This document shows positions 1 to 64,000 of a DNA stretch of 64,000 bases, piece by piece. The position numbers and the translations under genes are program-made. A model generated the notes under the pieces. That model was not told where the DNA came from and did not search any database. It worked only from the letters and a program-made list of their open reading frames with translations. Location: contig NZ_CP120638.1 in NCBI RefSeq assembly GCF_029537235.1, positions 992,001 through 1,056,000 on the forward strand, in the 5' to 3' direction. The stretch's first letter is position 1, and every line of letters starts with the position of its first letter. This stretch comes from Rhizobium sp. 32-5/1. Lineage in GTDB: Bacteria; Pseudomonadota; Alphaproteobacteria; Rhizobiales; Rhizobiaceae.

Positions 1-529
1 TGCGCTCGGCGATAAAGCCGACGAACAGCGGAAAATACTCGTTGCGGGTGGCTATCGCCAAAGCCCGGTGAAAAGCGAGATCGGCAACGATTCCCTGGTC
101 CGTCCATTTCTCGGCGCCGGTCATCCGCGCAAGCGCGTCGTCCAGTTTTTTCAGATCGTCATCGTTGTGATGAACGGCAGCAAGGCCAGCGGCTTCGATT
201 TCCAGCGGCATGCGCAACTGGAAGAGGCTGCGGAAGGTCTCGCGATCACTCAGTGCGGTCTGCTCGATACGAATAGCGCCTCGGCCCTGAGCCTCCAGAA
301 CGAAGGCGCCGACACCCTGGCGTGTCTCCACCAGTCCCTCGTTGCGCAACTGGGCGATGGCTTCGCGCACCACGGACCTGCTGACGCCGAAGGTCTTGGC
401 AAGAAGATGCTCGGTCGGCAGCCTTTCGCCAGGCGCGATGCGGCCTTCCGTGATTTCCTTGCCGATATGGCCGGCAATGCGCGCCGGGAGATGCTCGTTC
501 CGTCTGATCTGGCTGAAGTCCGCCGTCAT
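1..529 (-). CDS. GntR-family (FCD) transcriptional regulator, C-terminus outside window
   Basis: About 176 N-terminal residues are visible; the gene runs off the left edge. Residues 10-75 form a GntR winged helix-turn-helix, with the typical stretch VSRSVVREAIAQLRNEGLVE followed by the wing TRQGVGAFV. The following helical part fits an FCD effector domain, whose members usually bind small carboxylates. The ATG at 529 is chosen because an ATG five bases upstream stops after two codons, and an AGGA lies at suitable spacing. It lies just downstream of, and co-oriented with, the FAD-linked dehydrogenase and opposite the sugar-acid operon, so it is probably the local regulator (inference). The ligand is unknown. 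Confidence 0.85.
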   Translation of the reverse strand, partial: MTADFSQIRRNEHLPARIAGHIGKEITEGRIAPGERLPTEHLLAKTFGVSRSVVREAIAQLRNEGLVETRQGVGAFVLEAQGRGAIRIEQTALSDRETFRSLFQLRMPLEIEAAGLAAVHHNDDDLKKLDDALARMTGAEKWTDQGIVADLAFHRALAIATRNEYFPLFVGFIAER

Positions 530-562
530 GCCATTGTCCGTTCCTGATGATGCCAGACTATT

Positions 563-2007
563 CTACGATATGGCGGGGAAATTCAATTGGCAGCCGGGGT
601 TCATGACCATGGATGGATCGATGGCCTGCTTCAGGGCCGTGAGCAAGGTGCGCCGGGTAGGATCAAGCCGCTGTTCGAAATCGGCGCGCTTGAGGCGACC
701 GATGCCGTGCTCGGCGCTGATGCTGCCATCGTACCTGTCCAGAACCTGGTTCACGACCGTCTTTGCCTTGTAGATCCGGCTGGCTGCGTCCTCCGGTGAA
801 CAGCCTGCCGGTGGCAGGACATTGAGATGCACATTGCCGTCGCCCACATGGCCGTAGGACACGCTGATGCAGTCGGGAAGCGCATCCGTGACAGCCTGTT
901 CGGCGTCGCGCACGAAATCGGCAAGACGGGAGAGCGGCACGGAAATGTCCGTTCGCATATGGGGGCCGCGCTTGGCCTGTCCCTCGTTCATGCCTTCGCG
1001 GAAAAGCCAGAGATTGCGGGCCTGCGCCTGCGAGGCGGCGATGACACCATCAACGACAAGACCGTCCTCCATGACGCCCGTGAGGAAACGCTCCATCAGA
1101 TCGGCGATATCGACAAGACCGGAGCCGGAAATCTCCATAAGCACATAGGCCGGATAGTCTCCGGCAATCGGCATGGGCAAGTCGGGGATTGCTTCCCGCG
1201 CAAGGACGAAGGTGAGCGGCGGCATGAATTCGAAGGCCGACATCAGGTCGCAGCAATCGCGCCGGGCGCGGCGGTAGAGCTTGATCGCATCATCGAGCGA
1301 GGCAAGCCCCAGCAAGGCGGTCGCCACCTGATCGGGGAACGGCGTCAGCTTGATTGACACGGCGGTGATGATGCCGAGCGTGCCCTCGGCACCGATGAAA
1401 AGCTGCTTCAGGTCGATGCCGCGATTGTCCTTGCGCAGGGTCGATAGGCCATTGAAAATCGAACCATCGGGCAGCACCACCTCCAGGCCGAGGACCAGTT
1501 CGCGCGTCATGCCGTAGCGCAATACGTTGATGCCGCCCGCATTGGTGGAGACATTGCCGCCGATGCGGCAGGAGCCCTGGGCACCAAGCGCCAGGGGAAA
1601 TACATATCCTTTTCGGCAACGGCATCCTTCACATCTGACAGGATGCAACCGGCTTCGACCACGGCCGAAAAGTCATCCGCATCGATATTGCGAATGGTGG
1701 TCATGCGCTCGAGGCTCAAAACCACCTGGTTGGCCGGCTGATCGGGAATACCGCCCAGCACCAGTCCGGTATTTCCACCCTGAGGCACGATCGAAAGTCC
1801 AAGGTCGAGGCAAGTGCGAACCGCGGCGGCAACGCCTTCGGTCGAGCGCGGCCGCAGCACCGCTATGGCGCTGCTGGTCACGTCCCCGTGCCAATCCCGG
1901 CAAAAGCGCTGCATGTCCTTCGGGTCTGTCAACACCATGTCGCTGGACAACGCGGTCCACAGGGCTTCCTGCAAACCCGCAACCGCGCCTGTGACATCCA
2001 CCCTCAT
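563..2007 (-). CDS. FAD-linked D-2-hydroxyacid dehydrogenase (GlcD/D-lactate dehydrogenase family), frameshifted
   Basis: This is a flavoprotein of the FAD_binding_4/FAD-oxidase_C family that oxidises D-2-hydroxy acids (D-lactate, glycolate or 2-hydroxyglutarate type). The N-terminal part carries the FAD pyrophosphate loop PQGGNTGLVLGG. The C-terminal part has GHVGDGNVHLNV, SAEHGIGRLKR and a final DPSMVMNPG. The reading frame breaks at the GGGG of 1594-1597: adding one base joins the two halves through YFPLALGAQGSCRIGGN, as in intact homologues, giving about 481 residues, a normal length. It is transcribed with the GntR gene and divergently from denD. The substrate is not predictable; a sugar-acid-derived D-2-hydroxy acid is an inference from context. 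Confidence 0.85.
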
Positions 2008-2116
2008 GCTCCGACCTTTCCACCCAACCGCCGCATTGAAAATTGCTGCCTACCGCCGCTGAACGGCGAAGAATTTTCGCAGGCTTCTGAAATCCCATAT
2101 TTTCAAACCGGCAATA

Positions 2117-2137
2117 TAAGGTTATCAGACAACCTTA
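2117..2137. promoter_or_regulatory. Candidate GntR operator between divergent catabolic operons
   Basis: A perfect 7-bp inverted repeat (TAAGGTT, 7-nt spacer ATCAGAC, AACCTTA) sits in the 203-bp divergent region, about 75-95 bp ahead of the denD start and 110 bp ahead of the flavoprotein start. GntR/FCD proteins bind short palindromes of this size in their own promoters. Assigning it to the regulator at 1-529 is inference. Confidence 0.5.
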
Positions 2138-2210
2138 CAATAGCAATTTCTCGTCGTCCGTCACGGTTCAACCCCAGGCGGTTTGAGGGCGGGTTGAGGA
2201 GGAGAACCTT

Positions 2211-3192
2211 ATGCACATCCTGATCATCGGTGCCGCCGGCATGGTGGGCCGCAAGCTTGCCGCGAGACTGTCTGCCGACGGCCAGCTCGGCGGCCAACCG
2301 ATCTCTGAAATGACGCTGGTGGATGTCGTGACGCCGCAGGCGCCTTCCGGCTTTGCCGGCAAGGTCAACGCCAGGGAGGCTGATCTGTCGGCACCCGGCG
2401 AAGCCGAAGCGCTTGTCGCAGCGCGTCCCGATGTGATCTTCCATCTGGCGGCGATCGTCTCGGGCGAGGCCGAGCTTGATTTCGAAAAAGGCTACCGGAT
2501 CAATCTCGATGGCACGCGCACTCTGTTCGATGCCATTCGGCTGGCCAATGGCGCGGACGGCTACAGGCCGCGCGTCGTCTTCACCTCATCGATCGCCGTG
2601 GTGGGCGCCCCCTGCCCTATCCGATCCCGGACGACTATCATACGACGCCGCTGACCAGCTACGGCACGCAGAAGGCGATCTGCGAACTGCTTCTGTCCGA
2701 CTACAGCCGGCGTGGTTTCCTCGACGGCATCGCCATCCGCCTGCCGACGATCTGCATCCGCCCCGGCACGCCGAACAAGGCGGCGTCCGGCTTCTTCTCC
2801 AACATCCTGCGCGAACCACTGGTCGGCAAGGAGGCGGTCCTCCCGGTCTCCGACGATGTCCGCCACTGGCACACCTCGCCGCGCTCCGCTGTCGGCTTTC
2901 TCATCCATGGCGCAACCATCGATCTGGAGACGGTGGGACCGCGCCGGGCGCTCTCCATGCCGGGCCTCAGTGCGACCGTGGGCGAACAGATCGAAGCGCT
3001 GCGCCGCGTCGGCGGCGAAAAGGCGGTTGCGCTAATCCGCCGCGAGCCGGACGAGATGATCATCAAGATGGTCGCCGGCTGGGCTGCGGGTTTTGAAGCG
3101 ACACGCGCAAAAGCGCTTGGCTTTACCGCCGAAACCTCCTTTGATGAGATCATCCGCGTGCATATCGAGGATGAGCTGGGAGGGAACTTTGA
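2211..3192 (+). CDS. denD: D-erythronate dehydrogenase-like NAD-dependent epimerase/dehydratase, frameshifted
   Basis: This is an extended short-chain dehydrogenase of the DenD type, which oxidises D-erythronate at C2 using NAD. The glycine-rich NAD loop GAAGMVG is at residues 8-14 and the catalytic YxxxK pair appears as SYGTQK. The frame breaks in CCCCC at 2608-2612, where one missing C restores GAPLPYPIPDDYHTTPLTSYG. Read on from there, the frame runs past the next start to 3346. One further missing G in GGG at 3178-3180 would end the protein at the TGA of 3190-3192, overlapping the TTG of the next gene and giving about 327 residues, the usual DenD length. The ATG at 2211 follows GGAGGAGAACCTT. 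It is the first gene of the plus-strand operon. Confidence 0.8.
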
Positions 3193-4097
3193 GCGAAAAA
3201 CAAAACCGGCCGCATCGGATCGCTTTTCTTGGAACCGGACTGATGGGCGCCCCAATGGTGCGACGGCTGCTTGCCGCCGGTCATCGCGTCGCGGTCTGGA
3301 ACCGCGATCTTGCCAAGGCGCAGGCTCTGGCTTCGGATGGTGCTGAGGTAGCCGAAACGGCAGCAGCGGCAGTTGCGGCCTGCGATATCGTCTTCACCAT
3401 GCTGACCGACGGAAAAGCCGTTGAGGCTGTGCTGTTCGATGGCGGGGTCGCCGAAGTTTTGACCAAGGGCGCTGTCGTGATCGACGCCAGCTCCATCTCG
3501 CCGCTGATCGCCAGGGACCATTCGGCCCGCCTGGAGGCGCTCGGCCTCAGGCATGTCGATGCGCCGGTATCGGGCGGCGTGGTCGGTGCCGAGGCGGGAA
3601 CACTGGCCATCATGGCCGGTGGAGACGCGGATGTTATTGATGAACTCTCCGATGTGTTTGCAGCCCTTGGCCGGGTGACCCATGTCGGGCCGTCGGGTGC
3701 CGGGCAGATCTGCAAGCTCGCCAACCAGCAGATCGTCGCCATCACCATCGGCGCCGTTGCGGAAGCGATGATGCTAGTGGAAGCCGGCGGAGCGTCGCGC
3801 GAGAAATTCAGGGACGCGATCCGCGGCGGTTTTGCCGAGAGCCGTATTCTGGAGCTGCATGGCGCGCGCATGGTAATGCGCGATTTCACGCCCGGTGGTC
3901 CATCGAAGCTGCAGCTCAAGGACCTCAACGCCGTCAACGAGATGACCGGTCTGTTTTCGCTGGATTTGCCTTTGACCGAGCAAGTGCGCCAGGCCTTTTC
4001 CGACTTCGTAGCGGGCGGTGGCGGCGACATGGACCACAGCGCCCTGCTGCTGCATCTGGAAGCGATGAACACAGCCCCGAGCGGGGAGGAGAAATAA
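3189..4097 (+). CDS. ltnD: L-threonate dehydrogenase-like (3-hydroxyisobutyrate dehydrogenase family)
   Basis: A 302-residue NAD(P)-dependent beta-hydroxyacid dehydrogenase. The N-terminal Rossmann fold has [14 protein letters not shown], the substrate loop is [16 protein letters not shown], and the catalytic lysine is in [12 protein letters not shown]. The closest functional types are LtnD (L-threonate 2-dehydrogenase) and tartronate-semialdehyde reductase; its place beside denD favours a four-carbon sugar acid. I choose the TTG at 3189 because GGGAGGGAAC lies directly upstream and the TTGA overlap with the previous stop would couple translation. Its stop overlaps the next start by one base (TAATG). 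Confidence 0.8.
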
Positions 4098-5880
4098 TGA
4101 CCGAGGATAACAAGGGCGCGCGTCGTCTGCGCTCGCAGGACTGGTTTGACAATCCCGATCATCTCGACATGACGGCGCTCTATCTCGAGCGCTTCATGAA
4201 CTACGGCACGACGCCGGAAGAGCTGCGCTCCGGCAAGCCGATCATCGGCATTGCCCAGTCGGGCAGCGATATCAACCCCTGCAACCGGCACCATATCGAG
4301 CTTGCCAAGCGCGTTCGTGACGGCATCCGCGATGCCGGCGGCATACCCATCGAGTTTCCGACCCATCCGCTGTTTGAGAACTGCAAGCGGCCGACGGCGG
4401 CGCTCGACCGCAATCTCGCCTATCTCGGCCTGGTCGAGATTCTCTATGGCTATCCGCTCGACGGCGTGGTGCTGACCACGGGCTGCGACAAGACCACGCC
4501 TTCCGCGCTGATGGCGGCCTCGACCGTCGATATCCCGGCCATCGTCTTTTCCGGCGGCCCGATGCTCGACGGCTGGCATGATGGCGATCTGGTGGGGTCT
4601 GGCACAGTAATCTGGCGCGCGCGGCGCAAGTATGCGGCAGGCGAAATCACCCGCGAGGAGTTCCTGCAGTCAGCACTCGATTCGGCCCCGTCGATCGGCC
4701 ATTGCAACACCATGGGCACGGCCTCGACCATGAATGCCATGGCCGAAGCGCTCGGCATGTCGCTCACCGGTTGCGCCGCCATTCCGGCCGCCTATCGCGA
4801 GCGCGGCCAGATGGCCTATCGCACCGGGCGCCGCGCAGTGGAACTTGTACAGCAGGATATCAAGCCGTCGGATATTTTGACGCGCGAGGCGTTCTTGAAC
4901 GCGATCCGCGTCAATTCCGCGATCGGCGGATCGACCAATGCCCAGCCGCATCTGGCGGCCATGGCCAAACATGCCGGCGTCGACCTCTATCCCGACGACT
5001 GGCAGACTCATGGTTTCGACATTCCGCTCTTGGCCAATGTGCAGCCAGCCGGCGCCTATCTTGGCGAGCGCTTCCACCGGGCCGGCGGCGTTCCCGCCAT
5101 CATGTGGGAATTGCTGCAAGCCGGTAAACTGGACGCCGGCTGTCCGACCGTGACCGGCAAGACCTTGGCGGAAAATCTGGAAGGCCGGGAATCAACCGAC
5201 CGCGAGGTTATCCTGCCGTATGATGCACCGCTCAAGGAACGCGCCGGCTTCCTCGTGCTGAAAGGCAATCTCTTCGATTTCGCCATCATGAAGATGAGCG
5301 TCATTTCGGCCGGCTTCCGCGAACGCTATCTGAGCGAACCGGGCAAGGAAGGTGTATTTGAAGGCAAGGCCGTGGTTTTCGACGGCTCCGAGGATTACCA
5401 CAAGCGCATCAACGATCCGGATCTTGATATCGACGAGCGTACGATCCTCGTCATCCGCGGCGCCGGCCCGCTCGGTTGGCCGGGCTCGGCCGAAGTGGTC
5501 AATATGCAGCCGCCGGACTACCTGATCAAAAAGGCATCCTCAGCCTTCCGACCATCGGTGACGGTCGCCAGTCCGGCACGGCCGACAGCCCGTCGATCCT
5601 CAACGCCTCCCCGGAAAGTGCGGCCGGCGGCGGCCGCGCCTATGTGCGCAGCGGCGACGTCATCCGCATCGATTTCAACCAAGGCCGTTGCGATATGCTG
5701 GTTACGCCTGAGGAAATCGAGCGGCGCAAGGCGGACGGCATTCCGGCCGTTCCAGCCGACGCCACGCCCTGGCAGATGCTTTACCGTCGCACCGTGACGC
5801 AATTGTCGGACGGCGCCGTCATCGAAGGTGCCCCGGAGTTTCGCAAGCTGGCTGAAAAGCTACCACGGCACAATCACTGA
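4097..5880 (+). CDS. IlvD/Edd-family sugar-acid dehydratase (xylonate/arabonate type), frameshifted
   Basis: A 2Fe-2S enzyme that removes water from an aldonate to give a 2-keto-3-deoxy acid. The three cluster cysteines are visible at about residues 62 (NPCNRHH), 130 ([10 protein letters not shown]) and 203 ([10 protein letters not shown]). The overall pattern, including the PRHNH C-terminus, resembles pentonate dehydratases such as Caulobacter XylD (recalled, not searched). The frame breaks at AAAAAGG, 5528-5534; one added base gives [19 protein letters not shown] and a 594-residue protein, the family norm. No kinase or aldolase gene follows, so the route after dehydration is unclear. Confidence 0.85.
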
Positions 5881-5966
5881 GACTATGCGCTGGGAGCAAG
5901 CGGGACCGGTACTGCAGGAGAGATATCTGCAGTCGCCGGCCCGGCGCGGTGCGTTTCAGAAACCGC

Positions 5967-6143
5967 TTACGTCTGATGGGCGTCGCTTTTGCCCTTCCGT
6001 CGGAGATCGACCTTGCAGCGGTCCGAACAGGTTTTGACGCTGTCCCAATCCCGCCTCCACTTCTTGCGCCAGGCAAACGGCCTGCCGCAGGCTTCACAGA
6101 TTTTCTCGGGCAGATTGGATTTGCTGTAGCGCGGTTCAGTCAT
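5967..6143 (-). CDS. DUF2256 small zinc-finger-like protein
   Basis: A 58-residue protein on the strand opposite the catabolic operon. It has the DUF2256 pattern: two Cys pairs, CEACGRPF and CSDRC, separated by the very basic WRKKWRRDWD. The family is small, conserved and uncharacterised, probably metal-binding. GGGAGGGG lies seven bases before the ATG. It fills most of the gap between the dehydratase and the SDR. It is shorter than usual ORF cut-offs and easily missed. Confidence 0.85.
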   Translation of the reverse strand: MTEPRYSKSNLPEKICEACGRPFAWRKKWRRDWDSVKTCSDRCKVDLRRKGKSDAHQT

Positions 6144-6293
6144 GGCTTGCCCCTCCCTTTCGGCGTCTTACGCAACTCTTGGACGCCGGTGACATTGGAA
6201 AACGTCGACAAGCTGCTTGAAGCGCGCAAGTAATAGCGATTACGGCGAGGCGGCAACACCGCTTCGCCTGTCCAGGAATAGAAGGATTGCCCC

Positions 6294-7066
6294 ATGACCG
6301 AAACAGCTCCACAGATCGATCTCAACTTCCCGCTCACCGGCAAGGTGGCACTGGTCACAGGGGGCGCCTCCGGTATCGGCGCCGCCATCACGGCTGCGCT
6401 GTCTGCCAAGGAGCCCGCATCGCAGTCCTCGATATCAATGCCGATGCGGCTAAGGCGCAGGCCGACAGGCTGGGTGATAATGCCAAATGCTTCGTCTGCA
6501 ACGTGGCCGACGCTGCATCCGTCGAAGCGGCTGTCGCTGAGGTGGTAACGGCCTTCGGGGGCATCGACATCGCCGTCAACAGCGCGGGCATCGCGCTTCT
6601 CGCCCCGGCGGAAGAGCTTACGCTCGATCATTGGCAGAAGACCATCGGCATCAACCTGACCGGAACCTTCCTCGTTACCCAGGCTGTGGGCCGGGCGATG
6701 ATTGCGGCAGGCCGTGGCGGCAAAATCATCAACCTCGCCTCGCAGGCCGGCACTGTCGCGATCGAGGAGCATGTCGCCTATTGCGCCTCCAAATTCGGCG
6801 TCATCGGCATGTCGAAGACGTTTGCCGCCGAATGGGGAAAACACGGCATATGCGTCAACACCTTGTCGCCAACCATCGTGCTCACCGATCTTGGCCGCAA
6901 GGCATGGGCCGGAGAAAAGGGCGAGGCTGCCAAAAGGCGCATCCCAAATGGCCGTTTTGCCTACCCGGAAGAAATCGCCGCTGCCGCCGTCTTCTTCGCT
7001 TCCGCAGGCGCCGACATGATCAACGGCGCCGATCTGCTCATCGACGGCGGCTACACCATTCTCTGA
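6294..7066 (+). CDS. SDR-family polyol dehydrogenase, D-threitol dehydrogenase (GolD/DthD) type, frameshifted
   Basis: A classical short-chain dehydrogenase of about 257 residues: cofactor loop TGGASGIG, NSAG motif, catalytic YCASK, and the C-terminal INGADLLIDGGYTIL. The motif set is that of threitol/glycerol-type dehydrogenases of the GolD group (recalled family resemblance). The frame breaks at GG, 6410-6411; one added G gives AKGARIAVLDI. A kinase remnant of the dihydroxyacetone/erythrulose kinase family follows 50 bp downstream, which fits conversion of a tetritol to erythrulose and then its phosphate. Substrate identity is inference. Confidence 0.8.
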
Positions 7067-7116
7067 CACGTGACAGGCGTCCGACAAAGACAGACCTTTC
7101 ACAGGGAGCTTATATC

Positions 7117-7261
7117 TGAAGATCAATCAACAATCCGGACGAAGTCGTCGAAGACACCGTGAAGGGGTTCGTCAAGGCACATTCGGATCTGGTCCCACTC
7201 GGAGGCAATCCCCGCGTGATCGTCTCGAAAGCGCCACCGGCTACCGGCAAGGTCGCCGTCA
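7117..7261 (+). pseudogene. Dihydroxyacetone/erythrulose kinase (DhaK-type) N-terminal remnant
   Basis: Translation from 7126 gives INNPDEVVEDTVKGFV and then KAHSDLVPLGGNPRVIVSK, the conserved N-terminus of the DhaK domain (family members start M-K-K-x-I-N-x-P-x-x-V-V and continue to GKVAVVTGGGSGHEP). Homology stops abruptly after GKVAV, before the GGGSGHEP active-site loop. The expected start codon is also damaged: a TGA sits in frame at 7117. About 48 of more than 330 codons remain. The break coincides with the end of the DUF2161 gene at 7262, suggesting a deletion or insertion junction. Single-base errors cannot explain the loss. Confidence 0.75.
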
Positions 7262-7912
7262 CTAAGGCTGAGGCCACCGCTGCAAGGCTTCGCGGCCGGC
7301 ATTGGTCAAGCCGTAGACGCCTCTGTCGAGGCGTTCGAACCAGCCATAGACATTCGACAGCAAGAGCTTGCCTGCGTCCGGTACTGCTGTCCTTACATCG
7401 CGAACACGCGCGGGCCCAGTGGCGAGAGCGGCGGCACAGCCAAGCGCCTGCTGCCGATAGGCCGTCATCAGCGGCACACGCGTGCTGCCGCCGATGGCCG
7501 GATCACCACGTCTCTTCTGGTGTTCGCGCATCAGTCGTGACCGTCGTTTCGGATTGGTCCGCGGCATGGGGGATACGGACCCGACGATGACGCTGACATC
7601 GCCGCCATCGGATATGCCGAGCATGCCGATGCCCAGCCGCCGGCAAAGGTCGCGATAGCGCTTGTCGGCCTCCCGCCCCTTGCCCCTGGCGGAAACCTTC
7701 GCGGCGATCCAGACCTCATCAGAGATGGCGGCCCGGTCGACAGCCTGCAGGATAAGCTCCAGATTGAAGCTCAACTTGAGTTCGCAGATCACGACGATGG
7801 ACGGATCGTCTTCACTGAGGCCGACAAGATCACACCCGCCGACCTCGCCTTTGACGACATAGCCTGCCTTTTCGAGGAAGGATTTGACCGGAAGATAAAG
7901 GGACGTTTCCAT
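7262..7912 (-). CDS. DUF2161 protein with PD-(D/E)XK nuclease-like fold
   Basis: A 216-residue protein whose N-terminal half shows the PD-(D/E)XK arrangement: GCDLVGL (D), then VVICELKLSF (E-x-K). The C-terminal part has a basic linker (NPKRRSRLMREHQKRRGD) and a small winged-helix-like end. Members are annotated as DUF2161 putative phosphodiesterases; no function is established. I prefer the ATG at 7912; a TTG at 7927 is possible. It abuts the kinase remnant tail to tail and is probably the newcomer at that junction. Confidence 0.8.
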   Translation of the reverse strand: METSLYLPVKSFLEKAGYVVKGEVGGCDLVGLSEDDPSIVVICELKLSFNLELILQAVDRAAISDEVWIAAKVSARGKGREADKRYRDLCRRLGIGMLGISDGGDVSVIVGSVSPMPRTNPKRRSRLMREHQKRRGDPAIGGSTRVPLMTAYRQQALGCAAALATGPARVRDVRTAVPDAGKLLLSNVYGWFERLDRGVYGLTNAGREALQRWPQP

Positions 7913-8089
7913 GAGCGTGCGTATCAAACCAGAGAATCATTCTGCAAGCATACAAAGTTGGCCCGCGGTGATCACCGCATGACATGACCGGGATCGAATT
8001 GCTACTGGCGAGAACCCACCACGAGCGCCTGTTCCGTCACTGCACCAGCGCTCAAGCGCCAAATCCGGTCAATCGGGCAGCGCTTGTGA

Positions 8090-9138
8090 TCAAGACGGAC
8101 GTGGCGTGGGTGTCGGGACATCGACGGCGTTTTCATTTTGCCACGTCCGGACCGCATGGACCTGCCCCGGTATCTGGTCCCGCAGATAGGTTTCCTGGCC
8201 CGGCAGGCCCATCGGGTAAAGCGCATCGCGGCTGGCTTCATAGGCGACGCTCTGGTCCGTGCAGAGGCGGGTGCGCATATCCTGTGGCGCGACGTCAGGG
8301 CGGTTTTTGACATCGTCCACGCGACCTGAGGCGGACAGACGTCCAGCGAAGGCCTGCGTCAGATATTGCGCAGACCGCTCATTGCGCTCCCGCTCGGTGG
8401 TCGCGCCCAGGAGCACCACCATGACGCGCTTTCCTTGCCGGGTGGCGAGGCCGACGTAGTTGCGGCCGGAGGCACAAAGGAAGCCGGTCTTCATGCCGAT
8501 CGTGCCCGCGAAACGGGTCAGAAGCGCATTGTTGGACTTGATCTCCTTGCCGTCGATCGTCACGGCCGAGGCCTGAAAGAAGCGGCTGTATTCCGGGAAG
8601 AGCCGATCGACTTCCATCCCAAGGATCGCAAGATCGCGCGCGGTCGTCACTGTGCTGCGATCGAACAGGCCGTTCGGGCTGGCAAAATGGGTGCCTGTCA
8701 GGCCGAGGCGGGATGCTGCCGCATTCATACGCTGCACGAACGCGGATTCCTTGAAGCCACCGCTTCCGCCAGGGCGACCGCGACGTCATTGGCCGATGCG
8801 GTGATCGTGGCAAACAGCGCATCCTCAAGCGTCATCGTCCGCCCGAAGGTGAGGCCCGACTCCAGAAAAGCCTGTTTCGTCGCGTTGCGCGTCATCATGA
8901 CCGGCGTGCTCAGGGTGACTTCACCGGCGCGAAGCGCTTCGAAAACCACGAGCGCCGTCATGAGCTTGGTCGTCGAGGCCGGATACCAGGGCACGCCGGC
9001 ATCCTCCTGGTAGAGAACCTGACGGCTTGCAGTATCGACAACAAGCACAGGGGTGGCATGGGCGGGGATCGCCATGAAGAGCGCGACAAACAACGCTGCT
9101 ACTCGCCGTGGCCGTCCGGCCGATAATGTGTTGGTCAT
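8090..9138 (-). CDS. D-alanyl-D-alanine carboxypeptidase (penicillin-binding protein, S11 family), frameshifted
   Basis: A periplasmic peptidase that trims the terminal D-Ala of peptidoglycan stem peptides. It has an N-terminal signal sequence (VAALFVALFMAIPAHA), the catalytic SxxK as STTKLM, the SxN motif as SAND, and KTG in GMKTGFLC. The frame breaks around 8757-8766; one added base joins VALAEAV to GGFKESAFVQRM and yields about 349 residues. The ATG at 9138 has AGGAGA upstream. The C-terminus is proline-rich (PTPTPRPS). It stands alone, with no neighbour in cell-wall metabolism. Confidence 0.85.
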
Positions 9139-9376
9139 GCGACAGTCTCCTGAAGGTGTTCTCATGCCATGAGGCACCATGCAGGTACAAGTGTTTGCGA
9201 CGATGTGACGCCTCAGGTCGGGAACCGCACCACTTCAACCCGCGTTCCCGGACCATCCGCAGATATAGCGCGGAGATGGCGCATGCCAACCGCATGGTGG
9301 GGAATGAGACGCGCGACGGCCTGACGCCTGATCAGCACGGGGAGGAACAGTGCCGCACCTCCCCCGTGCCATGTTG

Positions 9377-10807
9377 TCAGCCCTTGACCGTCAGCAGCGG
9401 CCGAATCCTCGCCACCCTCTCCACAAGCCCCGCACCGACCATCGGATCGACAACCTGGTCGATTGGCCTGTAGGCCGATGGAGCCTCCTCGTTGAGGCGG
9501 GCTTCCACCTCGCCCAGAATGTCTGCCCGGGAGCGAATGCGTGGATCCTTCGTGTCGACAGGCCCGACGACACGGAGGTCGCTACCGATCCGGCCGACGG
9601 AACGCGCTTCTTGACGGGAGAGCTTGCGCCCGGCACCGTGCGCCGATGACGACAAGCCTTCAGCATTGCCACAGCCTCTCAGGAGCCAGCTTCCGTCGCC
9701 CATCGAACCCGGAAGGATGACCGGTTCGCCGAGCCACTCGTAGGGACTTCCTTGACGTCGCCAACCCCTCGCGCCGTGCAGGCCCCTTGCGGTGCCTGAC
9801 GACGCCATCCTTTTCCCACACAGTGTTGTGGGGTGCATCGTAGACCAGCCGTCCGGATAGTTCCCGCCCTGCCGCACGGGACAAGGCCTCCACGGCTGCG
9901 AGGCCGATGAGGAACCTGTTCACGAAAGCGGCATTGGCGGCATTGGCATGGCCGTCCAGATAGGCCGCATGGAGATCATCTCCGCGCGGGAGGATGCGAT
10001 AATCCCTTTTTCCCACACGGCTCGCCATCAACTTCTCGCGAACGGACGAACCAACATGCTGGCCGAAGTCCAAAGATCCGGAGTGGACGACAGCAACCAC
10101 CGTTCCGCGGCGAAGTCCCGCCGCCGATGCGAAGCGGCCGTCGGCGATATCGTCCACGACACCGACTTCAACGAAGTGGTTTCCGCCGCCGATCGTTCCC
10201 ATGAGCGCGTCGCGGCGATGGATATCATCGATGGCGGCATAGTCGGCAAACCCACCGACGACGCCCGAGCATGAAAACTGCCCATCGTCGCAGGTGCGAT
10301 CGACATCCTTCCACGCCTGATCGAGATCCATCTTGGCGAGAAGCCCTTCGCGTCCACGAGACAAGCTCTCCAGCAGGCCGGGAATTCCTCGCGCAGAAGG
10401 GCATGCCTGTCATGGCCCGTGAGCGCGATGTCCCTGCCGCCCTGGAAGAAGATATGTCGGAGGTGATGCTCGAGTTCCGGCCGAAGGTCGTCCTGCGTCA
10501 TGCCATCGAGAGCAAGCATCCGCATGCCGCATCCGATGTCGTTGCCGATCAGATGCGGAAGAACAGCGCCTTCGACATCGACGACGACGCCCACAGGCAC
10601 AGGTTTACCGGGATGAAAGTCGGGTGTTGTGACAACCGCGCGCAATGTTGCGCCCGCGTCGCTGAAGGCTTCGGGCGTCGGCAGCGCCGCGGACAAATCC
10701 TGCAGGGCGCGCAGGTGATGTTGCTCAGGCTCATCGCGTGCAACGACGGACCTGACGGAATGACCGGACGCGAAGCTGCTCCGGACGGGGTCTTGAGTGT
10801 GGGACAT
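9377..10807 (-). CDS. rtcB: RNA-splicing ligase RtcB, frameshifted at three places
   Basis: RtcB joins RNA 2',3'-cyclic phosphate ends to 5'-OH ends using GTP and Mn. Diagnostic segments: DFHPGKPVPVG, the Cys-metal site GNDIGCGMRML, TIGGGNHFVEV, VVHSGSLDFG, the guanylated-histidine motif HRKGA, EPVILPGSMGDGSWLL, and the C-terminal RIRPLLTVKG. Breaks lie near 10383-10390, 9781-9786 and about 9745; each needs one extra base, giving about 477 residues. The ATG at 10807 follows GGAGAAACAAC. No rtcA or rtcR lies nearby. Three breaks in one gene could also mean real decay. Confidence 0.85.
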
Positions 10808-11138
10808 GTTGTTTCTCCGTTGCCATGGTTTCAGCAGCCGCGGCAAAACAGATTGAGACCTTGCTACCGGTCGAACTGTAAAAAGTCAATTTTTCCGCTC
10901 GAGGCGGAAACAGCCGCCACCCGGCGGTTGCAAGAGAATTAAACCTCACACTGTTTGCCGAGGATCAAGAGACGGCGGACATGTGCTTCTCTCACCGATA
11001 AAGTTCGGGCTGTTGGCCACCCCGTCGAAAGACCTGCATTGCTCCTGTCCAGCAGAAGCGATATCAGAAGCAAGGCGCGGATAGATAACGCCTCGTGGAC
11101 GGGGATCAGGCACCCCGGGAAAGATTGACCGAGGACCC
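10808..11138. other. 331-bp intergenic region upstream of rtcB
   Basis: No convincing gene on either strand. The left end holds the likely rtcB promoter and the inverted repeat listed separately. The rest shows nothing that I recognise. Confidence 0.6.
10884..10910 (-). promoter_or_regulatory. Inverted repeat next to a putative -35 box upstream of rtcB
   Basis: TTTCCGC and GCGGAAA form a perfect 7-bp inverted repeat with a 5-nt spacer (10892-10910). On the minus strand it is followed at once by TTGACT (10889-10884), a good -35 hexamer, about 80 bp ahead of the rtcB start. The -10 element is weak. A regulator site overlapping the promoter is plausible but unproven. Confidence 0.4.
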
Positions 11139-11483
11139 ATGGCCCGCAAGATGAGAGAAGAAGTCTCCTCAGGGGATACCGAGCCGGAGCCGGTGATTTG
11201 CCCGCTATGCGAGCGCGTGATCCCGGAGGACCAGAAAGACCTCCATCATCTCGTGCCGAAGAGCAAGGGTGGCAAGAAAACCGTCTGCCTGCACCGGATC
11301 TGTCATGATCAGATCCATGTGACGTTCACGAATGCTCAACTGGCCAAGACCTTCTCCACGATCGAGGCCATCCTTGAGGACCCTGCGATGCAGACATTCG
11401 TCACATGGGTAAAAGGCAAACATCCAGGCTTTGCCGACTCGGCAAAGGTGTCGCGGCAAGGTTCTGCCCGAGGGCGCAGATAG
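11139..11483 (+). CDS. HNH endonuclease-fold protein
   Basis: A 114-residue protein. A zinc-type pair CPLC (about residues 22-25) is followed by the HNH-like core DLHHLVPKSKGGKKTVCLHRICHDQIH, here given as its key residues: paired His, then Cys-Leu-His and the final His-Asp-Gln-Ile-His. Similar small stand-alone HNH proteins are common in rhizobia; whether they cut DNA is not established. The C-terminus is basic (SARGRR). Transcription diverges from rtcB. Confidence 0.75.
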   Translation: MARKMREEVSSGDTEPEPVICPLCERVIPEDQKDLHHLVPKSKGGKKTVCLHRICHDQIHVTFTNAQLAKTFSTIEAILEDPAMQTFVTWVKGKHPGFADSAKVSRQGSARGRR

Positions 11484-11626
11484 CAATCGCGCGATGCCTT
11501 CTGACTAGGCCGTAGCGCTCAGCGCCGTCGGGTTGCTCTTTGCCAAAACGGACGCGACAGTTCATAGGCGTCCGAAGGCTAGAGCCTGGTGCCTGGCGGC
11601 AGAGGGGTGTTCAGTTCGGACAGGCG

Positions 11627-11860
11627 TCACGACGCTGAATATGTCACCGTCACGCCGCGCTGCCGGAAATAGGCCTGCATGAGTTTCCGGCCCGACCGGT
11701 TGTTCTGCACAAGCCGTGCCGGGTCGAAGACGGCCTCTTTCAAACCCGCCCGCGTCAACGCTGCCTTGAGCGCGGCGATATGCACGTCGATATCGGCATT
11801 GTTTGCCTGGAGTGATTCATAGATACGGGCTGTTGCATCGGCTACGGTCGGTTCACTCAC
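11627..11860 (-). CDS. Small conserved-looking protein of unknown function
   Basis: A 77-residue soluble protein with no family that I recognise. I choose GTG at 11860 because AGGAGTGTAATC precedes it at good spacing; the first ATG (11894) has no ribosome site. The N-terminal half is a predicted amphipathic helix region (ADIDVHIAALKAALTRAG) and the C-terminus is basic (RSGRKLMQAYFRQRG). It lies between the HNH gene and tRNA-Gln. Confidence 0.55.
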   Translation of the reverse strand: MSEPTVADATARIYESLQANNADIDVHIAALKAALTRAGLKEAVFDPARLVQNNRSGRKLMQAYFRQRGVTVTYSAS

Positions 11861-12014
11861 GATTACACTCCTGACGTTGTTTGGCGGGCGCATACCACAT
11901 TTTTTGGCATGACCCTATCGTGGCGAAAGATTTCCACGTCAACGGTAAGAATTTCCATTCCCAGACAAACGAAAGTGCTGGAAAACATGGATTCTCGACT
12001 TGAAAAGAAGTGTG

Positions 12015-12088
12015 TGGCTGGGGCGCCTGGATTCGAACCAGGGGTGCCGGTACCAAAAACCAGTGCCTTACCGCTTGGCTACGCCCCA
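12015..12088 (-). tRNA. tRNA-Gln (anticodon UUG)
   Basis: The minus strand folds as a complete tRNA: acceptor TGGGGCG pairs with CGCCCCA, discriminator G, encoded CCA at 12015-12017. The D arm contains AGCCAAGCGGTAAGGC, the anticodon loop is TTTTGGT (anticodon TTG), and the T arm is CCTGGTTCGAATCCAGG. Total length with CCA is 74 nt. Confidence 0.95.
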
Positions 12089-12390
12089 ACGCTTGGCAGC
12101 GGGGAAGTGCCCGGCCAAATCAAGAGCGGTTTAGCAAAGGAGATGCGCAGCGACAACGGCTAAGTTGGGCCTTGCGCGAATTTCTTCGGATGTTTTTGCA
12201 GACTGGGCAAGCAGGGATGCGGCAGCGGCATCGAGGCATTGCCCTGGCGGCGGGTTTGCACAGGTGATTGTTTTTGCGGAGCACTGAGAACCGGCTGCGC
12301 AACGATTGACTTCAGTTTTTTCGATTGCGGATATTGATAAAGTCGCGCTCGGGCACATGTTCGAAGGATCGTTACCAAGGAGATTCTGCC
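12089..12390. other. 302-bp intergenic region between tRNA-Gln and the entericidin gene
   Basis: No protein-like frame is convincing on either strand. A TTGACT at 12306-12311 could be the -35 of the entericidin promoter, with a poor AT-rich -10 near 12330-12337. Nothing else is recognised. Confidence 0.5.
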
Positions 12391-12543
12391 ATGAAGATGT
12401 TCATAGTCGCTGCCGCCTGCTTGTCGCTCTTTGCCCTGTCCGGCTGCGGCAATACGGCGAGAGGGTTGAAGCAGGATGGCGTCCAGAGCAGCAATGCCCT
12501 CGACAATGCCTCGCGCAGGATCGCCAACGCAAACACAAACTGA
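12391..12543 (+). CDS. Entericidin A/B-family lipoprotein
   Basis: A 50-residue precursor with a lipoprotein signal: MKMFIVAAACLSLFALSGC, lipobox LSGC, mature protein starting at Cys19. The short mature part (GNTARGLKQDGVQSSNAL) is characteristic of entericidins, small membrane lipoproteins linked to envelope stress in other bacteria. AAGGAGATTCTGCC precedes the ATG. It is a single gene. Confidence 0.85.
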   Translation: MKMFIVAAACLSLFALSGCGNTARGLKQDGVQSSNALDNASRRIANANTN

Positions 12544-12676
12544 TGTGAGCGATGCCCTGCGGTCAACACGGCACGCGGCCAGGTTAAGGCGTTGAAAAGA
12601 CGCGGCGCCGATCGGGAAATCCCATTCCCGTCGCCTGGTTTCTGCGTTACGGTCTCTGTGTAAACCGGAGACATTC

Positions 12677-12973
12677 ATGAGCCAGTATCGCGCCCGCCCG
12701 CCTGCCAAGCCGACCGTTCTTCTGGATGATGCGGTCGTGCGTATCACGCGCTGGGATTTCGAGCCGGGGGCAGATACCGGTCATCACGTGCATGGCATGG
12801 GTTATGTCGTCGTGCCGATGACGGACTGCCAGTTTTTGCTGGAGGAACCGACCGGCGAACGGCGGGTGGATATCGCGGCGGGCGCCGCCTATCGCCGCGA
12901 GGCCGGCGTCGAGCACAATGTCGTCAATGCCGGCACGGCGCCGATGTCCTTCATCGAGATCGAGTATAAGTGA
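12677..12973 (+). CDS. Small single-domain cupin protein
   Basis: A 98-residue beta-barrel cupin. Metal-ligand motif 1 is GADTGHHVHGMGYVVVP (His-x-His) and motif 2 lies near GVEHNVVNAGTAPMSF (His). No catalytic partner domain is present, so it may bind a small molecule or act as an isomerase/dioxygenase; the substrate is unknown. Its stop overlaps the GTG start of the metallo-beta-lactamase-fold gene by four bases (GTGA), so the two are probably translated together. Confidence 0.8.
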   Translation: MSQYRARPPAKPTVLLDDAVVRITRWDFEPGADTGHHVHGMGYVVVPMTDCQFLLEEPTGERRVDIAAGAAYRREAGVEHNVVNAGTAPMSFIEIEYK

Positions 12974-13905
12974 AGCGACGCATGGACGGCCCGGACTTCG
13001 ACCTCGATTTCAAGCCGGCGCATGGGCAGGCGGTGACCGTCGCGCCGAGCGTGCAGCGAATCACCGTAAACAATCCCGGCCCCTTCACCTTCCACGGCAC
13101 CAACAGCTATATCGTCGGCGACCGGTCTGTCGCGGTGATCGATCCAGGGCCGGAGGATGAGGCGCATTTCAAAGCCCTGATGGCAGCACTTGCTGGCCGC
13201 GAAGTGACGCATATCGCCGTCAGCCACACCCATCGCGACCACTCGCCGCTCACACGGCGATTGAAGGAGGCGACCGGTGCGCTGGTGGTTGCCGAGGGGC
13301 CGCACCGGGCGGCTCGCCCGCTGCATGAAGGCGAGGTCAATCCGTTTGCTGAAAGTTCTGACATGGATTTCATGCCGGACCGGGCGCTGGCCGATGGCGA
13401 GACGATCGAGGGAGAAGGCTGGGCGCTGACCGCACTGATGACGCCGGGGCATACCGCCAATCATGCGGCCTTTGCGCTCGAAGGCACCGGGATTGTGTTT
13501 TCCGCAGACCATGTCATGGCCTGGGCGACGAGCATCGTTGCGCCGCCGGATGGCGCGATGGCCGACTACATGGCCTCGCTGGAAGCATTGCTCCAGCGCG
13601 ACGACCGGCTTTATCTGCCGGGCCATGGCGGGCCGGTAACGGAGCCGGCCGCCTTCCTGCGCGGCCTGCGCACCCACCGGCGCATGCGCGAACGCGCCGT
13701 GCTGGAACGGGTGCGTGCCGGCGACACGTCCATTCAGGATATGGTCAAGGTGATCTATGCCTCGACCGACGTGCGTCTGCATGGCGCAGCCGCGCTGTCT
13801 GTGCTTGCCCATCTCGAAGACCTGGTGGAACGCGGCCAGGTGGAGACCGTCGGGCCGCCGGCGCTGACGGGGCAATACCGGCTGGCGGTCGGCGGAGCGG
13901 CCTGA
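12970..13905 (+). CDS. Metallo-beta-lactamase-fold hydrolase (LACTB2/glyoxalase-II-like)
   Basis: A 311-residue binuclear metal hydrolase. Metal motifs in order: HTHRDH (about residues 87-92), MTPGHTANH, FSADHVM and LPGHGGPV, followed by a C-terminal winged-helix-like region (RMRERAVLERV to LSVLAHLEDLVE) as in LACTB2-type nucleases/hydrolases. The GTG at 12970 overlaps the cupin stop; an ATG at 12982 is an alternative. Its own stop overlaps the next start (TGATG). Role in the operon is unknown. Confidence 0.8.
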   Translation: MKRRMDGPDFDLDFKPAHGQAVTVAPSVQRITVNNPGPFTFHGTNSYIVGDRSVAVIDPGPEDEAHFKALMAALAGREVTHIAVSHTHRDHSPLTRRLKEATGALVVAEGPHRAARPLHEGEVNPFAESSDMDFMPDRALADGETIEGEGWALTALMTPGHTANHAAFALEGTGIVFSADHVMAWATSIVAPPDGAMADYMASLEALLQRDDRLYLPGHGGPVTEPAAFLRGLRTHRRMRERAVLERVRAGDTSIQDMVKVIYASTDVRLHGAAALSVLAHLEDLVERGQVETVGPPALTGQYRLAVGGAA

Positions 13906-14360
13906 TGACCGAGCAAGCAGCCTACGGCTACCGTAAGGACAGCGCCGTCCCCGCCTTCGACGACAGTCACCCGATCATCGTCTTCGACGGCGCCTGCATC
14001 TTCTGTTCGGGCTGGGTGAAGTTCGTGCTGCGCCACGACCGCACAAGGCGCTTCCGGTTCCTCACCGCGCAATCGCCGCTCGGCACGGCACTCTATCGGC
14101 ATTACGAGCTGGATACGCGCGATTATGAGACGAACATGCTGATCGAGAATGGCCGCGCCTTCTTCAAGTCGGAGGGCTCGATCCGCATGGCCGCCGGGCT
14201 GGGCTATCCCTGGAAGCTGGCGACCATCCTGCGCATCCTGCCGCGCCCGCTTCGCGATGCGCTGTACGAATGGGTTGCGCGCAACCGCTACCGGATCGCC
14301 GGCCGCCGCGACCACTGCTTCGTGCCGACTGCCGAGCATAAACGCCGGTTTCTGGGATGA
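13905..14360 (+). CDS. DCC-family thiol-disulfide oxidoreductase (DUF393)
   Basis: A 151-residue protein with the family signature IIVFDGACIFCSGWVKFV: the DxxCxxC motif near residue 28-34 of a thioredoxin-like fold. The family is named for this motif, and its members are annotated as putative thiol-disulfide oxidoreductases. There is no signal peptide, so it is cytosolic. Start and stop both overlap neighbours (TGATG, then ATGA), placing it inside a four-gene translationally coupled operon. Confidence 0.85.
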   Translation: MTEQAAYGYRKDSAVPAFDDSHPIIVFDGACIFCSGWVKFVLRHDRTRRFRFLTAQSPLGTALYRHYELDTRDYETNMLIENGRAFFKSEGSIRMAAGLGYPWKLATILRILPRPLRDALYEWVARNRYRIAGRRDHCFVPTAEHKRRFLG

Positions 14361-16051
14361 GCGAGAGCCGGCTGCGCATCCTGATTGTCGGCGGCTACGG
14401 CACCTTCGGCGGTCGGCTGGCGCAGTTGCTGGGCGACGAGCCGCGACTGACGCTGATGATCGCCGGACGGACCCTGGCAAAGGCGCAAGCCTTCTGCGCC
14501 GGACCGACGAGGGGCGCGACGCTGGAACCGGTGAAACTCGATCGCAACGGTGATATCGATACCGCCCTTGCCGCGCTGAAGCCCGATATTCTGGTCGATG
14601 CCTCCGGTCCATTCCAGATCATGGGAGAACGGCCCTACCGCGTCGCGCAGGCCTGCATCCGGCAGGGCATCGACTATCTCGATCTTGCCGACAGTGCCGC
14701 CTTCGTCACCGGCATCAGCGTACTGGATGCCGAGGCAAAAGCGGCGGATGTCGCGGTCCTGTCGGGTTGCAGCAGCTTTCCAGCACTTTCCTTCGCCGCC
14801 CTTGACGCTCTGCGGCCGGGCTTTGCAGCGATCGCCTCGGTCGAGGCCGGCATTGCGCCCTCGCCGCGTGTCAGGATGGGCCTGAACGTCATCCGGGCCG
14901 TCTCCAGCTATGCCGGAAAGCCGATCAGCGTCTTGCGCCAAGGCCAGCAGGTGTCGGGGCACGGCCTGATCGACGGCATCGACATGACGATCGCGCCACC
15001 GGGCAAGGTGCCGATGAAGCGCCGGCGCTTCCTGCTCGCCGACGCGCCGGATCTGGCGCTCCTGCCGCTGGCCCTGCCCGGCCTGCAATCGGTCTTCACC
15101 GGTGCCGGCACAGAGCCGCAGGTATTGCAGCGCTTGCTCAGCCTCCTGGCAAGGCTCGTGCGGATGAACCTGCTGGCGTCGCTGCTGCCGCTTGCGCCGC
15201 TGTTTCACCGGGCAGGAAGCCTATTCGGCGTTGGCGCGCATCGCGGCGGTATGTTCGTTCAGGCCACCGGCAAGGCGCCGGATGGAACGGATATGCAGCG
15301 CAGCTGGCACCTGATCGCCGAAGGCGAGGACGGACCTTTCATTCCGGCGATGGCGAGCGAGGCGCTGATCCGAAGGCGGCTTTCCGGTATCCGGCTGCCT
15401 CCGGGCGCCAACAGTGCCGCAGGCGTATTGACGCTTTCGGATTTCGAGCCGCTGTTCGCACGTTTCGCCATTGCAAGCGGCATCCGCGAGACGCGCGGCG
15501 ATGGGACCGACACGCCGCTTTACCGGCGCATGCTGGGTAACGCCTGGAGTGACCTGCCGAAGGCCGTTGCCGATCTGCACGACAGCACCGTATCGCAACT
15601 GTTCAGCGGCCGGGCCAAGGTGGAGCGCGGTCGCAACTGGCTTGCGCGGATGACCGGAGCCATCATCAGTTTTCCGGCGCAAGGCGATGACGTGCCGGTC
15701 AGCGTGCGCTTCGACCGCGGACGGGGCCGGGAACTGTGGACGCGGACCTTTGCCGGAAAATCGTTCAAAAGTCAGCAATCGGCCGGCGCGGGAGCCGATG
15801 AAAACCTGCTGGTCGAGACATTCGGTCCGTTTCGCATCCGGATCGCCCTGGTCCCGCGGCAGGGACGATTGCTTCTCGTCATCCGCGGATGGCGATTTCT
15901 CGGCATCCCGCTGCCGCTGTTTCTCGCGCCGGGCGGAGACACCTACGAGGAAGCGCGCGACGGCCTGTTTCGATTTCATGTGGAGATCGCCAGCCCACTC
16001 ACCGGACTGATCGTCCGATACACCGGCTGGCTGCGTCCGGCGCAGGATTGA
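14357..16051 (+). CDS. Saccharopine-dehydrogenase-like NAD(P)-binding protein with DUF4166 domain
   Basis: A 564-residue two-part protein. Residues 7-130 form a Rossmann fold of the saccharopine dehydrogenase group (RILIVGGYGTFGGRLAQLL, then PDILVDASGPFQIMG). Residues about 380-560 match DUF4166 (from TPLYRRMLGNAWSDLP to the C-terminal RYTGWLRP). The middle contains a hydrophobic patch (LASLLPLAPLF), possibly membrane-associating. The substrate is unknown. It is the last gene of the cupin-MBL-DCC operon. Confidence 0.75.
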   Translation: MSESRLRILIVGGYGTFGGRLAQLLGDEPRLTLMIAGRTLAKAQAFCAGPTRGATLEPVKLDRNGDIDTALAALKPDILVDASGPFQIMGERPYRVAQACIRQGIDYLDLADSAAFVTGISVLDAEAKAADVAVLSGCSSFPALSFAALDALRPGFAAIASVEAGIAPSPRVRMGLNVIRAVSSYAGKPISVLRQGQQVSGHGLIDGIDMTIAPPGKVPMKRRRFLLADAPDLALLPLALPGLQSVFTGAGTEPQVLQRLLSLLARLVRMNLLASLLPLAPLFHRAGSLFGVGAHRGGMFVQATGKAPDGTDMQRSWHLIAEGEDGPFIPAMASEALIRRRLSGIRLPPGANSAAGVLTLSDFEPLFARFAIASGIRETRGDGTDTPLYRRMLGNAWSDLPKAVADLHDSTVSQLFSGRAKVERGRNWLARMTGAIISFPAQGDDVPVSVRFDRGRGRELWTRTFAGKSFKSQQSAGAGADENLLVETFGPFRIRIALVPRQGRLLLVIRGWRFLGIPLPLFLAPGGDTYEEARDGLFRFHVEIASPLTGLIVRYTGWLRPAQD

Positions 16052-16075
16052 ACACGCCGAAGCTCCGTCCTCTGA

Positions 16076-16984
16076 TCAACCGCCGGCAATACCCAGAAGC
16101 TCGGCGTCGAGTGCCTTGAGAAAACTCTCGGCGAAGGCGGCGCCGATGCCGAGGTCGTGGGGACCATAGCGGGCGGCAACACGCAGATCGACAAGCGTGG
16201 TTTCCGCCTCTTCCCGCAGGCGAATCAGCACATCGAAGCGCAAGCCGATCACCAGCGTGCGCCATTCGCCCTGCAGCAGCACGTCGCTCGAGCGCCGGCC
16301 GGACGACATCTCGCCGGGCACGATCTGATCGGGGCGTGACAGCGGGATCGGCACGGAGTCCAGCTCGCTGTCACGCGGTTCGGTTTCCGGCTTGACGACC
16401 AGATCCTCAAGGTCCGCTTTGGTGTTTTCGACACCCTCCTCCGCGGTGATCGCGACGCCGGTCTTTTCGGTCACGTTGCCCACGCCCTGATAGACCCGGT
16501 CGAGCGCGCCGTCATAACGACGCCCCGTCAGGCCGGGATAGGCGACCTGCTGGGCAGCGCGGTCTTCCGCCGTCACTTGCGCCGCGCGACGCAGCCAGCC
16601 TTGGGCGGCATCCGGCGGAACGATCCAGGAAGGCGGTGCCTGCGTGTCGGTGGTCACGTCGTAGATCGCAGGGCGGGAGAAATAGGCGGCAAGCTCGACA
16701 CCGGCAAAGCCGAGCGGCCCGGCGGCATAGACAAGGGCGGTAAAGGCCGCGATGCCGCCCACCGCCGCCACCTGCCACAGCCGCGTAAAACCGATCGCCG
16801 CGAGCGTAACCGCAACCAGCGCCAGGACGACGGAGGCGCCGGAAAACGCCAGGAAATGCGGCGTTGTCAGCGGGCCGAAGCGGTGGGCCAGCAACGCAAC
16901 AGCGAAAAAGCCGAGAGAAAAACGGGCAAGGCGTCGCGCCCAGAAGGCCGCATGCGAGATGGGACGCTCATACTTGATCATCAT
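16076..16984 (-). CDS. DUF1499 membrane protein
   Basis: A 302-residue protein with three N-terminal hydrophobic segments (about residues 18-36, 44-66 and 70-100), then a large soluble part holding the DUF1499 pattern (NVTEKTGVAITAEEGVENTKAD and VIGLRFDVLIRLR with VAARYGPHDLGIG). The family is uncharacterised. It converges on the DUF4166 gene, 24 bp away. The start is ATG 16984 or 16981. Confidence 0.75.
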   Translation of the reverse strand: MMIKYERPISHAAFWARRLARFSLGFFAVALLAHRFGPLTTPHFLAFSGASVVLALVAVTLAAIGFTRLWQVAAVGGIAAFTALVYAAGPLGFAGVELAAYFSRPAIYDVTTDTQAPPSWIVPPDAAQGWLRRAAQVTAEDRAAQQVAYPGLTGRRYDGALDRVYQGVGNVTEKTGVAITAEEGVENTKADLEDLVVKPETEPRDSELDSVPIPLSRPDQIVPGEMSSGRRSSDVLLQGEWRTLVIGLRFDVLIRLREEAETTLVDLRVAARYGPHDLGIGAAFAESFLKALDAELLGIAGG

Positions 16985-17223
16985 GAAACGGAATCAGTCC
17001 CCTCTCACCGCTGGCACCTGTTTTGTTTAAAGCGGAACGCCGAGCGAGGGAACAGGCAAACGCAAGCGTTGCCACCGCTGCCACGCCGCAAATTCGCCAT
17101 TCTCGTTAAGCAATTGTGACGGACGGGGGTTATCACGCGTGCTGCCGGCATAAACGGCGCATGTATTGTCAGGATATCGGAGCGAATGCCGGCGACGGCG
17201 CGCACCGTCAAAGGAGTGCGATC

Positions 17224-17643
17224 ATGCTGTCATTCGAACCCGCCACGACACCGGGCGCAACCAAGCCTACCATTGTTGAGGCGACCATCGCTCAGCCGAG
17301 CCTCACAACGGCCGAACCCGGGCTGCCGATGGAACTCATCGAACTCGAACTCTCGCTGGATGGTTTTTCCGCAGGTGCCGCCGGCTTTTCCAAGCACGTG
17401 CGCAGCGCCGCCGAAGGCGTCAAGGGCGCCTTCCTGTTCGAACTTCCGGCATCCGGCCTGATTGCCGATTGTGAACGCATTGCCGTGCTGCGCATCCCCG
17501 AAGGCACAGGCAGCACCATGGCAACGATCTTCGCCTGCCTGGAAAGCGATGGCACGACGATCCGCATCGAACGACCGGACGAGACCACCGCGGGCCTGAA
17601 AAACTTCGCCGACGCTTTCGTGGATGTGCTGGAGCGGATCTGA
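17224..17643 (+). CDS. Hypothetical soluble protein
   Basis: A 139-residue acidic protein that I do not recognise. AAAGGAGTGCGATC precedes the ATG at 17224. The N-terminal 35 residues are Thr/Pro/Ala-rich and probably disordered; the rest alternates short strands (FLFELPA, IAVLRIPEGT, TTIRIERP) and ends in a helix (NFADAFVDVLERI). No signal peptide or membrane segment. Codon use is like its neighbours. Confidence 0.6.
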   Translation: MLSFEPATTPGATKPTIVEATIAQPSLTTAEPGLPMELIELELSLDGFSAGAAGFSKHVRSAAEGVKGAFLFELPASGLIADCERIAVLRIPEGTGSTMATIFACLESDGTTIRIERPDETTAGLKNFADAFVDVLERI

Positions 17644-17673
17644 CGATCCAAATTGGCTAAATCTCGCGGCCTA

Positions 17674-17867
17674 CTAAAATGCCTTTGGCAGGCCCGCCTG
17701 CTTGAGGGTTTCATTGGCGGTATGGCGTGACTTCATTCCATGATCGACAGTGACATGTCGCTTCGAAAGCGGGCTGAACCATATTTCATGGTCGCCTTTT
17801 CCTGACCTCGCTATTAGCATCCCGCTTTCGTCAACAACTCTTTGAGATCTCTCAAATAGCTCGACAT
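17674..17867 (-). CDS. HicA-type toxin, frameshifted
   Basis: The N-terminal frame reads MSSYLRDLKELLTKAGC and stops. Adding one base near 17811-17817 joins it to LIARSGKGDHEIWFSP, then KRHVTVDHGMKSRHTANETL and the end KQAGLPKAF. This is the HicA double-stranded-RNA-binding-like fold, with the catalytic His in the GDHEIW motif. The span is 194 bp, exactly one base short of 65 codons. HicA toxins cleave mRNA. It starts 7 bp after the HicB-like gene. Whether the break is real (dead toxin) or an error is open. Confidence 0.7.
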
Positions 17868-17873
17868 GGGCGC

Positions 17874-18116
17874 TCAGAAGTGCGGATTAGGGACGCGGGA
17901 AAGGTGTTCCGACAGGACGTGGACAGGGATTTCCCTCAAATCGGAAGAAATCTCGTTCAATTCCAGCAGATCGGAAATGGCTGCCAGTATCTTCGGCTCC
18001 AGGGTCTCCATCGTGTCGGCTTCCACGGCAAGACCGTCGATATCTGAACTGGATGCAACCCAGACACGGGCTTCTTCATCCCAGGCAGCTCTCACAATGA
18101 TGGACGCGTGTTTCAT
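17874..18116 (-). CDS. DUF1902/HicB-like antitoxin
   Basis: An 80-residue protein with the HicB partial RNase-H fold pattern: WDEEARVWVASSSDIDGLAVEADTMETL, key residues being the buried Trp and Asp-Ile-Asp-Gly-Leu. No DNA-binding tail is visible, as is usual for the DUF1902 subgroup. I choose ATG 18116 because GGAGCTTCT precedes it. It comes first in a two-gene operon with the HicA-type gene, so it should supply the antitoxin. Confidence 0.75.
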   Translation of the reverse strand: MKHASIIVRAAWDEEARVWVASSSDIDGLAVEADTMETLEPKILAAISDLLELNEISSDLREIPVHVLSEHLSRVPNPHF

Positions 18117-18189
18117 AGAAGCTCCCATGCGTGTTCACGACAGGTAGGATAGTGGGTCGTCCAAGTCAATTTGTCCGTCTTTTGGTCCG

Positions 18190-20855
<2,666 letters not shown>

Positions 20856-21030
20856 TCCTGTTCTCCACCCAAAACAGTTCGTCCAGACGCTACAGTATAT
20901 GCAACGCGTTGGAAATCCATCGGGCGAAGATTATTGCTGCATTGCACCAAAATTTCGACCACATTGCCGCAATGCACATAATGTGCGGAAAACGCCGGTA
21001 CGCGAAGCATGTGTCTAATTTAGGCTGCGC

Positions 21031-22656
21031 TCAGGCCGCGGACCGGCGCCAAGTGTTCTTGCCGGCAGCCTTCGCCTCATAGAGCGCGGTATCGGCAGCG
21101 CTCATCAGTCCGTCGGGGTCAATGCCATTGCCCGGCGCAACAGCAATGCCGATGCTGGCGCTGATGTCGATCTGGCGGTCACCGATACTGAATGGCTGGC
21201 ACAGCGCCTGTATACAGCGCTGCGCCACATGCTCGGCAGCCTGGACCGAGGCATGCTGGAGAATGGCGAATTCATCACCGCCGAGCCGCGCCACCAGATC
21301 CCCCGTACGCAGGACGGCGCTCAATCGCTGCGCCACCTGCTTGAGCAAGTCATCGCCGGTCGCATGGCCGAACGTGTCGTTGACCGGCTTGAATCCATCC
21401 AGGTCGAGGTAAAGCACCGCGGTCTCCTGCCCGCTCAGCGTCGCCTGGCCCAGCGCCGTTTCCAGCGCCTGGCGGAACCGCATGCGGTTCGGCAGGCCGG
21501 TCAGCGGATCGTGATTGGCAAGATGCGTCGCATGCGCCTCGGCGTGGATCCGGTCGCTGACATCGGCAATCGTCAGAAGCAGGCGGCGATTCGAACCTTC
21601 GTTGAGGAAGCGGACATAGATGAGGACATGCCGCTCCTCGCCACCCGCCGTACGATGCCGCCAGACGGTGCGCGCTTCGCACTCAACATCAAGGCCCAGA
21701 AGCGTCTTGCCGAAACGCGCGCCCTCTTCACCGACATGCAAATCGGTCACCACCTTCGACAAAAGATCGGTGCGGCTGAAGCCATAAAGCGCGATTGCTG
21801 CTTCGTTGACGGCGAGGATGGCAAGCGTGCCGACCTCACAGAGCATCATCGGCATGGGATTGGCATCAAACAATTGCCGCATGGATTCTTCGCGGCGTTT
21901 CAGGTCGGTGATATCGATGCGCATGCCGATGGCGCCGCCATCGGGCGTGCGACGATCGTCATGGCGCACCCAGCGGCCGTCGCGCAGCATTTGTTCGTCC
22001 TGCGAAGAAAGCTGCGCATGTTTCTTCATCCGCTCTTCGATCCAGCTTTCCGGATCTTCGATCTGTTCCGGCATGTCGCCGCTGTCCAGGCTGATGCGCA
22101 GAATGTCGCGAAACGAAACCCCCGCCTGCAGATGCGGGGCAATTTCTGGATAGAGCGCGGCGTATTTCTCGTTCCAGAGCACATATCTATCTTCTGCATC
22201 GAAGACACAGGCGGCTTGGGGCAGCATGTCGATAATGAAGCCGAGCCGACGATGCGCGGCTTCCGCCTCGGCCAGGATCTGCTCATTCTGCCGCTCAAGC
22301 TCCACACGCATCGAATCCAGGGCCCGCTCATCGATCAGGTCACGGATCACGACCCCGGTGAGCACAGCACCCTCGCGTTCCCAACGCACCAACGAAAGCT
22401 CGACAGGAATGGCGCTGCCATCATGGCGCAGCAGGATCGTCTCGCGCCGGAACGATTTGGCCTGCGTTGCCGACAGCGCGTGCCATTGCGGAAGGAGACG
22501 CGACACCGGCGTGCGGGCCAGCGCCGGCCCGGCGCCGGCAATGGCGCAGACGGCCTCGTTGGCGAACAGGATGATGCCGCCGCCGTTGACACACAGGCAG
22601 GCGGACGGCACGGCTCCGAGAAACACCAGTGCATCTGCGCTTGTGAAGTCCGTCAA
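21031..22656 (-). CDS. PAS-domain diguanylate cyclase
   Basis: A 541-residue soluble signalling protein. It has three PAS-like segments (about residues 8-110, 140-250 and 255-370, the middle one ending in IGMRIDITDLKRR), then a GGDEF domain. GGDEF is intact at about residues 462-466, and an RxxD inhibitory site (RTGD) lies five residues before it, so active, product-inhibited c-di-GMP synthesis is expected. I choose TTG at 22656 because GGGGAAGG precedes it; longer frames upstream are not protein-like. It lies divergent to the caspase-fold gene. Confidence 0.85.
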   Translation of the reverse strand: MTDFTSADALVFLGAVPSACLCVNGGGIILFANEAVCAIAGAGPALARTPVSRLLPQWHALSATQAKSFRRETILLRHDGSAIPVELSLVRWEREGAVLTGVVIRDLIDERALDSMRVELERQNEQILAEAEAAHRRLGFIIDMLPQAACVFDAEDRYVLWNEKYAALYPEIAPHLQAGVSFRDILRISLDSGDMPEQIEDPESWIEERMKKHAQLSSQDEQMLRDGRWVRHDDRRTPDGGAIGMRIDITDLKRREESMRQLFDANPMPMMLCEVGTLAILAVNEAAIALYGFSRTDLLSKVVTDLHVGEEGARFGKTLLGLDVECEARTVWRHRTAGGEERHVLIYVRFLNEGSNRRLLLTIADVSDRIHAEAHATHLANHDPLTGLPNRMRFRQALETALGQATLSGQETAVLYLDLDGFKPVNDTFGHATGDDLLKQVAQRLSAVLRTGDLVARLGGDEFAILQHASVQAAEHVAQRCIQALCQPFSIGDRQIDISASIGIAVAPGNGIDPDGLMSAADTALYEAKAAGKNTWRRSAA

Positions 22657-22885
22657 TTCGCACCTTCCCCGCCCCGCAAACCCGCAGAACGATTGCGCAT
22701 CGTGCCCCAAGAACGAAAAGATTGTGTTACCGGGGCGAAGGAGCAAACAGAAGCACCACAAGGAACTGGAGTGGCGGCAAAGGGGCTTTGCGGCGGCGGA
22801 TCGGACAGGTAACATGAAGCATAGCTTATGAAGACGCGGGCCAGAATTTTTTGCGGCTACCGAGCGTTTCACAGGAGCGATCACA

Positions 22886-24730
22886 ATGGCCAGAGGTGAG
22901 GAAATGCCGAAATTTTTCCGTCTGCTGCTCTGGTTGATCTTCGCCACGGCTATCGCTCCACATGCAGACGCGGCCGGTGAGACAAAACGGCTCGCGCTGG
23001 TGATCGGCAATTCGACATATGAAGTTGCGGGTGGATTGCCGAACGCCGCGCGCGATGCGACCGCATTTGGCCGTTTCCTGTCGTCGCAGGGGTTCGAGGT
23101 CGATGTCGTAACCAACGCCAGCCGGCGCGAGATGGCGAGTGCCGTCTCGCGATTCTCCAAGACGATCGGGCCGCAGGATGTGGCGCTGCTCTATTTCGCC
23201 GGACATGGCATGCAGCTTCATGGGGAAAACTATCTCGTTGGTATCGATGCGCATCTTGACAGCGAACTGGATGTTTCGGCCGAGGCACTCGCGCTGAGCG
23301 ATGTTATCGGTTCCGTGGAAAAGAAGGCGAAGATTGCACTGTTCTTTCTCGACGCCTGCCGCAACAACCCGCTTGCCAACCGCCTGAACGAACAGGTCGA
23401 GGGTGTCACCCGCAGCCTGGCAACGAGGGGTTTAGCGCCGGTGAACACCGAAGCTGCAGGCACGATGGTGGCATTTGCCGCCGCGCCCGGCCAGGTCGCG
23501 GCGGATGGCAGCGGCGATAACTCACCCTTTACGACAGCACTCATCGACAATCTCGCCGGTCCCGGGCTGGAAATTGGCACCGCGTTCAAACGCGTCATCC
23601 GCGATGTGCGCAGCACGACTGCCGGCAAACAATCGCCGCAGATCCTGTCGTCGCTGGCTCTGGAATTCTATTTCAACGCCAGCCTGCCCGCAGAGGCAAA
23701 ATCCATTCCGAGCGAGACGATCGAGACGCCGGTGCAACCCACCACCAGCACTGATGCGGCCGCAGTAGAAGTGGACTTCCGCAAGGCGCTTCGCATCAAT
23801 ACGGCGCGCATCTGGACCTTTTTCCTGGCCAAACACAAGACCGGCGAACAGGCGTCGATGGCACGCCAGTTTCTGTCTCAGATGCAGCAGACAACGACGA
23901 CGACAAAATCGCTGACACCGGAGCAGCGGGAAAATCTTCTCACGCAGAACAATGGCAAGCGCCGCGAAATTCAGCTTGCCCTGGCGAGCAAAGGTTTCGA
24001 CCCCGGCACCGCCGATGGCGCGTTCGGGCAGAAGACGCGCAACGCGCTGTCCAGCTATCAGCTATCCATCGGTATCGCGCCGACGGGATATGTCACCGAC
24101 ATTACCGCGGAAAAGCTCGGCCTGAAGCTTCCGCAAGCACAAGGAGAAGACGGGCTCTATTCCTCTTCCATTGCCCGGATATACAAGCCGGAGGATTTCG
24201 AGGGACTCGAAACGGATCCCCACATTCTCAAAGCAGCCGCCTGTGCGCCATTCTTCGCCAAAATCTACGGCCGTTTCCAGAACCACGTCTATGTTCTGCT
24301 CAAGGGCAGCATTATCACGCGGAACTCTGCATCCCTGATGGCCAAGAAATGCGGCGGCTATCTCGCGGCTATTGGCTCGGCTGCCGAGAACAAGTTCATC
24401 GCATCGCTGATGAACGGCGATCAGAACCTGTTTTCGCTCTACTACGACAAAAAATACGGCGTTACGGCAAAGATGGGGGCTTGGATCGGACTGGTGCAGC
24501 TTCCTGCATCGAAGGAACCGAAAGGTGGATGGGCATGGGAGAACGGGGAACCGCTAACCTATACGAACTGGGATTCGGGCAAGCCGAACGAAGGCAAAAC
24601 CGGCGATAATTTCGGGATGTTCTTCGCCGAATTCAGCGGCAAGCGGGATGCCAGAACCCTCGACGTGCAGGGCTGGGACGACATGGGTCCCAGTGACAGG
24701 ACAGCCTCGTTCGTCGTGGAGATCGAATAA
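22886..24730 (+). CDS. Secreted caspase-fold (peptidase C14) protein with peptidoglycan-binding and C-type-lectin-like domains
   Basis: A 614-residue exported protein. The signal sequence ends near AAG at residues 29-31. The caspase p20-like domain spans about 33-270, with catalytic His107 (YFAGHGMQ) and Cys158 (FLDACRNNP). A linker rich in Thr/Pro follows. Residues about 355-415 are a PG_binding_1 repeat (EIQLALASKGFDPGTADGAF). Residues about 450-614 resemble a C-type lectin fold (WIGLVQ, GGWAWENGEPLTYTNW, GQPNE-like GKPNEGKTGDN, ending ASFVVEIE). Caspase-PGB pairs are known in rhizobia; the lectin-like tail is unusual. A cell-surface role is inferred. Confidence 0.85.
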   Translation: MARGEEMPKFFRLLLWLIFATAIAPHADAAGETKRLALVIGNSTYEVAGGLPNAARDATAFGRFLSSQGFEVDVVTNASRREMASAVSRFSKTIGPQDVALLYFAGHGMQLHGENYLVGIDAHLDSELDVSAEALALSDVIGSVEKKAKIALFFLDACRNNPLANRLNEQVEGVTRSLATRGLAPVNTEAAGTMVAFAAAPGQVAADGSGDNSPFTTALIDNLAGPGLEIGTAFKRVIRDVRSTTAGKQSPQILSSLALEFYFNASLPAEAKSIPSETIETPVQPTTSTDAAAVEVDFRKALRINTARIWTFFLAKHKTGEQASMARQFLSQMQQTTTTTKSLTPEQRENLLTQNNGKRREIQLALASKGFDPGTADGAFGQKTRNALSSYQLSIGIAPTGYVTDITAEKLGLKLPQAQGEDGLYSSSIARIYKPEDFEGLETDPHILKAAACAPFFAKIYGRFQNHVYVLLKGSIITRNSASLMAKKCGGYLAAIGSAAENKFIASLMNGDQNLFSLYYDKKYGVTAKMGAWIGLVQLPASKEPKGGWAWENGEPLTYTNWDSGKPNEGKTGDNFGMFFAEFSGKRDARTLDVQGWDDMGPSDRTASFVVEIE

Positions 24731-24855
24731 GGTGGCAAGAGCGAGACCTTGCAGCGAAAATACGTCAGTAGAATTTGGTGGCACAAGCGCCGCTTGGCCG
24801 TTCTCGCGGTTGTGAGGCTGATTGCGCCCCTGCTACGCCCCGCTTCGTCTTGTCT

Positions 24856-25257
24856 CTACACCGTCTCCAGAAACGGGTTCCTGATGGTCACCCGACCGAA
24901 GGCGCGGCCGTGCTGCATGTCTTCGCTGAACAGCGTGTCGCAGCCAGCTTCGATGGCGGCTGCGACGATGAGGGCATCGTAGATGGTGAGGCCATGATCG
25001 CGGGCGAGCGGCAGGGCGGCGGCGTGAAATTGGGCGGTGAGTGGGACGATATCGTCAAGCGCAATATGAAAGTGCTTGAGTGCCAACTCGATCGTGTTCC
25101 AATCATGCCGCAGTTTCCGGCGCACGACGTGCACGAACTCGTTTAATACCTGAACGCTGACAATGCCGCCCTGTCGCAGACAGGCGGCGGCAGGTATCTT
25201 TTTCGGATCATCCGATACGAGGTAGACGAGAACATTCGTGTCAAAGAACGCCTTCAC
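24856..25257 (-). CDS. vapC: PIN-domain toxin, VapC family
   Basis: A 133-residue ribonuclease of the PIN fold. Acidic metal ligands are visible: FFDTNVLVY (Asp6), NEFVHVVRR (Glu), YDALIVAAA (Asp) and FSEDMQHG (Asp). VapC toxins cleave tRNA or rRNA. It overlaps the VapB gene upstream by four bases (ATGA), the classic coupled antitoxin-toxin order. The operon lies between the caspase-fold gene and smc and is intact. Confidence 0.85.
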   Translation of the reverse strand: MKAFFDTNVLVYLVSDDPKKIPAAACLRQGGIVSVQVLNEFVHVVRRKLRHDWNTIELALKHFHIALDDIVPLTAQFHAAALPLARDHGLTIYDALIVAAAIEAGCDTLFSEDMQHGRAFGRVTIRNPFLETV

Positions 25258-25484
25258 CGTTCATTGGCCTCTTCCCTGTCGAATTTATAGTCGGGAGGAA
25301 GCGGCAGATTGAGAGACGCAAGCGCGGCCAAGGCTGCCTCGCGACGATCATCCTTTTTAATGATCAGCGTCTTCCCGGCACCGTTCACAAGATCGATCTC
25401 GTCGCCCTCGACCAGACCCATCTGCTCGACAAGCTTCTTGGGCAGTCGTACGGCCAGGCTGTTGCCCCATTTCGAGACTTGCAT
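25254..25484 (-). CDS. vapB: AbrB/SpoVT-type antitoxin, VapB family
   Basis: A 76-residue swapped-hairpin DNA-binding protein: SKWGNSLAVRLPKKLVEQMG then GDEIDLVN, the AbrB signature. The C-terminal tail (PLPPDYKFDREEANER) would wrap the toxin. It should neutralise the VapC encoded next to it and repress its own promoter, which by position lies in the AT-rich 25485-25549. Confidence 0.85.
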   Translation of the reverse strand: MQVSKWGNSLAVRLPKKLVEQMGLVEGDEIDLVNGAGKTLIIKKDDRREAALAALASLNLPLPPDYKFDREEANER

Positions 25485-25549
25485 ACAAACCTCCGTGATC
25501 TACTTTCGACGATTGTATATCATATATGCTTGATACCGACAATCGATCC

Positions 25550-28500
25550 TCAGACTGCCTCACGCAGTTGCTCAGCCGTCTGCAGATCCACAGAGACCAA
25601 TTGGCTGACCCCCTGCTCTGCCATGGTCACGCCGAAGAGGCGGTTCATGCGGGCCATGGTGATGGGGTTGTGGGTGATGATGACGAAGCGGGTTTCGGTC
25701 GAGGCCGCCATTTCGTCCATCAGGTTGCAGTAGCGCTCGACATTGTGGTCGTCAAGTGGCGCATCGACCTCGTCGAGCACGCAGATCGGCGCCGGATTGG
25801 TGAGGAAGACGGCAAAGATCAGCGCCATGGCCGTCAACGCCTGCTCGCCGCCGGACAAGAGCGTCATTGTCTGGGGCTTCTTGCCGGGCGGGCGGGCGAG
25901 GATTTCAAGGCCGGCATCGAGCGGATCGTCGCTTTCGATCAGCTGCAATTCGGCCGTGCCGCCGCCGAAGAGATGGGTAAACAGCCGCTGGAACTGGACG
26001 TTGACGATGTCGAAGGCGGCCAGCAGCCGCTCGCGACCCTCGCGGTTGAGGCTCTGGATGGCCGCACGCAGCTTGCGGATTGCGTCGATGACATCCTCGC
26101 GCTCCTTGATCAGGGCAGCGAGCTTGTCAGACAGTTCCTTCTGCTCTTCTTCCGCGCGCAAATTGACGGCACCGAGCCGCTCCCGCTCGATCTTCAGCCG
26201 TTCCAGTTCGCGTTCGATGGCGCGCATCTCCGGCAGGTCCTGATCGACGGCAAGGCCGGTCAGGCGCAGGACCTCGGGCGGTGCGCAGTTCAGCGTCTGG
26301 CGGATCGCGCCCTCGGTCTCGACGCGTTTTTCGCGGGCGGACACCAGCCGCTCCTCGGCGCGGCCACGTTTTCCCGGACCTCGGCCAGCTGCGACAGGGC
26401 CGTTGCGGCATTGCGGTCGGCGTCGCGCTGACGGCTTTCCGCCTCCGCCAACCGGTCGGCGGCAGCGCGGCGTGCGGTCTCCATATTGGTCAGTTCACTC
26501 ATCAAGGCGCGGCGCTTTTCGTCAAATTCATCCGGCGCGTCCATCAGCGCCTCCACCTCGTCGCGGGCTTCCGCCTCGCGGTCGCGCAGCGTGGCGATGT
26601 GTTCTCCGGCGCTCGCCGCGCGGGCGTTCCAGGTCTGGCGCTCAGCGGCAATCGCGGTCAGCCGGCGCTGCCGCGCCTCGTTTTCGCGGGCAAGACCATC
26701 ATGGGCGGCACGCGCCTCGGCGACAGTGGCGCGATCCTGCGCCACCTCGAGAGCCGCATGTCTGAGGCGCATTTCGAGATCGGCCAGATCCGGCGCATCC
26801 TCCAGCGCCTCGCGCGCGCCTTCCATTTGCTCGCCCAGTTCCTCAAGCTGCAGCTCCATCTGGCTGCGGGTCTCCGCCAGAACGGCGCGACGACGCACCA
26901 GATCGCCGGAGGCGCGCTCGGCAGCCGCCAGCGCATCGCGGGCTTCCGCCACCTTGCGGGCCATCAGCCGCTGCGCATCGCGGGCGTGGCGCAGGCGCTC
27001 ATCCTGGCTACGAATGGCGGCCGTTGCCTTGGCAAGCTCAGCCTCGCGCCGGTCGAGTTCCGCCTGCGCATCCTCGACCTGGACATCAAGTTCCGCGAGG
27101 CGGTTCCTCTGGGCCAGCCGCAGGGCTGCGGCGCTCGGTGCATCGGCACCGGTGACATGGCCGTCCCAGCGCCAGACCGCGCCATCGCGCGTCACCAGCC
27201 TCTGGCCGGTCCGCAACTGCGGCATCAGGGTTTCGGCTGCAGCATCATCGGCAACGATGCCGATCTGGCGCAGCGCGCGGGAAAGCTCCGGCGGCGCACG
27301 GACATAATCGGCAAGCGGGGTCGCTCCTGCCGGCAGGACGGCATCGTCCGCCTCTCCCGGCATGCGCCAATGGGCGGGCGCCGAAGGATCAAGCGGTGAA
27401 TCGAGATCGTCGCCAAGGGCGGCGCCCAAGGCCGTCTCGAAACCACGATCGACCTTGATGTCATCGACCACCGGCGGCGAGGCGCCCTGCACCGTTGAGG
27501 CATCGAGCATGCGGCGGATGGTTCGGGCCTCGGTCTCGATACCGTTCAGCTGCGCGCGGGCGGCATCGACCGGCGGGCGGGCGGCGGATTCCGTCCGGCG
27601 AGCAGCGGCAAGCGCTTCCTCGACGGACATGATCGCGGCGTCGGCGTCCTCGAGCGCGGCCTCGGCAGACTCGACCTCTTCGCGTTTTGCCTCCGGATCC
27701 GGCAGCACGGCAATCTGCCGGTCGAGCTCTTCCAGGTCGCGGCTCTGGTCGCCCAATTGCCTGACAAGCCGGCCCTGCCGCTCGGTGAGATCGCGGATGG
27801 TTTTTCCAGCTGGTTGCGCGTCGCCTGCACCTCTGCGCGCTCCGCCGTCAAAAGGTTCGACTGGCGCTCGCTTTCGGCCAGTTTCTCGCTGACATCGCCC
27901 AGCCGCTCCTGCGCTTCCACGGCCCGGTCGTCGGCTTCGGCCAGCGTCTCCAAAAGCGCGGCCTCTTCCTCATCGAGACGGGCGAGAATGCCGGCATTGT
28001 CGGCAATCATGCGCTCCTCGCGCAGGATGTCCTCAGCCAATTGCGAAAGCCGGCGCTGCAACTCGTCGCGACGGCGCAGCGTCCGGCCGGCATCTTCCTC
28101 AAGCTGCGCCTTGGCGATCTGCAGGCGCTGCAGGCCAGCCGCAACGCGGGCCTCGTCCTCGCGCAGTTCCGGCAGCTTGAGGCTGGCAATGGCCTGCGCC
28201 TTGGCCGCCTCCATCTGCTCCTGGGCTTTCTCGGCAACCAGCGAAGTGATCTGATTTAGCTGGCTGTCGGCCTCGCCTTCCGCCTGCTTGGCCTGGACCC
28301 AGCGGATATGCAGCAGCATCGCCTCGTGCCGGCGGATATCGGCCGATAGCATCTTGAAGCGATTGGCCTGGCGCGCCTGGCGCTTCAGGCTCTCGATCTG
28401 GCTTTCAAGCTGCGAGGTAACATCATCCAGCCGCTCGAGATTGGTCTCGGCGCCCTTCAGCCGCAATTCGGCTTCATGACGACGCGAATGCAGGCCGGAA

Positions 28501-29009
28501 ATGCCGGCCGCTTCTTCGAGCAACTGCCGGCGGGCCTGCGGTTTTGCCGCAATCAGCTCGCCGATCCGGCCCTGGCCGACCATGGACGGCGAGCGCGCCC
28601 CGGTCGAGGCATCGGCAAACAGAAGCTGCACATCCTTGGCCCGGGCTTCCTTGCCGTTGATGCGATAGACCGAGCCGTTTTCCCGCTCGATCCGCCGCGT
28701 CACCTGGATTTCATCGCTGTCGTTGAAGGCGGCAGGCGCGGTGCGATCGGAATTGTCGAGATAAAGGCCAACTTCGGCGGTGTTTCGCGCCGGGCGATTG
28801 CCGGATCCGGAAAAGATCACGTCGTCCATGCCGGACGCCCGCATGTTCTTGTAGGAATTCTCCCCCATCACCCAGCGCAGCGCCTCGACAAGGTTCGACT
28901 TGCCGCACCCATTCGGCCCGACAACGCCGGTCAGGCCGCGCTCGATCACAAATTCGGTGGGCTCGACGAAGGATTTGAAGCCGAGAAGACGGAGACGGTT
29001 GAATTTCAT
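25550..29009 (-). CDS. smc: Chromosome segregation ATPase SMC, frameshifted at two places
   Basis: SMC condenses and segregates the chromosome with ScpA/ScpB. Walker [10 protein letters not shown] lies at about residues 32-40, followed by long coiled coils, a hinge near residues 500-640, and the C-terminal ABC signature [11 protein letters not shown] with Walker [14 protein letters not shown]. Breaks lie in TTTTT at 27801-27805 and in the GG near 26361-26366; each needs one extra base (restoring [12 protein letters not shown] and ENVARAEERLV). The repaired protein has 1153 residues, normal for rhizobia. An smc this conserved is unlikely to be truly broken. Its ribosome site lies inside a hairpin. 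Confidence 0.95.
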
Positions 29010-29017
29010 GCGGCCAC

Positions 29018-29035
29018 CCTCCCCTCAAGGGGAGG
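29018..29035 (-). promoter_or_regulatory. Hairpin sequestering the smc Shine-Dalgarno sequence
   Basis: On the minus strand CCTCCCC, loop TTGA and GGGGAGG form a perfect 7-bp GC-rich stem. The 3' arm GGGGAGG is the smc ribosome-binding site, ending nine bases before the ATG at 29009. In the folded mRNA the site would be hidden. A regulatory role is inference. Confidence 0.55.
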
Positions 29036-29040
29036 TAATA

Positions 29041-29066
29041 AAAAACGGGCGCACTAAGGCGCCCGT
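29041..29066 (-). terminator. Intrinsic terminator downstream of the DsbA-like gene
   Basis: Minus-strand ACGGGCGC, loop CTTAGT, GCGCCCGT gives an 8-bp perfect stem followed by a run of T (TTTTTT then ATT). It lies 27 bp after the stop of the DsbA-like gene and just before smc, so smc must be transcribed by readthrough or from a promoter close to its start. Confidence 0.85.
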
Positions 29067-29092
29067 CGATTGTCCGGAGGGGACGCGAAGGA

Positions 29093-29992
29093 TCAGAGCA
29101 TCGTGTCGATAAGGGCCGACATGGTGTCAACCGACATGTCTCCAGAATATTTCTTGCCATTGACGAAGAAGGTCGGGGTCGAGGCGACACCGTAATCCTT
29201 GGCGCCCTTCTGCATCGTGGCATTCACATCATCCAGAAGCTTCTGGTTCGTCAAGCAGCTCTCGAAGCTCTCCTGTGTAAAACCGGCGAGTTTCGACATC
29301 TGCAGCAAAGCTTCGCGACCATTGGGGGCGGCAGCCCACTGTTCCTGCTGTTTCATCAGCATCGAAACCATCGGGAAATACTGGCCTTCCGGAGCGCAGC
29401 GCGCCAGCATGAAGGCGGCAGCAGCCCGTGGATCGAACGGGAATTCGCGCACGACGAAACGCACCTTGCCGCTATCGACATATTTCGTCTTGATGGCATC
29501 GAAGGTGTTGTTGTGGAAGGCCGCGCAATGCGGGCAGGTCATCGACATATATTCGACGATCGTAACTGGCGCATTGGCCTCGCCGATTGCCATTTCCGGC
29601 AGCGGGCCGGGTGCCATCAGCGCCGCGACATCAACCTCGCCTTCGGATACGGGAAGCTCAACCTTGCCGGCCGGTGCGGCGGCCTGGGCCATCTGGGTCT
29701 GGCCGGCTTCTGCCGTTGCCGGTGTCGTCGTGCTTGCAGTCGAGGCTGTGGTTACCGCATCGACCGGCTTGGTGTCGGCCTGCGTGGCCGCCATCATCGA
29801 GCCGCCGGTGTTGACGACGGTCTTCGTCGCAGTGTCGGTGGTTTCCATCGCCGGCGTGGTGGATGTGGAAGCGGCTTCCTTATTTTCATCGCTGCAGGCA
29901 GACAGCGTCACGGCGAGCGCTGCCAGTGCAACACCGCCCAGAAGGCGCTTGCCCAGAGAAGTCTTAAAAGGGCTCATTTCGGAAAGGGACAT
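29093..29992 (-). CDS. DsbA-family thioredoxin-fold lipoprotein
   Basis: A 299-residue exported protein. Its signal region ends in a lipobox-like LSACS, so it is probably membrane-anchored through Cys. A low-complexity Thr/Ala linker (about residues 37-110) leads to a DsbA-like domain with the redox motif CPHC (in MTCPHCAAFHNN) and the cis-proline STPTFFVNG. It should oxidise or shuffle disulfides in periplasmic proteins. ATG 29992 follows CAGGTGATTCC; ATG 29977 is an alternative. It shares its direction with the DciA-like gene upstream. Confidence 0.85.
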   Translation of the reverse strand: MSLSEMSPFKTSLGKRLLGGVALAALAVTLSACSDENKEAASTSTTPAMETTDTATKTVVNTGGSMMAATQADTKPVDAVTTASTASTTTPATAEAGQTQMAQAAAPAGKVELPVSEGEVDVAALMAPGPLPEMAIGEANAPVTIVEYMSMTCPHCAAFHNNTFDAIKTKYVDSGKVRFVVREFPFDPRAAAAFMLARCAPEGQYFPMVSMLMKQQEQWAAAPNGREALLQMSKLAGFTQESFESCLTNQKLLDDVNATMQKGAKDYGVASTPTFFVNGKKYSGDMSVDTMSALIDTML

Positions 29993-30115
29993 GGAATCAC
30001 CTGGGTCAAGGGCTGAAATGGAGGTATTGCAAATCCGATAACTTGCCTTATCGGCGGTCACAAGCGTTACTCGCTGGGAAGAGGTCAAACAATTGTGACC
30101 ACTTGATGATCGCGG

Positions 30116-30691
30116 TCATTTTTTACCCTGCGACATCACCGCCGTGCCGAGCCGGGTGAGCGCCGCCTTCAGCGCGTCGCTTTCGATGCCGCCGATCATG
30201 GCGTCGAGCTTGCGAGCGGGTTCGCCGGTCAGCGGCCTTGGCTTGAAGTTGGGCTTGCGGGGTGCTGACACCGGCTTCTGTACGATGCGGATCTGGTTGA
30301 TCGCCGGGAAACCGAAGAAGCCGTTGATCCGCTGGATAAGCTCGCCCTGCGCATGGGTCAGGAACAGCGCGCGCGCGCCTTCGCAGGCAATCGTCAGCAC
30401 GCCCGGCAGATAGCCGCCGTCCTGCCCGCTTTCGGACGCCCTGCGCTGCCAGGCGATCTTTTCCGGCCGGGTGCAATCGGCAAAGTCCTCGCCGGCGATC
30501 TCATCCCAGGAACCAAGCAAAAGCGTGTTGATGCCGGCGCGCTTGGCGAGCAGCGGATCGATCAGGCCGTTGGCGACTTCGCTGATCTGGACGACGCCCC
30601 TGCACGTATAGGGTTGCTTCAAGAGAAGGACTTCCGGTTTTGTTTTAAAGCCTTGAAGGAAGGCGAACACTTCGCCAAGTATAGGATACAA
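30116..30691 (-). CDS. DciA-like protein (DUF721)
   Basis: A protein of up to 191 residues with the DUF721 fold (LAKRAGINTLLLGSWDEIAGEDFADCTRPEKIAW, then LTIACEGARALFLTH and INGFFGFPAINQIRIVQ). DciA proteins load the replicative helicase in bacteria that lack DnaC. The exact start is uncertain: TTG 30691, or an internal TTG before KQPYTCRGVVQISEV. It diverges from mutY with only 16 bp between the starts of the longest reading frames. Confidence 0.8.
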   Translation of the reverse strand: MYPILGEVFAFLQGFKTKPEVLLLKQPYTCRGVVQISEVANGLIDPLLAKRAGINTLLLGSWDEIAGEDFADCTRPEKIAWQRRASESGQDGGYLPGVLTIACEGARALFLTHAQGELIQRINGFFGFPAINQIRIVQKPVSAPRKPNFKPRPLTGEPARKLDAMIGGIESDALKAALTRLGTAVMSQGKK

Positions 30692-30707
30692 ACCAACCTT
30701 CCGGCAA

Positions 30708-31844
30708 ATGATGACAACGATTTCGAAAGCGGCAGGCGCCGCCGCCCTGCTTCTTTCCTGGTATGACAGGCATCACCGCGATCTGCCGTGGCGGATTTCA
30801 CCCGTGATGGCAGCGCGTGGCATGCACCCTGATCCCTATCACATCTGGCTTTCCGAAGTGATGTTGCAGCAGACGACGGTGCAGGCGGTCAAAGCCTATT
30901 TCGAGAAATTCCGCAGGCTCTGGCCGACCGTCGCCGATCTGGCGGTTGCCGACACCGAAGAGGTCATGAAAGCCTGGGCGGGGCTCGGTTATTATGCCCG
31001 GGCGCGTAACCTGAAGAAATGCGCGGAGGCCGTCGCGCGCGATCATGGCGGCCGGTTTCCGGAAACGGAGGAAGGCTTGAAAGCGCTTCCGGGGATCGGC
31101 GACTACACCGCCGCAGCCGTCGCCGCCATCGCCTTCAACCGGCAGAGCGCCGTGCTCGACGGCAATGTTGAGCGGGTGATCTCGCGGCTTCATGCGATCG
31201 AAACACCCCTGCCCGCCGCCAAGCCGCAGATGCGGATGCTGGTAGCCGAGATGACGCCGCAGGACCGGCCGGGGGACTTTGCGCAGGGCATGATGGATCT
31301 CGGCGCAACGATCTGCACGCCGAAGCGCCCGGCCTGTGCGCTCTGTCCGCTGAACGATCACTGCCTGGCCCTGAAGACTGCGGATCCGGAAACTTTTCCG
31401 CGCAAGGCCGCAAAGAAGGACAAGCCGCTGCGTGTCGGTGCCGCCTTCGTCGCGGTGGATCAATCCGGCGCCGTCTATCTGCGCAAGCGCGCCGAGACAG
31501 GCCTGCTTGGCGGCATGACGGAGGTGCCCGGCACCGCCTGGACATCGCGGGTCGACGGCGACAATTCGATCGAGGCAAAACCCTTTCCGGCGCAATGGCA
31601 TGCCTGCGGCGCCATCAGTCATGTGTTCACGCATTTCGAATTGCGCCTGTCCGTCCATAGCGCCACGGTCGCACGCTCGGCGCAGATGATTGGTAGCGGC
31701 GAAAACGGCTGGTGGGAGCCCGCCGAAACGCTCGGTGCCCAGGCACTGCCGACGGTCATGAAAAAGGCAATTGCCCAGGCTATACCGCATGCTTTCAAAG
31801 ACGGTGCGGAGCCGAAAAGACAGGTGAGGAAAACCGCGACATGA
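30708..31844 (+). CDS. mutY: A/G-specific adenine DNA glycosylase MutY
   Basis: A 378-residue base-excision repair enzyme that removes A mispaired with 8-oxoguanine. It has the helix-hairpin-helix LPGIGDYTAAAVAAIAF, the catalytic Asp in VLDGNVERVI, the 4Fe-4S ligands CX6CX2CX5C in the segment from CTPKRPAC to PLNDHC, and a C-terminal NUDIX-like 8-oxoG recognition domain (GLLGGMTEVPG). Its stop overlaps the next start (ATGA), making an operon with the HAD gene. Confidence 0.95.
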   Translation: MMTTISKAAGAAALLLSWYDRHHRDLPWRISPVMAARGMHPDPYHIWLSEVMLQQTTVQAVKAYFEKFRRLWPTVADLAVADTEEVMKAWAGLGYYARARNLKKCAEAVARDHGGRFPETEEGLKALPGIGDYTAAAVAAIAFNRQSAVLDGNVERVISRLHAIETPLPAAKPQMRMLVAEMTPQDRPGDFAQGMMDLGATICTPKRPACALCPLNDHCLALKTADPETFPRKAAKKDKPLRVGAAFVAVDQSGAVYLRKRAETGLLGGMTEVPGTAWTSRVDGDNSIEAKPFPAQWHACGAISHVFTHFELRLSVHSATVARSAQMIGSGENGWWEPAETLGAQALPTVMKKAIAQAIPHAFKDGAEPKRQVRKTAT

Positions 31845-32458
31845 GCAGCATCGATATCCAGCACATCGTCTTCGACATCGGCAAGGTGCTGATTCACTAC
31901 GACCCGCATCTGCCGTTTTCGCGGATCATTCCTGACGATGCCGAGCGCAACTGGTTCTTTGCCAATGTCTGCACCCATGACTGGAACCTCGAACAGGATC
32001 GCGGCCGCAGCTGGCAGGAGGCCGAGGCGCTGCTGATCGCTGATCACCCCGAGCGCGAGGAACAGATCCGCGGCTTCCGCAAATGCTGGCATGAGATGGT
32101 GCCGCATGCCTATGTCGAGAGCGTCTCGATCATGGAAAGCCTGATCGCCAAGGGCCACGACGTCACCATGCTGACGAATTTTGCCGCCGACACGTTTCGG
32201 CATGCGCAGACGCTGTTTCCTTTCCTCACCCTACCACGCGGCGTCACCGTTTCGGGCGAGGTTGGCCTGATCAAGCCCGATCCGCAGATCTACCAACTAC
32301 ATGCGCAGACCTTCGATCTCGATCCAGCCGCGACGATCTTCATCGACGACAGCCTGCCGAATGTCGAAGGCGCGCGCGCCGCCGGCTGGCATGCGGTGCA
32401 TTTCACCGACGCGCAGACGTTGCAGAAGGACCTTGGCCGCCACGGCATCCCGATCTGA
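31841..32458 (+). CDS. HAD-superfamily hydrolase (YihX-like)
   Basis: A 205-residue phosphatase-fold protein. Motif I is VFDIGKVL (DxG, as in the YihX subgroup), motif II is MLTNF, the motif III lysine is in GLIKPDPQIY, and motif IV is FIDDSLPNVEGA. YihX-like enzymes dephosphorylate small sugar phosphates; the substrate here is not predictable. Translation is coupled to mutY by a four-base overlap. Confidence 0.85.
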   Translation: MSSIDIQHIVFDIGKVLIHYDPHLPFSRIIPDDAERNWFFANVCTHDWNLEQDRGRSWQEAEALLIADHPEREEQIRGFRKCWHEMVPHAYVESVSIMESLIAKGHDVTMLTNFAADTFRHAQTLFPFLTLPRGVTVSGEVGLIKPDPQIYQLHAQTFDLDPAATIFIDDSLPNVEGARAAGWHAVHFTDAQTLQKDLGRHGIPI

Positions 32459-32479
32459 ACGGTGCAAAAGGAAGAGATC

Positions 32480-32845
32480 ATGACCTATGACCCAGCCGAG
32501 CTTCTGATCCGCTACCACGACGCGATCAACGCGCTGGATTTTGCGGCGATCGAGGCTTTCTTTGTCGACAACGCGACATACTCCTCCGGTAAGATCGGCG
32601 CGGTCGAGGGCAAGGCGGTAATCCTTTCCGGCTTCCGCCGCTATTTCGACGAATATCCCGATCAGGTGGCGCGCGACAGCCTCGTGGAGACGGTTTCGCG
32701 CAATGCGGCCCGCGCCGTCTGGCATCTGGAAGCGACGAGTACCATCACGGGCGAGCGCCTGGTGCGCGACGGCGAGGAAACCATTACCTTCGACGCCGAC
32801 GGACGCATCCTTAAGGTCGAGGTCACGGACTACGCGACGGTCTGA
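32480..32845 (+). CDS. SnoaL-like/NTF2-fold protein
   Basis: A 121-residue alpha+beta cone-fold protein: helix LLIRYHDAINALDFAAIEAFF followed by strands NATYSSGKIGAVEG, AVWHLEATSTITGERLV and ITFDADGRILKVEVTDY. Such proteins are either enzymes or ligand binders; active-site residues are not diagnostic here. AAGGAAGAGATC precedes the ATG. It is the last gene of the mutY-HAD operon and is followed by a strong hairpin. Confidence 0.75.
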   Translation: MTYDPAELLIRYHDAINALDFAAIEAFFVDNATYSSGKIGAVEGKAVILSGFRRYFDEYPDQVARDSLVETVSRNAARAVWHLEATSTITGERLVRDGEETITFDADGRILKVEVTDYATV

Positions 32846-33306
32846 AACCGTTCATCAAACACTGCTGTCGGGCCAGCGATCTCACTTGGTCAATCACCGC
32901 GAAGTAGACGCCCGGGGCTCTCGCGAACCCCGGGCGCTTATGTTCTTGCCCGGGACTGAAGGTACAAAAACCGCACAAGAATTTATGACTTGCCGACAGA
33001 GGACCGAAGCAGCACTTGCGTGGTTGATCACGACTGCCCGACCCATAGCGATAGTAGGGGAAAGATGGTTAAGAGGGTCTAAAAGACCTTCACGTCGCCG
33101 ACAATTTCGATGGCCAGAGTTTTTGCTGCGCGCAGCAAAGCGGCGCGAACCCAAATCGGAACATTGCGGCTGACTCGCCCCTGGTTCCGGACCGCAGTAT
33201 AGCAATCCGTGTGCCCTTCCGGCAGGCCCGGAAAGGCGAAGTGGGAGGACCGGCACAACCCTTCGCCGAAGCGAGTTCGCCATGGAGCCCCTTCACCAAC
33301 CTTCGT
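32846..33306. other. 461-bp convergent intergenic region rich in palindromes
   Basis: No convincing gene. It holds the GC-rich hairpin at 32910-32935; a small hairpin GGTCT-AAA-AGACC at 33077-33089; a perfect 18-bp palindrome TTTGCTGCGCGCAGCAAA at 33122-33139; and nested stems at 33211-33256 (outer GTGCC/GGCAC, inner CCTTCCGG/CCGGAAAGG). They could be terminators, a repeat element or a small RNA. Confidence 0.5.
32910..32935 (+). terminator. Hairpin terminator after the mutY operon
   Basis: GCCCGGGG, a 10-nt loop and CCCCGGGC form a perfect 8-bp stem 65 bp after the stop. The tail (GCTTATGTTCTT) is only moderately T-rich, so termination may be partly Rho-assisted. Confidence 0.6.
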
Positions 33307-33510
33307 TCAGGAGATGCGGCGATTGTTCGACATTGCTGCCGATGCTTCGATGAGGGATGCGGCAATGGCTCTCGCCAGCAGCAAGCCGTTTTCGCGGATG
33401 GCATTGTGATCGAAACTGCGGGCGGATTTGGCGAGGTCCATGCCTTCGCGCTGCAGGATCTGCTGCGCCCGATAGATGGCCCAGTTATTGACGTCATCGC
33501 GCTCGTTCAT
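33307..33510 (-). CDS. Small conserved-looking protein of unknown function
   Basis: A 67-residue basic helical protein (MNERDDVNNWAIYRAQQIL, then SFDHNAIRENGLLLARAIA). No family is recognised; there is no signal or membrane segment. It has acceptable alphaproteobacterial codon use and is co-oriented with ccrM, 237 bp away. AT-rich sequence with a possible promoter lies between the two. Confidence 0.55.
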   Translation of the reverse strand: MNERDDVNNWAIYRAQQILQREGMDLAKSARSFDHNAIRENGLLLARAIAASLIEASAAMSNNRRIS

Positions 33511-33747
33511 GGCGCTTCCCCCAGGCTAAATCATTTAGCGGTTTTGCTTCGGCTCCGAACGAAATCCGGCCTACTCGGGAACATCAAGCGAATCGCAAGA
33601 GCGTGATTCAACATGGCGCATTGGTCGCTTTTTTGAAGACTAATTTATCAACTACGAATAGTTGTTGTTTTTGGCCAAGAACCATAAACAACGACCCGCG
33701 CGAGGCAATCGCGCAGGTCGCAAACTCATACTAGCAATGAAGTAACT

Positions 33748-34920
<1,173 letters not shown>

Positions 34921-35113
34921 TTATGGTTACCGAACTTGGTTACCAAAGACTGAAAGCATTGCCGAATAATCGAAATATTCTCGCCGCGGCACGGATTGAT
35001 GCGAATAGAACGGGCACCCGCGCCGTTAACCGAACTGTGTTTGCGAGGGCAATTGCCGTGTCTTGCGGGCCATGCGACATTGGCGGGCGCAGAGCCTTGA
35101 CGGGGAGAGTGAC

Positions 35114-36787
35114 GTGCGGTTTTCAAGCATCTTTGCCTTCGGCCTATTCATCCTGTCTTCCACGTTTGCCCAGGCAGCCGAGCGCACCATCGTGGTGCTG
35201 GATGCCTCGGGCTCGATGTGGGGACAGATCGACGGCCGTTCCAAGATCGAGATCGCCCGCGAGACGCTGGGCACGGTGCTGCAATCCGTTCCCAAGGACA
35301 CGGAGCTCGGGCTGATGGTCTACGGGCATCGGGACAAGGGTTCCTGCTCGGACATCCAGCTTGTCGTGCCACCCGCAGCCGGCACCGGACAGGAGATCGC
35401 CGATTTCGTCAATACGATCACGCCGAAGGGCAAGACGCCGCTGACGCAGTCTGTGCGCGAGGCGGCGGACGCGCTGAAATACACAGAGGAAAAGGCAACC
35501 GTCGTGCTTCTGACAGACGGGCTCGAGACCTGCGAGGCCGACCCTTGCGCGCTCGCCGCCGAACTCGAGAGCAAGGGCGTGGATTTCACCGCCCATGTCG
35601 TCGGCTTCGGGCTGACGCAGGAGGAAGGCAAGCAGGTCGCCTGCCTTGCCGAAGGCACGGGCGGCCAGTATTTCCAGGCCTCGGATGCCGAACAGCTGGT
35701 CGCGGCACTTGCCGCAACCGTTGCGGCCCCGCCGGTCGTCAAGCAGAGGACCGAACCGGTTGAGCCGGTCGAGGCTGTCGAGCCGGTCAAGCTTGAGTAT
35801 AACGCCATGCTCGACAGCACGCTTTCGGAAGGCGGCCCCTCGCTCGGCGATATCAACGATGTGCAGTGGAAGATCTTCAAGGCCGGCGCGGACGGCCAGC
35901 CGGAAGGCGACTACATCGCGCTCGAATACAAGGGGGCCTATACCGCGACCTATCCTGCCGGAAAATACATCGCGGAAGTGATCCTCAACAACACGATCGA
36001 ACGCAAGGTGCCGTTTGAGATCAAGGATGGCGAGGTGGTAAAACCGCTCGTCAATTTTGATGCAGGTTCCGTGATCATTACGCCGAAACGCACGCCGCAG
36101 GATACGGAAGCCGACGCGAGTGCAGCCGTGGAGATCGGCTTCGACGACTATTCGACGACCTATTACGGCACCGCGAAATTCTATGCCGCAGCCGGCAGCG
36201 TGCGCCTGAAGGGCACGATCGGTCCGGCGATCGTCGAGGACACGGTCACCGTCAAGGCCGGCGAGACGGTCGAGCATGACCTCGTCATCGGCTCGGGTGT
36301 CATCGACAACAAGGCTGTTTATTCCGACGGCGGCCTGCCGGTGGAATCCTCCGCAATCTTCTTCGAGATCGTTTCGGCAACCAAGGACATCAACGGCGAA
36401 CGCAAGCGCTACGGCAGCACCTATGGCACGGGAACGAAACTGGATACGCCGATCGGCGATTTCATCCTCGTCGCCCGGCTCGGCGAGGTGCAGGCGGAGA
36501 CACCGTTCTCGATCAAGGCAGGCGAACGCAAGGACGTGACCGTCAATCTCAACGCCGGGGTCCTCGCGATCACTGCGCCGGGTGCGGACAAGATCGAGAT
36601 TATCGCAGCGAAGAAGGACATCCAGGGAAAGCAGGATGTTCTCGTCACCACCTATGGCGTGGAATACACCGAGACCCTGCCGCCCGGCGACTATATCGTG
36701 CGCGCCAGCTATACCGGCGACGTAGCACCCAAGGAAGCGCCCGCGACGGTGAAGGCTGCCGAGCGGACGGAAGTGACGGTGCAGTAG
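35114..36787 (+). CDS. Secreted von Willebrand factor A-domain protein
   Basis: A 557-residue protein with a signal peptide (residues 1-21, ending AQAA). The VWA domain follows directly, with a complete MIDAS DxSxS (VLDASGSMWG), a conserved TPLTQSV and LLTDGLETC. A Pro/Glu/Val linker (about 225-245) precedes four repeated beta-sandwich-like units, each with a core such as YPAGKYIAEVILN, VKAGETVEHDLVI or LPPGDYIVRASY, which resemble carboxypeptidase-regulatory/PEGA-like repeats. GTG 35114 follows GGGGAGAGTGAC. It is probably periplasmic; the ligand is unknown. Confidence 0.8.
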   Translation: MRFSSIFAFGLFILSSTFAQAAERTIVVLDASGSMWGQIDGRSKIEIARETLGTVLQSVPKDTELGLMVYGHRDKGSCSDIQLVVPPAAGTGQEIADFVNTITPKGKTPLTQSVREAADALKYTEEKATVVLLTDGLETCEADPCALAAELESKGVDFTAHVVGFGLTQEEGKQVACLAEGTGGQYFQASDAEQLVAALAATVAAPPVVKQRTEPVEPVEAVEPVKLEYNAMLDSTLSEGGPSLGDINDVQWKIFKAGADGQPEGDYIALEYKGAYTATYPAGKYIAEVILNNTIERKVPFEIKDGEVVKPLVNFDAGSVIITPKRTPQDTEADASAAVEIGFDDYSTTYYGTAKFYAAAGSVRLKGTIGPAIVEDTVTVKAGETVEHDLVIGSGVIDNKAVYSDGGLPVESSAIFFEIVSATKDINGERKRYGSTYGTGTKLDTPIGDFILVARLGEVQAETPFSIKAGERKDVTVNLNAGVLAITAPGADKIEIIAAKKDIQGKQDVLVTTYGVEYTETLPPGDYIVRASYTGDVAPKEAPATVKAAERTEVTVQ

Positions 36788-36794
36788 CACGGCT

Positions 36795-36813
36795 GCCGGG
36801 CCGTTCGCCCGGC
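36795..36813. terminator. Hairpin between the convergent VWA and monooxygenase genes
   Basis: GCCGGGC, loop CGTTC, GCCCGGC makes a perfect 7-bp stem just after the VWA stop. There is no T-run on the plus side; the minus side has ATTTTGAT ahead of the stem. It is a possible bidirectional or Rho-assisted terminator. Confidence 0.4.
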
Positions 36814-36822
36814 GCATCAAAA

Positions 36823-37188
36823 TCAACTCAAGTCCCCTTCCCGTCCCTGGTGAAACGCGCGGCTGTCCGCAGGCGCCTCTTCCCGCTCCGTCATGCCATA
36901 GTCGCGGATGACGCCGGCGATGCGCAGGCGGTAGTCGGCGAAGGTACCGTCGCGGCCGGCCGCCTGGGCGGCGCGGTGTTCCGGCCCGTTGCGCCATGTT
37001 GCGATCGCCGCTTCGTCGCGCCAGAAGGACAGGGAGAGGATCTTGCCGGGAAATTTCAGGCTTTCGAACCGCTCGATCGACAGGAAGCCGTCGATCCTGT
37101 CGAGCCGCATGTGCAATTGCGCGGCCAGATCGAGATAGGTGTTGCGTCGGCCATAGACGGGCGTGACTTCGAAGATGACGGCAATCAC
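36823..37188 (-). CDS. Antibiotic-biosynthesis-monooxygenase (ABM) fold protein
   Basis: A 121-residue ferredoxin-like alpha/beta barrel: IAVIFEVTP at the start, GFLSIERFESLKFPGKILSLSFWRDEAAIATW in the core (key residues: the final Trp of the motif and RNGPEHRAAQ). ABM proteins are small cofactor-free oxygenases or haem-binding proteins. Its start overlaps the stop of the NIPSNAP gene upstream by four bases, so the two form an operon facing the ArsR-type regulator. Confidence 0.8.
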   Translation of the reverse strand: MIAVIFEVTPVYGRRNTYLDLAAQLHMRLDRIDGFLSIERFESLKFPGKILSLSFWRDEAAIATWRNGPEHRAAQAAGRDGTFADYRLRIAGVIRDYGMTEREEAPADSRAFHQGREGDLS

Positions 37189-37514
37189 AGCGACACCGTT
37201 TGCGCATGCGGGGCAGAAACGTTTTTCAGGAAAATACGGTCTTCTTTCAAGATGAAGCGCTTTTCGCGGGCGAACCGGTAGTTTTCAGCACCAAGCGGAT
37301 CGGCTTTCAGGCTGGCGCGATAGGTCTCGTAAGCTGCGAGGCTTTCAATGTTGTAGACGCCGTAAGCCGTGGTCGACGAGCCCTCGTGCGGGGCGAAATA
37401 ACCGATGAGATCGGCCCCGTTGCGCGGGATCGCCTGTCCCCAGTTGCGGGCATAGGTGGTGAAATCGTCCTGTGCGAACGGATCGATCTCATAGCGGATG
37501 AAGCAGGTAATCAT
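37185..37514 (-). CDS. NIPSNAP-family protein
   Basis: A 109-residue dimeric alpha/beta-barrel protein (MITCFIRYEIDPFAQDDFTTY, then LIGYFAPHEGSSTTAYGVY and LKADPLGAENYRFAR). I choose ATG 37514 because AAGGAGACCTCG precedes it. NIPSNAP proteins are related to ABM folds; catalytic function is unclear. It is the first gene of a two-gene operon and diverges from the ArsR-type gene with 72 bp between them. Confidence 0.8.
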   Translation of the reverse strand: MITCFIRYEIDPFAQDDFTTYARNWGQAIPRNGADLIGYFAPHEGSSTTAYGVYNIESLAAYETYRASLKADPLGAENYRFAREKRFILKEDRIFLKNVSAPHAQTVSL

Positions 37515-37586
37515 CGAGGTCTCCTTTGTTTCGATGATGCCTTGTGCCATCTTGAATGCGCTTCATGCTTCGGTTAGCATCGAAGT

Positions 37587-38273
37587 ATGAAAGAAGGACC
37601 GGACATAGCCCAGATCGGCGCGCTTATCGGCGACCCCGCCCGCGCCAACATGCTGACCGCCCTGATGAGCGGCAAGGCGCTGACGGCGACAGAGCTTGCC
37701 GGAACGGCGGGTATCACGCTGCAAACCGCAAGCTCGCATCTGTCGAAACTGGAAGCCGGTGGATTGATCGGCCAGCGTAAGCAGGGCCGGCACCGCTATT
37801 TCACGCTGTCGGACGACGAGGTTGGCCTTTTGCTCGAAAGCCTGATGGGCTTTGCTGCCAGCCGCGGCTTTACCCGCCACCGCACCGGCCCGAAGGACCC
37901 GGCGCTGCGCAAGGCGCGGGTCTGCTACAATCATCTGGCCGGCGACTACGGGGTGCGCATGCTCGACAGTCTTGTCGCCGAGGAAGTGATTGCCGGTGTC
38001 GGCGACGACCTGGCGTTGACGGAAGCCGGTGGTGAAAAGATGGTCGCGCTTGGCATCGATCTCTCAGCCCTGACGAAACAGCGGCGACCCGTTTGCCGCA
38101 CCTGCCTCGACTGGAGCGAGCGGCGGTCGCATCTGGCCGGCTCGCTCGGCGAGGCGCTGCTTTCGATGTTTCTCGAAAAGGGATGGGCAAGACGCGAAGC
38201 CGACAGTCGCGCGATACACTTCACGGCTGCCGGCGAAAAGGCCTTTTCAGCCCTGTTCAGCGAGTCTGGCTGA
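37587..38273 (+). CDS. ArsR-type winged-helix regulator with C-terminal extension
   Basis: A 228-residue protein. Residues 8-85 are an ArsR-like winged helix (ARANMLTALMSGKALTATELA, recognition part TLQTASSHLSKLEAGGLI, wing RKQGRHRYFTL). The remaining 140 residues are a second helical region with CRTCLDWSERRSHLAG, where two cysteines could sense a metal or oxidant; this is inference. Divergence from the NIPSNAP-ABM pair suggests that it controls them. Its 3' end overlaps the convergent DUF1284 gene by 27 bp. Confidence 0.8.
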   Translation: MKEGPDIAQIGALIGDPARANMLTALMSGKALTATELAGTAGITLQTASSHLSKLEAGGLIGQRKQGRHRYFTLSDDEVGLLLESLMGFAASRGFTRHRTGPKDPALRKARVCYNHLAGDYGVRMLDSLVAEEVIAGVGDDLALTEAGGEKMVALGIDLSALTKQRRPVCRTCLDWSERRSHLAGSLGEALLSMFLEKGWARREADSRAIHFTAAGEKAFSALFSESG

Positions 38274-38726
38274 AGCGACCAGAACATCTGGAAAGCCTTT
38301 GTCCGCGACGTCGGTACACAGCGGCGACCATTCGCAGCCAGTGCAGCCGGAGCGGATATCGCCGGCACGAAAGGCGTGGCGTAGCCGCGCGAGGAGATCG
38401 GCATCGGGCGTGATTAGGCTGCCCTCGACAACCGGCCTTGCCAGCAGCTGCGATACGGCAATCGCGGCCTTTTCATCGCGGTCGATGACGCTTTCCTGAA
38501 GACAGTGCTCTTCGGGAAGGCCTGCAAGCGGCGCGCAGATATCGTCCGGCCCGCAGACAATCTCGATCGTCTCTCCGCCCGAGAGCCGGGCGGCGATCCG
38601 CCGGTAATTTTCGGTGAATGCCGGCGTATAGCCCTTGCCGATGAAGGTCAGCATGCAGAGCAGATGATGGGCGCGCAGGCGGACTGTCACGTTGGAACGA
38701 CCTCGTTTTTGCGGCCCCTTGAACAT
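38247..38726 (-). CDS. DUF1284 protein
   Basis: A 159-residue protein starting VRLRAHHLLCMLTFIGKGYTP after a short N-terminus; this HHLLC segment is the DUF1284 hallmark. A second Cys cluster near the C-terminus (SGCTGCEWSPLC) suggests an Fe-S or zinc site. No function is known. The start at ATG 38726 is the nearest one to the conserved region and has a weak ribosome site. Confidence 0.75.
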   Translation of the reverse strand: MFKGPQKRGRSNVTVRLRAHHLLCMLTFIGKGYTPAFTENYRRIAARLSGGETIEIVCGPDDICAPLAGLPEEHCLQESVIDRDEKAAIAVSQLLARPVVEGSLITPDADLLARLRHAFRAGDIRSGCTGCEWSPLCTDVADKGFPDVLVASARLAEQG

Positions 38727-38894
38727 ACGGCAGGCGGCAATCTCCGCCTTTATTGCCGCGCTGCCGGGCAGATGTCGAGGGTGCGGCAACGCATTGCATG
38801 GCAGCCACCCGTTGTTGGCGGTTGAGGTTTGAGCCGCCATCGTGTAAGTCGCGGCCATCCTCCCCAAGCGATCGCCTCAAAGGAATTTACCGGC

Positions 38895-39590
38895 ATGACC
38901 AGCATCGACCTCATTCTTTTCGACTGCGACGGTGTTCTTGTCGATTCCGAAATCATCGCCTCGCAAGTCGATGCCGGGCTTTTGACCGAGGCCGGTTTTC
39001 CAATCAGTGCCGAGGAAATAGCCGAGCGCTTTGCCGGCATGACATGGCACAACATCCTTCTCGCCATCGAGAAGGAAGCCGACATTCCGCTTTCGGCCAA
39101 CCTCATATCCAAGAACGAGGCCATCCTCGACAAGCGGCTGGCAAGCGACCTGACCATTATCGACGGCGTCAAGCCGATGCTGACGCAGATCAAGCTGCCG
39201 CACGGCATCTGCTCCAATTCGACATCGGCACGGCTGGCGATGATGCTCGGAAAAGCCGGAATCAAGGATCATTTCGGCGTGCATATCTATTCGGCCCGCG
39301 ATCTCGGCGAAGACCGGGTCAAGCCGAAGCCGGACATCTACCTGCACGGCGCCAAGATGTTTGGTACCGATCCTTCGCGGGTTCTGGTGATCGAGGATTC
39401 CGTGCATGGCGTTCACGCCGCCCGTGCTGCAGGCATGCGCGTCGTCGGCTTCACCGGGGGCAGCCACACCTATCCGTCGCATGCCGACAAACTGACGGAG
39501 GCTGGCGCCGAGACGGTAATTTCGCGTATGGGCGCGCTTCCCGGCGTCATCGCCGCACTGTCGGAATGGTCGGAAGAACTGATCGCCTGA
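38895..39590 (+). CDS. HAD-superfamily phosphatase (subfamily IA, phosphoglycolate-phosphatase-like)
   Basis: A 231-residue phosphatase: motif I LILFDCDGVLVDSE, motif II GICSNSTSA, motif III lysine DRVKPKPDIY, motif IV VIEDSVHGVHAARAAGM, then a glycine-rich GFTGGSHTYP. This pattern is common to beta-phosphoglucomutase/phosphoglycolate phosphatase relatives such as rhizobial CbbY/GS1-like enzymes. AAAGGAATTTACCGGC precedes ATG 38895. It is monocistronic. Confidence 0.85.
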   Translation: MTSIDLILFDCDGVLVDSEIIASQVDAGLLTEAGFPISAEEIAERFAGMTWHNILLAIEKEADIPLSANLISKNEAILDKRLASDLTIIDGVKPMLTQIKLPHGICSNSTSARLAMMLGKAGIKDHFGVHIYSARDLGEDRVKPKPDIYLHGAKMFGTDPSRVLVIEDSVHGVHAARAAGMRVVGFTGGSHTYPSHADKLTEAGAETVISRMGALPGVIAALSEWSEELIA

Positions 39591-39638
39591 AGCCTGTTGC
39601 GCATTGAAAGCGCGAAAGACCGCTCAGAAGAGCGTCGC

Positions 39639-40100
39639 CTAGATTGGCCCGAAACGTCGAAGCACGCGCCTGACAATCTGCCAGGCGCCGACGGCTGTTC
39701 TCGCCACAGGGGAGAGGAAGCGCGGCTGGGCAAGGCAGGGCAATACGAAAGCCTCGATGTCGGCAAGGGCTTCGGCAATCGCAGCTTCAACCTGCCCCGG
39801 ATCGTCGGGAAGATAGCGGTACCAGTGATCCTGCCGTTCTGGTCGAAGCATGCCGATGCGCATGCGCCAACGGCAGTCATGCTCGGCAACCCAGGCGTCG
39901 GGCGCCAAAAGATCGGGTGTCACGCCGACATTGACCGTGAATCGGGCGTCAAGAACGGTATTGTTGCTTGATCGCTGGAAAGAGATCACCTGGACTTCAC
40001 CGTCCCGGCGCCGATTCCAGCTCTGGCCACGCCGGACGAACCCTTCGGCCTTCAGCCTCGGCGCGATCTTCCGACCAACGGCCTGTTCAAAAGCACCCAT
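39639..40100 (-). CDS. DUF4304-type protein
   Basis: A 153-residue soluble protein: KAEGFVRRGQSWNRRRDGEVQVI at the N-terminus followed by VISFQRSSNNTVLDARFTVNVGV, the pattern of DUF4304 (key residues: G-F-x-x-x-G-x-x-W/Y and F-T-V-N-x-G). The family is linked in some genomes to contact-dependent toxin immunity, but nothing around this gene supports that role. Function is unknown. Confidence 0.7.
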   Translation of the reverse strand: MGAFEQAVGRKIAPRLKAEGFVRRGQSWNRRRDGEVQVISFQRSSNNTVLDARFTVNVGVTPDLLAPDAWVAEHDCRWRMRIGMLRPERQDHWYRYLPDDPGQVEAAIAEALADIEAFVLPCLAQPRFLSPVARTAVGAWQIVRRVLRRFGPI

Positions 40101-40149
40101 TGATGCCGTTCCGCTTCGCGCCGGACCTTCGGGTCTGGTCCGCCTTCAA

Positions 40150-40692
40150 TCACTTCTTCTTCGAGGGCGGACCTTCGTCGAAGCCGACATAGACCTTGGC
40201 GAAATCGCCGGAACCGCCGGGCAGGACAGCGCTCTTGGTAAAGACGAACTGCGCCGTGCCCTCGGCCGGGATTTCGACCGGAAACTGGGTCAGTTCGGAA
40301 TAGAGCGTATTTTGGCCATCGGTGGCGGAAACGGTGATTGGCAGGTTGACGGTGCCCGAACCGCCGACAGGCCCGGAAATGACCCGTCCCTGAACGACGA
40401 TATTGACCGTCAGGCTGCTTTCGCTCTGCACGCATTGGCGGGTCGTGTCGGCAAGCGAGGCCTGGTAGATGATCTGCGTCGGATCGTCCTTGGCGCCCTT
40501 GGCATAGGTACGGTAGGTCGACGTTCCGTCACGCAGGTATATTTGCGGACATGTCCCCTGGATCACCGCCGGCGTCGGAGCGGTGGCATTGCCGCCGGCA
40601 TCGATGGCGCCGCCCGTATCCGTTTTGTTACAACCCGCGACGAGCGCAAGAAGTGAAATACCGAGAAGACGGCTGGAAACTTTACCAAACAC
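40150..40692 (-). CDS. Putative lipoprotein of unknown function
   Basis: A 180-residue lipoprotein precursor: basic start, hydrophobic LLGISLLALVAGC with lipobox LVAGC. The mature part has a GGNATAPTP linker and then beta-rich sequence with two well-spaced cysteines (GTCPQIYL, TRQCVQSE) that may pair. I choose GTG 40692 because AGGGGTCAC precedes it; longer upstream frames are improbable. It may be an outer-membrane protein conserved in Rhizobiales; no family is recognised. Confidence 0.65.
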   Translation of the reverse strand: MFGKVSSRLLGISLLALVAGCNKTDTGGAIDAGGNATAPTPAVIQGTCPQIYLRDGTSTYRTYAKGAKDDPTQIIYQASLADTTRQCVQSESSLTVNIVVQGRVISGPVGGSGTVNLPITVSATDGQNTLYSELTQFPVEIPAEGTAQFVFTKSAVLPGGSGDFAKVYVGFDEGPPSKKK

Positions 40693-41056
40693 GTGACGTG
40701 ACCCCTGCTTTCGCCTTGAACGCATCGTTTGAACAATCAGCCGCAAACTGCGACTTTTTCTGCCCGATGCGCCGGGCCTTTTGTCTTTCAAGACCCTTGG
40801 CGATGGTCTATAGCAGCGGCGCATGGAAAAATCGATTGGAGTCTGTGCGGCGGCAATCAAAATTTCAGCAGCCTCTGATGCGCGAAAATCCGGCTCTTCC
40901 GAAGCAAATTTAGGGAGCGCAGCGCGGGGATTCTCCTCAGCTTTGCCAGTGATTGACGCAAAGAGAACCACGTTTGCAGCACGGCTCGGCTAGGATACGG
41001 CCGAGCTGAAAAAGGCGCCAAGGCGCCGACGAACGTATGACGAAGGATGGACAAAG

Positions 41057-42453
41057 GTGAAGTATGTCTCGACGCGGGGCCAGGCCCTTCTCTCGGCTTC
41101 TGCGATGCCCTCATGGCCGGTCTTGGCCGCGATGGCGGGCTCTATGTCCCGGAGACATGGCCGTCCTTCTCCAAGAAGGAAATCCGCGCTTTGCGCGGCA
41201 AATCCTACCAGGACATCGCCTTCACGGTTCTGACACCCTTCGTCGGCGATGAGATCCCGGCCGACGTTTTTCGCGCGATGATCGACGAGGCGTACGCCAC
41301 TTTCCGGCATCCGGCCATTGTCCCGCTCGTGCAGACCGGGCCGAATGCCTTCATCATGGAACTGTTCCACGGCTCGACGCTTGCCTTCAAGGATGTCGCC
41401 ATGCAGCTTCTGGCACGGCTGATGGATCACGTGCTGACGGAGCGCGGCGAACGCGCAACCATCGTCGGCGCGACATCCGGCGATACAGGGGGCGCTGCGA
41501 TAGACGCCTTTGCCGGGCGCGAGCGCACCGACATCTTCATCCTGTTCCCGCATGGCAAGGTTTCGCCGGTGCAGCAGCACCAGATGACCACATCGAAGGC
41601 GTCCAACGTGCATGCGGTGGCGCTCAACGGCAATTTCGACGACTGCCAGAACCTCGTCAAGGCGATGTTCAATGACACGTCGTTTCGCGACGGCGTCGCA
41701 CTTTCCGGGGTCAATTCGATCAACTGGGCGCGCATCATGGCGCAGATCGTCTATTACTTCACCACGGCAATTGCGCTCGGCGCCCCGGATCGCAAGGTTT
41801 CTTTCACCGTGCCGACAGGCAATTTCGGCGACATCTTTGCCGGCTACGTCGCCAAGAAAATGGGCCTGCCGATCGATCGCCTCGTCGTTGCCACCAACGA
41901 AAACGACATCCTGGCGCGGGCTCTGAAGACCGGGCGCTACGAGATGCGCGGCGTCAAGGCCACGACCTCGCCCTCCATGGACATCCAGATCTCCTCGAAT
42001 TTCGAACGTCTGCTGTTCGAGGCCAACGACCGCGACGCCTCCAAGGTGCGCGCCGCCATGGAAAGCCTGACGCAGTCGGGCGGTTTCGAACTGGGTGAAA
42101 CGGCGCTGAAGGCAATCCGCAAGGAATTCCGCGCCGGTCGCGCTTCGGAAAAGGAAGTTGCCAGAACCATCAGGGAAACACTTGCCGCAACCGGCTATCT
42201 ACTGGATCCCCATACGGCCATCGGCGTGTTCGTCGCGGCGAAACACGAAAAACCCACCTCGCCCATGGTGACGCTTGCCACCGCCCATCCGGCAAAATTC
42301 CCGGCTGCGGTAAAATCGGCCAGTGGTATTGACCCGGCGCTTCCAACGTGGCTTGCTGATCTGATGGATAGGGAGGAGCGTTTCGACATTCTGGAGCCAG
42401 AGCTTGAAGCCGTTGAAGACTATATCAACGCGCATGCTCGCATCCGGAAATAG
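41057..42453 (+). CDS. thrC: Threonine synthase, frameshifted near the N-terminus
   Basis: ThrC converts O-phospho-homoserine to threonine with pyridoxal phosphate. The PLP lysine is in STLAFKDVAMQ, and the phosphate-binding and catalytic loops are GATSGDTGGAAI and VPTGNFGDIFAGYV. The likely true start is GTG 41057, giving MKYVSTRGQAPSLGF once one C is added to CCC at 41085-41087; the protein is then 465 residues. In the sequence as given, an ATG at 41047 reads through with a wrong N-terminus (MDKGEVCLDAGPGPSLG), which hides the break. It is followed by the M16 peptidase gene. Confidence 0.95.
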
Positions 42454-42473
42454 GAATGCAGAAAGACGGATCA

Positions 42474-43771
42474 TGAAAGTTGAATGCACCCGGCTCGCGT
42501 CGGGGTTGACGGTGGTGACCGAGACCATGCCGCATCTGGAGAGCGTTGCTCTTGGCGTCTGGATCAAGTCCGGCTCGAGGAACGAAACAGCCGACGAGCA
42601 CGGGATCGCCCACCTTCTGGAGCACATGGCCTTCAAGGGCACCGCCAGGCGCAGCGCCCGGCAGATTGCCGAGCAGATCGAAAATGTCGGCGGCGAAGTC
42701 AATGCCGCGACATCGACCGAAACAACGTCCTATTATGCGCGCATTCTTCAGGACGATGTCCCGCTTGCGGTTGATATCCTCGCCGATATCCTGACGGAAT
42801 CCTCCTTCGACGAGGAAGAACTGCAGCGCGAAAAACACGTCATCCTGCAGGAAATCGGCGCGGCCAACGACACGCCTGATGACGTCGTGTTCGACAAGTT
42901 CGCCGAAACCGCCTTTGCCGACCAGACGATCGGACGTCCGATCCTCGGCACGCCGGATACCGTCCTGTCGTTTACGCCGGACCAGATCCGCGCATATCTC
43001 GACCGCAACTACACCACCGATCGCATGTTTGTCGTCGGTGCCGGTGCGCTTGATCATGACAGCTTCGTGCGACAGGTTGAAGACAGGTTCTCCAGCCTGC
43101 CGCAGACGCCGGCCTCGCCGCCTGTTTCAGAGGTGGCCCAATATACCGGCGGCGATGTCCGCGAAGACCGCGACCTGATGGACGCGCAGGTGCTGCTCGG
43201 TTTCGAAGGCAAGGCCTATCACGCCCGTGATTTCTACTGTTCGCAGATTCTGGCCAATATTCTCGGCGGCGGCATGTCGTCCCGGTTGTTTCAGGAAGTG
43301 CGGGAACATCGCGGGCTTTGTTATTCGGTCTACGCATTCCACTGGGGCTTTTCCGATACCGGCATTTTCGGCGTGCATGCCGCGACCGGCGGCGAGAATC
43401 TGCCGGAACTGATGCCTGTTATTCTCGATGAACTGCGCAAGTCCTCGATGAAGATCGAACAGCAGGAAATCGACCGCGCCCGCGCCCAAATCCGCGCCCA
43501 GCTTCTGATGGGTCAGGAGAGCCCCGCCGCTCGCGCCGGACAGATTGCCCGGCAGATGATGCTCTATGGCCGCCCGATCCCCAACGAAGAACTGATGGAG
43601 CGGCTGTCCGGCATTACCGTCGAGCGCCTGACCGATCTCGCCGGCCGCCTGTTCTTCGACACGGTGCCGACGCTGTCGGCCATCGGTCCCGTCGAGAAGC
43701 TGGCGCCAATGCAGGACATTCTCTCGTCGCTGTCCAACAAGGCAACCCGGCCGCGCGCCGCCAACGGCTGA
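42474..43771 (+). CDS. M16-family zinc metallopeptidase (processing-peptidase-like)
   Basis: A 432-residue inverzincin. The inverted zinc motif HxxEH is at residues 47-51 (HLLEHMAFKG); a downstream Glu lies in the region EELQREKHVILQEI. The C-terminal half has the inactive-like second domain with GGGMSSRLFQEVRE. There is no signal peptide, so it is cytosolic. It is the bacterial counterpart of mitochondrial processing peptidase beta. It starts 20 bp after thrC and is probably co-transcribed with it, an arrangement common in rhizobia. Confidence 0.9.
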
Positions 43772-43788
43772 AGCAAGGCATCATAACT

Positions 43789-43818
43789 GCAGCAGGACTT
43801 GTCGACTGGCCCTGCTGC
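43789..43818 (+). terminator. Hairpin after the thrC-M16 peptidase operon
   Basis: GCAGCAGG, a 14-nt loop and CCTGCTGC form a perfect 8-bp stem 17 bp after the peptidase stop. No T-run follows (GAAAAACC), so intrinsic termination is uncertain. Confidence 0.4.
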
Positions 43819-43890
43819 GAAAAACCTTAACGCTCGGGCTCGCCCGGCGTATTACGTAGTGGTCCGTTAATCCGAGATCCGGAGGCTCGC

Positions 43891-44502
43891 ATGGCAAGAT
43901 CGGTGTTTCGGTTCCTGTCGCGGCAGCCGGATCCGATGGAGATTGCCAGCGCCAACCATTTCCTGCGCCTTCCCCGCACATCCGATTATCGCCAGTGGTT
44001 CACCTTGCGAAGCGAAAGCCGGACGTTTCTGGAACCCTGGGAGCCGACATGGCAAAGCGGCGAGATGAGTGAAAGCGCCTTTCGCGCGCGGGTGATCCGC
44101 AACGAGCAGGAATTTTCTTCTGGACAGGCCGTGCCGCTGCTCCTCTTTTCTCGGACAGACGCCACGCTTCTGGGCGGGATCACCATTGGATATATCCGCC
44201 GCGGCTCCGCGCAATGCTGCATGATCGGCTACTGGATGGGCGAGCGTTTTTCCGGCCAAGGCCATATGGCGCAGGGTGTCAAGCTGGTCATCCCCTATAT
44301 CTTTTCCAGCCTTCAGTTGCACCGTATCGAAGCAGCCTGTATTCCCGAGAACCAAAGAAGCATAAGACTCCTTGAAAAGGCCGGCTTTCAGCGTGAAGGC
44401 TACCTGCGGGAGTACCTGAAAATCAACGGGCAATGGCGCGATCACCTGATGTTCTCTCTGCTTTCGAAGGACATCACGCCAAACAGGAATTTGAGTATCT
44501 GA
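43891..44502 (+). CDS. GNAT-family acetyltransferase (RimJ/RimL-like)
   Basis: A 203-residue acetyltransferase: substrate part LPRTSDYRQWFTLRSES, acetyl-CoA-binding GYWMGERFSGQGHMAQGV (Q-x-G-x-G-type loop as R/S-G-Q-G-H-M), and a C-terminal IPENQRSIRLLEKAGFQREG. RimJ-like enzymes acetylate protein N-termini or small molecules. Its stop overlaps the ATG of the GGDEF/EAL gene by one base (TGATG), implying coupled translation. Confidence 0.85.
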   Translation: MARSVFRFLSRQPDPMEIASANHFLRLPRTSDYRQWFTLRSESRTFLEPWEPTWQSGEMSESAFRARVIRNEQEFSSGQAVPLLLFSRTDATLLGGITIGYIRRGSAQCCMIGYWMGERFSGQGHMAQGVKLVIPYIFSSLQLHRIEAACIPENQRSIRLLEKAGFQREGYLREYLKINGQWRDHLMFSLLSKDITPNRNLSI

Positions 44503-47414
44503 TGTCTTTCACCCGAGGGTCGTTTCACTCGTCAGCAGCAGGCATGCTTGCCGTGTTGTTCGCCTTGACGGCCGCCCTTTTATCCCTTGTCGCGACGCCT
44601 GCGCAGGCGACCGAGCCAGTGAAAATCTCGCGCGAGGATACGGCACTCGACCTGACGGCCACCACCGAAATCTACACGGGACGCGGCGAAGCCTTCCAGG
44701 TTTCGACGGCACCTGGAACGGACGGCATCGTGCGGCGCATCGAGGTGCGCTCCAGCGCCGAAAACCACCAGGGCGACTGGGCCGTCTTCGCGCTCGCCAA
44801 CGTCTCGGAAGAACAACTGGAGCGCGTCATCGTCGCCCCACACTTTCGCCTGGTGAATTCCAAGCTGTTCTGGCCGGACCTCGGCTCGCAGCGCATCTTG
44901 TCGATCACGCCGTCCGAAGGTTTCGCGCTCGACCGCCAGCCGAGCGAGGAAGCCGACGTCTTCCGCATCACGCTCAACCCCGGCTCCGTCATCACTTTCG
45001 TCGCAGAGCTTGCCACGCCCGACCTGCCGCAGATCTATCTCTGGGAACCGGACGCTTACAAGGACACGGTCAACGCCTTCACGCTCTATCGCGGCATCGT
45101 GCTCGGCATTGCCGGCCTGCTTGCGGTGTTCCTGACCATCCTTTTCGTGGTCAAGGGCACCTCGATGCTGCCAGCGACAGCCGCACTCGCCTGGGCGGTG
45201 CTGGCCTATATCTGCGTCGATTTCGGCTTCCTGTCGAAACTGATCGCGATCACCGCCGGCGACGAGCGAATATGGCGCGCGGGAACCGAGGTGTTCCTCG
45301 CGGCCGGTCTCGTCATCTTCCTGTTCACCTATCTCAACCTCAACCGCTGGCACCAGCACCTGTCTTATGCGACGCTGGCTTGGATTCTCGGCCTTGGCCT
45401 TTTGTTCGGCGTCGCCATCTACGATCCGGCGATTGCGGCGGGCATTGCCCGCCTGTCCTTTGCACTCACCGGCACTGCCGGCATCGTGCTGATCGCCTAT
45501 CTCGGCTTCAACCGCTACGACCGCGCCATCCTTCTGGTGCCCGCCTGGCTGCTGATCCTCGTCTGGCTGTTCGGCGCCTGGCTGACCGTGACCGGACAGC
45601 TCGCCAACGACATCGTCCAGCCGGCGCTCGGCGGAGGCCTCGTACTCATCGTGCTTCTCATCGGCTTCACGGTTATGCAGCACGCCTTTTCCGGCGGCGC
45701 CTACAGCCAGGGCCTGTTTTCCGACCTCGAGCGCCAGTCGCTGGCGCTGACCGGTTCCGGCGATACCGTCTGGGACTGGGACGTGGCCCGCGACCGGGTG
45801 GTGACCATCCCTGATATCTCGGCGCAGCTCGGCCTTTCGCCCGGCACCATGCACGGTGCTGCCCGCAACTGGCTGCCGCGCCTGCATCCGGATGATCGCG
45901 ACCGGTTCCGCGCGACGCTCGACGTGCTGCTCGAACATCGCCGCGGGCGGCTCAACCATGAATTCCGGGTTCGCGCCGAAGACGGCCACTATCACTGGCT
46001 CGCCATTCGCGCCCGTCCGGTCCTTGGGTCGAACGGCGAGATCATCCGTTGCGTCGGCACGATCGTCGATATCACCGAGCAGAAGAATTCCATCGACCGG
46101 CTGCTCCACGACGCGCTGCACGACAACCTGACCGGACTGCCGAACCGGCAGATCTTCCTCGACCGGCTGCAATCCATCCTGTCGCTGGCGCCCGGTTCGA
46201 ACTCCGTGCGTCCGACCGTGATCGCCATCGATATCGACCGCTACCGGAGCGTAAACGAGAAGTTCGGCATCGCTGCCGGTGACAATATCCTGATCGCGCT
46301 GACCCGCCGCCTGCGCCGCCTGATGAAGCCGCAAGACACACTTGCACGCCTGGGCGGCGACCATTTCGGGTTGGTGCTGATGTCCGAGCGCGATCCGGCC
46401 AAAGTCGCCGACTTCGCCGATGCAGTCTCCAAGGCCATCATGGTGCCGCTCAATTTCGGCAAAAACGAAATCAACCTGACGGCCTCGATCGGTCTCGTCT
46501 CCTGGGTCGACCAGCAGGAAAATGCCATCGGCCTGCTCGGCGATGCGGAACTGGCGATGTTCCGCGCCAAGAAGGCCGGCGGCAACCGGGTCGAGCCGTT
46601 CCGTCCGGCCTTCCGTGCCTCGGGCACGGACCGCCTGCAACTGGAAAGTGACCTGCGCCGCGCCATCGAGCGCAAGGAACTCTCGCTCGTCTACCAGCCG
46701 ATCGTGCGGCTTCATGATGCCGAAATCGCCGGCTTCGAGGCACTGATGCGCTGGGATCATCCCAAGCGCGGCAATATCTCGCCGACGGAATTCATCCCGA
46801 TCGCCGAAAATTCCGATCTGATCAATCAGCTCGGCATGTTTGCGTTTGAAAAGGCGGCGAGCGACCTGACCGAATGGCAGATCCAGACCGGAGACCTGCC
46901 GATCTTCGTTTCGGTCAACCTGTCGAGCGCGCAACTGCTCAACAACGATCTCTACGACGACATTCGCGCCGTTCTGAACAAGAACCGCTGCGACCCGCAG
47001 AAGATCAAGATCGAAATCACCGAATCCGTCGTCATGGAAAATCCCGAACAGGCGCGGCTGGTGCTGGAAAAACTCAAGGAGGCCGGGCTAAAGCTGGCGC
47101 TGGACGATTTCGGGACAGGCTACTCGTCGCTCGCCTACCTGACCCGCTTCCCCTTCGATACGATCAAGATCGACAAGGCGCTGGTAAAGGATCCAAGCGA
47201 CAAGCGCACGATCCTGTTGCGCTCAGTCATCACCATGGCCCGCGACCTCGACATGCAGGTGGTTGCCGAAGGCATCGAATCGGAAGAGGACGCCATCCAG
47301 CTCGCCCAGATGGGCTGCGACTTCGGCCAGAGCTTCCTCTTCGGCCCACCGATCGGCGCGGAATCGATCCAGCGCTTGCTGAAGGAACGGTTTCCGTTGA
47401 TGAAGAGGGCGTGA
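44502..47414 (+). CDS. Membrane c-di-GMP protein: 7TMR-type sensor, PAS, degenerate GGDEF, intact EAL
   Basis: A 970-residue protein. A signal sequence (to about residue 37) leads to a periplasmic domain (about 40-190), seven hydrophobic segments (about 200-410), a PAS/PAC region (about 420-530, DYHWLAIRARP-like HYHWLAIRARPV), a GGDEF domain reading GGDHF, and an EAL domain. The EAL metal and catalytic residues are all present: GFEALMRW, VNLSSAQL, EITESVVMENP, LDDFGTGYSS, IKIDKALV, VVAEGIES, FGQSF. It is therefore most likely a phosphodiesterase whose GGDHF domain is regulatory. It is co-translated with the GNAT gene. Confidence 0.9.
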   Translation: MSFTRGSFHSSAAGMLAVLFALTAALLSLVATPAQATEPVKISREDTALDLTATTEIYTGRGEAFQVSTAPGTDGIVRRIEVRSSAENHQGDWAVFALANVSEEQLERVIVAPHFRLVNSKLFWPDLGSQRILSITPSEGFALDRQPSEEADVFRITLNPGSVITFVAELATPDLPQIYLWEPDAYKDTVNAFTLYRGIVLGIAGLLAVFLTILFVVKGTSMLPATAALAWAVLAYICVDFGFLSKLIAITAGDERIWRAGTEVFLAAGLVIFLFTYLNLNRWHQHLSYATLAWILGLGLLFGVAIYDPAIAAGIARLSFALTGTAGIVLIAYLGFNRYDRAILLVPAWLLILVWLFGAWLTVTGQLANDIVQPALGGGLVLIVLLIGFTVMQHAFSGGAYSQGLFSDLERQSLALTGSGDTVWDWDVARDRVVTIPDISAQLGLSPGTMHGAARNWLPRLHPDDRDRFRATLDVLLEHRRGRLNHEFRVRAEDGHYHWLAIRARPVLGSNGEIIRCVGTIVDITEQKNSIDRLLHDALHDNLTGLPNRQIFLDRLQSILSLAPGSNSVRPTVIAIDIDRYRSVNEKFGIAAGDNILIALTRRLRRLMKPQDTLARLGGDHFGLVLMSERDPAKVADFADAVSKAIMVPLNFGKNEINLTASIGLVSWVDQQENAIGLLGDAELAMFRAKKAGGNRVEPFRPAFRASGTDRLQLESDLRRAIERKELSLVYQPIVRLHDAEIAGFEALMRWDHPKRGNISPTEFIPIAENSDLINQLGMFAFEKAASDLTEWQIQTGDLPIFVSVNLSSAQLLNNDLYDDIRAVLNKNRCDPQKIKIEITESVVMENPEQARLVLEKLKEAGLKLALDDFGTGYSSLAYLTRFPFDTIKIDKALVKDPSDKRTILLRSVITMARDLDMQVVAEGIESEEDAIQLAQMGCDFGQSFLFGPPIGAESIQRLLKERFPLMKRA

Positions 47415-47417
47415 GTT

Positions 47418-47459
47418 AGCGAATAGCGAATAGCGAATAGCGAATAGCGAATAGCGAAT
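47418..47459. repeat. Tandem repeat, six perfect copies of AGCGAAT
   Basis: Six perfect 7-bp units begin three bases after the stop of the GGDEF/EAL gene. They are the reverse complement of the array at 47537-47564, so the two could fold into one long stem around a 77-nt loop. Because the unit is 7 bp, three units encode the seven-residue period YSLFAIR-type peptides in spurious frames. Confidence 0.9.
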
Positions 47460-47536
47460 AGTTCGAAGTCCTCGACCCATGGTCAATTAGAAAGTGTGAA
47501 TTCGAACTCGAAAGCCTTCGTATTCTTCGTTTTCCG

Positions 47537-47564
47537 ATTCGCTATTCGCTATTCGCTATTCGCT
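47537..47564. repeat. Tandem repeat, four perfect copies of ATTCGCT (inverse of the first array)
   Basis: Four units, inverted relative to the AGCGAAT array, end seven bases before the stop codon of the minus-strand DUF922 gene. The pair occupies almost the whole convergent intergenic space, and may act as a bidirectional terminator or be an expanding simple repeat. I recall such 7-mers as dispersed in rhizobial genomes, but this is not verified here. Confidence 0.9.
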
Positions 47565-47570
47565 CCCTTT

Positions 47571-48169
47571 CTACGGCCCATTCACCAGCTCCAGCACCAG
47601 CTGATGGACGTTGCCGCCGTCGTTAAGCTCGACCTGGTCGAAGTCCCGGCTTTTCTGACGTTGCGCCATGGAGAGAGCACCGAGACGCTTGGTCATCTCG
47701 GTCTTGATCGCCTGGCATTTCGGATCGCCGGGGATCGTCAGCCCCACGGTCGCCGCCTCGATCTTGCGCACCATGTCCTCGATGATATCGCCGTGCACGC
47801 GCTCATGAGCCTCCACACCGGTGATGAAGGTTTCCCAGCCTGCCTTGACGGCTTTCGGAAGCGTGCCCGTCACTTTCGGCAGGTGGTAGGTGACGATCAG
47901 CTTCGGCCGCGCCGAGACGAGCACGCAGGCATCCCCTGGCGCTCGTATTTCCGCGTCCAGGTCAGCTTGAAGTTTGTGTAGGCAATGACGCGCGCAAGGC
48001 CACCAATCTTCGGGCCGTTCTCACCGATCGATTGATAGAGTTCGGCGCCGGAATTTCCGCGCACGGCATAGGTCTTTACAGCTTCACTGCGCTTCCAGTC
48101 CGCCTGCGAGGGAATGGCCGACGACGCGAAAAGGGCGAGAGCCCAGATCAAATTTTTCGGCGCCGTCAT
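47571..48169 (-). CDS. DUF922 secreted protein with HExxH-like motif, frameshifted
   Basis: About 199 residues. A signal peptide (ALALFASSAIPSQA) precedes the DUF922 domain, with TYAVRGNSGAELYQSIGENGP at its start and GVEAHERVHGDII in the core; H-E-R-V-H is a zinc-protease-like motif. The frame breaks in CCCC at 47933-47936; one added base gives ERQGDACVLVSARPKLIVTY. DUF922 proteins are proposed zinc-dependent peptidases. It converges on the GGDEF/EAL gene across the 7-mer arrays. Confidence 0.75.
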
Positions 48170-48330
48170 TCCGCTTACCTATCTATCATTTTCGCAGCAA
48201 ACTATCCGACACGCGTCAAGCTTCCTAGCGGGAAAGTTTTGCAGTGCGCTTGTGGCTAGTGTTTGGCGTTTCACTTGACGTCATATCAGACTCACTCTCT
48301 AGCTGTAATGGCGTCGGCGAGGAGACCTAT

Positions 48331-48981
48331 TTGGCAAACGTTCCGCTCTACTGCCCCCATTGCGGCGCTGTGTCGTCTGGACGTGGCGGGATCAATATCA
48401 GCAACTCTACAGGTATTACCGTTGTCGGTGGTGGGATGCCGTGTCCGCGGTGCGGACGAATGGCGCAGTTTGCAGAGGGTCGGTTCAGAGAGAGAGGTCG
48501 GGGACTTGAACTGGAGGCAGGCCCACCGTTAACAAAAGCAATCCTAGAACGCCTGCAGACGATTGCCGAACGGGCCGCTGCGAAAGAAATTAGTGTCCAG
48601 CAAGCGATACGAGAGATCAAGGAAGTAAACCCCGAGCTTGGTAAGACACTTTACTCGTTCGGTAACCTTCTCACTGCTCTGACCATTTTGTTAATGGTCG
48701 TGCAAATGTACATGCAATACCAGGATTCAAAAACGACTGCCGAATTCAATAGTGACGTTAAAAAGTACCTCGAGCGGCAGACAGTTGCGACTGAACAGTT
48801 AGCCCGGCAGGACCAAATTCGTAGCGATGCTCAACGGAAGCGAACAGCAAAGCCCAAAGATGAAGCTAAGCCCGAAAAGGCAGTCGTCTTAAAGAAGTCC
48901 GATCGCCGTGCTGATGTAGGCAAAGCCCGGCGACGATCGCTTCTCGAATATCGGAAAAGCTTTAAGCCACGTCCAAAATGA
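48331..48981 (+). CDS. Zinc-ribbon protein with one membrane segment, unknown function
   Basis: A 216-residue protein starting at TTG 48331, directly after GAGGAGACCTAT. The N-terminus is a zinc ribbon split by a Gly/Ile-rich insert: CPHCGAVSSGRGGINI, then GGGMPCPRCGRMAQF. A helix (ERLQTIAERAAAKEISVQQAI) and a hydrophobic segment (LLTALTILLMVVQMYM) follow, then a highly basic tail (DAQRKRTAKPKDEAKPEKAV). The sequence is visibly AT-richer than its surroundings and lacks operon partners, suggesting acquisition by transfer. Confidence 0.65.
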   Translation: MANVPLYCPHCGAVSSGRGGINISNSTGITVVGGGMPCPRCGRMAQFAEGRFRERGRGLELEAGPPLTKAILERLQTIAERAAAKEISVQQAIREIKEVNPELGKTLYSFGNLLTALTILLMVVQMYMQYQDSKTTAEFNSDVKKYLERQTVATEQLARQDQIRSDAQRKRTAKPKDEAKPEKAVVLKKSDRRADVGKARRRSLLEYRKSFKPRPK

Positions 48982-49133
48982 CTTCATTCATTTTCTGCTT
49001 ATCTAGACCAGACAAGGCAAGCCCGATTTCCCAGTCTCCTCAGAATTTTGGCTATGAGCTACGGCTCTCTGATCGAATTTGAACGCCGATTGCATTTCCC
49101 GACCCCGCGTACTTTCGTGCACCCTTTACCCAG

Positions 49134-50201
49134 TCAATTCCCACCGGCGCGGCGGATCAGACGGTTGATAAAAACAAGCTTTTCGACCACCGGCGGCGAG
49201 AGCACGAAGGGGTAGCTGTCGGGCTGGCCCATGCTGCGCTGGATGCTGTTCATGGCAACGCTGAGCGGGATCCATGCGTCGGCGAGCACCTGTGCATCCC
49301 AGACGCGGTAGGGATCGAAATCGACCGCTGCCGCCATGGCGCTGTGGCGCCATGGGTCAGTCGACAGGCCGAAGGCGCGCGCTGTTTCGAGCACGTCGAC
49401 GATGTGAAAATAATGCGCCCAGCATTCAGCGAAATCTTCCGCAGGATGACTGCTGGCATAGGTGGATATAAAGCGGCTCTGCCAGTCGGCGGGTGGCCCC
49501 TGCTCGTAATTGCGCTTGAGGGCTTCCTCATAGTCCTCGCGCTCGTCGCCAAAATAGGAGCGCGCTTCGGCAAGCGTCGCCTCGTCGCGACATAGCTGGG
49601 CAAAATAGAAATGTCCGATCTCGTGGCGGAAGTGGCCGAGCAGCGTCCGGTAGGGTTCGCCCATCGATACGCGCACACTCTCGCGGGTGGCGTCGTTTGC
49701 CTCGGCCGCGCGCAGGCTAATCAGCCCGTCCTCGTGCCCGGTCATCGCCGGCACGACCGAACCATCGGCCTTGACTTCGTCTGCCAGGAAATCGAAAACC
49801 AGTCCGCCTTCGGGATCGACGTCACGCCCCGGGCGAGGCAGGTTCCAGCGGATCAGCGAGTAAAACAGGTAACGCTGGGCCCGGCCGATGTTCTGCCAGC
49901 GTGAGAGGCCCTCCGGATTGTTGGTCACCGGCACGATGCGATTGTAGCGGCAGGCCTGGCAATAGATGTTGCTGTCTGCCTCGGTGATCAGCCAGTTGCA
50001 GATGTCCTCGGCAGCATTGGCGCAGAAGCGCAAGGTTCCAAGCGACCAGGACGAAGTCTGCCATTGCAGATCCCCAGCCGGTGTGAGCGCGTGAACCGCT
50101 GCCGTTTCCGGGAGAAAGCCAAGCTGCGAACCGCAACTGATGCAGACGCGATTGTCGAAATGCACGGGCTGGCCGCAATTATCGCATTGGTAGAGTTTCA
50201 T
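49134..50201 (-). CDS. Putative zinc-binding metallopeptidase with N-terminal zinc ribbon
   Basis: A 355-residue protein. Residues 1-30 form a zinc ribbon (YQCDNCGQPVHFDNRVCISCGSQ-type CX2C pairs at 6-9 and 20-23). A second pair lies in IYCQACRYN. The catalytic motif is HEIGHFYF with further acidic residues in SHPAEDFAECWAHYFHI. The family is annotated as putative zinc-binding metallopeptidase in Rhizobiales; the substrate is unknown. It has no operon partners. Confidence 0.85.
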   Translation of the reverse strand: MKLYQCDNCGQPVHFDNRVCISCGSQLGFLPETAAVHALTPAGDLQWQTSSWSLGTLRFCANAAEDICNWLITEADSNIYCQACRYNRIVPVTNNPEGLSRWQNIGRAQRYLFYSLIRWNLPRPGRDVDPEGGLVFDFLADEVKADGSVVPAMTGHEDGLISLRAAEANDATRESVRVSMGEPYRTLLGHFRHEIGHFYFAQLCRDEATLAEARSYFGDEREDYEEALKRNYEQGPPADWQSRFISTYASSHPAEDFAECWAHYFHIVDVLETARAFGLSTDPWRHSAMAAAVDFDPYRVWDAQVLADAWIPLSVAMNSIQRSMGQPDSYPFVLSPPVVEKLVFINRLIRRAGGN

Positions 50202-50250
50202 GAAGGGTAGCCCATGGTGATAGTCGATTAAAAAGGAATTGTCTCATAAC

Positions 50251-50288
50251 AGAGAAATGCCCGCCGGTGCGAAGCACACAGCGGGCAT
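50251..50288 (-). terminator. Intrinsic terminator downstream of the CsbD gene
   Basis: On the minus strand ATGCCCGC and GCGGGCAT form an 8-bp stem, extended by an inner GTGC/GCAC pairing, followed by TTCTCT. It lies about 95 bp after the CsbD stop and just ahead of the metallopeptidase gene. Confidence 0.65.
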
Positions 50289-50383
50289 CGGCGCGAACTT
50301 CTACCCCGTTGAACCCGTCGGAGCCGAAGCGCTGCGCACTGCGTGGCCCGGACATGCCTCAGCGTGCCCGGACAATCGCTAAA

Positions 50384-50575
50384 TTACATGCGGTCAACAG
50401 CACCCTTGACGGCATCCTTGGCCTTGCCAGTGGCGGACTGCACCTTGCCCTTGACTTCCTGACCCTTGCCTTCAGCGCGCAGCTTGTCGTTGTCAGTCGC
50501 CTTGCCTGCGGCCTGCTTTGCCTTGCCGGCAACCTGATTTGCGGCGCCAGAAATCTTGTCAGATGTGCTACCCAT
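50384..50575 (-). CDS. CsbD-family stress-response protein
   Basis: A 63-residue hydrophilic, Lys/Ala/Gly-rich protein with the CsbD repeat pattern [20 protein letters not shown] and [15 protein letters not shown]. Such proteins are induced by general stress in many bacteria; the molecular function is unknown. AAGGAGACTGAAC precedes ATG 50575. A GC-rich hairpin with a T-rich tail follows. Confidence 0.85.
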
Positions 50576-50718
50576 GTTCAGTCTCCTTGAGATGTTTGGG
50601 ACACGATCTTTTTTCGTCGTGGCCTTGCGACTTGAAAACGGCGATAGACCGAAAAGGTTCCAGCAGCTGGAATGAATTTGGAGATTTCGCTTTCGGCGGG
50701 GCAACAGGTCAGGCGCGC

Positions 50719-51327
50719 TCAGGCGTGACCGGCATCCATGGACAGCATGGCAGGCGTGACGCCCATCAGGGCCAAGGCCCGGTCATATTTGTCGCCGAGA
50801 CTGCGATCGAAGATCAGATCCTCCGAGGCGGGGCAGTTGAGCCAGCCATTGTTGGCAATCTCGTTTTCGAGCTGGCCTGCGCCCCAGCCTGCATAACCCA
50901 GCATCATCATCGCCTTGTTCGGCCCGTCGCCGCGCGAGATTGCGCGTACGATGTCGAGCGTCGCCGTAAGGCAGATATCGTCGCTGACGGGGATGCTCGA
51001 TTCGCTCAGATAATCATCCGAATGCAGCACGAAGCCACGGCCGGTCTCGACGGGACCACCGGTCTGGATCTGAAAATCGCGGGCCGTCGAAGGCAGGCGG
51101 ATGACCTGGTTCTTGTCGATGATGTTGAGATGCAGGAGCACGTCGGGAAAGGTCAACTGCTGCGGGCGGTTGAGCACAAAGCCCATCGCGCCATCGCCGG
51201 AATGGGCGCAGACATAGATAACGGTGCGGGAAAAATTGCTGTCGAACATGCCCGGCATGGCGATCAGGAACTGACCGTCAAGCAATCCGCGCTCACGTTT
51301 CTTCTGGAACGTCGCCATCGTCACCAT
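50719..51327 (-). CDS. YqgE/AlgH family protein (UPF0301)
   Basis: A 202-residue single-domain protein with the family hallmarks [45 protein letters not shown] and [14 protein letters not shown]. It is conserved across proteobacteria; the biochemical role is unknown. ATG 51327 is used; ATG 51318 is possible. It diverges from the DsbD-N-like gene, and the two starts are 168 bp apart. Confidence 0.9.
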
Positions 51328-51495
51328 GCCAACAGCCTATCAATTCGCGGCCAAATGAAAAGCGTCTCTCCTGATCTTTTCCGATTTTTTCGCAATTGCG
51401 TGATCAGCGCCGATCACGATCCATCAAGCGGATATGATGGCGTGCGGATCGCGTGGCTCTGGCAGAACAGAGCCAGACAGGTTATTTCTCGTATC

Positions 51496-52353
51496 ATGGA
51501 ACACCCTTGCCTCCTCCCCGCTTTTCGTCGCGCCGCCGGCCTGCTGGTCACTGTCCTGTGTCTGGCTCTTCTGGCCGCCATGCCGCGGGAGGCACAGGCC
51601 GGCGCAAGCGAATGGGTGCAGGTGGAGGGCGGCGAAGTGCGGATCGTCGCGGCGCGGCCGCTTTCGGATGGCACCATTCCGGCGATCCTCGATATAAGGC
51701 TGAAGCCCGGCTGGAAAACCTACTGGCGCGAGCCGGGTGCAAGCGGCATTCCACCGCAAGTCACCGTCAATCCGCTGTCGGGCATCATCTTCACCGGCCT
51801 GCTTTTCCCAGCACCGAAGACCTTCGACGATGGCGTGGTGCATTACACTGGCTATGACCGCTCCGTGGCACTGCCGATGCAGTTGCAACAGCTCAAGCCG
51901 GGCAGCGCCGTTGATCTCAAGGCCTCGGTATTTTTGGGGATCTGCAAGGATATCTGTATTCCGGTGCAGGCTGAGCTTGCAGTTTCGCTTCCAGCCGGAG
52001 CCGCTGGCAACCCGCTGGAGCAGGCGCGCATCGACGATGCGAAAGCCGCCCTGCCCGGCGCGCCGGCTGCCGATTTTAAGGTGACGGAGACCATTGTTGA
52101 TACTGCGGCAAAGACTCTGCAGATCCGTTTTATGGTGCCAGACGGGACGCAGGACGTACCGGAGATTTTCCTCGCCGGCCCCGCCGGATTTTCCTTCGGC
52201 AAGCCACTCGTCAAGGTCGCGTCCGGTGGCGGCTTCACTGCCGATATCCCGTATCGTTCATCTAAAAAGGGCGGAAACCTGACGGGCAGGACGGCCGTTC
52301 TTGTCCTGCGGGCTGGTCCGCGAAGCATCGAAACGTCGCTTGCCTTTGAGTGA
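51496..52353 (+). CDS. Secreted protein with DsbD N-terminal-like (thiol-disulfide interchange) domain
   Basis: A 285-residue exported protein. The signal peptide (LLVTVLCLALLAAMPREAQA) is followed by an immunoglobulin-like DsbD-alpha domain: RLKPGWKTYWREPGASGIPP, VHYTGYDRSVALPMQL and the redox-active pair in LGICKDICIPV (C-x3-C). No DsbD membrane domain follows, so it should receive electrons from a separate DsbD or CcdA. It precedes a peroxiredoxin gene, which fits a redox role (inference). Confidence 0.85.
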   Translation: MEHPCLLPAFRRAAGLLVTVLCLALLAAMPREAQAGASEWVQVEGGEVRIVAARPLSDGTIPAILDIRLKPGWKTYWREPGASGIPPQVTVNPLSGIIFTGLLFPAPKTFDDGVVHYTGYDRSVALPMQLQQLKPGSAVDLKASVFLGICKDICIPVQAELAVSLPAGAAGNPLEQARIDDAKAALPGAPAADFKVTETIVDTAAKTLQIRFMVPDGTQDVPEIFLAGPAGFSFGKPLVKVASGGGFTADIPYRSSKKGGNLTGRTAVLVLRAGPRSIETSLAFE

Positions 52354-52440
52354 GCGAAATCTATATTTCCACCCGACGTCGAAAGACCTTTCGATCTCAT
52401 CTGTGCATCCCGCGCCCGCCACCCATATCGAGGAGCCACC

Positions 52441-52926
52441 ATGACAATTGCCGTCGGAGACAAGCTGCCGTCCGCCACCTTCAAGGAAAAATCTGCTGCC
52501 GGCCCGGTGGAAGTGACCACCGAAGAGCTGTTTGCCGGCAAGAAGGTCGTTCTCTTTGCCGTTCCAGGCGCGTTTACGCCAACCTGCTCGCTGAACCACC
52601 TGCCGGGCTATCTCGAAAATCGCGACGCGATTCTGTCGCGCGGGGTGGATGACATCGCCGTTGTCGCGGTCAACGATCTGCATGTCATGGGCGCCTGGGC
52701 AACTGCATCAGGCGGAATGGGCAAGATCCACTTCCTCTCCGACTGGGATGCCGCCTTCACCAAGGCACTCGGCCTCGACATCGACCTGTCCGCAGGCACC
52801 CTTGGCGTGCGCTCGAAGCGCTATTCGATGCTGGTCGAGGACGGCGTGGTAAAGACACTGAACATCGAGGACAGCCCCGGTCAGGCCACGGTATCTGCCG
52901 CAGCAGCCATGCTGGACCAGCTCTGA
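52441..52926 (+). CDS. Peroxiredoxin (Prx5/AhpE-like, atypical 2-Cys)
   Basis: A 161-residue thioredoxin-fold peroxidase that reduces peroxides. The peroxidatic Cys49 is in VPGAFTPTCSLNHLPGY, the invariant Prx5 motif, and no second cysteine is obvious, so it may be a 1-Cys enzyme using glutathione or glutaredoxin. The TTG-free start is ATG 52441, after GAGGAGCCACC. It lies 87 bp after the DsbD-N-like gene and may share its transcript. Confidence 0.95.
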   Translation: MTIAVGDKLPSATFKEKSAAGPVEVTTEELFAGKKVVLFAVPGAFTPTCSLNHLPGYLENRDAILSRGVDDIAVVAVNDLHVMGAWATASGGMGKIHFLSDWDAAFTKALGLDIDLSAGTLGVRSKRYSMLVEDGVVKTLNIEDSPGQATVSAAAAMLDQL

Positions 52927-52940
52927 TTGTTTGATCAGAA

Positions 52941-52973
52941 TTTGCATCGGGTCGGTAACCGGCCCGGTGCAAA
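52941..52973. terminator. Long stem-loop between the convergent peroxiredoxin and AHSA1 genes
   Basis: TTTGCATCGGGTCGG and CCGGCCCGGTGCAAA pair over 15 bp with two G-T wobbles and a 3-nt loop. It lies 14 bp after the peroxiredoxin stop and could serve both converging transcripts; flanks are AT-rich but lack a clean T-run. Confidence 0.6.
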
Positions 52974-53002
52974 CAATAAGAGTGCGATCGCAGCCCTTTT
53001 AT

Positions 53003-53479
53003 TCAGGATGACCGCTCGACGAGGCCGGCAAGCTGCCCGATGGCGGTGCCCCAGCCGTCGTAGAAGCCCATTTCATCATGCTTGGCCCGCTCAGTGCTGG
53101 TCCGGTGCATGACATGGGCCGCATAGTCGGTGCCATCGGCATGATCACGCAGCGTGATGATCGCGGTGATGAAGGGCTTTTCGGCGGGCCGCCAGCCGCC
53201 CAGGAGCGCATTGGTGAAGACGATGCGCTCCATCGGATCGACAGCGAGGAAACAGCCGCTGACATGCGGACCAAATTCACCGCCATTCTCGCTCATCCGG
53301 GTGATGAAGGCGCCGCCTGGACTAAGGTCCATCTGCTCGACCTGGCAGCGTGCCGGCGCGGGGATCCACCATTGTTCAAAGCGCGACGGCGTCGTCCACG
53401 CGCTCCAGACGGCGGCGCGCGGTGCCTTGATGATGCGCGCGATCTTGAGGTCGAGGTCAGGGTTGAAAGCTTCGGTCAT
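53003..53479 (-). CDS. AHSA1/SRPBCC-fold protein
   Basis: A 158-residue START-like hydrophobic-ligand-binding protein of the AHSA1 group: IARIIKAPRAAVWSAWTTPSRFEQWW, then GGAFITRM, ERIVFTNALLGGW and a C-terminal GFYDGWGTAIGQLAGLV. Members often sit next to an ArsR-type repressor, as here; the start overlaps the repressor stop by four bases (ATGA). The ligand is unknown. Confidence 0.85.
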   Translation of the reverse strand: MTEAFNPDLDLKIARIIKAPRAAVWSAWTTPSRFEQWWIPAPARCQVEQMDLSPGGAFITRMSENGGEFGPHVSGCFLAVDPMERIVFTNALLGGWRPAEKPFITAIITLRDHADGTDYAAHVMHRTSTERAKHDEMGFYDGWGTAIGQLAGLVERSS

Positions 53480-53844
53480 TTCGAGATCTCCATGTTTCTA
53501 TCCTTGTCCTTGTCCTTCTCGAGGTCGGCGATGACGAACTGCTCCAGCCGATCGGTCCGCGCTTCCCACAGCGCCCGCTGCTCCGACAGCCAGTCATCGA
53601 CGGCCGCAAGCCGCGCTTTTTCGAGCGTGCAGGTGCGCACCCGGCCATGCTTGCGGGTGCGGATCAGACCATTGTGCTCAAGAAGGTGGATGTGCTTCAT
53701 GAACGACGGCAAGGCCATCGCGAACGGCTGCGCGAGTTCACCGATGCTGGCCGACCCCCGCCCCAATTGCCGCAGCACCGCCCGACGCGTCGGGTCCGCA
53801 AGGGCCTGAAAGATACCGTTTAACTGATCCGAATAGTGTTCCAT
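53476..53844 (-). CDS. ArsR-family transcriptional repressor
   Basis: A 122-residue winged-helix protein: GIFQALADPTRRAVLRQLG, recognition region LPSFMKHIHLLEHNGLI, wing RTRKHGRVRTCTL. No metal-binding CxC motif is present, so it belongs to the non-metal ArsR type that accompanies SRPBCC genes. The Lys/Asp-rich tail (DLEKDKDKDRNMEI) is unusual. ATG 53844 is preferred to 53862. It probably controls its own operon. Confidence 0.85.
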   Translation of the reverse strand: MEHYSDQLNGIFQALADPTRRAVLRQLGRGSASIGELAQPFAMALPSFMKHIHLLEHNGLIRTRKHGRVRTCTLEKARLAAVDDWLSEQRALWEARTDRLEQFVIADLEKDKDKDRNMEISK

Positions 53845-53971
53845 AAGGCTAAGTATCAACATTGAATACTTAGTGCAATGGCTAACTAAATGAATTCCAA
53901 TTCGTCCTGCCGGTAGAACTGACTATCTTGCCGACAGATGGGTTTCAGGCCATTTTCATCTATGGGGGGCT

Positions 53972-55036
53972 GTGATGGACGATCGTAATCATGTCTGGAA
54001 AAGTCGGGGCACGGGCAAGATTGCGCCGGCACTGGTCGATGACATCCGTGCCCTCGCGCTCGCCGCCCATCGCAAGCAACTGGACGCGCAACGGTTGCGC
54101 CTCTTGCTTGCCCGCGTGGATGCCGAACCGGTCGGCAATGCGCCGGCGATTGCCCGTGTGATCGGCCGGGCGCTCAACACGGCGCGCTGGACAACGGCGC
54201 CGACGCCCACAGGCCTTATCGAGAGAGTGAAAACGATCTGGCAAACGCCCGAACCGACGCTGCCGACGCCGGAGGATTTTGTCTGGTTCTGCCTTTGCGA
54301 TACCGACGGTTTTGCGCGGGAGCGGGCACTGCGTGGCATAACCATGCCGCCGCCAAGCGCCATGCGGCTCGCTTTGCTGATGATCCGGCTGAACGACTGG
54401 GTGCCGCAGGTGCGCGCCGCGGCACAAGACTGCCTACGCCGCGTCGAAGCCGGGATCACCCCGGCGGTGTTCGTCGATGCCCTGCCCTACTGCCTGCAGG
54501 CCCTGCCGCTTGCCAGCCGCATGGACGATGGCGGCGCGGCCTTGATCGCGCTCGTCAGCCGCCCGGATATCCACGCCCTCATTGCCGAGCGGCTGATGCA
54601 CGGCGAAGGCGGGGCGATCGTCCGGATTTTCCGTGACCTGATGTCGACGGATCTATTTGATGCGCATCTGCCGGCGCTCGCCATTTCAGCCCGTGACACG
54701 ACCATCCGCGCCAGGGCGCTGCGCATCCTGCTGGATGGCGCGGTTGAGGATATCCCGGTGATCCGCGAGTTCTGGATCAGCCGGAAGCTCGGGATCAAGC
54801 GCCCGGTGGCAGGCACCGCATCAAGACCCATTGCCCATGTTCCGGCGGCGCAAGCACTGATAACGCGCGCCGCCCGCGACCGGACCGTTGCCGTGCGCAA
54901 GGCGGCCGCCCAGGGCCTGGTGCGCCATCGCGACGACATCGATGACCTCGACGCGCTGGTCGCTCTTTTCAAGCATGAAACGAATGCAGCCGTCCTCGAT
55001 CGCATCGCCTTCGTGAAAAAACACCGTCCTGCCTGA
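53972..55036 (+). CDS. Alpha-helical repeat (HEAT-like) protein, unknown function
   Basis: A 354-residue protein of paired helices. Segments such as MRLALLMIRLNDWVPQVRAAAQDCL and ITRAARDRTVAVRKAAAQGLV have the HEAT/armadillo signature D-x-V-x-x-V-R-x-A-A, given here by its key residues. There is no signal peptide or catalytic motif; a scaffold role is inferred. The start is GTG 53972 or the adjoining ATG 53975, after GGGGGG. No gene partner is evident. Confidence 0.65.
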   Translation: MMDDRNHVWKSRGTGKIAPALVDDIRALALAAHRKQLDAQRLRLLLARVDAEPVGNAPAIARVIGRALNTARWTTAPTPTGLIERVKTIWQTPEPTLPTPEDFVWFCLCDTDGFARERALRGITMPPPSAMRLALLMIRLNDWVPQVRAAAQDCLRRVEAGITPAVFVDALPYCLQALPLASRMDDGGAALIALVSRPDIHALIAERLMHGEGGAIVRIFRDLMSTDLFDAHLPALAISARDTTIRARALRILLDGAVEDIPVIREFWISRKLGIKRPVAGTASRPIAHVPAAQALITRAARDRTVAVRKAAAQGLVRHRDDIDDLDALVALFKHETNAAVLDRIAFVKKHRPA

Positions 55037-55136
55037 GGCCTGTTCCATCGGAAACAGCGCGGTTGTGAAGCACATGGCATTGTCGGGTCACTGGATGAGA
55101 CGAACTCATCCGCAACCCGGATCAAAGGATAGACCC

Positions 55137-55382
55137 ATGCGCAAGTTCATCATCTCCGCCATCGTCGCCGCTGTCGCCGCCGTCTCGTTCGCCGCCCCTT
55201 CGCAGGCCGGCGGTTATGGCTACAAGTCCTACGGCTATTCCAAGAGCTACGGCCACAAGTCCTACGGCTACAAGAAGAGCTACGGTCACAAGCAGTACGG
55301 CTACAAGAGCCATGGCTACGGCCACAAAAAGCACTACTTCGTCAAGAAGAGCTACAACAGCCATAACAGCTACGGCTACTGA
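55137..55382 (+). CDS. Small secreted Gly/Tyr/Lys/His repeat protein
   Basis: An 81-residue precursor. A clear signal peptide (FIISAIVAAVAAVSFAAPSQA) is followed by a mature part of about 57 residues made almost only of G, Y, K, S and H, in units such as SYGYKKSYGHKQYGYK. No cysteine is present. Its amino-acid bias suggests a surface-coating, adhesive or metal-binding peptide; this is inference. AAAGGATAGACCC precedes the ATG, and a good terminator follows, so it is a stand-alone gene. Confidence 0.8.
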   Translation: MRKFIISAIVAAVAAVSFAAPSQAGGYGYKSYGYSKSYGHKSYGYKKSYGHKQYGYKSHGYGHKKHYFVKKSYNSHNSYGY

Positions 55383-55417
55383 GCCGCCGCCCACGACCAG
55401 CTGACCTCCCCCGAAAC

Positions 55418-55443
55418 CCGGTCGTCCCTGCGGCCGGTTTTTT
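55418..55443 (+). terminator. Intrinsic terminator of the Gly/Tyr/Lys/His repeat gene
   Basis: CCGGTCG, loop TCCCTG, CGGCCGG forms a 7-bp stem (one G-T wobble) followed by TTTTTT, 35 bp after the stop. Confidence 0.8.
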
Positions 55444-55571
55444 GGTCGTGGAATGCTCTTTTTGGTTCCCCCTTTAACCGTTGATCGGCAGGGTGAAAGC
55501 CCGGCCTGCTCATTAACATAGGAAAGAGCGACAATGCCCGCACAGCATGTCGCAAACGACCGTATTCGCCC

Positions 55572-56261
55572 CTAGAAGTCCGTTGCGTCTTCAACCCAAT
55601 TCAAATTCGGCATGTAGCTGCGCCAGATTGATAAAAGACTGTCGCTCACCGCTCGGTCGCTAACACGTTTGACTATAAGCGCAGGGCGTTTCTCCTTGCG
55701 GGACCAATTCTCTGGCTTGTCGTTCACTTCAAGTTTAAACGCCTTCGACAACTTATGTTTGTGACCAGGGGTAAAAAGGTCCTCGTATTCAATCTTAAGC
55801 AAGAGGTAATATTCGGTGGCTCCGCTCGTTATACTTTCCAGAGCATCTTGTTCCAAGGACCCGGAAAATCGCCCAATTTTTTCTGAAGCACCAACGCTGA
55901 ACATATTTAGACGGTGCCCATCAGAGCTGTAAAAAAGTCCGTCGCTATTTCGTGCCGCAGTCATCCACTCAAACGTACACTTTGCTGCGGGTGTGGCACC
56001 CTGATTTTTAATTGATGCCTCAATAGAGATGCTCTTCAAGACTGACTGAGCATCCGGGTCCCATTGACGGGAGTAATCCAAGTCAAGCGCTAGGAATGCC
56101 CTCTGCCCTAATTCTAGTCCCTTCTCGGATGCAACCGCAGCGCGTGTCGCAGCCTTAGTTGCCTTGACGCCTATGAGTATAGTCCAAACAAGCAGCAGGT
56201 TGCCCATTAGGGCCACTAGTACCGCTGACCAACCGGACGGATTCTCCCAAAACCAACTCAT
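55572..56261 (-). CDS. Membrane-anchored protein of unknown function, probably acquired
   Basis: A 229-residue protein with one N-terminal membrane segment (SAVLVALMGNLLLVWTILIGV), a short helix (KATKAATRAAVASEKGLEL) and a soluble beta-rich part (ISIEASIKNQGATPAAKCTFEW, TEYYLLLKIEYEDLFT). No family is recognised. Base composition is clearly lower in GC than the neighbours, and 244 bp of non-coding, also AT-rich DNA separates it from rnhA. Similar anchored proteins are common accessory genes; no mobile element is visible here. Confidence 0.6.
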   Translation of the reverse strand: MSWFWENPSGWSAVLVALMGNLLLVWTILIGVKATKAATRAAVASEKGLELGQRAFLALDLDYSRQWDPDAQSVLKSISIEASIKNQGATPAAKCTFEWMTAARNSDGLFYSSDGHRLNMFSVGASEKIGRFSGSLEQDALESITSGATEYYLLLKIEYEDLFTPGHKHKLSKAFKLEVNDKPENWSRKEKRPALIVKRVSDRAVSDSLLSIWRSYMPNLNWVEDATDF

Positions 56262-56505
56262 TCAGATCCCCAAGGTTCGCCGACGCCAGTTCTGAAGAAC
56301 GCATGGCTGAAGATGTTCACCCGCAATCTGCAATAATGCAAGCCGGATTCGTCGTCCGCGCGCAAGCACATCGACGGTGCCAATTGCTCCACCTAAATAT
56401 TAGACCTGATAGCCGCTGCTGTCTTGGGCGATGCCCGCAAGCGAGACAAACCTTGCGCCGATAATCTAACCTTGGGCCCCTTAATAGGAAGCGTCCAGAT
56501 ATAAC

Positions 56506-56949
56506 TCACCGCCCCTTCTTGAACGGCTCCATGCCCTTGCGCGCCAGTTCATCGGCGCGTTCATTTTCCGGGTGGCCGGCGTGGCCTTTGACCCAGTGCC
56601 AGGTGACCTTGTGGCGCTGGTTGGCGGCGTCCAGCGCCTGCCAGAGTTCGCCATTCTTCACCGGCTTCTTGTCGGCGGTCTTCCAGCCGTTTTTCTTCCA
56701 GCCGAAGATCCATTTGCCGATGCCGTCCATGACATATTTGGAATCGGTGTGGAGATCGACCTCGCACGGGGTCTTCAGGCTGTTGAGCGCGGTGATGGCG
56801 GCCAAGAGTTCCATGCGGTTGTTGGTGGTATCGGCCTCGCCGCCGCAGAGGTCCTTTTCGACCTCGCCGTAGCGCAATACCGCGCCCCAGCCGCCCGGCC
56901 CCGGATTGCCCGAGCAGGCGCCATCGGTGAAGATATCGACATGTTTCAT
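56506..56949 (-). CDS. rnhA: Ribonuclease HI
   Basis: A 147-residue enzyme that degrades the RNA strand of RNA-DNA hybrids. The DEDD catalytic set is present: [16 protein letters not shown] (Asp9), [10 protein letters not shown] (Glu), [11 protein letters not shown] (Asp) and [11 protein letters not shown] (Asp). The standard basic handle is in [15 protein letters not shown]. Its start overlaps the stop of thrB by four bases, so it is the last gene of the ispH-thrB-rnhA operon. Confidence 0.97.
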
Positions 56950-57926
56950 GGAACCAAGCTTTCACGCACGAGACCGTATTCGGCGGCCGTTGCCACCGAG
57001 CGGTGGAATTGCAGTTTTTTCAGGTATTCGAGCGGGTCCTTCTTCATGACAAGGGCGCCGGCCGGCGTCATCAGCCAGTCGTAGAGCCGGGTCAGGAAGA
57101 AGCGCATGGCCGAGCCGCGCGACAGGAGCGGCAGCGTCTCGACCTCCGCATCGCTGAGCTTCCGCACGCTTTGATAGCCTGAAAGCAGCGCCATGCCCTT
57201 GGTGATGTTGAAGGCGCCGTCCTTCTCGAAGCACCAGGCATTCAGGCAGATCGAGACGTCATAGGCGAAGAAATCATTGCAGGCGAAATAGAAGTCGATC
57301 AGCCCGGAGAGGTCGTCGCCGAGGAAGAAGACATTGTCGGGAAACAGATCGGCATGGATGACGCCGGACGGCAGCGCCTTTGGCCAACCTGCCTCGAGAT
57401 GATCGAGTTCCGCGGCGATCTCGTCAGCCAGACCCGGCTGGACCTCGTCGGCGCGCGCCACCGAATTGTTCCAGAGCGGCCGCCAGCCGGAAACAGACAG
57501 CGCGTTGCGGCGCGTCAGTTCAAACCCTTCGCCGGCCACATGCATGGCGGCCAGCGCCTTGCCGACCTCCCGGCAATGATTGGCATCGGGCTTGCGCAGC
57601 CAGACGCCGTTGAGGAAGGAAATGACCGCAGCCGGCCGGCCGGAGAGTTCGCCGAGCAGCGCGCCGTCGAAACGCGGGATCGGCAGCGGGCAGGAAAGGC
57701 CGTTTCCGGCCAGATGGTGCATCAGCCCGAGGAAAAACGGCAGGTCGTTCTGGTCCACCCGCTTTTCATAGAGCGTCAGGATGTAGGCGCCCTTGGTGGT
57801 CTGCAGCAGGAAGTTTGTGTTTTCGACGCCCTCGGCAATGCCCTTGTAGGCGGTGAGCGTGCCGACGTCATATTGCGTGAGGAAGCCGCTGAGATCGTCT
57901 TCGGTGATGTCGGTGTAAACGGCCAA
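56946..57926 (-). CDS. thrB: Homoserine kinase (aminoglycoside-phosphotransferase fold)
   Basis: A 326-residue kinase making O-phosphohomoserine, the substrate of the threonine synthase at 41 kb. It is the APH-fold type used in Alphaproteobacteria, with the catalytic loop [15 protein letters not shown] (HxDxxxDN), the metal Asp in GLIDFYFAC, and the N-terminal [21 protein letters not shown]. The gene lies between ispH and rnhA, separated from ispH by two palindromic elements. Confidence 0.95.
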
Positions 57927-57975
57927 GGTTTGTTCTCTCGGTTAACAGTGGCGAACAGATTCTGCTTGAGTATGG

Positions 57976-57998
57976 ATCCTCTGGTCAGACCCGAGGAT
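57976..57998. repeat. Short palindromic element 1 between thrB and ispH
   Basis: ATCCTC-T-GG, loop TCAGA, CC-C-GAGGAT forms an 8-bp stem with one mismatch. It shares its arms with the element at 58065-58087. Confidence 0.6.
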
Positions 57999-58064
57999 AT
58001 CTATCCTGGATTTTGTAGCATTGAGAAACAGAGCATCTTGGCTGAGAGCGCCCTCCCCAAGGTC

Positions 58065-58087
58065 ATCCTAGGGCTTGACCCGAGGAT
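58065..58087. repeat. Short palindromic element 2 between thrB and ispH
   Basis: ATCCT-A-GGG, loop CTTGA, CCC-G-AGGAT gives an 8-bp stem with one mismatch. The core GGGCTTGACCCGAGGATCCA looks like the palindromic unit scattered through rhizobial intergenic regions (recalled, not checked). Confidence 0.65.
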
Positions 58088-58108
58088 CCATGCCACCCAA
58101 GCCCTTGA

Positions 58109-59119
58109 TTATTCCCCGTTCACAAACGCCATATCCGCCGCTGTCAAAGGCACGTGGCGCAGTTCGCGGTTGACAAGGAAATTCTCGGTTTCCTCAACGG
58201 TATCGGCAAGCTCGACGCGCGCATCATAGCGCTCGCGGAACGCCTCGATGATCTCATCGACGATCACTTCGGGCGCCGACGCGCCGGCCGACAGGCCGAC
58301 GATAGAGAGATCGCCGACATTTTCCCAGTCGATTTCCGACGCGCGCTGGACAAGCACGGATTTTTTCGCACCGGCCCGCAAAGCGACCTCGACGAGGCGC
58401 TTGGAATTGGAGGAATTCGGCGCACCGACAATCAGGAACAGATCGCAGCCGGGGGCTGCCTGCTTGACGGCTTCCTGCCGGTTGGTCGTGGCATAGCAGA
58501 TCGAATCGGCGGCGGGCGCCGTGAGGTTCGGGAAGCGCTCGTGCAGCCGCTTGATGACGCCGGCCGTGTCATCGACCGAGAGCGTCGTCTGGGTGACGAA
58601 ACCGAGATTGTCCGGGTCAGGCGGCATATAGACGTCGGCATCCTCGATCGTCTCGATCAGCGAGACGGCGCCATCAGGCAATTGCCCCATGGTGCCGATG
58701 ACCTCAGGATGTCCGGCATGACCGATCAGGACCACGTGGCGGTCGAGCTTCTGGTGGCGCATGGCCTGTTTGTGAACCTTGGAGACCAGCGGACACGTTG
58801 CATCGAGATAGAACAGGTTGCGGCTTTGCGCATCCGCCGGAACCGACTTAGGCACGCCATGGGCAGAGAAGACCACCGGCTGCTTGCGATGCTCCGGCGG
58901 GATTTCGTCCAGTTCCTCGACGAAGATCGCGCCCTTGGCCTCCAGCCCTTCCACGACGAAGCGGTTGTGGACGATCTCGTGGCGAACATAGACGGGGGCG
59001 CCGAATTCCTTCAGCGCCAGAACGACGATCTGGATGGCGCGATCGACGCCGGCGCAGAAGCCGCGCGGCCCGCAAAGCCGGATGGTGATAGGCGTTTTTA
59101 CCGGAAGCAAGGAAGCCAT
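58109..59119 (-). CDS. ispH: 4-hydroxy-3-methylbut-2-enyl diphosphate reductase
   Basis: A 336-residue iron-sulfur enzyme, last step of the MEP isoprenoid pathway. The three cluster cysteines are in [14 protein letters not shown] (Cys22), [11 protein letters not shown] and [12 protein letters not shown]. Substrate motifs EIVHNRFVV and [14 protein letters not shown] are present, as is [15 protein letters not shown]. It probably heads the ispH-thrB-rnhA transcript. Confidence 0.97.
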
Positions 59120-59122
59120 TGA

Positions 59123-59488
59123 TCAGGAAGCCAGAAGCAGGAACAAAAGGGCGGCGATGGCCGGGCCGCCCTGGATGAGCAGGATGCGCGGCTTGACCGA
59201 CCATGCGCCATATATAGCCGCTACGATGACGCATACAAGAAAGAACAGCTTCAGCTGGAAGGCAAAATCGGGCTGCGGGTGGATGAGCGACCAGACGAGG
59301 CCGGCAGCGAGAAAACCGTTGTAGAGCCCCTGATTGGCCGCCAGCACCTTCGTCGTTTCCGCCTGTTCCGGCGTCATGCGAAACACCTTGCGCCCCTGCG
59401 GCTTTGTCCAGAGAAACATCTCCAGCACAAGGAACCCGATATGGGCAAGCGCCGTCAGGGCGATGAGGGTGTTGGCTATGATGGTCAT
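59123..59488 (-). CDS. DUF1304 membrane protein
   Basis: A 121-residue protein with four membrane segments (about 1-25, 50-67, 75-95 and 99-119) and the DUF1304 motif MFLWTKPQGRKVFRM followed by NQGLYNGFLAAGL. The family is uncharacterised. Its stop is four bases upstream of the ispH start, so it is probably in the same transcript. Confidence 0.85.
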   Translation of the reverse strand: MTIIANTLIALTALAHIGFLVLEMFLWTKPQGRKVFRMTPEQAETTKVLAANQGLYNGFLAAGLVWSLIHPQPDFAFQLKLFFLVCVIVAAIYGAWSVKPRILLIQGGPAIAALLFLLLAS

Positions 59489-59563
59489 GGCTGGAGCTCC
59501 TATGAACTTTTCCCGATATGGGCGAGCAAAGGCGTTCCGGTCAACAGGTCGCGATCGCAGATT

Positions 59564-60313
59564 TCATTTCTGGCTTTTCTTCCGGAACACGAAAACACCG
59601 CTGATCACCACGAGTGCCGCGGCCAGCCCATACCAGGTGACGGCATATTGCAGGTGGTTGTTGGGCAGTTCGAACTGGGTGACACCGCCCAGAGGCAGCG
59701 TGCCGGGATTGGGCGTGGCGTCGGCATCGACAAAGAAGGGCAAGACCTTGTCTTTCGGCAGGCCATCCGTCTCGGCCATCGCGTCTAGGTCTTTCCAGTA
59801 GAAGATGTTCTTGGCGAGGTCGTTGTCCGGCACCACCCAGGAGGGCTTTTCGGCGAGGCGCGCGCGGGCAAGGCCGTTGACGGTCTGTTGCCCCGTCAAC
59901 TGCCCAAGCTTGCGCATCTCCGGCTCCTTCGCATCGAAAGGCGCAAAACCTCTGTTGACGAAGAGGTAACGCCCGTCGGCAAGCTGAAGCGGCGTATAGA
60001 TGTAATATCCGGTTCGCCCCTGATGGGTAGCAAAGAAGTGCCGTTCCCTGTTGTTGAGGAAACGGCCGGAGACGGTGACGGTCCGGTATTCGATATCGCC
60101 GCCGGACGAAACGAGCGCTTCGATGGCTGCGAGATCCACCGGCGGCGCGTTGCGGCGCTCGGCGATGGCGGACAGCAGGCTTTCCTTCCAGGCAAGTCTC
60201 TGCATCTGCCAGGTGCCGAGCGAAACCAGCGCCGCAAAGGTCGCGAGGACCACGGCGATACCGGCCAGACGGGCAAGGCTTGCGCCAGTCGACAAACGCA
60301 CACGTTCAGCCAC
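59564..60313 (-). CDS. SURF1 family cytochrome c oxidase assembly protein
   Basis: A 249-residue protein with the SURF1 layout: membrane segment (about 15-35, VVLATFAALVSLGTWQMQRLAWK), periplasmic domain with GYYIYTPLQLADGRYLFVNRGF, and a C-terminal segment (AVTWYGLAAALVVISGVFVF). SURF1 helps insert haem a into cytochrome aa3 oxidase. I prefer GTG 60313, which overlaps the DUF983 stop; a GTG/ATG at 60337 would add eight residues. Confidence 0.9.
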   Translation of the reverse strand: MAERVRLSTGASLARLAGIAVVLATFAALVSLGTWQMQRLAWKESLLSAIAERRNAPPVDLAAIEALVSSGGDIEYRTVTVSGRFLNNRERHFFATHQGRTGYYIYTPLQLADGRYLFVNRGFAPFDAKEPEMRKLGQLTGQQTVNGLARARLAEKPSWVVPDNDLAKNIFYWKDLDAMAETDGLPKDKVLPFFVDADATPNPGTLPLGGVTQFELPNNHLQYAVTWYGLAAALVVISGVFVFRKKSQK

Positions 60314-60689
60314 GATCGATCTCGCCTGAGCGCGCATTGTTGCGGAACTGCAGGTTGATCAGGACGCCTTTCAACATGCGCATGGTGACCAGCGTCAGCA
60401 CAGTCGCCAGCGGAATCCACAACAGGAAATGGAGCCAGAGCGGCGGATTGACATTGACCTCCATCCACAGTGCCGAACCAACGACGATGAAGCCGACGAT
60501 CAGGATGACGAAGACCACCGGCCCGTCGCCGCTGTCGGCAAAGCCGTAGTCGAGCTCGCAATTGCTGCAGGCCGGCTTCAGCTTGATGAAGCCGTCGAAC
60601 AGCTTTCCCTGGCCGCAGCGCGGGCAATGCCCCTTGAGGCCGCTCGCTACCGGATCGACAGGGGGATAATGGGCGCGGTCTTCGGTCAT
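60306..60689 (-). CDS. DUF983 membrane protein with zinc-ribbon-like N-terminus
   Basis: A 127-residue protein. Two Cys pairs, CPRCGQGKLFDGFIKLKPACSNC in pattern CX2C-X15-CX2C, precede two membrane segments (GPVVFVILIVGFIVVGSALW, WLHFLLWIPLATVLTLVTMRM). DUF983 genes commonly accompany cox assembly genes in Alphaproteobacteria. It overlaps the SURF1 start by eight bases. ATG 60689 is used. Confidence 0.85.
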   Translation of the reverse strand: MTEDRAHYPPVDPVASGLKGHCPRCGQGKLFDGFIKLKPACSNCELDYGFADSGDGPVVFVILIVGFIVVGSALWMEVNVNPPLWLHFLLWIPLATVLTLVTMRMLKGVLINLQFRNNARSGEIDRG

Positions 60690-60729
60690 GGTCTTCACTT
60701 GTTATCTGGCACCGACGACTGTCTTGGGG

Positions 60730-61026
60730 TCACAACGGTGCGGTTTCGCTTGCGCGTTGTATGGTCAGTTTCAAGCCGAGAGTACCGACGATCTTCTGCA
60801 TTGTTTCGAAGCGAAGTTTCGATCCCGGTCGCAACGACTTGTAGAGGCTTTCACGGCCCAGTCCAGTTGCGCGCGCGATATCGGCAACACCGCGCGCCTT
60901 TGCCACATCGCCCAGCGCGGCGAGAAAGACGTCCGGGTTCTCGTCTTCGATGGCGGCGGCAAGATATTCGATCATCAACTCCTCGCTATCAAGGAAGAGC
61001 GAAGCATCAAATTTAGTCGTTTTCAT
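60730..61026 (-). CDS. HigA-type antitoxin (putative addiction module antidote)
   Basis: A 98-residue protein. The N-terminus (SLFLDSEELMIEYLAAAIED-like) and the helix-turn-helix (ADIARATGLGRESLYKSLR, then FETMQKIVGTLGLKL) match the addiction-module antidote family. It should neutralise the HigB-like toxin encoded just upstream and repress the operon. The toxin-first order is typical of higBA. Nine bases separate its start from the ancestral toxin stop. It interrupts the cox assembly cluster. Confidence 0.85.
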   Translation of the reverse strand: MKTTKFDASLFLDSEELMIEYLAAAIEDENPDVFLAALGDVAKARGVADIARATGLGRESLYKSLRPGSKLRFETMQKIVGTLGLKLTIQRASETAPL

Positions 61027-61035
61027 CGCTTCACC

Positions 61036-61329
61036 TCAAAGGTTTTTCGACATTTCAATCGCCTGCGCGATATCGCGCCGCTGTGTTGACTTGTCTCCTC
61101 AAACCAGCAGCAAAGACACGACCTCACCAGATCGCTTGAAGTAGAGCCTATATCCCGGCCCCACATGGATTCTCATCTCTGAAACGCCCGCACCGACCGG
61201 TGCGCAATCTCCGAAATTGCCGAATTCGGCCGATCGTATATGTGCAAGGATCCGCGCCTTGCCCGTGTTGTCCTTCAATGCTCGAAGCCAAGCATCGAAT
61301 GTTTCTGTCATTTCGAAACGGTTCGCCAT
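61036..61329 (-). pseudogene. HigB-type toxin with in-frame nonsense codon
   Basis: The first 76 codons encode a RelE/HigB-fold toxin (FDAWLRALKDNTGKARILAHI, then GDCAPVGAGVSEMRIHVGPGYRLYF and VVSLLLV). A TGA at 61101-61099 then stops it. Reading through, the same frame gives GDKSTQRRDIAQAIEMSKNL and a second stop at 61036. Intact relatives have GGDKSxQ there, so a Gly codon GGA has become TGA. The lost 20 residues include the conserved Lys and Arg-Asp-Ile that complete the toxin core. It is probably inactive. Confidence 0.8.
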
Positions 61330-61377
61330 TTGTATCCTTCTGGATACTCCTTGTAAAGCACAGACGTCTACTCAAAC

Positions 61378-61402
61378 AAAAAAGCGGGTGCACTACACCC
61401 GC
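61378..61402 (-). terminator. Intrinsic terminator of the cox operon
   Basis: On the minus strand GCGGGTG, loop TAGTG, CACCCGC forms a perfect 7-bp stem followed by TTTTTT. It lies about 28 bp after the coxC stop and separates the cox operon from the toxin-antitoxin genes. Confidence 0.9.
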
Positions 61403-61430
61403 CTTTCTCAATGTCAGATGACCAACCGTC

Positions 61431-62306
61431 TCAGTGGGCGATCGGGGCGCCCCAGCTTCCCCAGATGTAGATCGAGAAGAACAGGAAGAGCCAGACGACG
61501 TCGACGAAGTGCCAGTACCAGGCAGCCGCCTCGAAGCCGAAATGCTGCTTCGGGGTAAAGTCGCCCTTCAGCGCGCGGATCAGGCAGATTGCCAGGAAGA
61601 TCGTGCCGACGAGAACATGGAAGCCGTGGAAACCGGTCGCCATGAAGAAGGTCGCGCCGTAGATAGAATCCTTGAAGGCAAACGGTGCGTGGGCATATTC
61701 ATAGGCCTGCACGAAGGAGAACAGCACGCCCAGAGCCACCGTCAGCGTCAGGCCGTTGATCAGGCCCTTTCTGTCGTTGTGCAGAAGCGCGTGGTGCGCC
61801 CAGGTCACGGTCGTGCCAGACAGAAGCAGGATGACCGTGTTATAAAGCGGCAGGTGCCAGGGATCGAGAACTTCGATGCCCTTCGGCGGCCAGATCCCGC
61901 CGGTATAGGCGGCACGCGCGGCCTGGATCGGCTCGGCGGCAAACAGGCTGGCATCGAAGAAGGCCCAGAACCAGGCGACGAAGAACATCACCTCGGAGGC
62001 GATGAACATGATCATGCCGTAGCGCAGGTGCAAGGAGACGACGCGGGTATGATGGCCCTCATGCGCTTCCTTGATCGTATCCGCCCACCAGCCGTACATG
62101 GTGTAAAGAACCAGAGCGAGGCCGATATAGAACATCCATGGGGTGGCAAGTTCGAGGCCGAACATCTTGAACGAGCCGCCGGCAACGTAGCGCATGTAGG
62201 CAACACCGCCGAATGCCATGACGAAGGCGCCGATCGAGGCGAGCAAAGGCCAGGGGCTCGGGTCGATGATGTGGTAGTCGTGGTTTTTCTGGTGCGCATC
62301 GGCCAT
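61431..62306 (-). CDS. coxC: Cytochrome c oxidase subunit III
   Basis: A 291-residue integral membrane subunit of aa3-type oxidase with seven predicted helices. Conserved features include [42 protein letters not shown] and the C-terminal [24 protein letters not shown] choose ATG 62306 ([12 protein letters not shown]). It is the last gene of the ctaB-CoxF-ctaG-coxC operon and is followed by a strong terminator. It is the only structural subunit gene visible; subunits I and II should lie outside the window. Confidence 0.97.
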
Positions 62307-62372
62307 GTTGGTCAATCCCCGGATATGTCTGCTCTTGTCGTCATTTCCGGCATAGCCGAAAACAGTGATGAA

Positions 62373-62975
62373 TCAAAGTCTCTTGTCGGTCTCGTCTGCC
62401 GTGGTCTTCAACGAGACCAAAGGCTTGGACGGTTCGCGGGCGTAGAAGGTGTAGGACAGGGTCAGTGTGCGAATGTCCTTGGTCTCGACCGATTTGACGA
62501 TCTCCGGATCGACGAAGAAGATGACCGGCATCTTCAGTTCCTCGCCCGGCTTCAGCGTTGTTTCGGTGAAGCAGAAGCACTCGACCTTGTTAAAATAGGC
62601 GGCCGCCGCCATCGGCGTGACGTTAAACACCGCCTGCCCTGTGGTCGGCTTGCTCGCGAGGTTCTTTGCTGTGAAATCCACCTGCACGGTTTCGCCGATC
62701 CTGATCTCGATCTGCCGCTGCACCGGTTTGAAATCCCAGGGAAGATCGGACGCAGTGTTGGCGTCGAACGTCACCTTGATGGTCTTGTCGAGAATGACGT
62801 CGGAGGCCTGCTCCACGCGTTTCGTCGTGCCGTTATAGCCGGTGACCCTGCAGAACATGTCGTAAAGCGGAACGGCGGCATAGGCCATGCCGGTCATCGC
62901 CACGACAAAGGTCAGGCAGGCTGCGACGACCGCGCCATTCGACCTGTCCTTGTTGTGCAGCGTCGGCTGTGTCAC
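62373..62975 (-). CDS. ctaG: Cytochrome c oxidase copper-assembly protein CtaG (Cox11)
   Basis: A 200-residue protein with one N-terminal membrane anchor ([23 protein letters not shown]) and a periplasmic beta domain. The copper-binding motif CFCF is in [16 protein letters not shown], plus the conserved Cys in [12 protein letters not shown]. It delivers copper to the CuB site of subunit I. It starts at GTG 62975, after GGAGGGGCGGAC. Confidence 0.95.
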
Positions 62976-62991
62976 GTCCGCCCCTCCGCTC

Positions 62992-63132
62992 TCAGTTGGC
63001 CATGCCGTTGCTGAACTTCACCAGCGTCACGACGTAAAAGGCGGCGACGAGGCCGAACAGCACCAGCCCGAGCGCGATGTTGCGGCCGCGGCGGGATTTC
63101 TTCTGGGCTTCGCTGAGTGTGATCATGTCCAT
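62992..63132 (-). CDS. CoxF-like small membrane protein
   Basis: A 46-residue protein: a short basic N-terminus ([18 protein letters not shown]) and one membrane helix ([20 protein letters not shown]), ending KFSNGMAN. Proteins of this kind lie between ctaB and ctaG in many Alphaproteobacteria. The ATG overlaps the ctaB stop (TGATG), and its stop is 16 bp before ctaG. It is below common length cut-offs and often missed. Confidence 0.85.
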
Positions 63133-64000
63133 CAGGCAGCGCCTCCGGTGGTAAGCCACAGCGTGGCGACAAGGTGATCGATCATCAAGGCCGAGAAGAT
63201 CGCAAACAGGTAGAGGATGGAAAAAGCAAAGAGCTTTTTGGCCGGCAGCATCTTTTCGTCACCCTCAGGCATGCGCCAGACGCCAACCGAATACCAGATG
63301 AACCCGACCCCCAGTGCTGCGGCAAAAGCGCCGTAGACCGCACTCGAAAAGCCAAGCGTGGTCGGCACGACGCCGATGATTGCGGTCAGCACCGCATAGA
63401 TGACGATCTGGTTCTTCGTGGTCGCCTCGCCGCTGACATTGGGCAGCATCGGCACGCCGACGGCACCATAGTCACGCATCTTGAAGAGAGCGAGCGCCCA
63501 GAAATGCGAAGGGGTCCAAAGGAAGGTGATGAGGAAGAGGACGATGCTTTCGATGGCCACGCCACTGGTAACGCAGGCCCAGCCGATCATCGGCGGAAAA
63601 GCGCCGGCAGCGCCGCCAATGACGATATTCTGCGGCGTCGAGCGCTTCAGCCACATCGTATAGACGACGGCATAAAAGAAGATCGTAAACGCCAGTAGCC
63701 CGGCCGACAGCCAGTTGACGACAACACCGAGAATGCAGACCGAAAAGGCCGACAGCGTCAGACCGAAGGCCAGCGCCTCTTCCGGACGGATCTTGCCCGC
63801 AGGGATCGGCCGCGAGGCGGTGCGGGTCATGACCGCATCGATATCCGCGTCATACCACATGTTCAGCGCGCCGGACGCTCCCGCGCCGACGGCAATACAG
63901 AGGATGGCGATGAAGCCGATGAAGGGATGGATATGACCGGGGGCCAGCACCATGCCGGCCAGCGCCGTGAAGACGACGAGCGACATGACGCGCGGTTTCA
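63132..64000 (-). CDS. ctaB: Protoheme IX farnesyltransferase (haem O synthase), 5' end outside window
   Basis: A UbiA-family prenyltransferase that converts haem B to haem O for the aa3 oxidase. About 289 residues are visible; the gene starts beyond 64000. The first Asp-rich motif is [21 protein letters not shown] (N-x-x-x-D-x-x-x-D), and the second region includes [20 protein letters not shown]. Hydrophobic helices cover the rest. The first in-window Met (63986) is internal: LKPRV precedes it, as in intact homologues. Confidence 0.95.

Follow-up and report, generated by a model that had tools for sequence, protein, structure and literature searches.

The window analysed here, a 64-kb stretch of Rhizobium sp. 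32-5/1 (C1:992001-1056000, 61% GC) from a 5.62-Mb genome in three contigs, contains reading frames broken at 14 sites and raises the question whether this strain has damaged genes or whether its sequence is wrong. The original prediction blamed systematic consensus error. From our comparisons with related genomes, we put the probability at about 96% that the frame breaks are assembly errors, mostly losses of a single base at runs of the same base, likely left in an unpolished long-read consensus of the nanopore type. Almost certainly, this is a known and ordinary kind of artefact, and not real gene damage.

The window belongs to a Pararhizobium-type genome. Among the best 80 matches to its 993-aa protein (44433-47414), the best named one (96%) is from Pararhizobium antarcticum. 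Open reading frames of relatives were aligned to the window with our own dynamic-programming aligner, a frameshift-tolerant protein-to-DNA program that charges a cost for each change of frame. All 14 breaks are -1 events relative to the relatives and lie about 20 bases or less from where they had been predicted. They affect the following genes:

561..2007, minus strand: FAD-linked oxidase (GlcD-like); -1 near 1592-1613, beside a run of four G
2211..3184, plus strand: D-erythronate dehydrogenase family; -1 near 2602-2608, beside a run of five C
4097..5877, plus strand: IlvD/EDD-family dehydratase (Pfam, NF009560); -1 near 5529-5534, at a run of five A
6294..7063, plus strand: GolD/DthD-family dehydrogenase (SDR; NF005309); -1 near 6400-6406
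8093..9123, minus strand: peptidase S11 (D-Ala-D-Ala carboxypeptidase family; Pfam); -1 near 8741-8753
9380..10852, minus strand: RtcB-family gene; three -1, near 9752, 9781 and 10389
17677..17867, minus strand: 64-codon ORF, conserved in one relative (G021); -1 near 17815
18193..20855, minus strand: ppdK (pyruvate, phosphate dikinase; TIGR01828); -1 near 19612
25553..29009, minus strand: smc (chromosome segregation protein; TIGR02168); two -1, near 26372 and 27805
41048..42453, plus strand: thrC (threonine synthase; TIGR00260); -1 near 41085, close to the start codon
47577..48169, minus strand: 199-aa gene without a family assignment (G021, 84%); -1 near 47937, beside a run of four C

The gene at 561..2007 matches FAD-oxidase_C in Pfam and scores under the cut-off of NCBIfam glcD; for the gene at 2211..3184, it is the protein of a relative that exceeds the cut-off of NF043036. 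Searches of the 17677..17867 ORF and the 47577..48169 gene gave no NCBIfam match. The breaks in the rtcB gene also show in its profile matches, as PF01139 finds it in three separate pieces. In thrC, the break falls about 13 codons from the start, and a 468-codon ORF is therefore still present there.

At least two relatives back the break at 9 of the 14 sites, and one relative does so at the other five. A -1 event was found in all three aligned relatives at sites 1594 and 6410, in all four at 8757, in all five at each of 2608, 5528, 19614, 26361 and 27801, and in all seven ThrC references at 41085. The three rtcB sites (9745, 9781 and 10383) were each seen against a single relative (G036, 66% identity), whose alignment over this gene additionally has a +1/-1 pair near the gene start, and sites 17811 and 47933 against G021 (1/1 each). 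The references at 1594, 2608, 5528, 6410 and 41085 include an error-prone genome, G022, which we handled as Rhizobium sp. RCAM05350 because coordinates and scores are identical for both; each of these sites keeps at least two references without it. The lengths expected after repair fared unevenly: 888 residues for PpdK are found in three of five references, three of five SMC references have 1154 residues rather than the predicted 1153, and the 465 residues given for ThrC were wrong (six of the seven references have 468, and G022 has 447).

It had also been claimed that the breaks are never repaired by removing a base. This holds for 14/14 sites of the window, where no +1 break passed our strict pipeline, but not genome-wide, where five +1 events are among the 43 strict breaks. 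A looser pipeline had called a lone +1 in the window, close to where the 30119-30691 gene starts; the strict pipeline dropped it. Eight of the 14 breaks lie within the first 10.4 kb, for which a binomial test of this post hoc observation gives p = 0.0006.

To be counted as strict, a break needed the agreement of two or more relatives, making up at least 60% of those that span it, with conserved residues flanking it on both sides, in a gene of which no single frame spans 98%. The conserved-flank version superseded looser ones, which often called a break falsely where the gene start of a relative was mis-set. It was run on five stretches of 32-5/1, later joined by a sixth, and, with leave-one-out references, on parts of seven related genomes; control stretches were 15 kb or longer, and G022 stands outside the seven-relative total. 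Half of the 14 sites in the window (6410, all three rtcB sites, 17811, 41085 and 47933) fall outside the strict count, since two relatives are needed and antisense ORFs are sometimes preferred; thrC was examined by hand for this latter reason.

In 284.7 kb of coding sequence from 32-5/1, the strict pipeline found 43 breaks (35 of -1, five of +1, two of -2 and one of +2), which affect 38 of 255 genes (14.9%). For the seven relatives it gave 12 breaks (three of -1, five of +1, two of -2 and two of +2), spread over 535.6 kb and affecting 12 of 482 genes, so that the -1 rate in 32-5/1 is 22-fold above theirs. A matching share of +1 events would have spoken against consensus error, but five stand against 35 of -1. 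Strict breaks occur in five of the six stretches: C1 contributes four, two of which adjoin each other, and C2 one; the C3 stretch has none, in just 0.9 kb tested. For the sixth stretch, the contrast with single-relative controls is smaller (16/86 genes broken, vs 6/79 in G007 and 7/90 in G003), and these reciprocal controls are excluded from the control total. Some strict calls are to be read with caution. One -1 near C1:497344 and one -2 near C1:977662 are doubtful, as no gap is seen against the DNA of the nearest relative, two -1 calls lack a DNA-level gap vote, and the placement of the +2 and of one +1 is unclear. By extrapolation, with 87% of the genome assumed to be coding, a density of false frame breaks near 0.15 per kb of coding sequence corresponds to roughly 700 in the whole genome.

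Could the strain be losing genes, with the breaks as true inactivating deletions? All 14 window breaks are deletions, and several of the struck genes (those of sugar-acid pathways, rtcB) are dispensable in principle. Natural bacterial indels and real gene decay lean towards deletion. The bias in sign, be it 14/14 in the window or 35 vs 5 in the sample, is therefore not decisive by itself, and the argument that deletions alone exclude decay does not stand, as opposed to its other half, that decay would have spared smc and ppdK. A genome-wide profile search found each of these two genes solely as separate pieces (ppdK as two matches) and no intact second copy of either, and long open copies of both in all of the five relatives other than RCAM05350. 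Real decay should also concentrate breaks in dispensable, poorly conserved genes and leave the others alone. The breaks instead track gene length: genes with no, one, and two or more breaks number 217, 33 and 5, where length alone predicts 216.5, 34.4 and 4.1. Genes in the most conserved third are not spared, with 0.163 breaks per kb against 0.200 in the least conserved third and a lower 0.094 in the middle third, and the strict -1 calls show no significant clumping (320 kb in 20-kb bins, p = 0.55). Identity to relatives is 0.822 in the 38 broken genes and 0.824 in the 217 intact ones (p = 0.91), and inner stops are not in clear excess (5 per 17,436 codons in broken vs 17 per 77,462 in intact genes), so the relaxed conservation with extra stops that marks true pseudogenes is not seen. 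Moreover, among the eight genomes compared, G022 aside, the high rate is limited to 32-5/1. Taken with a load of breaks that recurs in other stretches of the genome but not in the seven relatives, the length-random spread, the unrelaxed conservation and the link to runs described below, these findings bear out systematic consensus error as the cause and make gene decay very unlikely.

Consensus error of this kind should leave a signature at the sites themselves. The original prediction placed most breaks in or beside homopolymers of two to five bases, a criterion too weak to mean much; runs of at least four identical bases, read from the alignments by eye, are present at eight of the 14 window sites (the smc breaks are at runs of four and five T) and absent at six. 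In the strict set, 25 of the 35 -1 sites lie within four bases of such a run, as compared to 8.2% of random coding positions (p = 5e-20), and the runs consist of G (10), C (9), A (3) or T (3). At several sites the relatives disagree at the base beside the run, and what looks like the loss of a lone base may equally be a run read one short. Palindromic motifs do not account for the deletions: the best of 16 tried, CCNGG, is found at 5 of 35 sites (p = 0.04), which is not significant after correction.

The same link to runs could be expected if the deletions were real and were tolerated because of slippage at homopolymers, either transcriptional or ribosomal, of the sort described in insect endosymbionts at poly(A) tracts, and the continued conservation of the broken genes would fit as well. 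Known slippage, however, requires longer A/T tracts, while the runs here are short and mostly of G or C (19 of 25), and the same genes are in a single frame in relatives. As slippage would also leave the +1 class described below unexplained, we consider it scarcely credible.

The insertions have a signature of their own. Four of the five strict +1 sites are in or directly against GANTC, the best of 16 motifs (p = 3e-4 uncorrected, about 0.005 corrected), and in a relaxed set of insertions the motif is found at 9 of 24 sites in 32-5/1 vs 2 of 50 in the relatives (Fisher p = 4e-4). Eight of these nine, read by eye, take one of two forms, with a base gained either just outside GAATC/GATTC or inside it. 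Because the motif was noticed post hoc, the relaxed set includes the sites that suggested it and the numbers are small, this enrichment is a lead and not a clean test. GANTC is the motif of CcrM methylation and is methylated in many Alphaproteobacteria; it occurs about 1.2 times per kb in the 584 kb sampled.

The GANTC insertions also bear on the idea of a real frameshift mutator lineage, for example one with a mismatch-repair defect, from which DNA was taken shortly after it had mutated. Such a defect classically leaves single-base deletions in runs, and the random spread over genes would be expected as well. Insertions at GANTC would not, and a cell carrying hundreds of inactivating breaks, including two in the only smc copy found, would hardly be viable. 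A mutator is thus an extremely improbable source of the breaks.

Together, the data suggest how assembly errors may have arisen in 32-5/1. In a nanopore-type long-read assembly made without polishing by accurate reads, the length of homopolymers would be under-called, which would produce most of the single-base losses at runs of at least four bases. An adenine in GANTC methylated by CcrM may in addition disturb the basecaller and give rise to the smaller class of single-base gains. According to this model, which we infer from the sequence, the platform would be of the nanopore type, the strain would methylate GANTC, and the living cell would have intact genes.

A known case for comparison is RCAM05350 (CP087974), which belongs to the same genus in the genome set and likewise has many frame breaks. 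Its assembly used no reads other than those of a MinION (R9.4.1) and was made with Flye, Racon and medaka (PMC9583796). It is about 4.5 times denser in breaks than 32-5/1, with 45 strict breaks per 66.7 kb, and 31 of the 45 are +1, unlike the deletions of 32-5/1. The rpoB gene, which is unbroken in the 32-5/1 genome, is found there as seven separate matches in more than one frame. As RCAM05350 errs mostly by +1, nanopore origin alone does not predict deletions; the difference in sign is perhaps due to basecaller and polisher, although this is a guess. GANTC was also considered as the source of the RCAM05350 insertions and rejected: it is found at 7 of 31 vs an expected 8.6% (p = 0.014), only second among 16 motifs and not significant once corrected, and many of the insertions sit in other contexts.

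Residual indel errors in unpolished nanopore assemblies of bacteria are dealt with in the available portions of several reports (PMC12007338, PMC12392509, PMC10687267). In one of them, as far as its accessible text goes, false deletions at homopolymers dominate a nanopore assembly of Pseudomonas described by Kastor and fragment its genes (PMC12007338), a pattern closer to that of 32-5/1 than the one in RCAM05350. The errors in Pseudomonas are described in the same text as commonest at A/T runs, whereas those in 32-5/1 are mainly at G/C runs (19/25) in a window of 61% GC. Precedents for GANTC come, again from the accessible parts of the sources, from a 2025 study of agrobacteria that found the motif near long-read assembly errors (PMC12710330) and from methylation-linked nanopore assembly errors at GANTC in Brucella (PMC12392509). 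In those parts the errors are SNPs or of unspecified type, while the GANTC class in 32-5/1 consists of single-base insertions.

The artefact seems to reach into the quality figures of the genome. Its completeness is 87.47%, vs 99-100% in 24 of 25 other genomes of the genus and 78% in the remaining one, which is G022. The gap is close to the 14.9% of tested genes that are broken, which we count as support for false breaks, and the figure of 87% is probably depressed by them. NCBI marks problematic assemblies with the remark 'many frameshifted proteins', as stated in the accessible part of PMC10228379, and the 32-5/1 assembly would fall in this class.

With about 15% of tested genes falsely broken (38/255), gene counts, lists of pseudogenes and 'lost' functions taken from the 32-5/1 assembly are unreliable. 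At least one further genome of the genus set, RCAM05350, was published as 'complete' and is worse, with 27 of 63 genes broken. The run signature should hence be checked before frameshifts, recoding or decay are inferred from such genomes. The value of the result lies in a warning on the 32-5/1 record and in a small lead on GANTC-linked insertions. It is conceivable, though we would put it somewhat below even odds, that such insertions, through their two recurrent forms, could passively reveal the GANTC methylation by CcrM of an isolate for which an unpolished public assembly and some relatives are all there is to go by.

Eight of the 14 reading-frame breaks in the window lie within its first 10.4 kb, at positions 1594-10390 (p = 0.0006, after the fact), a cluster that perhaps reflects a stretch in which the reads were locally thin or noisy.

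In the nanopore-only genome of the congener Rhizobium sp. RCAM05350 (CP087974.1), which was published as "complete", the frame is broken in 27 of the 63 genes tested against the open reading frames of relatives. Single-base insertions make up the majority of these breaks, and rpoB is split into seven separate matches.

Contig 74 of Pararhizobium antarcticum, a relative used as reference (NZ_LSRP01000074.1; 240,094 bases), has a palindrome-like layout, with identical queries scoring equally at mirror positions on opposite strands; the palindrome is probably an inverted duplication that arose in assembly. The 993-aa window protein (44433-47414) has a Rhizobium-like homologue (80% identity) on JAIBEK010000028.1, and because the title of this contig assigns it to an Arenimonas MAG, it may be mis-binned or mislabelled.

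Insertions at GANTC, the CcrM methylation motif, recur in two forms, either adjoining the motif or within it, in positions 472001-552000 and 1136001-1276000 of the contig that carries the window (NZ_CP120638.1). It is possible that the insertions on this contig are a trace of CcrM methylation left in the assembly.
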